This document shows positions 1 to 40,277 of a stretch of DNA of 40,277 bases, piece by piece (the first letter of the stretch is position 1; every line of letters begins with the position of its first letter). The notes below the pieces were generated by a model, which did not search any database, was not told the origin of the DNA, and saw only the letters and a program-made list of their open reading frames with translations. The position numbers and the translations under genes are program-made. The stretch lies in NCBI RefSeq assembly GCF_003859795.1, contig NZ_RQYI01000040.1:1-40277 (forward strand). Reading direction: 5' to 3'. Source of the DNA: Alloprevotella sp. OH1205_COT-284. GTDB taxonomy: Bacteria; Bacteroidota; Bacteroidia; Bacteroidales; Bacteroidaceae.

Positions 1-151
1 GTGGCCTATGGTTTTAGGGATGAAAGGTATTTTCTGTTAAGGCTATATGCGCTGCACGATTGCCGCATCACTCCAAATGTCGGATGAACCTCTTTTTTCT
101 CGTTTCTTGAAAAAAACTTCTGTCGTTTTTGTGTTAAATGCTTTGATTCCT

Positions 152-182
152 TTTAGAATGTAGTGGAAAGATTATACCTTTG
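152..182 (+). promoter_or_regulatory. Bacteroides-type promoter for the leader and UDG-like gene
   Basis: TTTG at 152-155 and TACCTTTG at 175-182 are separated by 19 bases, which matches the Bacteroidetes -33/-7 consensus (TTTG, 19-21 bases, TAnnTTTG). Transcription would start near 188-190, exactly where a series of inverted repeats begins, so the leader would be about 255 nt before the first start codon at 445. Confidence 0.65.
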
Positions 183-187
183 CAATT

Positions 188-431
188 GAGTATACCATAT
201 ACTCATTTTTGAGAAAAAGAGGCGTTATGTCTTCTTCTTGCATGCTCGAAGCCTAGGAAACTTTCAATCATGTGACAAGAGAAGGTGTAATGGTCTCCAC
301 GCATATAGCGTGGGGCTGTTATCCCACATCTGTCACAAAAGGTTTTCCTAGGACCTGAGCATCAAGACGTGGATTATACAGTTCCACGCTTCTGTATGTT
401 AAACTTTAAAGGTCTGGAGGGACTAAGACCT
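188..431 (+). ncRNA. Structured leader or small RNA with rod-like fold
   Basis: Stems seen by eye: GAGTATA 188-194 with TATACTC 198-204; then a nested rod made of ATGCTC 242-247 / GAGCAT 357-362, CCTAGGAAA 252-260 / TTTCCTAGG 344-352, TGTGACA 271-277 / TGTCACA 331-337, GGTGT 284-288 / ACATC 326-330 and CCACGC 297-302 / GCGTGG 308-313. Two further hairpins follow: CGTGG 368-372 / CCACG 384-388, and AGGTCT 410-415 / AGACCT 426-431, whose loop carries GGAGGG. The next gene starts at 445, so this may be a cis-acting leader. The elongated shape also recalls 6S RNA, but I see no sequence that proves this. No member of a known RNA family was recognised. Confidence 0.5.
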
Positions 432-444
432 CAAGGAATTATTC

Positions 445-1086
445 ATGGAAAAGGAGCTTGAGAGATGGTGTCACGATGTTGTGGACTTTTGTAACCCAAA
501 AGCAGAACAACTGAACCTTGATTATTATTGTTTTCAAAGTGCTATGCCAACCTTTGAACCTGAATTGTTGGTTATAGGCATCAATCCAGGAGGATGTGGC
601 CCTTTTAGGAAAGCGAGGACGAAAGATGAGCTAAGTCAAGGATATAACATATACGACGTACGAGAAGGTCATATATGTCTAGATAATCTGAAAATGGTGC
701 ACAAGCTATCGCGTGTCTTTACTACTCCATTGTTGCAAAACACATTAGCGACCGCTACAACGATGAACATCTATTACTTTAACACACAGAATGTACAAAA
801 AATGAATTCGGTTCTAAACCAAGAGATACGGATGTTTTGTCAACAGAAATTGCGAGAGCTTATTCATATCGTTAAACCTAAGCATATCTTGTTCCTCTGT
901 ACAGAGCTAAAAGAATTAGCTGCCGTAGGTGTGACAGAAATTAAGAATTTAGGCAACTATACAAAGGTCGGAATGTTCGAAGGGGTTAAGACACTTGCGC
1001 TACCCAATCCTGGATTCTATCGTGCCTACTCCTATACTAATGGAGAAGCTATGGGAAAAATAATCACCGAATACCTTAATCTCTAA
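445..1086 (+). CDS. Uracil-DNA glycosylase superfamily-like protein
   Basis: The 213-residue soluble protein has two signatures of the uracil-DNA glycosylase fold. LLVIGINPGG at residues 41-50 resembles the first active-site motif (GxNPG) that binds and hydrolyses at the glycosidic bond. LALPNPGFYRAY at 184-195 sits where the family has its DNA-minor-groove motif (HPSP or similar, here NPG). In between is an alpha/beta stretch with HILFLCTEL, as expected for the parallel sheet. The family removes uracil or other damaged bases, but several distant members act on other substrates, so the substrate is not inferred. The gene follows a structured leader and is 11 nt ahead of a small membrane protein gene, probably in one transcript. 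It lies in a patch that also holds an integrase fragment, so acquisition by transfer is plausible. Confidence 0.6.
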   Translation: MEKELERWCHDVVDFCNPKAEQLNLDYYCFQSAMPTFEPELLVIGINPGGCGPFRKARTKDELSQGYNIYDVREGHICLDNLKMVHKLSRVFTTPLLQNTLATATTMNIYYFNTQNVQKMNSVLNQEIRMFCQQKLRELIHIVKPKHILFLCTELKELAAVGVTEIKNLGNYTKVGMFEGVKTLALPNPGFYRAYSYTNGEAMGKIITEYLNL

Positions 1087-1097
1087 ATTAAATCGAA

Positions 1098-1430
1098 ATG
1101 GAAATGTCTAAGTTAAAGCAAAATGCAATCGAAGAAGCAAGTGCTGCAAAAAGTAACCCTCAGCAAACGATTATTATTCAACAGGCTGAAACAAAACAGA
1201 GTAATGGTCTAGGAGTTGCCGGCTTTGTGTTGGCACTTATCGGACTGTTATTCTGTTGGGTACCTATTCTAAACATCATACTTTGGATTTTGGGACTGAC
1301 CCTTTCTTTTGTCGGAGTGTTTAAAAAGCCAAGAGGCTTAGCTATAGCAGGCTTGGGTATATCATGTGTTGCTATTATTATCACGATTAGCTTATTCGGA
1401 TTGTTAGCAACAGCAATAGCAGCATCTTAA
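1098..1430 (+). CDS. DUF4190-type small membrane protein
   Basis: This 110-residue protein has a hydrophilic N-terminus of about 37 residues, rich in Gln, Lys and Ala. Two long hydrophobic segments follow (about 38-70 and 80-108), joined by a short basic loop with FKKPRG. The pattern GxAGFVLALIGLLFCW...LSFVGVFKKPRGLAIAGLGISCVAI is characteristic of DUF4190 proteins, which are small integral membrane proteins without an assigned function. The start at 1098 lies 11 nt after the preceding stop codon, and the next gene begins 29 nt further on, so the three genes probably share a transcript. A role cannot be given. Confidence 0.65.
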   Translation: MEMSKLKQNAIEEASAAKSNPQQTIIIQQAETKQSNGLGVAGFVLALIGLLFCWVPILNIILWILGLTLSFVGVFKKPRGLAIAGLGISCVAIIITISLFGLLATAIAAS

Positions 1431-1459
1431 GTTGTTAACCTGTTCATATCCAATGTAAT

Positions 1460-2605
1460 ATGAAAAAATATATTAGTTGTGCAATTTTGGTGGCAGTGTT
1501 TTTTGTTTCTTTACTGTCTTCCTGCAAAGGCTTTGACCCTTACACTTCACTATCAGAATTAAGCGATAGTTTAAGAACGGCCTCTAACGACTCTATTGCT
1601 TTTTATTGTATCAAGGAGAAATATGCTGTATGGATACATGAAGAGAATGAAGTAGATGATAATTGGGGTTCAAAGCTACAAACATTGTATTACTACAATT
1701 TAGAGACTAAAGAAAGAGCAAAACTATTTACCACATTCAAGGATTCGGTAAATATATTTCCTAGTGAAAACCAAAAAGGAGAAATATCGGGAATTGGCAA
1801 AATAGGAGCTTCTAATGATAGTCTAGCAATATTGATCAATGACTTTGATGGGGATATTTTAATGCTTCCAATAAGTAAGAGGAAGCCTGTATCTATACTA
1901 CGCTTAGGAAATGTGCTTGTAGATGATATTGAAGAAGATGTATTTTTACATTATGCAGTGGCAAATGGGCTGTATAGAGTACAAGAAAGAACCGGTTTGC
2001 CAGAAGATATACTGAACATATTCGAACATCCTTATTGGCTTGTCCAAAAATCTTATCTCTATGCAACCTCAGGGGAGCGCATTAGTATCGAACCTGAAGC
2101 TCAAATTATTGATATTAGAGGTGGAGGAACCCCCATTCAGATACCCGTAAAGATGTTAGAAGACATAGATAAACTTAAAAAGGAGCTAATAATAAAATTT
2201 GCTTATAGTATTGAAGATGTTGAACAAATTGCAAACAACTCTGTGAAATTCGATGAAACATTCAAGAGCGAAATATCGTCTAAAGAGTTACATTATTTTG
2301 CTTTGACTGTGCATTCTATTAAAGAAGTGAAAGATTTAGACCGTAAGGACGACCAGGGCAATTATGGCAAACGGCTGAAAATAGATGGAGAGAACTTTGC
2401 TATTTATACAAATGATAGAAGTTTTGACAAACTGAACTATCCATGCAGGGTTATTATTCAAGCAAAAGTACGCGATGTACAGAGAGTAATGGAAAATCCT
2501 TTTGCAGTTATGTTTGGTAGCATGTTAGGAGAAATTGGAGTTGATACCAACATCCGATTTAGCTTTACAAAGGCGAGTTTATTATATGTAGCAGATCAAG
2601 ATTAA
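1460..2605 (+). CDS. Hypothetical exported lipoprotein
   Basis: The 381-residue product begins with a lipoprotein signal: a basic start, a hydrophobic core and the lipobox LLSSC, with the lipidated cysteine at residue 22. The mature part is acidic and Lys-rich and has no cysteine motif or catalytic pattern that I recognise. A middle part (about 60-170) is rich in beta-like alternation and resembles a repeated-strand fold. The C-terminal third contains VIIQAKVRDVQRVMENPFAVMFGSML, an amphipathic segment. It is the last gene of the three-gene accessory group and is followed at once by a strong terminator. Codon use is more AT-rich than in the housekeeping genes further on. Function unknown. Confidence 0.6.
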   Translation: MKKYISCAILVAVFFVSLLSSCKGFDPYTSLSELSDSLRTASNDSIAFYCIKEKYAVWIHEENEVDDNWGSKLQTLYYYNLETKERAKLFTTFKDSVNIFPSENQKGEISGIGKIGASNDSLAILINDFDGDILMLPISKRKPVSILRLGNVLVDDIEEDVFLHYAVANGLYRVQERTGLPEDILNIFEHPYWLVQKSYLYATSGERISIEPEAQIIDIRGGGTPIQIPVKMLEDIDKLKKELIIKFAYSIEDVEQIANNSVKFDETFKSEISSKELHYFALTVHSIKEVKDLDRKDDQGNYGKRLKIDGENFAIYTNDRSFDKLNYPCRVIIQAKVRDVQRVMENPFAVMFGSMLGEIGVDTNIRFSFTKASLLYVADQD

Positions 2606-2650
2606 GTACTTTCGCTGCTAATTACAACTATTGATGATTTTTCTGTAAAA

Positions 2651-2690
2651 GATAAGGAGAGCGGTTTTATAGTTCTCCTTATCTCATTTT
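2651..2690 (+). terminator. Terminator after the lipoprotein gene
   Basis: GATAAGGAGA (2651-2660) and TCTCCTTATC (2674-2683) form a 10-bp stem, followed by TCATTTTTC. On the other strand the stem is followed by TTTTACAG, so it may also stop transcription of the integrase remnant, whose stop codon overlaps it at 2684. Confidence 0.8.
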
Positions 2691-3253
2691 TCTGTCGTAC
2701 AGTTCTCCATCAGCCTTTCCATATCCCTTGCAATCTTTTGGTCAGTGATTTGGGCGTAAATTTGCGTGCTAGCAATGGACGAATGTCCCATCATCTTGGC
2801 AATGCTCTCTATCGGAATGCCTGCCTCCAAAGTCAGTGTACCGAAGCTATGCCTCCCAACGTGGTAGCCCAGCGGAGTGCGAACGCCACACGCCAAGCCC
2901 ACGGCCTTGAGATGGGAAAGCAGTTTGCCTTTACTCATCGTATCAGGAAATATCTTGTAATCCCTCTTGCTCTCCTCCTTGGTGTAAAGTGAAAGTATCT
3001 GCTCCGCTATCGGGTGTAGTGGGATTAGGCTCTCGACTTCTGTCTTTTGTCGTGTCTTGCGGATATATCGTTTTCCCTCACTATTCGTTTCGATTTGTGA
3101 GGCTCGCAGGCTCTGTAAGTCAGCAAATGCCAAACCCGTAAAGACAGAGAAAAGAAACATTCTTCGGCTTAGTTCTGCCCCTTCGTCCGGCAACGGGAAA
3201 GCCAAGAGCTTAACTAGTCTTCCCTTAAAAAGCCCTAACAAGCGAGAAGCCAT
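2684..3253 (-). pseudogene. Truncated tyrosine recombinase (catalytic domain only)
   Basis: About 180 residues of the C-terminal catalytic domain of a Bacteroides-type tyrosine integrase remain. Visible are the FLFSVFTGLAFADLQSL segment (the position of the first catalytic Arg is Ala or Phe here, as in some conjugative-transposon integrases), KTEVESLIPLHP with the catalytic Lys region, GYHVGRHSFGTLTLEAG with the HxxR motif, MGHSSIASTQIYAQ with the final His and the Tyr nucleophile. The SAM-like core-binding domain and the N-terminal DNA-binding domain, normally about 200 residues, are missing. The reading frame runs out into a perfect palindrome at 3215-3297, so the first 13 or so residues of the open frame are palindrome sequence and not integrase. 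It is therefore a remnant of a former mobile element. Confidence 0.8.
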
Positions 3254-3297
3254 GGATGGATGACTTCTCGCTTGTTAGGGCTTTTTAAGGGAAGACT
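3215..3297. repeat. Perfect 35-bp inverted repeat with 13-nt loop
   Basis: The arms 3215-3249 (starting TAGTCTTCCCTTAAAAAGCC) and 3263-3297 are exact reverse complements; the loop is 3250-3262. The left arm overlaps the broken 5' end of the integrase remnant. There is no T-tract after it, so an ordinary terminator is unlikely. It may be a break-repair or replication-template-switch scar, a fused pair of element ends, or an assembly fold-back. Confidence 0.9.
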
Positions 3298-3378
3298 ACT
3301 TATAAATGAGGTTAAGGAGGGAATTTTACTTTTAATTGCTAACCCAAGACTGTTTGCCGATATTTTTGCAGACGACTG

Positions 3379-4010
3379 CCTTTGGCTACACGTCAAACGT
3401 GTTTTTTAGGGGGGGCAATAACTCATTATGTGGCTTCCCCAATGGTATTTTCGTAAAAACGTCGAAAAACCTACACTGTTCTTTTTATGTCGCTGAATTT
3501 CAGTGAAATGGGAGTGTATATGGCGGTGTTTCGATATACATTGACAGAAGCTAAGTCAATGACACACAGACAGAAATGAATGTAGACAGATTTTCCCAAA
3601 ACCTACACTGTCTACATGGTTGCGGTTTCGGGCATCTGCACACTCTCGATGCCATGTGTAGGTTGTGATGACGAATGTAGTTGATTTCCCGTGTTGTCTA
3701 CATTTGCAACGGTCTATATATCTGTGCCTTAATAAAGGCAGTGTAGACAATGTAGATAAAAATAAGAAAAACTCTTGGTAAGGGTTGAAAGTTGCTTGTT
3801 TTTTACGAAGAATGGCCTCACTTCCTCTTCGGCTTGTCCGAATAGGCTTTAATACGTCGGAACGTACTTTACCTAAGAAGTAGATTAAACGGAGTAACGA
3901 GTAGAAAAATCTATCACAGACCTAAATTGCACCGGCTCCCACTTGGTTTTCTTCTTGATGAACTTGGTTTTCGACATAGGCTGAAAGTCCTTTCCTGATG
4001 TATAGGTTTG
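3379..4010 (-). repeat. Interspersed structured repeat, copy 1
   Basis: First of three related copies (others at 13844-14505 and 28695-29290). It holds the end hairpin ACACGT caa ACGTGT followed by TTTTTT (3388-3408), the block CTCATTATG (3422-3430), the nested pairs GAATGTAGACA 3578-3588 / TGTCTACATT 3695-3704 and AACCTACAC 3600-3608 / GTGTAGGTT 3656-3664, the tandem GTGTAGACAATGTAGATA (3741-3758), and one GTAACGAGTAGA (3894-3905). Compared with copy 2 it lacks about 39 nt covering the second and third CTCGTTA hairpins. The strand is given by the promoter-like motif seen in copies 2 and 3. It fills the gap between the integrase palindrome and ispE. Outer edges are approximate. Confidence 0.75.
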
Positions 4011-4065
4011 CAATCGGGATTGGAATAGGCTTTTGCCGAGAGCTCAAAAAGGGGAGAGTAGCGGG

Positions 4066-4896
4066 CTATTTATGCAGACGGGTTTGGAAGACGAAACAGT
4101 TTTGGAAACTGTCTTCCAATTCTGTCTGACTGCGATTGAAGAGCGCAAAAACGGTGGAACCGCTACCCGACATTGAGGCATAGGCGGCTCCCATGTCGTA
4201 CAGGGTTTGTTTTATTTCTGCGATTTCGGGATAATGCCGGAAAACGCTGTCTTCGAAGTCATTTTTCACGAGATCTTTCCATAGCTCGACGGGGTGCGAG
4301 ATGATGTCGGGGAGACTCTGTGAAGACGGCTTGGGGCGCACCATGGAGTAGGCTTCTTTGGTGGAAACGTGGATGTCGGGCTTCACCAACACCAAGTTCC
4401 AGCCTCTGAGGTCGAAGTCGATGTGGGTTAATTCATCTCCGATGCCGGTGGCATAGGCCGGCCGTGCGTGATAGAAGAATGCACAATCGGCACCCAAGCG
4501 CGATAGGCGATATTGAATGTCTTCCTCGTCCATGCGCAGGTCGTATTTCTCGTTGAGCAAACGCAACATAAAAGCTGCATCGCTGCTGCCGCCTCCCAAA
4601 CCGGCTCCGGAAGGGATGCTTTTATGCAGGCGAATCTCTATGGGAGGGAGTTGTTTGTAGTCTTCGCGCAGCTGATTGTAGACTTTTACGACAAGATTGT
4701 TGGACGAATCGCCGTCTAATGAAATCCCACTTTGGTGCAATCGGTAGGGTTGGTTGGAAGAGGGAAGAGATACGACTTCTAAGGTGTCGTGTAGGGGAAT
4801 GGGATAGAAAATGGTCTCGATGTTATGATAGCCGTCTTCACGACGTTCCACAATATTCAGGCCGATGTTTATTTTGCAACAAGGATATACAATCAT
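4066..4896 (-). CDS. ispE: 4-diphosphocytidyl-2-C-methyl-D-erythritol kinase
   Basis: IspE phosphorylates the 2-hydroxyl of CDP-methylerythritol with ATP, the fourth step of the non-mevalonate (MEP) isoprenoid pathway in the cytoplasm. The 276-residue protein is full length for the family. CKINIGLNIVERREDGYHNIETIF at the N-terminus holds the substrate Lys and the DGYH motif (21-24). PSGAGLGGGSSDA at 95-107 is the GHMP-kinase ATP-binding loop. SMSGSGSTVFALF near the C-terminus is the third GHMP motif. It lies 91 nt downstream of the amylase-family gene in the same direction, so it may be the last gene of a fabD transcript. Downstream of it lies repeat copy 1. Confidence 0.95.
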   Translation of the reverse strand: MIVYPCCKINIGLNIVERREDGYHNIETIFYPIPLHDTLEVVSLPSSNQPYRLHQSGISLDGDSSNNLVVKVYNQLREDYKQLPPIEIRLHKSIPSGAGLGGGSSDAAFMLRLLNEKYDLRMDEEDIQYRLSRLGADCAFFYHARPAYATGIGDELTHIDFDLRGWNLVLVKPDIHVSTKEAYSMVRPKPSSQSLPDIISHPVELWKDLVKNDFEDSVFRHYPEIAEIKQTLYDMGAAYASMSGSGSTVFALFNRSQTELEDSFQNCFVFQTRLHK

Positions 4897-4987
4897 AGCT
4901 TGAAAGAGTGAGTGGGGTTGTTTTTATGGCATTCGCCGACTGTTTATTCGGAGGAGCGAAAAAGAGATGGGGAGTTTTGTGCTTAAA

Positions 4988-6694
4988 CTACGGTAATGCA
5001 ATGGCAATGGCCGAGGCGTGATGAGGCGGAATGCAGATTTCCGAATAGCCGTCTTGGCACAGGGTTATGGATGCCGGAGTGTCGGATATGATGTCCTTTC
5101 CGTCGAAAACTCCTTCGGGAAGTGAAAGAAATTCAAAAGCATGCTTGGGGATATGTACGCCGATGCGAGCTTCCGTTTCTCCGAAATTGGCGACGCAAAG
5201 GATCAACTCGTCGGGAGAGCGGCGCAAGAAAGCAAAATGGCGATCGGGGTTGAGCCCTCTTTCTCCTGCATAGTTGGTGTACATGAGGTCGTAGAACAAG
5301 CCTTTTTCGAGGGCAGGGTGCATCGTTCTTAATCTCAAAATGTGACGATAAAACTCGTAGATCTCCCATTCTTGATCGGTAAGTATGGCCTTGGCTTTGG
5401 GCGTTCCGGTTTTGCCCAACGGTGGCAATGAGGCCAGTTTGCGCAGGCTTTGAGGACTCCAATAATCGAAGATCGTGGTGCGGCCGTCATGCCCCGAAAA
5501 GCCCTCTTTGTCCATTCCTTGTTCGCCCAGTTCCTGACCTGCATAGATCATCACGGGATTGGTGCCCATGAAACATTCTACGACCAAGGCCGGAAAGGCT
5601 TTGCGAGGATCGCCGCAAAAGAAGGGGGAGGCGATGCGCTGTTCGTCGTGATTTTCGAGGAAATAGAGCATGTGCCGCTTGATGTCATCCACCTGCTGCC
5701 AGCAATGGGTGATGGCGCTTGCCGGTGCCTGATGGTTGATGACGGCACGAAGCGTATCGTAAAGTCCGACTTTATCGTAAAGATAGTCGAACTTTCCGTG
5801 GTGAATGTAGTTTCGATAAAGTGCGGGATTATAGACCTCGGCGATAAATTCGATGTGAGGATATTCCGCTTTTATTTTCGTAATGGCATAGTGCCAAAAC
5901 TCGACCGGCACCATTTCCGCCATATCGCATCTGAACGCATCGACTCCCTTGGCCGCCCAAAAGCTCAAAATATGTGTCATTTTGAGCCATGTGTCGGGAA
6001 TGGGGGAGAAGTGGGGGGAGCGGCCGGCGGAGTAGTCCACTCCGTAGTTGAGCTTAATCGTTTCGTACCAATCGTTTTGAGAAGGGCAGGCAGAAAAATG
6101 ATCGTTTCCGGTGGCTTTGGCCGGGTGCTCCGAATAGGGGAGGGGCACTTCCGCTTCTTTGTTGATGTGGTCGAGGCAGAGAGAGACGCCTTGACAGTAG
6201 TAGAAGTTGTTGGAGGGCGAAAAGTGCATTTGAACGTCGTCGGATGCTCCCAAATCTTCCACACCTTTCGGAGCAACATCGGAATGATATTGTCGTGCAA
6301 CGTGGTTGGGCACAAAGTCAATGATCACTTTAAGACCGGCTTGGTGAGTTCGCTCCACAAGATGCTCAAACTCTTTCATACGATGCGTGACATCGACCGC
6401 CAAGTCGGGATCGACATCGTAATAATCCTTAATGGCATAAGGCGATCCGGCTTTCCCCTTGACGACCCAAGGGTGGTCTTTTCGGATGCCGTGTTGGGAA
6501 TAGTCGGTTTGGGTGGCATGCTCAATGATGCCGGTGTACCAAATGTGGGAAAAGCCGAAATCTCGAATGCGCTTTAATGCCGATTGGGTGAAATCATTCA
6601 TCTTGGCAGACCCATTTTCTGAATATGAGCCTCCTTCTTTGTTGGCGGAAATGGGATTTCCGTATATTCGGGTGAAGACCTGATAGATGTTCAT
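4988..6694 (-). CDS. GH13 alpha-amylase family glycosidase
   Basis: Member of the alpha-amylase family that hydrolyses or rearranges alpha-1,4/1,6 glucans. Of the 568 residues from the chosen start, the conserved regions are DFVPNH at 126-131 (region I), DAFRCDMAE at 252-260 (region II, nucleophile Asp257), FIAEVYN at 283-289 (region III, acid/base Glu286) and FLENHD at 345-350 (region IV, Asp350). The last 120 residues form the usual beta-sandwich C-domain. No signal peptide is visible, which suggests an intracellular enzyme acting on stored or imported glucan. I chose the Met at 6694 because MNIYQVFTRIYGN is the typical family start. The longer frame to 6754 would start inside the hairpin behind fabD. 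Exact specificity (amylase, neopullulanase or glucosidase) cannot be fixed. Confidence 0.9.
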   Translation of the reverse strand: MNIYQVFTRIYGNPISANKEGGSYSENGSAKMNDFTQSALKRIRDFGFSHIWYTGIIEHATQTDYSQHGIRKDHPWVVKGKAGSPYAIKDYYDVDPDLAVDVTHRMKEFEHLVERTHQAGLKVIIDFVPNHVARQYHSDVAPKGVEDLGASDDVQMHFSPSNNFYYCQGVSLCLDHINKEAEVPLPYSEHPAKATGNDHFSACPSQNDWYETIKLNYGVDYSAGRSPHFSPIPDTWLKMTHILSFWAAKGVDAFRCDMAEMVPVEFWHYAITKIKAEYPHIEFIAEVYNPALYRNYIHHGKFDYLYDKVGLYDTLRAVINHQAPASAITHCWQQVDDIKRHMLYFLENHDEQRIASPFFCGDPRKAFPALVVECFMGTNPVMIYAGQELGEQGMDKEGFSGHDGRTTIFDYWSPQSLRKLASLPPLGKTGTPKAKAILTDQEWEIYEFYRHILRLRTMHPALEKGLFYDLMYTNYAGERGLNPDRHFAFLRRSPDELILCVANFGETEARIGVHIPKHAFEFLSLPEGVFDGKDIISDTPASITLCQDGYSEICIPPHHASAIAIALP

Positions 6695-6712
6695 GTATTT
6701 CGAATGCGGAAG

Positions 6713-6762
6713 AGTATAAAATATGCCGATGCGCCATGCCTGCGGACATGACACATCGGCAT
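6713..6762 (-). terminator. Hairpin between fabD and the GH13 gene
   Basis: ATGCCGATG (6723-6731) and CATCGGCAT (6754-6762) form a 9-bp stem. On the minus strand it is followed by ATATTTTATAC. It lies 17 nt past the fabD stop and before the GH13 start, so it probably terminates or attenuates the fabD transcript. Confidence 0.55.
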
Positions 6763-6779
6763 CATCGTGAAAAATGAGG

Positions 6780-7682
6780 TCACATGTTCGTTCCTTTTAC
6801 GACGACGTCGCCATTGCCATGGCAGATTTTGGAAATCATGCCTTGCAAAGCCTTTCCGGGGCCGCACTCGGTAAACTCTGTGGCACCTGCGGCCACCATG
6901 CTGTTGATCTCTTTCGTCCAGAGCACGGAAGCGGTCAGCTGAGAAATGAGGTTGGCTTTGATCTCTTCGGGCTCGGTGTGAGCCGCGCCGTCGACATTTT
7001 GGTAAACCGGGCATTTCGGGGTTTGAAATGTTGTTTCGTTGATCGCTGCCTCCAATTCTTCTTTGGCCGGCTGCATAAGCGGGGAGTGAAAAGCTCCGCT
7101 AACGGGAAGGATCAAGGCGCGTTTTGCTCCGGCTTCTTTGAGGCGGGTACATGCCGTTTCCACAGCTTCCTTTTCTCCGGAGATGACCAGCTGCCCGGGG
7201 CAGTTGTAGTTGGCGCAAATGACGACTTTTCCGGTTTCTTCGCTGACAGACTTGCAGATCTTTTCGATCTCTGCATCTTGCAGCCCGATGACGGCGGCCA
7301 TGGTGCCGGGACGTGCATCGCAAGCGGCCTGCATGGCCAAAGCGCGCTTGGAAACGAGGCGAAGCCCGTCTTCAAATTTCAAACAGCCGGCGGCGGTGAG
7401 TGCCGAAAGTTCTCCCAAGGAGTGGCCGGCCACCATATCGGGGCGGAAGTCTTCGCCCAAACACAACGCACTGATCACGCTGTGCAGGAAAACTGCGGGT
7501 TGAGTGACTTTGGTTTGTTTGAGTTCCTCGTCGGTACCGCCGAACATGATGTCGGTGATTTTGAAACCGAGAATTTCGTTGGCTTTTTCAAAATAGTCTT
7601 TGGCAATGGGGTGATTTTCGTAAAGTTCTTTTCCCATACCCACAAACTGGGCACCCTGACCGGGGAAAACGTATGCTTTCAT
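6780..7682 (-). CDS. fabD: Malonyl-CoA:ACP transacylase
   Basis: FabD moves malonyl groups from CoA to acyl carrier protein to feed fatty-acid synthesis in the cytoplasm. The 300-residue protein is of normal length. FPGQGAQFVGMG at 6-17 is the conserved N-terminal loop, VAGHSLGE at 84-91 holds the nucleophile Ser88, SKRALAMQ at 111-118 supplies the Arg (113) that holds the malonyl carboxylate, and GAFHSPLMQ at 197-205 supplies the catalytic His199. The start at 7682 is preceded by an A-rich leader and a -7 box (CAAATATA on the plus strand, 7759-7766). It is upstream of the GH13 gene, with a hairpin between. Confidence 0.95.
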   Translation of the reverse strand: MKAYVFPGQGAQFVGMGKELYENHPIAKDYFEKANEILGFKITDIMFGGTDEELKQTKVTQPAVFLHSVISALCLGEDFRPDMVAGHSLGELSALTAAGCLKFEDGLRLVSKRALAMQAACDARPGTMAAVIGLQDAEIEKICKSVSEETGKVVICANYNCPGQLVISGEKEAVETACTRLKEAGAKRALILPVSGAFHSPLMQPAKEELEAAINETTFQTPKCPVYQNVDGAAHTEPEEIKANLISQLTASVLWTKEINSMVAAGATEFTECGPGKALQGMISKICHGNGDVVVKGTNM

Positions 7683-7758
7683 ATTTTTTCTGATTAAAAT
7701 TATTGCGATTCAATCTTGTGCGGGCGAAGAAAACCTTTCTTTTTGCCCATGAGGATGA

Positions 7759-7766
7759 CAAATATA
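7759..7766 (-). promoter_or_regulatory. -7 box upstream of fabD
   Basis: Read on the minus strand this is TATATTTG, the Bacteroidetes -7 consensus, about 77 nt before the fabD start. The -33 element is weak (TTC about 20 nt upstream), so only the -7 part is well supported. Confidence 0.45.
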
Positions 7767-7851
7767 AGGAAAAACTACCGACTTATGAAGATTTCAATAA
7801 AAAAATAGTGTAATTGCATCGCCTCGGAAGTCGTTCTGAGAGTTATAGTTC

Positions 7852-7902
7852 AAAAAACATTCCCGAAACATGCGGCCGATGTGCCGACATGTTTCGGGAA
7901 TG
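7852..7902 (-). terminator. Terminator after the Skp/OmpH-like gene
   Basis: CATTCCCGAAACATG (7858-7872) and CATGTTTCGGGAATG (7888-7902) form a perfect 15-bp stem. On the minus strand it is followed by TTTTTTG, so it ends the transcript of the Skp/OmpH-like gene and separates it from fabD. Confidence 0.9.
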
Positions 7903-7921
7903 CCGAAAGATACCAAGTTGC

Positions 7922-8521
7922 TTATTTTTTCTTTTGTGCTGCTTTGTAACGCTTGTTCATTCCCTCGATCACTTCTTTGGTGAGGTTTAATTTCTCGTCC
8001 GCATACAGAAGATTGTCCCCCTGTTTGGCAACGATGATGCTATATCTTTTTTGCTTGTTGTAGTCTTTGAGGAATGACTTTAAGCTGTCGCGCAGGGTGT
8101 TGTTGAAGTGTTCTTGTTCGGAAGCCATTTGCTTGGTCAGCCGTTGTTCCAGCTGGGCACCGTCTTGTTGGAGCTTTTGAATGCGTTGTTGTGCGGCTTG
8201 CGCTTGTTCCTGAGAAGTAAAGCCGCCATTTTGCATTTTCTGTTGAAACTCCATGTACGCTTTTTCTATTTGGCTCATCTTGCCGGCCATTTGCGCTTCA
8301 AACTGCTTGCTCTTTGATTCGAGTTCGGTCTTTTGTTCAATGCAGAAGGTGTATTGTGTCAATAAGGAGTCGATTTCCACAAAAGCGATCTCTTTGTTGC
8401 CGGTGATGGGAGCGGCAGCTTTTTCCACTCCTTCTTTTTGAGGAGTTTTGGATTCGTCTTTGCAGCTTGTCGCAAATGCTAATGCCGACAAAGCAACTAT
8501 CATTAAAGATTTGGAAGTCAT
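7922..8521 (-). CDS. OmpH/Skp-family periplasmic lipoprotein
   Basis: The 199-residue product starts with a lipoprotein signal (LSALAFATSC, lipidated Cys20). A long charged helix pair from about 50 to 170, rich in Gln, Lys and Glu (for example LEQRLTKQMASEQEHFNNTLRDS), matches the coiled-coil prongs of the Skp/OmpH chaperones that hold unfolded outer-membrane proteins. KRYSIIVAKQGDNLLYADEKLNLTKEVIEGMNKRYK at the end is the conserved beta-strand and helix of the OmpH body domain. Unlike classical Skp it is lipid-anchored, as is common in Bacteroidetes paralogues. It lies 35 nt downstream of the small membrane protein gene and ends at a strong terminator. Confidence 0.85.
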   Translation of the reverse strand: MTSKSLMIVALSALAFATSCKDESKTPQKEGVEKAAAPITGNKEIAFVEIDSLLTQYTFCIEQKTELESKSKQFEAQMAGKMSQIEKAYMEFQQKMQNGGFTSQEQAQAAQQRIQKLQQDGAQLEQRLTKQMASEQEHFNNTLRDSLKSFLKDYNKQKRYSIIVAKQGDNLLYADEKLNLTKEVIEGMNKRYKAAQKKK

Positions 8522-8556
8522 GATGATGCGTATTATGTTGCGGAAAAGATAAAAAG

Positions 8557-8766
8557 TCAGAGCGAAGGATGTTCTTTAACGGCATGTGGGTTTTCGGTGC
8601 GACTCTCGCGGTCTTGGGTAGTGGCGCAATGCACTCCCTCGCGTGCAAGAGCTTTGTTCGAACTTACATGCCCATTTACAAATTTACCTTTGATAAAAAT
8701 CCCCACAGAGAGCAACGCTACCGATATTCCAACAATAATTAATGTGGGGAGAAGTATCTTTTCCAT
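8557..8766 (-). CDS. Small conserved Bacteroidetes membrane protein
   Basis: A 69-residue protein with one N-terminal transmembrane helix (about 5-26) followed by a polar tail. The tail contains KGKFVNGHVSSNKALAREG and HCATTQDRE, a pattern I recognise from short conserved membrane proteins of Bacteroidales whose role is unknown. A good promoter precedes it, and the OmpH-like gene follows 35 nt later in the same direction, so the two are probably co-transcribed. No function is assigned. Confidence 0.75.
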   Translation of the reverse strand: MEKILLPTLIIVGISVALLSVGIFIKGKFVNGHVSSNKALAREGVHCATTQDRESRTENPHAVKEHPSL

Positions 8767-8789
8767 AATAATTTTCTAAATTTGCGGTG

Positions 8790-8821
8790 CAAATATACCA
8801 CAACCCGATTGAAATAACAAG
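8790..8821 (-). promoter_or_regulatory. Promoter of the small membrane protein / OmpH-like operon
   Basis: On the minus strand CTTG (8818-8821 as CAAG) is separated by 20 bases from TATATTTG (8790-8797 as CAAATATA). Both fit the Bacteroidetes consensus. The start codon follows after about 23 nt. Confidence 0.65.
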
Positions 8822-8871
8822 TTTTTTGCACAATTTAAAATGTGGAAAAACAAACCTAATTCGACAAAAAT

Positions 8872-10320
8872 ATGATTAAACTTTCGCCTAAGGCCGTTTT
8901 TGATTGTTTTGCCATGATCAATGCGGTGCCCCGTCCCTCTAAAAGAGAAGAGAAAATACAAGCCTTTCTTGTGCAATTCGGAAAAGATTTGGGACTCGAA
9001 ACGAAAATGGACGATGCCGGTAACGTGCTGATCAAGAAACCGGCCACTCCCGGCTATGAGCATTGCAAGACGGTGATTCTGCAAAGCCACCAAGACATGG
9101 TGTGTGAGAAAAACAAAGATGTGGAATTTGATTTCGACAATGACCCCATTCAAACCTATGTGGATGGTGAGTGGTTGAAAGCGAAAGGTACCACATTGGG
9201 AGCCGATGACGGTATCGGAATGGCGATGCAAATGGCTGTTCTTCAAGCCACGGATTTGAAGCACGGCCCTATCGAGTGTGTATTCACCAGCGATGAAGAA
9301 ACGGGACTGACGGGAGCCATGGGGATGAAAGCCGGATTTATGTCGGGCGATTATCTGATCAACCTTGACTCCGAAGACGAAGGCCAGATTTTTGTGAGCT
9401 GTGCGGGTGGTGTGCGCACCGAAGCCACATTTACCATAGAAGAAGAAGCAATGCCCGAAAACTTCTGTGCCGTAAAACTCTACGTGAAAGGTTTGACGGG
9501 AGGACATTCGGGAGACGATATCAATAAAAAACGTGCCAATGCCAATAAACTTTTGGTGCGCTTCATTGATAATATGATGACAAAGACGGATGTGCGAATT
9601 ATTGATATTCAAGCCGGCGGTTTGCACAACGCCATTCCTCGCGAAGCCACGGCCATCATTGCCGTTTCGTCCTCGTTCAAGGAGCAACTGAAAGACGAAC
9701 TGAAAGTTTTTGAACACAACGCAAAAGAGGAGTTTTCGACAACGGAGCCGGATATGCTGATTGGCATGGAAGAAGCCGTCTGCCCTGAAAAATGTTTGGC
9801 CGAAATTCCGGCAAGACAAATGGTGAAGAGCCTCGTCGTTGTACACAATGGAGTTTTTGCGATGAGTCAAGACTTAGAGAATTTTGTGGAAACGTCGAGT
9901 AATTTGGCCAACATTCGTCGCCAAGGCAATCAAGTCATCGTTACGACTTCGCAGCGTTCGAGCGTAGCCAGCAATTTGGACAATATGGCTTCGATCGTGA
10001 GAGCGGCTTTTGAACTCGGAGGAGGTCAATGTGTGACCAACGAGGGTTATCCCGGTTGGAAGATGAATCCCAACAGCGAGATCCTCAAAGTGGCGGTAGA
10101 CAGTTATAAGCGCATCTTCTCCAAAGAGCCTTTGATCTTAGCCATTCATGCCGGTTTGGAGTGTGGATTGTTTAGTGAGAAATATCCTCATTTGGACATG
10201 ATCAGTATCGGCCCCACGATGCGCGGAGTACACTCGCCCGACGAACGTTTGTTGATTCCGACGGTTCAATTGGTTTGGGATCATTTGGTAGATATTCTTC
10301 AAAACATTCCGGCTCGGTAA
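8872..10320 (+). CDS. pepD: Aminoacyl-histidine dipeptidase (M20 family)
   Basis: Cytosolic di-zinc dipeptidase that cleaves Xaa-His and related dipeptides. The 482-residue length is normal. Metal ligands and catalytic residues are visible: QSHQDMV with His73 and Asp75, LGADDG with the bridging Asp112, SDEETG with Glu142 and Glu143, and LINLDSEDE with Asp166. The lid domain follows (about 200-390), and the last zinc ligand is in SIGPTMRGVHSPDERL near 455. It starts 105 nt from a divergent operon. A hairpin lies after its stop and overlaps the region before the next gene. Confidence 0.93.
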   Translation: MIKLSPKAVFDCFAMINAVPRPSKREEKIQAFLVQFGKDLGLETKMDDAGNVLIKKPATPGYEHCKTVILQSHQDMVCEKNKDVEFDFDNDPIQTYVDGEWLKAKGTTLGADDGIGMAMQMAVLQATDLKHGPIECVFTSDEETGLTGAMGMKAGFMSGDYLINLDSEDEGQIFVSCAGGVRTEATFTIEEEAMPENFCAVKLYVKGLTGGHSGDDINKKRANANKLLVRFIDNMMTKTDVRIIDIQAGGLHNAIPREATAIIAVSSSFKEQLKDELKVFEHNAKEEFSTTEPDMLIGMEEAVCPEKCLAEIPARQMVKSLVVVHNGVFAMSQDLENFVETSSNLANIRRQGNQVIVTTSQRSSVASNLDNMASIVRAAFELGGGQCVTNEGYPGWKMNPNSEILKVAVDSYKRIFSKEPLILAIHAGLECGLFSEKYPHLDMISIGPTMRGVHSPDERLLIPTVQLVWDHLVDILQNIPAR

Positions 10321-10347
10321 TAATATCCGCTTTCCGATCAGCCTGCT

Positions 10348-10392
10348 CGGCATTTCTCTTTTTCTTTCTTTGAAAGACGGGGAGAAATGCCG
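10348..10392 (+). terminator. Hairpin after pepD
   Basis: CGGCATTTCTC (10348-10358) and GAGAAATGCCG (10382-10392) form an 11-bp stem. There is no T-tract, so it could be a factor-dependent terminator, a 3'-end stabiliser or an attenuator. The ATG at 10387 lies inside the right arm, which argues against using that codon as a start. Confidence 0.5.
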
Positions 10393-10461
10393 GAGGCGGA
10401 TGTGGAGGAGAATTTGTGCTTGAAGCCGAATTTGAAGCCAAAAATAAAATCTCGTTTTTTC

Positions 10462-11928
10462 GTGAAACGTTTTTTCCTTTTTATTGTAAATATAGTGCTG
10501 TGTGTCCTTCTCTACTCTTGTTTGAGTGAGGAGGACTACACGCTTGATGCGTCTGCCCGCTTGACTTTCTCTACCGACACTTTGTCGTTTGACACGGTCA
10601 TTGCGGGAGAACCGACCGGTACGCATACGTTTCAAGTTTTCAATCATCATTCGAAAGGTATTCGTATCCGTCGGATTTATTTGGAAAAGGGCAAGTCTTC
10701 TTTTTTTCGCCTCAACATTGATGGGGTTTCCTTGAAAGAGGGAGAAACAACGGATTTGGAGATTTTGGGCGGAGACAGTCTGCGAATTTTTGCAGAATTG
10801 ACCGCCCCCGTTACCGATTCGAATCTGCCGAGCGCACTTGAAGAAACTTTGTTCTTTCAGTTGGAGAGCGGAGTTTTGCAAAAAATGATGTTGAAGGGTA
10901 GCGGTCAGCGCGTTACGATAATGAGAAGCGTTGTGCTTAAAAAAGACACCGTGCTCTCTTCCGAACGTCCCTATCAAATTTTTGACAGTTTGGTCGTTGA
11001 TGAAGGAGTTACCTTAACGTTGTCTTCGGGGTGCCGTTTGTGGTTTCACCCAACGGCCTCTTTGATCGTTCGCGGCAGATTATTGGCAGAAGGTACGCTT
11101 CAAGCACCGATCGAAATGAGAGGCGATCGGTTGGGGAATATGTTTTCCAACCAGCCTTATGACCGTATCCCCAACCAATGGGGAGGAGTGGTGTTTGCTT
11201 CGACCAGCACCGAAAACAAATTGAACTATTGTGATATTCACAGCGGTGCATTTGGCATCCGATGTGATTCCGCCGATGCCACACCTCTTAAACTGCTGTT
11301 GGAAAACTCGATCATACACAATGTAGAGGCGGAGGCTTTCTCTTCCAAAATGTGCAACACAATCGTGGGAAATACCCAAATCACGAATGCCGGAGGCGAT
11401 TGTGTCAGGCTGATAGGAGGAAAGCATTCTTTCACCCATTGCACCATCGGCCGTTTTTACGTGTTTCAAGGACAGGGAGGAGTGGCCGTGAGGTTTTCCA
11501 ATCATGACGGAGGAAAGCGTTTCCCCTTGTGGCAGGCAGATTTCAGTAATTGTCTGATTACCGGATATTCGTCCGATGACATCATGGGCGAACCGTCTGC
11601 ACGCTACAAAGATGAGCCTTTCAACTATAAATTCAATCATTGTTTGCTCAATACGCCCAAGACCGAGGATAAAAATCTGATAAAGTGCCTTTTTGAAGAA
11701 GAACTGCCGGACGATCAGGGGAAAGCGAAGCATTTTTCTCCCGGCTTCGACCTGAAAAAGCTGCTTTTTTCTTTCCTGCTTTCTCCGCACTCTTCGGCCG
11801 TAAACAAAGCCGACCCTGCGGTTTCCCGCACCTTATATCCCCATGATCGTTTGGGGAACAATCGCTTCCTCGACGGAACACCCGACATCGGATGTTATGA
11901 AGCCCTACCGCTCTCCACAGAAAAATAA
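10462..11928 (+). CDS. Right-handed beta-helix lipoprotein
   Basis: Exported protein of about 488 residues from a GTG start. With this start the signal is VKRFFLFIVNIVLCVLLYSC, with the lipidated cysteine at 20. The alternative ATG at 10387 would add 25 polar residues and lies within a hairpin arm, so I prefer GTG. After the signal there is an Ig-like domain (about 30-150; DTLSFDTVIAGEPTGTHTF is typical of DUF1573-like modules). The rest (about 170-440) carries repeated short turns such as LNYCDIHSGAFGIRCDS, ENSIIHNVEAEAFS and GNTQITNAGGDCVRL, typical of parallel beta-helix proteins that bind or act on glycans. No catalytic residues are identified. It ends five bases before dnaB and is likely co-transcribed with it. 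Confidence 0.8.
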   Translation: MKRFFLFIVNIVLCVLLYSCLSEEDYTLDASARLTFSTDTLSFDTVIAGEPTGTHTFQVFNHHSKGIRIRRIYLEKGKSSFFRLNIDGVSLKEGETTDLEILGGDSLRIFAELTAPVTDSNLPSALEETLFFQLESGVLQKMMLKGSGQRVTIMRSVVLKKDTVLSSERPYQIFDSLVVDEGVTLTLSSGCRLWFHPTASLIVRGRLLAEGTLQAPIEMRGDRLGNMFSNQPYDRIPNQWGGVVFASTSTENKLNYCDIHSGAFGIRCDSADATPLKLLLENSIIHNVEAEAFSSKMCNTIVGNTQITNAGGDCVRLIGGKHSFTHCTIGRFYVFQGQGGVAVRFSNHDGGKRFPLWQADFSNCLITGYSSDDIMGEPSARYKDEPFNYKFNHCLLNTPKTEDKNLIKCLFEEELPDDQGKAKHFSPGFDLKKLLFSFLLSPHSSAVNKADPAVSRTLYPHDRLGNNRFLDGTPDIGCYEALPLSTEK

Positions 11929-11933
11929 TAATC

Positions 11934-13502
11934 ATGCCGCAACCTCAAAAAAAATACAGCACCAACAGAGCGAAAACAGCACAAGTTCAAGATCAATTCG
12001 GCCGCTTGCAGCCGCAGGACTTGGAGTTTGAAAAAGTAGTTCTTGGAGCTTTGTTGCTCGAAAAAGATGCTTATTCCATTGTCAGTGAGATCTTGAAGCC
12101 CGAAAGTTTTTATGATCCGCGGCATAAAATCATTTTCGACGCCGTGCGCAGATTGAACATCGAGCAGAAACCTCTCGATTTGCTCACTGTTTCCGAACAG
12201 CTTCGCTCCACCAACCAATTTGAAGAAGCCGGAGGCCCCGTTTATTTGGCACAGCTCACGCAAGGAGTCGTTTCTTCGGTACACATTGAGTATCATGCCC
12301 GCATCATCGCGCAGAAAGCCACCGCTCGCGAACTCATCAGTTACACCGGAAATATCCAAGATAAGGCCTTCGACCCCACGCAAGACATCGATGAACTGAT
12401 GCAAGAGGCGGAAGGAAAACTCTTTGAACTTTCGCAACTCAACTTAAAGAAAGATTACAGTCAGATAGATGTCATCATCAACGACGCCTATGAAATGTTG
12501 CACAAGGCGGCGGCTCGCAGCGATGGCATGTCGGGTATTGCATCCGGTTTTCATCAGTTGGACAAGATGACTTCCGGTTGGCAAAACTCCGATTTGGTAA
12601 TTCTTGCCGCACGCCCGGCCATGGGTAAAACCGCTTTTGCCTTATCCATGGCCAAGAACATCGCCATAGATCAAGGCATTCCGGTGGCATTGTTTTCTTT
12701 GGAAATGTCCAACGTTCAGCTTGTCAATCGTCTGATTGTGAATACTTGCGAAATACGCGCCGAGAAAATAAAAAGCGGACAGCTCGAACCCTATGAATGG
12801 GCACAATTGGACAATAAAATCAAAGATTTGTATGGTAAGCCCATGTTTGTGGACGATACCCCTTCGCTTTCTGTATTCGAGCTTCGCACCAAAGCGCGGC
12901 GATTGGTGAGAGAGCATGGGGTGAAGTTGATCATGATCGACTATTTGCAGCTGATGAATGCTTCGGGCATGAGCTTCGGAAGCCGTCAAGAAGAAGTTTC
13001 CACCATTAGCCGGTCGCTAAAAGGCCTTGCCAAAGAACTCAATATCCCGATTTTGGCACTTTCGCAACTTAACCGCGGAACGGAAAACCGAGTGGGCAGC
13101 ACCCCCGGAACGACCAATGAAGCGAAACGTCCTCAACTTTCCGATTTGCGAGAATCGGGTGCCATTGAGCAAGATGCCGACATGGTGTTGTTTATTCACC
13201 GACCGGAATATTATCGTATTTTCAAAGACGACCAAGGCAATGATTTGCGCGGAAAGGCAGAAATCATTATTGCAAAACACCGTAACGGTGCCGTTGGCGA
13301 TATTTTGCTGACGTTTAAAGGGCAGTATGCCCGTTTTGAAAATCCGGACGATAGCATCGCCGAACCTTTACCCGGAGAAAACGTCGCTTTGCCCATGTCG
13401 GGCGGAAGCATCGCCATGGATGATGACTTCCAACTCTCGGACGTCCCTCCGTTTCCCGATGCTCCTTTCTCCGGAATGTCTGCCGAACAGGTGCCTTTCT
13501 AA
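11934..13502 (+). CDS. dnaB: Replicative DNA helicase
   Basis: DnaB is the hexameric 5'-3' helicase that unwinds DNA at the replication fork and recruits primase. The 522-residue protein has the N-terminal helical domain (LQPQDLEFEKVVLGALLLEKDAY...FYDPRHKIIFDAVRRL), a linker, and the RecA-like ATPase domain with Walker A ARPAMGKTA at about 226-234, LFSLEMSNVQLVNR, and the Walker B segment LIMIDYLQLM. SDLRESGAIEQDADMVLFIHR is the conserved H3/H4 region with the arginine finger. The C-terminal 45 residues are a low-complexity acidic and proline-rich tail. The gene follows the beta-helix lipoprotein by five bases and ends at a strong terminator. Confidence 0.97.
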   Translation: MPQPQKKYSTNRAKTAQVQDQFGRLQPQDLEFEKVVLGALLLEKDAYSIVSEILKPESFYDPRHKIIFDAVRRLNIEQKPLDLLTVSEQLRSTNQFEEAGGPVYLAQLTQGVVSSVHIEYHARIIAQKATARELISYTGNIQDKAFDPTQDIDELMQEAEGKLFELSQLNLKKDYSQIDVIINDAYEMLHKAAARSDGMSGIASGFHQLDKMTSGWQNSDLVILAARPAMGKTAFALSMAKNIAIDQGIPVALFSLEMSNVQLVNRLIVNTCEIRAEKIKSGQLEPYEWAQLDNKIKDLYGKPMFVDDTPSLSVFELRTKARRLVREHGVKLIMIDYLQLMNASGMSFGSRQEEVSTISRSLKGLAKELNIPILALSQLNRGTENRVGSTPGTTNEAKRPQLSDLRESGAIEQDADMVLFIHRPEYYRIFKDDQGNDLRGKAEIIIAKHRNGAVGDILLTFKGQYARFENPDDSIAEPLPGENVALPMSGGSIAMDDDFQLSDVPPFPDAPFSGMSAEQVPF

Positions 13503-13598
13503 ACACTGTTTATCATCAAAATTCTGCAACTGCTTTCCTTTACCGTGTTTAGGGAGTATTGCTGTTCGACAAACTTCAACACCGCATAAAAATCTTGT

Positions 13599-13637
13599 CC
13601 GAAGCCTCGTGTCGTGGGGCTTCGGGCTTTCTTTTTC
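13599..13637 (+). terminator. Terminator after dnaB
   Basis: CCGAAGCC (13599-13606) and GGCTTCGG (13618-13625) form an 8-bp stem, followed by GCTTTCTTTTTC. Its surroundings closely resemble the terminator after purT at 39595-39638. Confidence 0.85.
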
Positions 13638-13843
13638 AAAAAGCAGCCTCCTCGCGTCAAATAAAGACGTTTCTTGTGTTTCGGTGATTTTACTTGCTCT
13701 TGCCCAAATTTTGCATTCATCTTTCTGAGGATTTTCCATAAAAACGACAAAATCCGTATGGTGATGCCGCAGCAAAACCACATCTCCACCACAACAAAGT
13801 CGAGGCAAAACTACACCCTATTTTCTCTGATGTGTTCGAACGA

Positions 13844-14505
13844 ACCTTGGGCAATACGTCAAACGTGGTTTTTAGAGGGGCAATCGCTCGTTATGCGGGC
13901 CTCTCCAAGGTTCTTTTCGTAAAAATGCCGAAAAACATACACTACGCGTTTCATCTCACTGAAATTCAGCGAAATGAAAGTGTATACAACAAATTGTTAA
14001 GTCAATGACACACAGATAGAAATGAATGTAGACAGATTTTCCCAAAACCTACACTGCCTACACGAACGATTTCGCGCCTTTGCACGTCTTCCCGACGCAG
14101 TGTGTAGGTTGCAGCAACGAATGTAGGTAATTTTCCGCATTGTCTACATTCGCAACCATCTATATATCTACAACTTAACAAGGAAAGTGTAGACAATGTA
14201 GACAAAAATAAGAAAAACTCTCTGTATAGGCTGAAAGTTGCTCTTTCACGAAGAATGGCCTCACCTTCTCTTCGATTTGTACGGATATGTTTTTAATGCG
14301 TCGGAACACCATCTTACTCCGAAAGCTGTGTAAACGAAGTAACGAGCAGAAAAATCTACTCGTTACTTAAAAATTTCTACTCGTTATGTAGAAATATCTG
14401 TCACTGATCTAATTTTCATAAACTCTCGCTTGCTTCTTTTTTCAATGAATTGGGCTTTCGATATTGTCTGAAAAGGTCTTTTCTCATGTATGGTGTCTTT
14501 TGCTG
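13844..14505 (-). repeat. Interspersed structured repeat, copy 2
   Basis: The most complete copy. It lies between the convergent dnaB and lrgB genes. It holds CTCGTTATG at 13887-13895, a hairpin built on TTTCAT/ATGAAA with inner CTGAA/TTCAG (about 13948-13977), GAATGTAGACA 14024-14034 / TGTCTACATTC 14141-14151, AACCTACAC 14046-14054 / GTGTAGGTT 14102-14110, the tandem GTGTAGACAATGTAGACA 14187-14204, GTAACGAGCAGA 14339-14350 / TCTACTCGTTAC 14355-14366, and CTACTCGTTATGTAG 14377-14391. Read on the minus strand it has a -7-like TATTTTTG (14203-14210). Outer edges are approximate. I see no convincing gene in it. Confidence 0.8.
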
Positions 14506-14595
14506 TCAGAAATAGAATTTAATATGCCGACAGACCGTTTCGAGGTTCTCGGTCGTGAGTTTTGCTGTGGTTTAGGGCGCATCAAAGTAGGCTGA

Positions 14596-15291
14596 TCATA
14601 GCCACTTCAACAAGCTCAGTATGATCGGTGTCAATATGGCGGTGAGCAAACCGTTGAGAATTAAACCTACTCCGGCGAATGCTCCATATTTTGCACCGGT
14701 TTCCATTGCTCTTGATGTGCCGACGGCATGAGAAGCCGTACCCATACTCAACCCTTGGGCTATGGGACTTTTGACCCTGCCTACCTGCAACACGCGAAAA
14801 CCACAGACGGCTCCGAAAAGTCCGACACTGACGACGATGGCAGCTGTCAGCGAAGGGATGCCTCCTTGTGCAGCCGCCACTTCCATGGCTATGGGGGTGG
14901 TGACGCTCTTGGGGGCAATACTGACAACGACCGTTTCCGAAGCTCCGAGCCATTTGGCGGTCACGACGACCGACACAATTCCCACCACGCAACCCACCAA
15001 CTGTGACAAGAGAATGGGAATGATCTGTTTGCGAATGACTTTGAGCTGTAAATACAGCGGCACGCCCAAGGCTACGATGGCAGGTTTGAGCCAAAAGTCG
15101 ATTTGAGAACCGGCTTTGCTGTATGTGGCGTAACTGATGCCCGTGGCTTTCAAAAAAATGATCAAAGCGGCAATGGTCAGCAATATCGGATTTAGTGCTA
15201 CCCGGCCGGTGTGTTGTTGCAGTTTCTTGGCTGCAAAATAGGTGGAAAAGGTTATGGCGATCAGTACAAAGTTATTTTCGAGAATTTCCAT
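14596..15291 (-). CDS. lrgB: LrgB/CidB-family membrane protein
   Basis: Integral inner-membrane protein of 231 residues that works with LrgA. LrgAB/CidAB systems affect autolysis and cell death, and in some bacteria and plants they export pyruvate or glycolate. Several hydrophobic helices are visible. The conserved segment TAKWLGASETVVVSIAPKSVTTPIAMEVAAAQGGIPSLTA (about 95-135) is diagnostic of the family, as is GTASHAVGTSRAMETG near 185. I chose the Met at 15291 because homologues begin at MEILENN; the longer frame adds a polar stretch. The start overlaps the end of lrgA by 20 nt, so the two are translationally linked. Confidence 0.92.
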   Translation of the reverse strand: MEILENNFVLIAITFSTYFAAKKLQQHTGRVALNPILLTIAALIIFLKATGISYATYSKAGSQIDFWLKPAIVALGVPLYLQLKVIRKQIIPILLSQLVGCVVGIVSVVVTAKWLGASETVVVSIAPKSVTTPIAMEVAAAQGGIPSLTAAIVVSVGLFGAVCGFRVLQVGRVKSPIAQGLSMGTASHAVGTSRAMETGAKYGAFAGVGLILNGLLTAILTPIILSLLKWL

Positions 15292-15622
15292 GACGACGTG
15301 CAATTTGATGTGTCCAACCGGTAGCGAGTAATACAAGTATGGTGCTGATGATTGTGGCTATCGTGATCGGCCAAAATTCGGCGGCAATCACATCGAAGTA
15401 GAGCATCAACGCCACGCCGGGAGGCACAAAGAAAAATCCGAGATTACTGACGAGAAAGTCGGATATTCCTTTTACCCATTCTATCTTTATCCACCCCATT
15501 TGGAGAAATGCGGTGAGGAGAAGCATTCCGACGATGCTTCCCGGAAAACTGATGCCCGTCAGCCAAACCAGAGCTTCTCCAAGTGCCAGACAGCTGAAAA
15601 TAATCATACATTGTTTGACCAT
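15272..15622 (-). CDS. lrgA: LrgA/CidA-family membrane protein
   Basis: A 116-residue inner-membrane protein with four predicted helices, resembling a phage holin. FPGSIVGMLLLTAFLQMGWIKIEWVKGISDFLVSNLGFFFVPPGVALMLY is the family signature: the PGS-GM loop and the FFVPPGVG-like motif. It is the partner of the downstream lrgB, with which it overlaps by 20 nt. The pair follows thrA after 184 nt, with a terminator-like hairpin between, so it probably has its own promoter, though I see no clear consensus. Confidence 0.92.
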   Translation of the reverse strand: MVKQCMIIFSCLALGEALVWLTGISFPGSIVGMLLLTAFLQMGWIKIEWVKGISDFLVSNLGFFFVPPGVALMLYFDVIAAEFWPITIATIISTILVLLATGWTHQIARRHGNSRK

Positions 15623-15669
15623 TATGTTTCGATTTTATAGATGTGTTGTATCGGGAGTTTTTCTCAAAA

Positions 15670-15699
15670 ACATCAAAGCATACGCGAGGTGCGTATGCT
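15670..15699 (-). terminator. Terminator after thrA
   Basis: AGCATACGC (15677-15685) and GCGTATGCT (15691-15699) form a 9-bp stem with a 5-nt loop. On the minus strand it is followed by TTGATGTTTTTG, which fits an intrinsic terminator of thrA ahead of lrgA. Confidence 0.65.
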
Positions 15700-15806
15700 C
15701 GAAGTCTTGGAAGGGAAAAGAGAGCAATGATGCTTTATGCACAAATGCTTAAAGAGAGGATTGTCCATAAAAGCAACGTGAAAAGAGGCTTGCGGCGTGT
15801 TCAAAA

Positions 15807-18233
15807 TCAGATGCTTGAAACGCGCATGATGTCGGCGAAAACCCCCGCCGCAGTGACGGCCGCTCCGGCTCCGTAGCCTTGGATCAGCATGGGGGTGTCG
15901 TATCGCTCGGTGGTGAGGCAGACGATGTTGTTGGAACCTTCGAGTTCATAGAGCGGATGCCCCTGAGGAATTTCCTTCAAACCTACGCTGCCCTTGCCGT
16001 TTTTCCATTCGGCCACGAAACGCCAACATTTTTTTTCGGCTTCGAGGCGTTTCCGTTCCGCTTCAAATTGCCCGTCGAGCGAAGGGAGGTTTTTCCAGAA
16101 ATCATCGGGCGAACCTTCAAACATGGATTGCGGCAAAAACAAATTGGCTTTGATGTCGGATGTTTCTACCCGATAACCGCTTTCTCTGGCCAAAATGGTG
16201 ATTTTTCGGATCACGTCCATACCGCTCAAATCTATGCGCGGATCCGGTTCGCTAAATCCGTTTTCTTTGGCCAGTCGCACGGTTTCTGACAGAGGAATGT
16301 CTTCCGAAAGCGTGTTGAACACGAAGTTGAGCGTTCCCGACAAGACGGCCTCTATGCCGATCACTCTGTCGCCGGAGGCGATGAGATCGTTGATTGTGTT
16401 GATAATGGGGAGGCCGGCACCGACGTTGGTTTCATAGAGGAATTTTACGCCACGGTCGCGTGCCAAGTCTTTGAGCCGACAATAATCGTCATAGCTGCCC
16501 GAAGCCGCAATTTTGTTGGCCGTCACAACGCTGACGTTGTTGTCGATCAGCTGTGGATAGTAGGCCGCCACTTCTTCGGAAGCCGTGCAGTCCACGAAGA
16601 CGGAGTTGAAGATGTTCATGCGGAGAATTTCCTCCATCATGTGGGCAATGCCGCCGGGAGAGTCGCTTGCCGCCAGAGCTTCGGCATAGCGATGCGGATC
16701 GATTCCTTCTCGATCGTAAACGGCTGCCGATCGGCCGCTGATGCCCACTACGTTTACTTTCAACCCCCGTTGCTTGCGGAGCATGTCGCTTTGAGCCGCG
16801 ATTTGTTCGAGTAATTTTCCTCCCACGGTGCCCGTGCCGCAAAGAAAGACGTTGAGTTCTTCGTAATCGCGCAGGAAGAAAGAGTCGTGCAACACATTGA
16901 GGGCTTTGCGCAACTGACTTCGTTCGACCACAAAAGAAACGCTCGTTTCCAATGCTCCGAGCGCAACGGCGCAGACACCGACACCATTTCGTCCGAGTAC
17001 GGAAAAAAGTTTCCCGACCGTTCCGGTTTGGTGACGGAGGTTTTCGCCGACGACGGCAATGGTTGCCAACTCATCGCGACAATGGGTCGGATTCATGGCT
17101 CCGTCTTCAATTTCGAGGGCAAATTCGGCGTCCAGTATTTCGCAAGCACGAGCGGCATCGGAGGGAGTGACACAAAGAGAAGTGGAGGTTTCGGATGCAG
17201 CTTGTGCCACCATGAAAACGCTGATTCCGGCTGCGGCCAAGGTTGAGAAAATGCGCCGATTGACGCCGATGACGCCGACCATTGACATTCCGCTGACGGT
17301 GACGACGGAAGTTTCGTTTACCGAAGAAATTCCTCTGATCAAACGCTCGCTTTTTGCCGCCTTTTGGGTAATGATGGTTCGAGCGCCTTCGGGATTGAAG
17401 GTGTTGCGCACGAAAATGGGGATGTTCTTGGAGCAGACGGGATAAATGGTGGGAGGGTAAATCACTTTTGCGCCGAAGTTGCACAATTCGGTGGCTTCGC
17501 TATAAGAGAGAGACTCGATGGTGCATGCCGTGGGGATCACTCTCGGGTCGGCCGTCATGAAGCCATCTACGTCTGTCCATATTTCAAGAGCCTCTGCGTC
17601 GAGTGCGGCCGCAAGAATGGCAGCCGTGTAGTCGGAACCTCCGCGTCCGAGATTGGTGGTACGATGAGTTTCGACATCACGCGAGATAAAACCGCCCAAA
17701 ACGGTAACGGAAGCAAGAGGCGAAAAAGCCGATAGAATGCGTTGATGAGTGGTTTCGAAATCAACGATGTTTTTCTCTCCCTGACGACAAGTGGTGATGA
17801 TGTTTCGGGCATCCAGATGAGTAGCGTTTTCAATCAGTTCCGACACGATGAGCGAAGAAATCCGTTCGCCATAGGCCACGATGGCATCGGACGTTTTCGG
17901 TGTCAGTTCGCGAATGAGGCTCACTCCTTTCAGAATGCTGGACAGTTCGGTGAAATGTTGTTCGACAAGAGCCGTGAGTTTGCCCCGGCGTTCCGGCGCG
18001 ATCACCTCTTCTATCATCTCATGGTGACGCTTGCTGAGCATCGAGAGTTTTTCGAGATAAGAAAGATCGTTTTCCGCAGCGAGGCGCGAAAGCAAGATGA
18101 GCTGATCGGTGACGCCACCGAGTGCCGAAACAACGACAATGGTAGGAGAAGTTTCGGCCTCAACTATTTTTTTTACGTTTAGTATCGAGGACGGAGTACC
18201 AACAGACGTACCGCCGAATTTTAGAACTTTCAT
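15807..18233 (-). CDS. thrA: Bifunctional aspartokinase / homoserine dehydrogenase
   Basis: The fused enzyme phosphorylates aspartate and reduces aspartate semialdehyde to homoserine, the entry steps toward threonine and methionine. From the Met at 18233 it has 808 residues. KFGGTSVG at 5-12 starts the kinase domain, NLGRGGSDYTAAILAAAL is its substrate loop, and two ACT regulatory segments follow (about 300-440). FLCGTGTVGGKLLEQI near 467 is the NADP-binding GxGxxG of the dehydrogenase, and YETNVGAGLPIINTINDLIASGDRV near 598 is its catalytic signature. Homologues begin at MKVLKFGG, so the 23 extra codons upstream are not used. No thrB or thrC adjoins it here. It lies 93 nt downstream of the DUF187 gene. 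Confidence 0.96.
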   Translation of the reverse strand: MKVLKFGGTSVGTPSSILNVKKIVEAETSPTIVVVSALGGVTDQLILLSRLAAENDLSYLEKLSMLSKRHHEMIEEVIAPERRGKLTALVEQHFTELSSILKGVSLIRELTPKTSDAIVAYGERISSLIVSELIENATHLDARNIITTCRQGEKNIVDFETTHQRILSAFSPLASVTVLGGFISRDVETHRTTNLGRGGSDYTAAILAAALDAEALEIWTDVDGFMTADPRVIPTACTIESLSYSEATELCNFGAKVIYPPTIYPVCSKNIPIFVRNTFNPEGARTIITQKAAKSERLIRGISSVNETSVVTVSGMSMVGVIGVNRRIFSTLAAAGISVFMVAQAASETSTSLCVTPSDAARACEILDAEFALEIEDGAMNPTHCRDELATIAVVGENLRHQTGTVGKLFSVLGRNGVGVCAVALGALETSVSFVVERSQLRKALNVLHDSFFLRDYEELNVFLCGTGTVGGKLLEQIAAQSDMLRKQRGLKVNVVGISGRSAAVYDREGIDPHRYAEALAASDSPGGIAHMMEEILRMNIFNSVFVDCTASEEVAAYYPQLIDNNVSVVTANKIAASGSYDDYCRLKDLARDRGVKFLYETNVGAGLPIINTINDLIASGDRVIGIEAVLSGTLNFVFNTLSEDIPLSETVRLAKENGFSEPDPRIDLSGMDVIRKITILARESGYRVETSDIKANLFLPQSMFEGSPDDFWKNLPSLDGQFEAERKRLEAEKKCWRFVAEWKNGKGSVGLKEIPQGHPLYELEGSNNIVCLTTERYDTPMLIQGYGAGAAVTAAGVFADIMRVSSI

Positions 18234-18326
18234 GACAGAAGCTAAAAAGAATATAAAGATTGGTAAACAGCATCGCTGCAACATGATGCAACGAGAATGC
18301 ATTGGGAAAGGAAGCCGATAAGCAGA

Positions 18327-19826
18327 TCAAAGTTTTACCTTGATTTTGACCGGTTTTGACTCGTTGTGAAGTCGGTCGAGTGCCGTGATGACAAAGGTGT
18401 ATTTCTCGTGTCCGAACTCATAGGGCAGTTTATAGAGCGTGTTGGGCGTAACGGCCATGATATGGGTGGAGGAGTTGAGGTCTATTTTTTTTCCGCGTTC
18501 GAAACAATAGACCACATAGAGTTTTGCGGCGTCCATTTCCGATTTGGCTTTCGGAGCCGTCCAAAACAAGTAGTACCCGTCCGGCATCCACATCTTTTTT
18601 ACCTTTCGAGGAGCACGAGGTGCCTTGTCGTCGATGAAAGGCATGAGCGGCATGAGAGCGGGCGTGAGATGATAGTTGTTTTGCAATTCGTAGGCATAAT
18701 TTCCTTCATTGCGCACAACTGCGGCCGAGTACCACAAGCAGCTGCCTTTGATTTGGGGAAACTGTCGTTGTAGTTCAAATTTGGCGGACATCTGGTTGAT
18801 TGTGGGATTGTTGAGGTCGCGAGCACGAACGGTTCGTCCCACGTCTTGCCCGATGATGAGCGGACGGTTGCCGCTGTGTTTTGCCCACCAGCGCACGAGG
18901 CGGTCGTAGTCGGCGGCAGAGTGCCCGATTTCCCAATAGAGCTGTGGCACCACATAGTCCACCCAACCCTGATTGATCCAATACAGCACGTCGGCATAGA
19001 GATCGTCATAATTTTGCAGACCTTTCGTTTCGCTGCCCGGTATTCTGTCTGTGGGCGTGAGATTGTGGTAGATACCGAAAGGCGATACCCCGAACTTCAC
19101 CCACGGTTTGGTGCTGTGAACAGTTTGGTAGAGCATCTTGATGAATGAATTGACGTTGTAGCGTCGCCATTCGGCCTTGTCGGTAAATCCATTGCGATTG
19201 GCTTGGAAAGTGAGGTCGTCGGGAATGGGTTGTCCGGCGGCAGGATAGGGGTAGAAGTAGTCGTCTATATGAAGCCCGTCCACATCGTAGCGACGAACGA
19301 TGTCGGCCGCCACTTGGCAGATGTAGTTTTGGTTTTCGAGTCGGCCGGGATCGAAGATGATCAGCCCGTCGTATTTGAAGAAGCGATCGGGATTGAGGTT
19401 GTATGGGTGTTGAACGGACAACTCGGATGTTCCTTTCGTTTTGGCGCGAAAGGGATTGATCCAAGCGTGGAGTTCCATGCCGCGTTCGTGGCATTCTTCC
19501 ACCATCCAAGCCAAGGGATCCCAGCCCGGATTTTTACCTTGACGGCCGGTCAGAAATCGGCTCCAAGGCTCAAACGTACTTTCATAGAGCGCATCGGCTT
19601 CTGCGCGTACTTGAAACATCACCACATTGACTCCCACTGCCTTCAAAACATCGAGCTGATGTCGGAGATTAGCTTGCATCTCTTCGCGACTCATGCCTTG
19701 AAATTGCTCATTGACACATTGTATCCATGCTCCGCGCATTTCGCGTTTGGGGGCTTCAAAGGGATTTTGGGCACGACTTGCCGAAAAGGTCAGAAGAAAG
19801 AAGAAAAGGAGTATATATGATTTCAT
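18327..19826 (-). CDS. GH10-like (DUF187) exported glycoside hydrolase
   Basis: The 499-residue protein has a signal peptide (MKSYILLFFFLLTFSASRAQ, probable cleavage after Ala or at the AQ pair). A TIM-barrel of the glycosyl hydrolase-like 10 family (PF02638) follows. REMRGAWIQCVN begins the barrel, VMFQVRAEADALYES is strand two, GLHIDDYFYPYP holds conserved acidic residues, and VDYVVPQLYWEIGHSAADY is typical of later strands. The last 100 residues look like a fibronectin-type or Ig-like module. Family members act on peptidoglycan or other glycans at the cell surface; the substrate here is not known. The Met at 19826 is chosen because it starts the signal peptide and follows a good promoter. 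Confidence 0.88.
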   Translation of the reverse strand: MKSYILLFFFLLTFSASRAQNPFEAPKREMRGAWIQCVNEQFQGMSREEMQANLRHQLDVLKAVGVNVVMFQVRAEADALYESTFEPWSRFLTGRQGKNPGWDPLAWMVEECHERGMELHAWINPFRAKTKGTSELSVQHPYNLNPDRFFKYDGLIIFDPGRLENQNYICQVAADIVRRYDVDGLHIDDYFYPYPAAGQPIPDDLTFQANRNGFTDKAEWRRYNVNSFIKMLYQTVHSTKPWVKFGVSPFGIYHNLTPTDRIPGSETKGLQNYDDLYADVLYWINQGWVDYVVPQLYWEIGHSAADYDRLVRWWAKHSGNRPLIIGQDVGRTVRARDLNNPTINQMSAKFELQRQFPQIKGSCLWYSAAVVRNEGNYAYELQNNYHLTPALMPLMPFIDDKAPRAPRKVKKMWMPDGYYLFWTAPKAKSEMDAAKLYVVYCFERGKKIDLNSSTHIMAVTPNTLYKLPYEFGHEKYTFVITALDRLHNESKPVKIKVKL

Positions 19827-19861
19827 GATGAAGTTTGCTATGATTCGAAAAGAAACAACCA

Positions 19862-19893
19862 CAAAAATACGACAATGCAACGGATTACACAAT
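19862..19893 (-). promoter_or_regulatory. Promoter of the DUF187 gene
   Basis: On the minus strand ATTG (19890-19893 as CAAT) lies 20 bases before TATTTTTG (19862-19869 as CAAAAATA). The start codon follows 35 nt later. Confidence 0.6.
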
Positions 19894-20034
19894 ATTTGCT
19901 CTTCAAAAGAAAAGAGAAGCCTCCATGAAATGCGGGAAAAGGCATTTGTGCGAGATAAAACCACGCCTCACCGCTATGCCAAGGGCTGTGTGGCAGCCGC
20001 GCATCGGGAGGGGAAGGCAAATGGTGAGTATGTT

Positions 20035-21267
20035 TTACAGACGTTGATGAAAAACATAATGTTTCCTGTCTTTATACTCTTGTGAGGGATCCGTCCGAAC
20101 GATGTTGGACAGTCGGCCGACGTCCGTCACGGAATCATCGGTTTGAAGAATGCCAATGCCTTCCGATAGAGGAGAGTACATGTCTTTTTCCACGCGTTTT
20201 GAAGTGACGAAATAAGAAGCGTCCTCTTCGTTGATACCCAAGGCCTCGGCGGCTTCTTTTTGCAATCGGGTAACGTGTTGGGCAATTTCAATGTCGGTGA
20301 CCTCTCCGTCGAAGACTTCCACTTTGAAGAGTCGTCGTTTCATGAAGTTTTGTGCCAAAATCGAAAGGATCTTGTCGTCGTGTTGTTGCCATACGTTGAG
20401 TGCCGAGATCATGTCGGCATCGGTCAGCAACAAGTAGTTGTCGAGTGCTTTCGGATCGTTGGAAAATCGTTCGGCATCGACGTGATTGTAAAGAAAATAG
20501 TGAAGTGCGGGTGTTGAAAACAGTATTTGATCGCGTCGTGCCAGCCACTTGGCGCGCCGAAGAGCGGAACGGAGCACCTCCTCGGCAGCCACGACGGTTT
20601 TGTGAAGATACACTTGCCAATACATCAGACGTCTGGCCATCAGATAGTTTTCAACCGTGTGCAACCCTTTGTGTTCCACCACCAAGTGGTCGTTTCTCAC
20701 ATTGAGCATCTTGATGATGCGTGCCGTGCCGATGCTACCCTCTTGCACTCCGCAATAAAAGGAGTCGCGGTTCACGTAGTCCATGCGATCCACATCGAGT
20801 TGCGAAGAAAGCAGTTCGTGAAGAAAATGTTTCGGATACTCGTCTTTGAAAATCTTGATGGCCAATGACAGGTCGCCATGCAGCCGCCGATTGATGCGCT
20901 CCATGATTTTCAGCGAAATCTCCTCGTGGTGCACACCGATAGTCAGCACGTTTTCGAGCACATGGCTGAAAGGACCGTGTCCCACATCGTGAAGCAAGAT
21001 AGCGGCTTCGGCGGCTTCTCTTTCGGAGTCAAAAATAAACTCTCCTTTTTGCGACAGGATGAGCAAGGCCTCCTGCATCAGGTGAAAAGCACCGATAGAG
21101 TGTTGTTTTCGAGAATGTTTGGCCGAAGGATATACAAAGCTCGACGTGCCCAATTGGCGGATATGGTCGAGCCGTTGAAATTCGGGTTGGTCGATGATTT
21201 GGCCGAGAAGTCCTCTGGGAACAGAGGTGAAACCATAGAGAGGATCGTTGATGATGATTGCACTCAT
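20035..21267 (-). CDS. HD-domain phosphohydrolase (dNTPase-like)
   Basis: Metal-dependent phosphohydrolase of 410 residues in the family of dGTP triphosphohydrolases and SAMHD1-like dNTPases. HSRKQHSIGAFHL (51-63) holds the first His ligand, LLHDVGHGPFSH (91-102) holds the HD pair His93-Asp94, and LDVDRMDYVNRDSFYCG supplies the last Asp ligand. The C-terminal half is the helical regulatory region. It probably breaks down or senses nucleotides in the cytoplasm. The Met at 21267 is chosen because MSAIIINDPLYGF is the usual family start. It is divergent from serS, 88 nt away. Confidence 0.9.
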   Translation of the reverse strand: MSAIIINDPLYGFTSVPRGLLGQIIDQPEFQRLDHIRQLGTSSFVYPSAKHSRKQHSIGAFHLMQEALLILSQKGEFIFDSEREAAEAAILLHDVGHGPFSHVLENVLTIGVHHEEISLKIMERINRRLHGDLSLAIKIFKDEYPKHFLHELLSSQLDVDRMDYVNRDSFYCGVQEGSIGTARIIKMLNVRNDHLVVEHKGLHTVENYLMARRLMYWQVYLHKTVVAAEEVLRSALRRAKWLARRDQILFSTPALHYFLYNHVDAERFSNDPKALDNYLLLTDADMISALNVWQQHDDKILSILAQNFMKRRLFKVEVFDGEVTDIEIAQHVTRLQKEAAEALGINEEDASYFVTSKRVEKDMYSPLSEGIGILQTDDSVTDVGRLSNIVRTDPSQEYKDRKHYVFHQRL

Positions 21268-21315
21268 GGGAAAAAGTTTATTTGGCGAAGTTACGCATTT
21301 CTTAAAATAAAATAG

Positions 21316-21323
21316 TAATTTTG
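21316..21323 (+). promoter_or_regulatory. -7 box of serS
   Basis: TAATTTTG fits TAnnTTTG and lies 33 nt before the serS start. The -33 element is not clear at normal spacing. Confidence 0.45.
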
Positions 21324-21355
21324 CCGTTAGAAAACATACCGATACATTAGAATAT

Positions 21356-22633
21356 ATGCTCACCATTAAACAAATCACGGATAATCGGGAGACGGTCATC
21401 CGTGGCTTAGAAAAAAAACATTTTGTCGGCGCAAAAGAGGCCGTAGAAGCCGTTTTGGCAGCAGATCATAAAAGAAAAGTTGCACAAGGAGAAATGGATG
21501 CTGCCCTTGCCGAACAAAAAGTGTTGGCCAAAAACATCGGCAACTTGATGAAAGAAGGGAAAAAAGAGGAGGCCGATGCCGTCAAAGCCAAGGTGGCAGA
21601 GTTGAAAGCCAAAAGTACACAACTCGAAGAAGCCATGAAAGCAGCCGAAGAGGAACGTACGGAATTGCTCTATACCATTCCCAATATCCCCTATGAAGCT
21701 GTACCCGAAGGAAAAAGTGCGGAAGAAAACGAAATCGTCAAAACCGGAGGCGTCAATCGGCCGCTGCCGGAAAATCCGCTCCCCCATTGGGATTTGGCCA
21801 AGAAATATGATTTGATAGATTTCGACCTCGGGGTGAAAATTACGGGAGCCGGTTTTCCCGTCTACAAAGGGCTCGGTGCAAGATTGCAGCGCGCGCTCAT
21901 CAATTTCTTTCTCGACGAAGCTCGCGCTTCCGGCTACACGGAGGTCATGCCGCCAACGGTGGTCAATGAAGCATCGGGATATGGCACGGGACAGTTGCCC
22001 GACAAGGAGGGGCAGATGTACCATTGCGCGGCCGACAACCTCTACCTCATCCCTACCGCAGAGGTGCCCGTGACAAACATATATCGTGATGTCATTCTCG
22101 AAGAGAAAGAACTCCCTGTCAAAACTTGTGCCTATACACAGTGTTTTCGCCGCGAAGCCGGTTCTTATGGAAAAGATGTGCGCGGGTTGAACCGTTTGCA
22201 CGAGTTCTCAAAAATAGAAATCGTACGCATCGACCGCCCCGAAAACTCACAGAAGAGCCATGAAGAGATGCTGGCGCATGTCGAAGGCTTGCTTCAAAAG
22301 TTGGAACTCCCTTATCGCATTCTCCGCCTCTGTGGTGGCGACATGAGTTTCACTGCGGCTCTGTGCTATGATTTCGAGGTGTATTCCGAAGCACAACAAC
22401 GTTGGTTGGAAGTTTCTTCCGTTTCCAATTTCGACAGCTATCAAGCCAATCGTTTGAAATGTCGCTATCGTCGTGCGGCCGACAAGAAAATCGAACTTTG
22501 CCATACTCTTAACGGCTCGGCACTTGCCCTTCCTCGCATCGTGGCCGCTTTGCTCGAAAACTTCCAAACGCCGGAGGGCATCCTTGTTCCGAAAGCCCTG
22601 CAACCCTATATGGGATGCGAAATGATCAAATAA
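21356..22633 (+). CDS. serS: Seryl-tRNA synthetase
   Basis: SerRS charges tRNA-Ser with serine. The 425-residue protein starts with the long antiparallel coiled coil that grips the tRNA variable arm (about 25-105, for example KEEADAVKAKVAELKAKSTQLEEAMKAAEEER). The class II core follows. Motif 2 is CFRREAGSYGKDVRGLNR, from about 262, with the catalytic arginines. Motif 3 is LALPRIVAALLENFQ near 392. NGSALALPR and ISVSNFDSYQ-like VSSVSNFDSYQANR are typical serine-site segments. The ATG at 21356 gives the normal MLTIKQI start. The gene is divergent from the HD gene and convergent with the ribosomal protein operon. Confidence 0.97.
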   Translation: MLTIKQITDNRETVIRGLEKKHFVGAKEAVEAVLAADHKRKVAQGEMDAALAEQKVLAKNIGNLMKEGKKEEADAVKAKVAELKAKSTQLEEAMKAAEEERTELLYTIPNIPYEAVPEGKSAEENEIVKTGGVNRPLPENPLPHWDLAKKYDLIDFDLGVKITGAGFPVYKGLGARLQRALINFFLDEARASGYTEVMPPTVVNEASGYGTGQLPDKEGQMYHCAADNLYLIPTAEVPVTNIYRDVILEEKELPVKTCAYTQCFRREAGSYGKDVRGLNRLHEFSKIEIVRIDRPENSQKSHEEMLAHVEGLLQKLELPYRILRLCGGDMSFTAALCYDFEVYSEAQQRWLEVSSVSNFDSYQANRLKCRYRRAADKKIELCHTLNGSALALPRIVAALLENFQTPEGILVPKALQPYMGCEMIK

Positions 22634-22716
22634 GCTTCTCTTTTCGTTGAACGAACTATTTTTTGTCGAATGCGGAATGCCGATCGACTTTTCGTTCAAA
22701 AAAGCGGATCACCTCC

Positions 22717-22802
22717 AACAGTCGCCTCTTACAAAGAACTTTGAGCGAAAAAACGTTTGTAAATGGTTTCTCGTCCGAAGTTCTTTGTAAGAGGCGGCTG
22801 TT
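22717..22802. repeat. 25-bp inverted repeat with 36-nt loop
   Basis: Arms 22717-22741 (AACAGTCGCCTCTTACAAAG...) and 22778-22802 are reverse complements except for one T/C position that still pairs as G-U in RNA. No T-tract follows. The rest of 22634-22960 holds no gene I can support. Confidence 0.85.
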
Positions 22803-22951
22803 CGGTTGAGTTGGCCGCCGGCCGAAAGTCGCAGCAAAACCACACATTTCGCACAACGAAACCTCTGCGAAATTGCCCATACTCTTTTTTCTTTTTCTCC
22901 GCGATCAGCTCAAACGCATCTCTATTGGATTGTCGTTTTTTTGGGGGGGGC

Positions 22952-23007
22952 AGCAGATAAAAAGAAAGGCCGCATCAAAACCAATAGAGTTTTGACACGG
23001 CCTCTTT
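22952..23007 (-). terminator. Terminator of the rpmB-rpmG-DUF4295 operon
   Basis: GGCCGCATCAAAAC (22968-22981) pairs with GTTTTGACACGGCC (22989-23002), with one mismatched step. On the minus strand a T-rich tract (TTTCTTTTTATC) follows. It also has T residues on the plus side, so it may stop serS read-through as well. Confidence 0.85.
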
Positions 23008-23048
23008 AATGTATTGAGAAACGTAGTTACTCGAATTTCGGATACAGA

Positions 23049-23207
23049 TTAGTTTTTGAAGAAATCTGCAACGTCTTCATTGCGTACCATTTGCTCATCA
23101 AAGATGTAAGCACCGGTTTTGGAGCTCTTCACCATTTTGATCACCTTGGTATACGAACGTCCATCGGTTTTTCCGGATTGGAGCGAAGCGACTGTTTTCT
23201 TTGCCAT
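23049..23207 (-). CDS. DUF4295 family small protein
   Basis: A basic 52-residue protein: MAKKTVASLQSGK at the start, KVIKMVKSSKTGAYIFDEQMV in the middle and a DVADFFKN end. It is the DUF4295 protein that in Bacteroidota is almost always encoded right behind rpmB and rpmG, and it is thought to be ribosome-associated. The gene starts 22 nt after the rpmG stop. In many relatives ftsY follows; here a terminator follows instead. Confidence 0.9.
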   Translation of the reverse strand: MAKKTVASLQSGKTDGRSYTKVIKMVKSSKTGAYIFDEQMVRNEDVADFFKN

Positions 23208-23229
23208 GGTTTATGTGTGTGAGAGTTGA

Positions 23230-23418
23230 TTATTTGATTTCTTTGTGAACCGTCATGCGTTTGAGAATGGGGTTGTATTTCTTCAATTCCAAACGTTCGG
23301 GAGTGTTCTTTCGATTTTTCGTGGTGATGTAGCGGCTCGTACCGGGCATACCACTTTCTTTATGTTCGGTGCATTCGAGAATAACTTGAACGCGATTGCC
23401 TTTAGCTTTCTTTGCCAT
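23230..23418 (-). CDS. rpmG: 50S ribosomal protein L33
   Basis: A 62-residue basic protein with [18 protein letters not shown] and the [21 protein letters not shown] core of L33. Only one cysteine is present, so it is a zinc-independent (C-minus) form. It sits 11 nt after rpmB and 22 nt before DUF4295 and is clearly part of one operon. Confidence 0.96.
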
Positions 23419-23429
23419 GATTGTGATGA

Positions 23430-23690
23430 TTAGCCGATTACTTTAATATCTTTCCAAGCGCAATAACCATTGTTTACTGCACTGTTCAACGCTGCGTCAA
23501 GACCCAATTTGTTGATCAAACGCAGGCCTGCTGCCGAGATTTTGAGAGAAATCCAGCAATCTTGCTCAACATAATAGAACTTCTTAGTAAACAAGTTCGC
23601 ATCAAAGGTGCGTTTAGTGCGACGCTTTGAGTGAGAAACGTTGTTGCCAATCATGGCTTTTTTACCTGTAATTTGACAAATCTTAGACAT
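23430..23690 (-). CDS. rpmB: 50S ribosomal protein L28
   Basis: An 86-residue L28. [27 protein letters not shown] is the conserved N-terminus, and [20 protein letters not shown] is the conserved second half. The longer frame that begins at 23780 would run through the promoter, so the Met at 23690 is the start. It is the first gene of the rpmB-rpmG-DUF4295 operon. Confidence 0.97.
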
Positions 23691-23740
23691 TACTATCTGT
23701 AATTTTGTGTTTCTAATTTTTATTATTCCCAATCGAGGGG

Positions 23741-23771
23741 CAAAAATACAATTTAATTTCTTATCTGACAA
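23741..23771 (-). promoter_or_regulatory. Promoter of the rpmB operon
   Basis: On the minus strand TATTTTTG (23741-23748 as CAAAAATA) is preceded by CTTG at 20 bases. The start codon is about 50 nt downstream. 23772-24062 holds no supported gene. Confidence 0.6.
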
Positions 23772-24062
23772 GCTTTTCATGAAAAACCATAAGTGTAAAA
23801 AAAGAGATTAACCTTTAATTGTAAACACCGAAAAGCAAAAACTCTTATCGGAAACTTAGTGAAAAGTATTCTTGTGGGGACGGCTGCAAGGCTTATAGAC
23901 GTTTTCTCAGAGTCGCGATTGACGGAGTGGGCAATGGAGTGAACCGCAAAATCATTGTTCTAAACGTTTTCTTTTGCTTTTCCCACATGCCCGAACGTAT
24001 CCTTATTTTTGTTTTTGGTTCGTTACGAAAACGGATTTGCAATTCAAAAAAATATAATCTTC

Positions 24063-24093
24063 ATTGCAATTTGCACGTTATTTTGTATCTTTG
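24063..24093 (+). promoter_or_regulatory. Promoter of the putative metal-uptake operon
   Basis: ATTG (24063-24066), 19 bases, TATCTTTG (24086-24093). Start would be near 24100. The following leader contains two hairpins (CCTCA/TGAGG at 24102-24116 and AAATCTT/AAGATTT at about 24119-24139). Confidence 0.65.
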
Positions 24094-24179
24094 CACGCAT
24101 CCTCAGCGGATGAGGGTAGAAATCTTGATAATAAGATTTTGATTTCAAGATAAATATAAAAATACTCGTTATCTTTTTT

Positions 24180-24530
24180 ATGAAACGAACCAAACGTGTA
24201 AGACAAGTATGGGCATGGGTGCTGATTGCAGCTTTCATGTTTGTCTTTGTCGGACAGAATTTTCATGCTACGTTTGGACATAAAGATGCCGAGCAGACCG
24301 AGCAGGGATGCTGCCATCATAAAGGTGTCGCCGCAAATGGAGATCTCCCCGTCTATAAGGAGATCTGCCATATTTGTGATTTCACTTTTTTCAATGCCGA
24401 AGCCTCTGCTTATTGCTTGTACACTTTTGTTTCCGGGTATAACGAAACGAAACTTCTTGATTTTGACGCTCTGTTGATTTATCGCCCTATTTTTGCGATA
24501 AATGCCCATTCTCCCCCATTGTTTTCTTAG
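24180..24530 (+). CDS. Small Cys/His-rich membrane-anchored protein
   Basis: A 116-residue protein with a basic start and one hydrophobic segment (about 10-27) that serves as a signal or anchor. A periplasmic part follows with a cluster of metal-binding residues: HATFGHKD, GCCHHKG and EICHICDF (a CxxC-like pair next to His). I recognise this layout from small Bacteroidetes proteins encoded beside TonB receptors. It is probably a metal chaperone or a sensor for the operon; the metal is unknown. The TonB receptor gene starts about 260 nt downstream, and the same promoter probably serves all three genes. Confidence 0.65.
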   Translation: MKRTKRVRQVWAWVLIAAFMFVFVGQNFHATFGHKDAEQTEQGCCHHKGVAANGDLPVYKEICHICDFTFFNAEASAYCLYTFVSGYNETKLLDFDALLIYRPIFAINAHSPPLFS

Positions 24531-24787
24531 TTCTCTGCTTCCTTTTATAAGGTCATCATGTTCTGATGATCGGGATATTTTTGTCTTTTCATGAAAGACA
24601 GGGGAAGCCATTTCCTTTTTTTATTACTCTTCCGTGTTGTCTTTTTTCATCGTGCTTTTGAAACCGACGATGTGAAAAGAAGGCTCGAAAGGGGAATTGT
24701 ATCACATTTTCTTTGCTCATTGTGAGGAAAGTGTGGCGATCTGCACCGCTAAAACGGAGCTGTCGTTCTCATATCCTTAGGGAAACA

Positions 24788-26926
24788 ATGGATAAAGTCT
24801 TTTTTGATTTTAAGAAAACCTTCTTGCTCTTCCTCGGTCTGTTTTTGGGGATGGGCGCGGGAAAGGCCGTGACGGACACGGATAGCATCATCTTTCATTC
24901 GGAAAGAGAGCCTTTTCCCAAGCGCACGATCAGTGTGGGAGAGGCTGTTGTAAAGGCGGTTCGCCGCAGCGTGAGCGGCAATGCCGTGAGCCACCGCATT
25001 TCGGCAACAGACATTCAACGTTCATTGGGAAAGTCGCTTACCGATGTTTTGCAGACGGTGGCCGGTGTGTCATCGGTTCAAACCGGAAGTAATGTCGCAA
25101 AGCCCGTCATTCAAGGCATGCAGGGCACTCGCATCCTCATCTTGAACAACGGCGTCCGCCAGACCGGACAGCAATGGGGCATCGATCACGCGCCGGAGAT
25201 TGACCAGCATAGCACTCAAAGCATCCATGTGGTGAAGGGTGCCGAGTCGGTGAGATATGGTGCCGAGGCACTTGGCGGCATCATCTTGCTGGAACAAAAC
25301 GCACTTCCTTATCGACAAAAAGACATCACCGGAAGTGTCGCCACGCTTTATGGCACGAACGGCCGACGATATGCCCTTTTGGGGCGTGTCGAGGGGAGCT
25401 TGCCTTTTGTGAACAACGTGGCGTGGCGGTTGCAAACGACATGGGGAAACGGGGGCGACCGTTCGACTGCCCGATATTTGCTGAACAATACCGGCAGTGG
25501 GGAGATGAACCTCTCGGCTGCCATTGGCTGGAAAGACGAAAACCGGAAAGCCGAGTTTTTTTACAGTCGTTATGATCATCGTTTCGGGGTGATGAGAAGT
25601 GCACAAATGGGAAACGAGGAGCTGTTGACGGAGCGCATCAAATTGGGACAACCGACGCAGATTTATCCTTTTCGGAGAGCGATTGATTTTCCGTATCAGC
25701 ATGTCGTACACCACAACGCGACTTTCAAACTCCATTATTTCAGCGAAACACTCGGAACATGGCTTTGGCAAACGGCCTTTCAGCAGGACGACCGCACCGA
25801 AAACCGCATACGCCGCTTGAACCGCTCCGACATTCCTGCCGTTTCGTTGCATCTGCATTCTTTTCAAAATCAGCTGAATTGGCGTAAGGATTTTGGTGAA
25901 TGGAGCACGGAGGCCGGCGGACAGTGGGTGAGTATCAACAATCGAAATCAAGCCGGCACGGGTGTTGTGCCCATTATTCCCAACTATACCGAAAACAGTG
26001 TGGGCGGCTATGTGATGCAGAAATATGCGAAAGGCAAATGGGGAGCGGAGGCGGGATTGCGCTACGATCACCAAACGACCAAAGCGGCAGGATATGATTG
26101 GACGGGAAAACTGTATGGCGGTACGCGGCATTTTGACAATCTGACCTATTCCGTCGGGGCAAAATATCGCTGTTCTCCCTCCTTGGCCGTGACGTCCAAT
26201 TTGGGCATGGCTTGGCGCGCCCCCCACGTCTATGAGTTGTATAGCAACGGCAATGAGCTGGGCTCCGGAGTGTTTGTGCGTGGAGATGAACATCTCTCTT
26301 CGGAACACGGATACAAATGGATTACTTCCGTCGAGTTTCGTCACCCAAACATAAAGCTGCGCGCAGACGGATTCTTGCAGTGGATAGACAATTATATCTA
26401 TGACGAGCCTACGCACAAAAACATCACCGTAGTTTCGGGAGCTTATCCGGTTTTCCAATACAAACAGACTTCCGCCTTTTTCCGCGGTGTGGATGTGGAC
26501 GCTTCGTGGACGCCCCTGCGCAGTGTAGGTTATCGTACACAGTTGTCGTTGATTTGGGCGCATGAACATAAAACCGGCAATTACCTTCCCTATATTCCGG
26601 CACCGCGAATAACGCAAGAGGCGACTTGGTCGTCCAAACTCGGGAGAGACGGAAAGGTGTGGGTAGGAATAAAGCATCTGTTTGTGGCACGACAAACTCG
26701 TTTTAATCCTGCCACCGACTTGATTGCAACCACGCCTCCCGCCTACGGACTTTGGGGAGGAGAAATAGGATGGGAGTATTCGCCGGGAGCGAAGCAAAAG
26801 CTGCGTTTGCTTGTTGCGGCCGACAACCTTTTTAACTTGCAATATAAAGAGTACACCAACCGTGCTCGCTATTATTCCCACGACTTGGGACGCGACATTC
26901 GCTGTTCTTTGAGTTGGATGTTTTAG
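24788..26926 (+). CDS. TonB-dependent outer-membrane receptor
   Basis: A 712-residue outer-membrane receptor. A signal segment (MDKVFFDFKKTFLLFLGLFLGMGAG) is followed by a plug domain of about 140 residues: TDVLQTVAGVSSVQTGSNVAKPVIQGMQGTRILILNNGVRQ and SIHVVKGAESVRYGAEALGGIILL. A 22-strand barrel follows, ending in an aromatic residue (LSWMF). It lacks the carboxypeptidase-like N-terminal extension of SusC proteins, so it is of the classic siderophore, haem or metal type. His residues are frequent (DHAPEIDQHS, HVVHHNATFKLHY). I use the Met at 24788 because it starts the signal peptide; an in-frame upstream ATG at 24713 adds 25 basic residues. It sits between the Cys/His membrane protein and a His-rich lipoprotein. 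Confidence 0.9.
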   Translation: MDKVFFDFKKTFLLFLGLFLGMGAGKAVTDTDSIIFHSEREPFPKRTISVGEAVVKAVRRSVSGNAVSHRISATDIQRSLGKSLTDVLQTVAGVSSVQTGSNVAKPVIQGMQGTRILILNNGVRQTGQQWGIDHAPEIDQHSTQSIHVVKGAESVRYGAEALGGIILLEQNALPYRQKDITGSVATLYGTNGRRYALLGRVEGSLPFVNNVAWRLQTTWGNGGDRSTARYLLNNTGSGEMNLSAAIGWKDENRKAEFFYSRYDHRFGVMRSAQMGNEELLTERIKLGQPTQIYPFRRAIDFPYQHVVHHNATFKLHYFSETLGTWLWQTAFQQDDRTENRIRRLNRSDIPAVSLHLHSFQNQLNWRKDFGEWSTEAGGQWVSINNRNQAGTGVVPIIPNYTENSVGGYVMQKYAKGKWGAEAGLRYDHQTTKAAGYDWTGKLYGGTRHFDNLTYSVGAKYRCSPSLAVTSNLGMAWRAPHVYELYSNGNELGSGVFVRGDEHLSSEHGYKWITSVEFRHPNIKLRADGFLQWIDNYIYDEPTHKNITVVSGAYPVFQYKQTSAFFRGVDVDASWTPLRSVGYRTQLSLIWAHEHKTGNYLPYIPAPRITQEATWSSKLGRDGKVWVGIKHLFVARQTRFNPATDLIATTPPAYGLWGGEIGWEYSPGAKQKLRLLVAADNLFNLQYKEYTNRARYYSHDLGRDIRCSLSWMF

Positions 26927-26965
26927 GTTTATTTTTTATTTATCATCATTATTATTTCAACACAC

Positions 26966-28537
26966 ATGAAACGAAACTTTTTGAAATTCTTGGGAGCAGT
27001 TTTGCTCACGCTGCCTCTTGCTTTTGCCACGACAGCCTGCTCCGATCCCGACGAACCTGCCAATGAAAAAGAAAACAAACTCCATGAAGATCCCTCCAAG
27101 GCCGTGATCACGCTGACGAAAGGGCGCATGGCCGATTTTGATCCGGCTGCCGGCACTTTCTCTCCCGAAGGAGAGTTTGTTTCGCTCGGAGAAACACAAA
27201 CGTATGCCATGGTGCTTCATCCGGAAAAGGGTTGGCAGTTGGAAAATGGAAGTATCGAAGGTTTTTATGTGGAGGATGTCACAGAAAATCCCGATGTGGT
27301 TTATTCGTTGGATATACAGTATTTCAACGCCCAAGGCAAGAGCATCAACCACGAATTTATGGAAGAGGGGCAAGACGCCATTCATCAGCATTTCTTCTCT
27401 TATTACGAAAATCGAGTGCGTGTGCGTAAACCGGAAAATCTGCCCTATGTCTATCACTATGCCGATAGAGATAAGGGCGGAAAGTTCATCGCCGAAAAGA
27501 ACCCTTTGGGATTTCATGGCTATATTCAATTCAAAGACAAATTCCACTTCGAACTTTCCATCGACCTCATGCACGCCGCCAAAAGTAAATACAACAACGA
27601 CGGATCGGTTTCCCCTTATTACTCTCCTTCGCCCGAACAAGTCGGAACGGCTCTTTGGGACATCAACATCAAAATTCCCGTTTACATCAAGAAGTTGAGC
27701 CATTTTGCCGACGTTGCTTCTGCCGAACTGATCTTCATAGAGGGACATTTGCACGGACACCCGAAATTTCATGAAAATCTCTATTCCAAAGAAGTGAAAT
27801 ATATCGGTCGTCGCGATACGCTCCGCTATACATTGACGAATGGAAAATGGATGGCAGATGCGGCAAATTCCCAAAGAGTGGTTTGCGAATCCAATCACCC
27901 CCACTATGCTTTGCTCGTAAACTATTATGATAAAGATCACAACTTGATCAACCACCTGTTTGCCGATCAACAAAACGCTTCTCTTCACCGTCATTTCTTC
28001 TATGTGACGGATGTGGCTCCCACCTTTGACGGAGAAGCGGAAAGCGACGATAAGAACGGCCAAGGCTTCTTTGACTATCACTATGTGGATACCGATCCTT
28101 GGAATCAAACCATAAAGTTTGACGGAGCCAAATGGATTGGCGAAACAAATCCCGTTGGTTTCAAAGGATACTTCGGCTTTAAGAAAGCGAGAAAACAATT
28201 TACGATGAATGTGCGTCTTCTGTATTCTAAAACAAAGGAGGTGTTGGGTAAGGGAGGCAGTCTGCCTTGGCATCATATTCCTGCGATCTCTGTAATGGCC
28301 GATACGGAAGCTCTCCCCACCATTCCCGTTCCCATGATTGTTTACATGGATAGCAATGAGCGTTCTCTTGAAGTGGAATTGGATACGGCCGAGTCCGATC
28401 TTTCGCCCGAAGGACTTCGCACCATTCGCTCTCTCCAACGTGCCTACGGCATTGGTTTTGAGGAAGCCGTTTCCGAATTGTATTGGAACTTCAACGGTGT
28501 GCGTCCCCCTCACTCCAAGAAAGGCTTCTGGTTCTGA
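26966..28537 (+). CDS. His-rich surface lipoprotein with internal duplication
   Basis: A 523-residue lipoprotein: signal with ATTAC lipobox, Cys25, then SDPDEP, an acidic run like the Bacteroidetes surface-export signal. The body is an internal duplication: INHEFMEEGQDAIHQHFFSYYE with YHYADRDKGGKFIAEKNPLGFHGYI in the first half, and INHLFADQQNASLHRHFFYVTD with YHYVDTDPWNQTIKF...ETNPVGFKGYF in the second. His pairs in each repeat (HxHFF, YHY), HLHGHPKFH between them and WHHIP near the end suggest metal or haem binding. The gene starts 39 nt after the TonB receptor and ends at a strong terminator. It probably hands a ligand to the receptor. Family not named with certainty. Confidence 0.72.
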   Translation: MKRNFLKFLGAVLLTLPLAFATTACSDPDEPANEKENKLHEDPSKAVITLTKGRMADFDPAAGTFSPEGEFVSLGETQTYAMVLHPEKGWQLENGSIEGFYVEDVTENPDVVYSLDIQYFNAQGKSINHEFMEEGQDAIHQHFFSYYENRVRVRKPENLPYVYHYADRDKGGKFIAEKNPLGFHGYIQFKDKFHFELSIDLMHAAKSKYNNDGSVSPYYSPSPEQVGTALWDINIKIPVYIKKLSHFADVASAELIFIEGHLHGHPKFHENLYSKEVKYIGRRDTLRYTLTNGKWMADAANSQRVVCESNHPHYALLVNYYDKDHNLINHLFADQQNASLHRHFFYVTDVAPTFDGEAESDDKNGQGFFDYHYVDTDPWNQTIKFDGAKWIGETNPVGFKGYFGFKKARKQFTMNVRLLYSKTKEVLGKGGSLPWHHIPAISVMADTEALPTIPVPMIVYMDSNERSLEVELDTAESDLSPEGLRTIRSLQRAYGIGFEEAVSELYWNFNGVRPPHSKKGFWF

Positions 28538-28616
28538 TTTTAGGACTTGAAGCAATTTCCTCCGGACTTTCGGAGCACTGTTCCCGACTTTGAACATCTC
28601 CGTTTCTCACTTCAAA

Positions 28617-28655
28617 AAAAGCGAAGCCGGCTTCATGCAAGACGGCTTCGCTTTT
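28617..28655 (+). terminator. Terminator after the His-rich lipoprotein gene
   Basis: AAAAGCGAAGCCG (28617-28629) and CGGCTTCGCTTTT (28643-28655) form a 13-bp stem with a T-run in the right arm. Confidence 0.85.
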
Positions 28656-28694
28656 CGATCTTTCAGATCCTAACGAAAGTCTGAATCGCCGAGG

Positions 28695-29290
28695 AAAGAA
28701 GCAGATGGGAACTTGTGAAAATTAGGTCAGTGACAGATATTTCTACATAACGAGTAGAAAATTCTAAGTAACGAGTAGATTTTTCTGCTCGTTACTTCGT
28801 TTGCACAGCTTTCGGAGCAAGATGCGTTCCGACGCATTAAAAATATATCCGTACAAACCGAAGAGAAGGTGAGGGCATTCTTCGTGGAAAAGCAACTATC
28901 TGCCCCTACCGGGAGTTTTTCTTATTTTTGTCTACATTGTCTACACTATCCTTGTTAAGTTATAGATATATAGTCGGTTGCGAATGTAGACAATGCGAAA
29001 AATTACCTACATTCGTTGCTGCAACCTACACGCTGCATCGGAAAGGCGTGCAAAGGTGCGAAATCGTTCGTGTAGGCAGTGTAGTTTTTGGGAAATCTGT
29101 CTACATTCTTTCTTATCTGTGTATCATTGATTTAACCTCTTTCCGTGTATATTGGAAATTTGTTGTATACACTTTCATTTCGCTGAATTTCAGTGAGATG
29201 AAACGCGTAGTGTATGTTTTTCGGCATTTTTAAAGTCCGCATAACGAGCGATTGCCCCCTAAAAAACACGTTTGACGTGTTGCCAAAGGT
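28695..29290 (+). repeat. Interspersed structured repeat, copy 3 (inverted)
   Basis: Copy in opposite orientation to copies 1 and 2. In this direction the order is CTACATAACGAGTAG 28743-28757, GTAACGAGTAGA 28768-28779 / TCTGCTCGTTAC 28784-28795, TATTTTTG 28923-28930, tandem TGTCTACATTGTCTACAC 28929-28946, GAATGTAGACA 28982-28992 / TGTCTACATTC 29098-29108, AACCTACAC 29023-29031 / GTGTAGTTT 29079-29087, the CTGAA/TTCAG hairpin near 29170-29215, CGCATAACGAGCG 29238-29250 and ACACGTTTGACGTGT 29266-29280. It lies between the lipoprotein terminator and the rpmE2 promoter. The open frame at 28928-29233 is broken by a frameshift relative to the other copies, so I do not call it a gene. Confidence 0.8.
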
Positions 29291-29460
29291 GCATTCGCTC
29301 TCACATCACAAAAAAGATTTGACGAGAGGGGACTTGATTTTTGAAAAAGGAAGTGAAAGGTTCTATCATTCCGTGGCCGAATGGTATCAAGTATTTGCTC
29401 TATTCTGATGACATTCCTTGCTATCTTTCACTCAAACAAAGGAGAAAAAGAGAGAAGTAT

Positions 29461-29491
29461 TTTGTGATGTCGAAGAAAGTCGATATATTTG
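29461..29491 (+). promoter_or_regulatory. Promoter of rpmE2
   Basis: TTTG (29461-29464), 19 bases, TATATTTG (29484-29491): a perfect Bacteroidetes consensus. The 5' untranslated part would be about 136 nt. Confidence 0.75.
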
Positions 29492-29633
29492 CGCTCGATT
29501 TAGATCATTTTTAGGTTTTCGACAATCTAAAAGCGTCGTAAGTTTACAAAAAACGGTATGCGCCGTGTTCGCTCGGAGCTTATTCGGACTTACGATGAAG
29601 ATATTCATAAACGAACAAAAACTAACACACACA

Positions 29634-29885
29634 ATGAAAAAGGATCTTCATCCCGAAAACTATCGTCCCGTAGTTTTTAAAGACATGTCCAATGGCGATA
29701 TGTTCTTGTCTCGCTCTACTTGCAAGACTTCTGAAACCATCGAATTTGAAGGTGAAACTTATCCCCTCGTGAAATTGGAAATTTCTTCCACTTCTCACCC
29801 CTTCTACACCGGTAAGTCCAAACTCGTGGATACCGCCGGACGCGTAGACAAGTTCATGAGCCGCTACGGTAAAAGCCGCAAATAA
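29634..29885 (+). CDS. rpmE2: 50S ribosomal protein L31 type B
   Basis: An 83-residue L31 of type [23 protein letters not shown] is the conserved start, [25 protein letters not shown] the core, and [15 protein letters not shown] the conserved end. The zinc-binding cysteines of type A are missing, as expected for type B. The open frame extends 72 codons upstream, but the Met at 29634 matches the family and follows a promoter and a 136-nt leader. It ends before a bidirectional terminator shared with dnaE. Confidence 0.96.
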
Positions 29886-29950
29886 GAAAAGTTTTCGGTT
29901 TCCTCCGAATCGAACAAAAACGAAATCGCTTTTCTGTTCGCAACAGCAAA

Positions 29951-29993
29951 AACCTCCTCACTACTCGCAAGAGTTTTGAGGAGGTTCTTTTTT
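29951..29993 (+). terminator. Terminator between rpmE2 and dnaE
   Basis: AACCTCCTCA (29951-29960) and TGAGGAGGTT (29977-29986) form a 10-bp stem, followed by CTTTTTT. On the minus strand the stem is followed by TTTGC, so it may also end the dapA-porin-dnaE transcript, whose last stop is at 29998. Confidence 0.9.
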
Positions 29994-29997
29994 GCCC

Positions 29998-32900
29998 TTA
30001 GTTGATTGTGTAAGAAAGGGAGGATTGGTGACTATTCAAGTATCTTATCAGTTCTTTGGTGACATTTATACGGGTTTGCGGACTGCTCAACGTCACGTGG
30101 TTAGATGAATCGGCATCGACAATTTGGAAGTTCAGTACGGTTTCACCATGAGTGCTTTGAATGAGATCTATCATTTCCGTTACCAGCCGATTGTCCAGTT
30201 CATTGAGAGAGGCTTTGATCGTGATCGACTGAATTTTTCGGTCTTTCACCTCAGAGAGCCAATCCACCTTTCCGATATGAAGATCGGGATCGCCGTTTCC
30301 CCAACGTCGCGGAGTGACTTGTGCTGTGACAAACAAGGAGTTTCCGGGAGCAAAGTAACCTTTGAATTGCGCCCATTCATCACCGAAAATAGCAAACTCT
30401 CCACCTCCGGCATAATCCTCCATACGCACGCGACCGAAAGCGGCTCCTCGCTTGGAAATTCGTTCTTCCACTTGCGTGACGATGCCCCCGAAAGTTATGT
30501 TCTGATCCATCCAAGAGGACAAATCCGCTATCTCCGGCATTTTCAGAGTGCAAAGATGATTGACCACGATGGAATATTCATCAAGCGGATGACCGCTGAT
30601 GTAAATACCGATGAGATCACGCTCTTTATTCAGTTTTTCCAAATCGCTCCACCGTTCAAAAGAAACTGGCGGTTTGGGTTTGCTGATCTCCACCGTGTCT
30701 TCTCCGCCAAATAGGGAGTTGACACTTTCTTCTTTGTCTATTTGGAAACGCTGCCCATAAGTGATGAGGGTTTCGAGATAAGTAACTCCCGTTTCCGTTT
30801 CGGCAAAAAACCGTTCTCTCGACACCGTGCCGAAACTATCGAATGCACCGGCAAGAGCAAGACATTCGAGATTCTTACGATTGCAAACATAAAGATTGAC
30901 ACGTTCGAAGAAATCGTAGACAGACACGAAAAGACCGGCACGATTGCGCTCGTCAATGATCGTCTGCACGGCATTCTCTCCCACTCCTTTTATTCCTCCA
31001 AGTCCAAAACGGATGTTGCCCAAATGGCTGACGGAAAACTTATGATAGCTTTCGTTGACATCGGGGCCAAGACACGAGATGTTCATCGCCTTGCATTCGT
31101 CGAGAAATTTCGTCAGATCCGTAATGTTGTTGAGCGAACGGCTCATGACGGCTGCCATGTATTGAGAGGGGAAGTTGGCCTTCAAATAAGCAGTCTGATA
31201 AGCCACCCAAGAGTAGCACGTGGCGTGACTCTTGTTGAAAGCATAGGAGGCAAAGGCTTTCCAATCTTCCCAGATTTTTTCCAAAACCTGAGGATCATGC
31301 CCGTTGGCTTGTCCGCCTTTGACAAACTTGGGGTACATCTGGTTCAACTTGTCGATGAGCTTTTTCCCCATGGCTTTACGCAGGTTGTCGCTCTCTCCCC
31401 GAGTGAAATCGGCAATTCTGCGCGAAAGGAGCATGACCTGCTCTTGATAAACCGTGATGCCATAAGTGTCTTTCAAATACTTCTCCATGCAGTCCAAGTC
31501 GTACGTAATCGGCTCTATGCCGTGTTTACGCTTGATAAACTGAGGGATATAAGCCATCGGCCCCGGTCTGTAAAGGGCGTTCATCGCAATGAGGTCTTCA
31601 AAAGTCGTGGGATGAAGTTCGCGAAGGTACTTCTGCATGCCGGGCGACTCAAATTGAAACGTACCCACTGTTTGGCCATCGCAATAAAGCTGATAAGTAG
31701 CCGGATCCTCAATATCAACATTGTCGATGTCCAACTCGATGCCGAGTGAAAAACGAATATTTTCCACAGCTTCGCGAATGATGGAAAGCGTTTTCAGCCC
31801 GAGGAAGTCCATCTTGATCAATCCGGTTTCTTCGATGACACTGCCTTCGTATTGTGTGCAACGCAGTTTTTCTCCGGTTTCTTTGTCTTCGGCAGTAGAA
31901 ATCGGCACCCAGTCTGAAATATCATCCCGACAGATGATGATACCGCAAGCATGCACTCCCGTGTTGCGCACATTGCCTTCGAGCATCTTTGCATAGCGAA
32001 TGGTGTCGCGCAGCAAGGGATCCGCAGACGTCTCCGCGTCGCGCAACTCCGGTATGCAGGCAATGGCGTTGTTAAGATTCATCTTGGGGGATTTCCCATC
32101 GGGGCCTTCGGGCAATTTGTCGGGAATGAGCTTACAAAGTCTATTGGCTTCGTTGAGCGGAAGTTGCTGTACCCGAGCCACATCTTTGAGAGCCGACTTT
32201 GTGGCCATCGTGCCATAAGTGATGATGTGTGCCACTTTTTCCGCACCATATTTTTCGGTCACCCATTGCAAAACCTTTCCGCGACCGTCATCGTCGAAAT
32301 CGACATCGATATCGGGAAGAGAAATACGATCGGGATTCAAAAAACGCTCAAAAAGGAGGTCGTATTTGATCGGATCAATATCGGTGATACGCAAACAATA
32401 GGCCACGGCACTTCCGGCCGCCGATCCACGCCCCGGCCCTACCGAAACATCGAGTTGCTCTCTGGCCACCTTGATGTAGTCTTGCACAATGAGGAAGTAG
32501 CCGGGAAAACCCATTGTTTTCATGATGTGCAGTTCAAAACGGATCCGTTCGTCCGTTTCTTTGTCGAGCGGATTTCCGTATCGCCAATGCGCCCCTTCGT
32601 AGGCAAGTTTAGCCAAATAGTCGGCCTCCAATTTGATACGATACAGCTTGTCGTATCCTCCCAATTTCTTAATCTTTTCTTCGCCCTCTTCGCGCGACAT
32701 CACGACATTGCCGTTTTCATCTTGCGTGAACTCGTCAAAAAGCTGTTCTTCCGTGAATCGGGCTCTGTATTCCTCCTCTGTTCCGAAATCTTCGGGAATT
32801 TCGAAGTTGGGCATAATCGGGCCATGGTCAATGCTATAAGTTTCGACCTTGTCGCATATTTCAATCGTATTTTGCAGAGCCTCCGGCAAATCTGCAAAAA

Positions 32901-33855
32901 CTTCGTTCATCTCCGCCTGCGTTTTGAACCATTCTTGCTTTGTGTAAAGCATACGCGTACTGTCACTCAAAAAGCGGTTGGTGGAAAGACAAATCAGTCG
33001 ATCGTGCGACTCTGCATTCTCCTCGTCTACAAAGTGAGAATCGTTCGTGCAAATGTATTTGATGCCATGCTTCTTCGCCAATTCTATGAGTGCTTGGTTC
33101 GACTCTATCTGCAAGGGATAGGTTCCTCTGTTGGCACGCACCGCAGGATCTTTTACTTCATGACGTTGAAGTTCAAGATAATAATCCTCTCCGAACACCC
33201 GTTTGAACCAAAGCACCGCCTCTTCCGCTCCTTCTGCATCGTTAGTCAAAATTTTACGCGGAATCTCTCCTCCTAAGCAGGCAGAACTTACAATCAGTCC
33301 TTCGCTGAAACGCTCCAAATCGTGTTTATCCGTTCGCGGACGCATATAAAATCCATCAATCCAAGAGCGGCTGACCAATTTGATCAAATTGTGATAGCCT
33401 TTCTTGTTCTTGGCCAAAACAACGAGATGCCATCCGCTCTGATCCTGCCGACCTTCTTTTAATTCTTTCTTGCGACGGGCACAATACATTTCACATCCGA
33501 AAATGGCCTTAAAATCCACAACTCTCTGTGCCTTCTCCATTTCCTTTTCACATTCGGCTATGAGTTGCTCGGTCGTTTTTCCCACATCCGATTTGTCGCC
33601 CTCCTTCGTTTTGTAAGTCCCCTCTCGAAGAGCTTTCAGTTTTGCGTCACAAGTTTTAAGCGTCTTTTGGGCTTTCCCTTTCAGCTTTTGGGTATAGTTG
33701 AAGAAGTCCTTAATGCCCATCATGTTTCCATGATCGGTGAGTGCCATTCCTTTCATTCCGTCTTTGATGGCCTTGTCTACAAGTCGCTCAATGGTGGCTT
33801 GCCCGTCAAGAATGGAATAATGGGAGTGTACATGAAGATGAACGTAAGGGATCAT
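29998..33855 (-). CDS. dnaE: DNA polymerase III subunit alpha
   Basis: Catalytic subunit of the replicative polymerase. From the Met at 33855 it has 1285 residues. The PHP domain starts with YVHLHVHSHYSILDG (4-18) and carries a Lys/Glu-rich insertion of about 65 residues (near 55-115). The palm holds GPGRGSAAGSAVAYCLR and the catalytic aspartates in LPDIDVDFDDDGRG near 515-523. The fingers, the tandem HhH (IRFGLGGIKGVGENAV) and the OB fold (ITFGGIVTQVEERISKRG...EFAIFGDEW) follow in order. The longer frame to 33906 overlaps the porin gene and is not used. It is the third gene of the dapA-porin-dnaE operon, 32 nt after the porin stop. Confidence 0.97.
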   Translation of the reverse strand: MIPYVHLHVHSHYSILDGQATIERLVDKAIKDGMKGMALTDHGNMMGIKDFFNYTQKLKGKAQKTLKTCDAKLKALREGTYKTKEGDKSDVGKTTEQLIAECEKEMEKAQRVVDFKAIFGCEMYCARRKKELKEGRQDQSGWHLVVLAKNKKGYHNLIKLVSRSWIDGFYMRPRTDKHDLERFSEGLIVSSACLGGEIPRKILTNDAEGAEEAVLWFKRVFGEDYYLELQRHEVKDPAVRANRGTYPLQIESNQALIELAKKHGIKYICTNDSHFVDEENAESHDRLICLSTNRFLSDSTRMLYTKQEWFKTQAEMNEVFADLPEALQNTIEICDKVETYSIDHGPIMPNFEIPEDFGTEEEYRARFTEEQLFDEFTQDENGNVVMSREEGEEKIKKLGGYDKLYRIKLEADYLAKLAYEGAHWRYGNPLDKETDERIRFELHIMKTMGFPGYFLIVQDYIKVAREQLDVSVGPGRGSAAGSAVAYCLRITDIDPIKYDLLFERFLNPDRISLPDIDVDFDDDGRGKVLQWVTEKYGAEKVAHIITYGTMATKSALKDVARVQQLPLNEANRLCKLIPDKLPEGPDGKSPKMNLNNAIACIPELRDAETSADPLLRDTIRYAKMLEGNVRNTGVHACGIIICRDDISDWVPISTAEDKETGEKLRCTQYEGSVIEETGLIKMDFLGLKTLSIIREAVENIRFSLGIELDIDNVDIEDPATYQLYCDGQTVGTFQFESPGMQKYLRELHPTTFEDLIAMNALYRPGPMAYIPQFIKRKHGIEPITYDLDCMEKYLKDTYGITVYQEQVMLLSRRIADFTRGESDNLRKAMGKKLIDKLNQMYPKFVKGGQANGHDPQVLEKIWEDWKAFASYAFNKSHATCYSWVAYQTAYLKANFPSQYMAAVMSRSLNNITDLTKFLDECKAMNISCLGPDVNESYHKFSVSHLGNIRFGLGGIKGVGENAVQTIIDERNRAGLFVSVYDFFERVNLYVCNRKNLECLALAGAFDSFGTVSRERFFAETETGVTYLETLITYGQRFQIDKEESVNSLFGGEDTVEISKPKPPVSFERWSDLEKLNKERDLIGIYISGHPLDEYSIVVNHLCTLKMPEIADLSSWMDQNITFGGIVTQVEERISKRGAAFGRVRMEDYAGGGEFAIFGDEWAQFKGYFAPGNSLFVTAQVTPRRWGNGDPDLHIGKVDWLSEVKDRKIQSITIKASLNELDNRLVTEMIDLIQSTHGETVLNFQIVDADSSNHVTLSSPQTRINVTKELIRYLNSHQSSLSYTIN

Positions 33856-33887
33856 AGGGAAAGACTTATGAATGAGAAATATAGACG

Positions 33888-36065
33888 TTAATTGTAGAAA
33901 CTCCAACTGATCCCCATGCGTAGCACACGAGGATTGGTCGGATAATGGGGTACGAGGAAGGATGCACCTTGCGAACTATTCACATGCGTATAGGCTAAAT
34001 AAAAACGGACGCCTTTCAGCGTGAAGTTCACATAAGTATTGATCCACGGATAATTTCCGATTTGGGTGCGATGGGCTGCATCTTGCACAGCATATTGCCC
34101 GATAATCGGACTGTAAGTAGGTGCATCGTATTTCGTGAAATATCGTATGTCGGCACCCAACTCCGTGTCGAGCACGCGTGCAATGCGGAATTTCAGATAG
34201 GCATTGCTCCAACCTGTAAAGAGCGGTATGGGCAACACCTGTTGTTCCGTACTTTTTTGCAACGTCAATTCGTTATCCCAATGAAAAATGCCCCATTTGC
34301 AACTTTGGCTGAACGAAGCCATAAAGAGTTGGATATTTTTGGAAGTCTGATTTACCGTCACTCCATATTTCATCGTTGCCAATGTGGGAGGTTCCGCACC
34401 CGGCACTTGCGTTTCCTGAAAGTAGACTTGGTTTTGAATCGACTCGACTCCCATTTTCAACAAACTCTTTCCATAAGAAAGACGTCCTTCAAAACGAGTT
34501 CGAAAAACATTGTTCAAGTCCTTGTCCCACCAAGCATTGCGCCCATGGTGATGCTTATAGTAGTAGGCCGGTGTTTCGTTTCTGATAAAGCCTCCGGCTT
34601 CCAAAGAGAGCGTGTCTCGGCCAAAACGAAAATCGAGTGCCATTGTCCCCTCTAAATTAAATTCTCCCCAATCCGTTCCCGTTGTGCGCGTTTCTCCCAA
34701 CACATCATACCGCAGCAATCCGGATTTTTCTCGCAGCAACTGCGCACCGAGCGTGATATAGTTAAACGTCTCGGTCTTCATCTCTTTTTGAAGATCAGGC
34801 AATGTAAAACGCGCCAATTCATGTTTGGCAAAAAGCCGCATGCCGGTCTTGACCCATTTTTTGAACCCCTCCTGCATTTCCAAAGCAAACGTATTTTGCA
34901 ATGAGAAATAACGGGTATCGTCAAAGGCCATTTCGTCCGGCAAAAAACTATGCTGAAAATATTTATCCAAACGTTTGAGCGAACTGAAACGACGATCGTT
35001 ATGCTCCAAGTTAAAGGTGTGTATTGCCGCAGCCACAGGCACAAACTGTCTAATCAGCGTTGTGTCGTTCTTTTCCTGCAAGCTAATTCGTGAGTCGTAT
35101 TCCGCCATTCCAAGACTATCTTGCGACAACAAAGTCGTATCGACGGCAGCATTTTCGGGCAATAGTCGGGAAGGAGTTTTTTGCACCACCTTACCCGCAG
35201 AATCCACATATTGATAATAGCCCACCGAATAGCGATGCGACAAGAAAAGACGGCTGATATTCAAACGGTTTTTGACGCCTTCCAAACGAACGGGCATATC
35301 CCCCGGTTGATACCCGGTGGGGAAAGACTCGGGATTCGTAATGTAGGCATCGTCTTCCAAGCCTCCGTTTTCCACGTTTTTCAAATGGTTTGTATTATAG
35401 AAGGCATGCAACTGATATTGATCGCCGCGATAGCTCCCGTAAACACTACCTCCCAACGAAGAGTTGCTTTGGTTTCGATAATACCCCATACCATAGGAAT
35501 AGTCAATATTAAATCCCACTCCTGCCCGTTTGTTGATGTTGGTAGCAAATATGGCACGAAAGTGGTCGTCGCCCTGCACCTTGTTGCCGGAAGCATGGTA
35601 GTTAAGGTTTGCTATGGGCGACTTGGTATTGGTAAAAACAAAATTCTGGGTCGATTTCAAAAACCAATCATAAGGTTTGGCAAAAATAAATTGCGATCCC
35701 ATCATATAATCTTGTACTCCCGAATAGACACGCGCAATGCGCGGTGCCCCCATATTGCCGGTAAAATTGTATTCCCCGTGCCTGCCCTCGGTGTAATTGG
35801 TGTTTTGAAACAAATACGACAACGTATCGGGCGACATGGGGCGCACTCCTCCAAAACGTTCGTCCACCTGCCATACGAACATCCCTTTCGGAACGGAATT
35901 GGGGTCAATGCTGTCTGTTTCGCTCTTGAACGCGCTCTTTTTGTCGTACCTCCCATTGCCTCTATCTTCCAACAATCGAGGAGTTTGAGCCACAGCACTA
36001 ATGACAAAAAGCATCGCTATTGCGATGCTCATCAAAAAGTAAAGTGCTTTTTCTCTAATCTTCAT
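33888..36065 (-). CDS. Putative outer-membrane porin (Porin_10 type)
   Basis: A 725-residue protein with a signal peptide (IAIAMLFVISAVAQ, cleavage near residue 27). The N-terminal RLLEDRGNGRYDKKSAFKSETDS is followed by amphipathic beta strands with many aromatic residues (GVGFNIDYSYGMGYYRNQSNSSLGGSVYGSYRG, KYFQHSFLPDEMAFDDTRYFSLQNTFALEMQ). The C-terminal LRMGISWSFYN is a typical barrel end. This is the layout of the Bacteroidetes putative porin family. The ATG overlaps the dapA stop codon (ATGA), so translation is coupled. The substrate is unknown. Confidence 0.87.
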   Translation of the reverse strand: MKIREKALYFLMSIAIAMLFVISAVAQTPRLLEDRGNGRYDKKSAFKSETDSIDPNSVPKGMFVWQVDERFGGVRPMSPDTLSYLFQNTNYTEGRHGEYNFTGNMGAPRIARVYSGVQDYMMGSQFIFAKPYDWFLKSTQNFVFTNTKSPIANLNYHASGNKVQGDDHFRAIFATNINKRAGVGFNIDYSYGMGYYRNQSNSSLGGSVYGSYRGDQYQLHAFYNTNHLKNVENGGLEDDAYITNPESFPTGYQPGDMPVRLEGVKNRLNISRLFLSHRYSVGYYQYVDSAGKVVQKTPSRLLPENAAVDTTLLSQDSLGMAEYDSRISLQEKNDTTLIRQFVPVAAAIHTFNLEHNDRRFSSLKRLDKYFQHSFLPDEMAFDDTRYFSLQNTFALEMQEGFKKWVKTGMRLFAKHELARFTLPDLQKEMKTETFNYITLGAQLLREKSGLLRYDVLGETRTTGTDWGEFNLEGTMALDFRFGRDTLSLEAGGFIRNETPAYYYKHHHGRNAWWDKDLNNVFRTRFEGRLSYGKSLLKMGVESIQNQVYFQETQVPGAEPPTLATMKYGVTVNQTSKNIQLFMASFSQSCKWGIFHWDNELTLQKSTEQQVLPIPLFTGWSNAYLKFRIARVLDTELGADIRYFTKYDAPTYSPIIGQYAVQDAAHRTQIGNYPWINTYVNFTLKGVRFYLAYTHVNSSQGASFLVPHYPTNPRVLRMGISWSFYN

Positions 36066-36952
36066 ATTACAAAGTCGCTAATCGCTTTGACTATTTTTTG
36101 TCTTGTCATCTCGCCCACCTCCACAAGAGGCAAACGCAACACGTTGGAAATCTCATCTTTTTCTGCCATCATACATTTCACGCCGGCCGGATTTCCTTCG
36201 ATAAAAGCCAATCGATAAAGCTCTCTCAAAGACGTATGGATGCGACGAGCTTCCATCAGGTTTCCTTCGCGAAGATACTGCACAAGATCCGATATCTCAT
36301 TCGGGAATGCATTGCCGATTACCGAAATCACCCCCACGGCACCGAGTGTCATCAATTCAAACGTAAGGGCGTCATCTCCACTGATCACGCCAAATCCTTC
36401 CGGAGCTCCGGCTATGATGTCTTCAATCTGAGCAATGTTTCCACTCGCCTCCTTGATGGCCACGATATGTTCAAATTCACGCGCCAAGCGCAAGGTCGTT
36501 TCAGCAGTCATATTCACACCGCATCGTCCCGGAACATTATATAGCACGACAGGCACCGGAGATGATTCCGCTACGGTTGCATAGTGACGATAAAGCCCCT
36601 CTTGCGTAGGTTTATTGTAATAAGGCGTCACTATCAGCACTCCCGAAATTCCTTCGAAATCGGTGTTTTCAAGAAAAGAGCATACCGCTCTCGTATTGTT
36701 GCTTCCGCATCCCAAAAGAATGGGAAGACGCCCATCTACCGTGTCCACAAACGTTTCCACGATAAGTTCCTTTTCCTCCACACTCAAAGTAGGAGTTTCG
36801 GCCGTTGTTCCCAACGCGCAAAGATAATCGACTTCTCCTTTTTCTATGAGTCGTTCAATATGTTCACGGAGAGCGAAAAAGTCGATCTCTCCTTCAGATG
36901 TAAAAGGGGTGATAACGGCAACGCCTGTTCCTTGAAAGATATTGGTTCTCAT
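36062..36952 (-). CDS. dapA: 4-hydroxy-tetrahydrodipicolinate synthase
   Basis: DapA condenses pyruvate with aspartate semialdehyde, the first step of lysine and diaminopimelate synthesis, which also uses the product of thrA's kinase half in this window. The 296-residue protein is full length. GTT (48-50) and YYNKP (111-115) line the pocket; the catalytic Tyr is in LYNVPGRCG (Tyr138, Arg143), and the Schiff-base Lys167 is in IVAIKEASGN. The Met at 36952 matches homologues and follows the promoter; the longer frame to 37054 would start upstream of the promoter. Confidence 0.96.
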   Translation of the reverse strand: MRTNIFQGTGVAVITPFTSEGEIDFFALREHIERLIEKGEVDYLCALGTTAETPTLSVEEKELIVETFVDTVDGRLPILLGCGSNNTRAVCSFLENTDFEGISGVLIVTPYYNKPTQEGLYRHYATVAESSPVPVVLYNVPGRCGVNMTAETTLRLAREFEHIVAIKEASGNIAQIEDIIAGAPEGFGVISGDDALTFELMTLGAVGVISVIGNAFPNEISDLVQYLREGNLMEARRIHTSLRELYRLAFIEGNPAGVKCMMAEKDEISNVLRLPLVEVGEMTRQKIVKAISDFVI

Positions 36953-37025
36953 GCCTTGATTGAAATGTGCTGGAGAAAATGAACGAAAGAAAAGAGAAGA
37001 TGAATAATAGTCTGAAAGACCAATG

Positions 37026-37057
37026 CAAAAGTAACGATTTAATTCTATATTCACAAA
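37026..37057 (-). promoter_or_regulatory. Promoter of the dapA-porin-dnaE operon
   Basis: On the minus strand TTTG (37054-37057 as CAAA), 20 bases, TACTTTTG (37026-37033 as CAAAAGTA). The dapA start follows 73 nt later. Confidence 0.75.
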
Positions 37058-37318
37058 AAACTTCTCATTTTTCTATTTTAGGATAACGGAGTTTTTTGCA
37101 AAAACAATTCTCTTTTGCCAATATCCTCTCGGTTTTTCAATATGACATAATCTTATTGAAAACAAAATATGACCAACATTATTGTCTGGTAAAATTTCTC
37201 TATCTCCCATCCGGTTTTCCATACTCCCGCATGGCTACGTTTTCCCCCGGACGGGTGCGTTTTTCGTCAAAAAGAAGTTTTAAGAGGCGAAAAAGTAGGT
37301 CGGAATAAAAAAATATTT

Positions 37319-37326
37319 TATTTTTG
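37319..37326 (+). promoter_or_regulatory. -7 box of the ECF sigma gene
   Basis: TATTTTTG fits the Bacteroidetes -7 consensus. It overlaps the first codon of the long open frame at 37324, so translation must start later (37399). 37058-37318 holds no supported gene. Confidence 0.5.
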
Positions 37327-37398
37327 CGTTTGAAATCCCCTAATACACACAGCCTATCGAAAGAACATTACGCGTATTCATTAAAAATCCACGAAGTA

Positions 37399-37992
37399 AT
37401 GGAGTATTTCAAGCAAATGGCCGATAAAGAATTGGTCAATCTTTATCTCTTCGGAAACAACGAAGCGTTCGATTGTCTTTTGGAGCGATATAAAGATAGG
37501 TTGTATCGTTATATCTTGTATTCTGTCCGCAACACCGATTTGGCTGACGATTTGTTTCAAGAAACATTCGTAAAAGCCATTGTCCACCTGCGCCAAGGAC
37601 GCTACTCGGAAACAGGAAAGTTTTACTCATGGCTCACGCGTATAGCTCACAACCTGATGATCGATTTTTTCAGACAGGAAAGCGGATGTTCCGTTGTCAG
37701 CAACGAGGAGAACGGAGGAGATGTCTTTGAACAAATCGATGTGGTCGAGAGCTATATGGAGGCCGAATTGGTAAACGAAGAGACCTTGCGAGATGTGCGT
37801 AAACTAATGGAGAAGCTGCCCGACAATCAAAGGGAAGTCGTTTTCATGCGCTTTTATCAAGACCTCTCATTCAAGGAAATCGCAGAAATCACCGGCGTTA
37901 GCATCAACACTTCCCTTGGAAGAATGAGATATGCGCTGCTCAACATGAGAAGAATGGCAAAAGAAAACGGACTCTCTCTCGAAATCATCTGA
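37399..37992 (+). CDS. ECF RNA polymerase sigma factor
   Basis: A sigma-70 family factor of 197 residues from the Met at 37399. Region 2 is NEAFDCLLERYKDRLYRYILYSVRNTDLADDLFQETFVKAIVHL (about 19-62), with the -10 recognition part in FYSWLTRIAHNLMIDFFRQE. An acidic linker (about 100-125) follows. Region 4 is LPDNQREVVFMRFYQDLSFKEIAEITGVSINTSLGRMRYALLNMR (about 142-185), a helix-turn-helix for the -35 element. No anti-sigma factor gene adjoins it; a small protein and purT follow. The stimulus is unknown. Confidence 0.92.
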   Translation: MEYFKQMADKELVNLYLFGNNEAFDCLLERYKDRLYRYILYSVRNTDLADDLFQETFVKAIVHLRQGRYSETGKFYSWLTRIAHNLMIDFFRQESGCSVVSNEENGGDVFEQIDVVESYMEAELVNEETLRDVRKLMEKLPDNQREVVFMRFYQDLSFKEIAEITGVSINTSLGRMRYALLNMRRMAKENGLSLEII

Positions 37993-38174
37993 AAAATCCC
38001 CAATTCTTTCCTGCCTCAAAAAGTATCGGGGCGAAATATACTAAACGCACCAAACGCACGTTAATAGAAGTATAGACCTTATCGGCGGATATTATTCTCG
38101 TGTTTGTCGAAACGACAAATCCGCACAGAAAGCATTCGCCATAAGTTTTTCACCTCTTTCTCATCAACGTGCCT

Positions 38175-38327
38175 ATGGAGCATTTTACCCCTTCCGAATT
38201 GAAGCCTCGCGAGGCGACAATAGATTTCATCAAGCGTTTTGCACGCGATTATCGGCCGAAACAAGTAGGCAATGTTATAGTCACTATCCTTCACACAACC
38301 ACCTCCGCCTCTTTCGATCAATGCTGA
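38175..38327 (+). CDS. 50-residue conserved-looking small protein
   Basis: The reading frame ATG 38175 to TGA 38325-38327 codes for [20 protein letters not shown]... and ends in SASFDQC. The pattern P-S-x-x-x-x-x-x-T-I/L-x-x-I-K/R-x-x-A-x-x-Y-R is shared with very short Bacteroidales proteins annotated as hypothetical (a TLxxIRQxAxxYR signature), which are encoded before unrelated genes. It ends 16 nt before purT, and GAGGAGG overlaps its stop and could serve as the ribosome site of purT. Role unknown. Confidence 0.55.
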
Positions 38328-38343
38328 GGAGGCCGACACAGAC

Positions 38344-39507
38344 ATGAAAAAAATTCTTCTTTTAGGATCCGGCGAACTCGGCAAAGAGTTCGTCATTGCT
38401 GCCCAACGTCTTGGGCAACACGTAGTGGCATGCGACAGCTACGTCGGTGCTCCCGCCATGCAAGTAGCCGATGAGAGCGAAGTTTTTTCGATGCTCGACG
38501 GCGAAAGCCTTGACGCAGTAGTGGCCAAACACAAGCCCGACATCATCATTTGCGAAATAGAAGCCATTCGCACCGAACGCTTGTATGCCTACGAGCAACA
38601 GGGTATAAAAGTCGTTCCTTCCGCACGTGCCGTGAACTACACGATGAATCGAAAAGCCATTCGTGACCTCGCCGCACAAGAACTCGGTTTGAAAACCGCA
38701 CGCTATTTCTACGCCACCACATTTGAGGAATTGCAAGCCGCTGCTGCCGTGATCGGCTACCCTTGCATCGTAAAACCACTCATGAGTTCGAGCGGAAAGG
38801 GGCAAAGCCTTGTGAAATCAGTCGACGACTTGCGCCATGCTTTCGATTACGGCATCGAAGGCAGCCGAGGCGACATCAAAGAATTGATCATTGAAGAGTT
38901 CGTGCATTTCGATTACGAAATCACCCTGCTCACCGTCACCCAAAACAACGGGGAGACCCTCTTTTGCCCCCCCATCGGCCATGTGCAAAAGGGAGGCGAC
39001 TATCGCGAAAGTTTCCAGCCCATTGCCATGAAAACCGAACATTTGGAGGAGGCACAGCGACAAGCCCACGCCGTGACCGAAGCCTTGACCGGTGCCGGCA
39101 TTTGGGGGGTGGAATTTTTTATCAGCAACGAAAACGGCGTATATTTCAGCGAGCTCTCACCCCGCCCCCACGACACGGGAATGGTGACGCTTGCCGGCAC
39201 GCAAAACTTCAATGAGTTCGAACTACATTGCCGTGCCGCCCTCGGTTTGCCCATTCCCTGCATAAAGACCCTGAGAAAAGGGGCAAGTGCAGTCATTTTG
39301 AGCAACATTGCTTCGTCGGAACGTCCCTCTTACCGAGGACTCGAACAGACTTGCGAAGAGGACGCGGATCTGCGTATCTTCGGCAAACCCTCCACTCGCA
39401 TCAACCGTCGTATGGGGGTGGTATTGGTGAGCGGTGACACCGATGCCGATCTCGACGCCATACGAGAAAAAGCGAAACGATTGGCCGGATATGTAGAGGT
39501 GTGCTGA
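38344..39507 (+). CDS. purT: Formate-dependent GAR transformylase 2
   Basis: PurT makes formyl-glycinamide ribonucleotide from GAR, formate and ATP, the third step of purine synthesis, without folate. The 387 residues are near the normal length. [20 protein letters not shown] (5-24) begins the N-terminal domain. [10 protein letters not shown] is the substrate segment. The ATP-grasp domain holds [17 protein letters not shown] (about 139-155), a variant glycine loop, and [29 protein letters not shown] with the metal ligands. The gene follows a 50-residue protein by 16 nt and has a strong terminator. Confidence 0.96.
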
Positions 39508-39594
39508 GTCCGCTGATAGGGAAAGCAACATCATCGAAAGGATTTTCCATAAACATAGCTTTCCGGTAAACGTCAAAACCGCACAAAGTTCTTG

Positions 39595-39638
39595 CCCGAA
39601 ACCCTGCATATAAATGGGTTTCGGGCTTTGTTTTTCAA
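39595..39638 (+). terminator. Terminator after purT
   Basis: CCCGAAACCC (39595-39604) and GGGTTTCGGG (39616-39625) form a 10-bp stem followed by CTTTGTTTTTC. It resembles the dnaB terminator at 13599-13637 in the stem, in the T-tract and in the following CAAAAAGC. Confidence 0.9.
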
Positions 39639-39659
39639 AAAGCCCCCCCCTCTCCAATC

Positions 39660-39677
39660 GATACTGTCTTATAAAAG
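39660..39677 (+). repeat. IS-end-like sequence, upstream copy
   Basis: GATACTGTCTTATAAAAG is identical to 40188-40205 except for one base (T for C at position 10). It lies 70 nt before the ATG of the decayed transposase, as the other lies 75 nt before a second ATG. It probably marks the left end of the decayed element. Confidence 0.5.
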
Positions 39678-39729
39678 GGATCAGCGGAAGGTCCATGGGG
39701 AGAGGCAATATTTTTATAACCTTTGCATT

Positions 39730-40175
39730 ATGGATTTACTAAGACAGCTTGCCTGTTTGATGCTCCCCTCCCAACCTTGATGATTTTGAAGTAGTCAAGG
39801 TAGAGTAGAGTGTCACTCTGATAGAGATAAGTTTGGATGAACTCTATCTCGATTCCTATAAATGCACCGATGATATAAAAACCTCTGCAAAATCCCCTTA
39901 TAAAATTGTCCAATCCGAGAAAAAGAACGGATTGGACAATTTTATAAGGGGATTTTGCAGAGGTTTCAAAGTAGATGATTCGGGCTTCAAGAGTTTCAAT
40001 GTCATAGCCGCTACCTTATACGAACATTACGACGAGGTACTTAACTTTTTCGTAAACCGCGTAACAAATGCTTTTACAGAATTTTTCAATGCTATTTTTT
40101 AAAAATAGGGTAGCATTGAGAGGAGTAACCGACATGAAATTTTTCATGTTCAGAATGGCTATGATTTATGCGTAG
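39730..40175 (+). pseudogene. Decayed transposase (ISAon1/ISL3-like)
   Basis: A shortened and shifted transposase gene. It reads MDLLRQLACLMLPSQ, then needs a frameshift to DDFEVVKVE, has a stop (TAG near 39807), and continues as SVTLIEISLDELYLDSYKCTDD. This N-terminal pattern is typical of ISAon1-like transposases of Bacteroidetes. A 39-bp palindrome interrupts it at 39879-39966. Then follows the C-terminal signature SFNVIAATLYEHYDEVLNFF and VNRVTNAFTEFFNA, a frameshift, and RVALRGVTDMKFFMFRMAMIYA before the stop at 40173-40175. The whole central part with most of the DDE residues is missing. It is a dead remnant. Confidence 0.75.
39879..39966. repeat. Perfect 39-bp inverted repeat with 10-nt loop
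   Basis: Arms 39879-39917 (AAACCTCTGCAAAATCCCCT...) and 39928-39966 are exact reverse complements; loop AGAAAAAGAA. It sits at the point where the central part of the transposase gene is missing. No T-tract follows. The same three possibilities apply as for 3215-3297. Confidence 0.9.
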
Positions 40176-40187
40176 ATCTCACGGGGC

Positions 40188-40277
40188 GATACTGTCCTAT
40201 AAAAGTGTGTAAGCTCCAAAGTTCTTATCTTTGTGGTGAAATTCGAAAACAGACTAAGAACAATGAAGCTTACGATG
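40188..40277 (+). mobile_element. Left end of a second insertion sequence (IS256-like)
   Basis: GATACTGTCCTATAAAAGTG followed by TGTAAG looks like IS256-family terminal repeats (GATAAAGTCC-TATAA-GTGTAA pattern). A -7 box TATCTTTG (40226-40233) and an ATG at 40263 (MKLTM...) follow, which would be the first five codons of its transposase. The element leaves the window, so the family call rests on the terminal sequence only. Confidence 0.5.

Follow-up and report, generated by a model that had tools for sequence, protein, structure and literature searches.

A dispersed family of gene-free intergenic arrays in Alloprevotella, built on a 9-bp word whose spelling differs between species

The BIME/REP clusters of Escherichia coli are composite inverted repeats that lie at the 3' ends of genes and are bound by known host proteins; bending, insulation or the buffering of supercoils has been proposed for the BIMEs. 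REPINs and tagged REPs are inverted word pairs in extragenic space, with doublets that are kept better than singlets, and most REPs lie downstream of, or between, genes of unidirectional or convergent orientation and form several species-specific families (PMC3116915, PMC3733652, accessible portions). The PINSR repeat is intergenic, thought to be non-coding, lineage-specific and highly amplified (177 and 184 copies), and according to the accessible part of its description it has no terminal inverted repeats and shares about three quarters of its places between two strains (PMC4755523). BrickBuilt, a MITE of Porphyromonas gingivalis, is an intergenic, gene-free element present in 19 copies in one lineage only; the available sections of the report describe a 23-nt minisatellite, IS5-type terminal repeats and putative duplications in three of four intact copies (PMC4596501). 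A literature search, which left many subscription papers out of reach, returned no description in Alloprevotella of arrays of the kind reported here.

The window, i.e. the whole stretch of 40,277 nucleotides that was analysed (contig NZ_RQYI01000040.1 of Alloprevotella sp. OH1205_COT-284), holds three copies of an intergenic repeat (Table 1). The initial annotation had suggested that this repeat could be a non-coding RNA element, a regulator-binding array or the non-coding part of a larger transfer element. All three copies are present where it had placed them, and they share their sequence: with copy 2 (13800-14540) as the query, the agreement is 84% with copy 3 over query positions 22-674 (E 1.4e-217) and 76% with copy 1 over positions 46-559 (E 5.7e-102). 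The deletions it had named were also recovered, namely a 3'-proximal block of about 40 nt, present in copies 2 and 3 and absent from copy 1, and about 20 nt missing from copy 3 near 29235; in addition, copy 2 lacks 21 nt near 13995. Its boundaries held only approximately, the best-conserved parts being the cores given in Table 1, and the ends of the window copies are not sharp, with no clear terminal inverted repeats. All three copies lie between genes, as had been proposed: copy 1 has ispE (GHMP kinase domains) on one side and a fragment of an integrase on the other, copy 2 is flanked by dnaB and a converging lrgB, and copy 3 is bordered by the 3' end of an unassigned gene without a Pfam match and by the gene for ribosomal protein L31. 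The repeat indeed has no gene of its own. In 40 copies each of the six frames contains a mean of 5.2-9.4 stops per copy, which rules out a protein-coding core.

Table 1. Positions in the window of the three repeat copies and their parts
Feature	Positions	Strand	Remarks
Copy 1 of repeat	3379..4010	+	core 3447-3930
Copy 2 of repeat	13844..14505	+	core 13913-14417
Copy 3 of repeat	28695..29290	-	core 28717-29232
Hallmark tandem doublet of 9-bp words, copy 1	3741..3758	+	GTGTAGACA ATGTAGATA
Hallmark tandem doublet of 9-bp words, copy 2	14187..14204	+	GTGTAGACA ATGTAGACA
Hallmark tandem doublet of 9-bp words, copy 3	28929..28946	-	
Word lattice, copy 1	3468..3758	both	11 words, 9 bp each: 3468-, 3514+, 3533-, 3580+, 3600-, 3609-, 3656+, 3675+, 3695-, 3741+, 3750+
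Word lattice, copy 2	13934..14204	both	10 words; eleventh match, at 14386, in the 3' block
Word lattice, copy 3	28929..29218	both	12 words; thirteenth match, at 28740, in the 3' block
3' block, copy 2	14340..14386	.	TAACGAGYAGA, both orientations
3' block, copy 3	28748..28794	.	TAACGAGYAGA, both orientations
TAACGAGTAGA within the 3' block of copy 1	3895..3905	+	

Several other features of the window were recorded. A tyrosine recombinase fragment (PF00589, 189 aa; 2684-3302) adjoins copy 1, and its start lies within an inverted repeat of 43 nt that is nearly perfect (3211-3302). At 39879-39966 there is another inverted repeat, whose 39-nt arms match perfectly and are separated by 10 nt. There are two more short intergenic repeats (13617-13653 and 39616-39652; 13768-13798 and 22830-22860), one with CTTCGGGCTTTCTTTTTCAAAAAGC and resembling a terminator, the other with GCAAAACCACA, and stretches like these are found upstream of several arrays elsewhere.

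The repeat is dispersed throughout the genome to which the window belongs (G000; 2.3 Mb in 93 contigs). A search of this genome yielded 40 long matches, including the three of the window, with 70-86% identity apart from the query itself; these are the 40 of 96 candidates that were scored, and the alignment built from them does not contain the further copies revealed by a scan for the hallmark tandem doublet. The doublet occurs at 52 sites exactly, at 61 with up to one mismatch and at 65 with up to two, whereas its reversed pattern, used as a control, occurs at none. As a few places have more than one hallmark site, the number of copies is about 60, or roughly one in every 40 kb. Additional copies in the same genome, the test that the initial annotation had set, thus exist in number. 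Several contig ends (C12:42, C26:42, C16:143, C14, C19, C11) hold arrays or 21-bp repeats; the draft assembly is thus probably interrupted by them, and the number of copies is a minimum. Placement was assessed by simple ORF calling, which in at least one case (copy 3) picked an antisense frame, and the following counts are therefore rough: the neighbours of the 40 loci are convergent in 16, tandem in 16 and divergent in five, with one neighbour not found in three; both neighbours run against the array direction in 12 of the tandem loci and along it in four; and the downstream gene points toward the array in 29 of the 39 loci for which one was called.

A lattice of words makes up the conserved part of the repeat. 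The core is 481-486 nt long in 28 of the 40 aligned copies, and in longer cores the extra length lies mainly in the 3' block with TAACGAGTAGA. Its conserved parts are about 11 copies per core of the 9-bp word rTGTAGACA ([AG]TGTAGAC-like), on both strands. A 7-mer version of the word occurs 10.2 times per copy compared with 0.66 times in shuffles, and word columns are conserved at 91% versus 80% for other columns. The word is about 60-fold denser inside the elements (149 in 37,193 bp) than outside (26 in 398,295 bp), where it is not avoided, the 26 found comparing with 12 expected from a Markov model of all DNA examined, elements included. TGTA/TACA alone occurs 14 times in the consensus against a shuffle mean of 4.7, yet one extreme shuffle reached 14. 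The 9-mer words have no inner palindrome; the spacer between inverted words is looser and partly palindromic, around CTGA..TCAG. The steps between neighbouring words in the 40 copies follow a rule according to orientation: (-,+) steps measure 43-44 bp in 102 of 156 cases, (+,-) steps 22-23 bp in 110 of 119, (+,+) steps 9 or 19 bp in 77 of 84 and (-,-) steps 9 or 26 bp in 55 of 63. Of these distances, 43-44 bp is close to four turns of B-DNA and 22-23 bp to two, and 9 bp is the length of the word. Common descent accounts for part of this constancy among the copies of one genome.

The TAACGAGTAGA motif of the 3' block represents a second repeat class, with 113 places in G000 (64 on the plus and 49 on the minus strand; control 1 and 1), among them the window sites in Table 1. 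Often it forms arrays with a period of 21, located at contig ends and apart from the word arrays. Its counterparts are of the CCTCAGAGGTAGA type in G047/Lung230 and of the CGTCGGAGATTTTT type in G042/G045, two sets of relatives described below, so that this class also looks species-coded. At L075, L077, L031 and L032 (G047, G008, G020), short hairpin-forming TTTCTAC/GTAGAAA blocks at the 3' ends of genes resemble the 3' block of the word arrays.

Inverted words are able to pair, and the core has a nearly constant length, so that a structured non-coding RNA, with transcription from some 60 loci, has to be weighed; the initial annotation had inclined to this reading. The RNAalifold consensus is lower in energy than 30 column-shuffled alignments (-18.3 versus a mean of -1.9, sd 1.9), and single copies outfold their shuffles (z -0.3 to -5.1 in 12 copies). 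Inverted words would, however, produce the former result, and their symmetry can explain the latter; a folded single strand is a possibility that the energy relative to column shuffles allows. Arguing against an RNA is the shallowness of the fold, about -18 kcal/mol for some 480 columns, with the same value on either strand (-18.3 each). Covariation, which the initial annotation had proposed as a check, is hardly present: in a consensus fold of -18.4 kcal/mol the covariation term is -0.67, and any change on both sides is seen in six of its 47 predicted pairs. G-U exceeds A-C alike on both strands (63:21 and 41:7). Inverted symmetry without strand preference is what would be expected of inverted protein sites in duplex DNA. 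No Rfam family reached threshold within the window; in six further loci, at E<=1, the matches were overlapping ones to FopS and, below threshold, to GibS, at one place beside one array of L004. The FopS small RNA (RF04319, E 7.4e-10) lies there at 2101-2166 on the minus strand and adjoins the array. On balance the RNA reading is improbable.

Related elements were found in other Alloprevotella genomes. The consensus core as a query matched two of 58 genomes, the own genome and, by short 3' pieces, G047, in which these pieces led to an element family of its own. G047 and Alloprevotella sp. Lung230 carry the same kind of elements and are likely one genome. In a scan covering 84,980 species, a collection from which the own genome may be absent, the G047 doublet GTGAAGGCAGTGAAGGCAAAAA was found in 46 stretches (47 sites), all of them from Lung230. 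The own-genome doublet had no match in the genome-contig or viral-contig collections, where its genome is perhaps lacking, and the Lung230 doublet had none among viral contigs. A generic doublet with a 9-bp period matched eight of the 58 genomes (control, 1 match), with 58 sites in G047, 15 in G045, 13 in G000, 11 in G042, five in G065, two each in G073 and G010 and one in G023. Among 399 genomes of the family, multi-copy matches are confined to Alloprevotella, and 11 genomes outside the genus have one match each, about the control rate of 10. Among 393 genomes of the order, a GTGAARG version gave a single match, in an array-like stretch of G178. All these counts are lower bounds, because exact patterns miss arrays with other words.

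The carrier species spell their words differently, with the exception of the sisters G042 and G045, whose main words GTGAAGGTT/GTGAAAGCA are identical. The main words are GTGTAGACA/ATGTAGACA in G000, GTGAAGGCA in G047/Lung230, GTGTAGGAT/GTGTAGGAA in G065 and GTGTAGACA/GTGTAGATA in G073. One element of the own genome (G000:C24:40442, L195) combines the GTGAAGGC spelling with ATGTAGACA and shows a CGCG end; it is possibly an intermediate form. The spacing recurs in the relatives. In Lung230, a distant relative with at least 47 elements, inverted words are 41-43 bp apart in 62 of 80 steps and (+,-) steps measure 23 bp in 23 of 36; in the seven elements of G065 and G073 the inverted-word steps are 44-45 bp in seven of seven, and (+,-) steps are 23 bp in only two of seven. 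Left doublets of Lung230 have a step of 8 bp in 28 of 59 and of 9 bp in 15 of 59, and for the other species the 9-bp (+,+) step is in part a consequence of how their elements were chosen, namely by a doublet of this period. Not every carrier has the full geometry: G042 and G045 possess the end doublets and lack the 43-bp inner modules. That species re-spell the word and keep a spacing rather than a fold speaks further against an RNA.

Distances between left and right doublets cluster at helical steps in 41 Lung230 elements (94-95, 104-105, 114-116, 125-126, 138-142, 148-151, 158-159 and 169, besides 67, 181, 189 and 259). The phasing (R 0.57 at 10.95 bp) was reached by none of 3000 random sets; with each length counted once, 3 of the 3000 random sets reached it, as did 36 of 3000 jittered ones. 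The elements of G042 and G045 have end doublets only, two per element, at a distance that is usually 182-184 bp. Phasing of these distances is clear in 23 elements, a set from which one member of each of six orthologous pairs had been removed (29 to 23 distances) and which is not fully independent, as L235 and L237, the partners of L204 and L203, were retained; it is weak with each length counted once (60 of 3000 random and 212 of 3000 jittered sets).

The sister species G042 and G045, whose long aligned pieces are mostly 82-94% alike, allow the arrays to be followed locus by locus. Six of the 11 G042 loci pair with G045 array loci, and when the remaining five were traced in G045 by their flanks, two carried an array and three were empty, so that eight of 11 places are common to both and no single locus is indispensable. 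In the six orthologous pairs 1 of 192 doublet positions changed, compared with 232 of 982 in the intervening DNA (11-45% by pair; p 3e-19), a comparison biased toward conserved doublets since both sides were found by fitting the doublet pattern. The two loci found by their flanks are free of this bias, and there 1 of 64 doublet positions changed. Taken together, the eight orthologous elements have changes at 2 of 256 word positions. Words that stay the same in changing surroundings are not what a dead insertion would leave.

The arrays must nevertheless spread, because the own genome and Lung230 have them mostly at different places, three sister loci are empty and subfamilies with variant words coexist. 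Of 205 flanking ORFs, 23 have a match in the 46 Lung230 loci, and a few of these 23 are near an array in both genomes (L038/L132, 67%; L039/L145, 38-51%). Such a distribution would suit a MITE-like non-autonomous mobile element in which the words are binding sites for a transposase supplied in trans and the paired ends need helical phase to synapse within a short element. The multiple copies, the variant-word subfamilies side by side, the three of 11 G042 loci empty in G045 and the clear terminal inverted repeats of Lung230, G042 and G045, with symmetric ends CTCGCGCG...CGCGCGAG, agree with this possibility. Arguing against it are the retention of the words at each locus after speciation, which dead insertion does not explain, the window copies without sharp ends and the target-site duplication, whose value for 49 elements from Lung230, G042 and G045 does not exceed the control (0.96 versus 0.87, sd 0.15); the three empty G045 loci are too diverged to fix exact insertion ends. 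Moreover, no mobility gene recurs among 950 flanking ORFs. Two neighbour families recur at four or more loci of one genome, neither of them a mobility gene: one consists of open frames inside the repeat itself and the other is presumably ABC-transporter-like. In G073 a protein encoded about 500 bp from an array (L191, 6905-8026), which by eye we take to resemble IS110-type transposases, has no equivalent near the other array of that genome. We regard the MITE-like reading as rather unlikely, though more probable than the other alternatives.

The lack of a recurring mobility gene also weighs against the larger transfer element of the initial annotation, as does the lack of any match to the VirE-type, BT4734-like domain PF08800 in G000. 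This domain occurred in one of eight genomes searched, G044, in a gene on a 3.4-kb stretch in which no array was seen, and a VirE-linked element is therefore unsupported.

REPIN/RAYT-type repeats, in which inverted word pairs are copied by a Y1 tyrosine transposase, share with the arrays inverted, extragenic and species-specific words, and the doublets that are better kept than the spacer in the six G042/G045 pairs would also fit. The words, however, have no palindrome, whereas a REP has a tag and a palindrome of 20-40 bp, and each array has about 11 of them. Y1_Tnp (PF01797) had no match in G000, G042 or G045, and G047, G065, G073 and G023 have one match each and G010 four; at E<=0.001 the domain is present in 28 of the 58 Alloprevotella genomes. 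Unless the few per cent of the genome that the assembly lacks contain a RAYT, this reading is largely refuted and has very little probability left.

On this evidence the arrays are not a standard mobile element. Dispersed repeats of bacteria are usually ascribed to a transposase or to RNA, and here neither fits well. Of the three options of the initial annotation, the word lattice, its spacing, its density and the constraint at each locus favour the regulator-binding array. In the model that we prefer, each copy is probably a gene-free, double-stranded docking array for a putative sequence-specific DNA-binding protein. We infer a dedicated protein, with words that co-evolve with its specificity. 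It would recognise inverted pairs of words along one helical face and would fold the array into a compact nucleoprotein body; the spelling of the words and the specificity of the protein would shift together; and the arrays would spread by rare duplication and then be kept at their locus by selection. Most speculatively, the folded body might bend the DNA, insulate operons from each other or buffer supercoils between them, a role suggested by the place of the arrays, mostly beside the 3' end of the downstream gene.

Taken further, the arrays may embody a geometric DNA code, a proposal that we make tentatively and consider somewhat less probable than its negation. A putative protein system would read, in about 60 intergenic arrays, a 9-bp word set at fixed helical steps of roughly 43, 22 and 9 bp, a whole species would re-spell the word at hundreds of sites with the geometry kept, and the protein and its sites would co-evolve as a unit. 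If true, the arrays would belong to a new system, chromosome-organising or selfish, distinct from REPINs, MITEs and RNA elements. Constraint on the words at each locus, together with a spacing common to species of different spelling, makes the arrays a natural experiment in the joint evolution of a putative DNA-binding protein and its hundreds of sites; the word can serve as bait for that protein, and the results may bear on other lineage-specific repeats of Prevotella-like bacteria, such as PINSR.

Among the known systems, the BIME/REP clusters of E. coli resemble the arrays as composite inverted repeats at the 3' ends of genes; they differ in having known protein partners, in place of a putative one, and the array word differs between species. 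PINSR resembles them in being intergenic, thought to be non-coding, lineage-specific and amplified, and differs in its length of 188 bp versus about 480 bp and in its genus, a comparison made by description only; the accessible part of that description, unlike the present one, mentions no word lattice or spacing rule (PMC4755523). BrickBuilt, as far as the available sections describe it, is likewise intergenic, gene-free, multi-copy and limited to a lineage, and its 23-nt minisatellite is not seen in the aligned cores (PMC4596501). The REPINs share extragenic inverted word pairs, better-kept doublets and species-specific families with the arrays, which differ in that G000, G042 and G045 have no RAYT match. 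Judged by the accessible portions of the REPIN literature, the words differ as well: in place of palindromes of 20-40 bp, an array has about 11 words at fixed steps (PMC3116915, PMC3733652).
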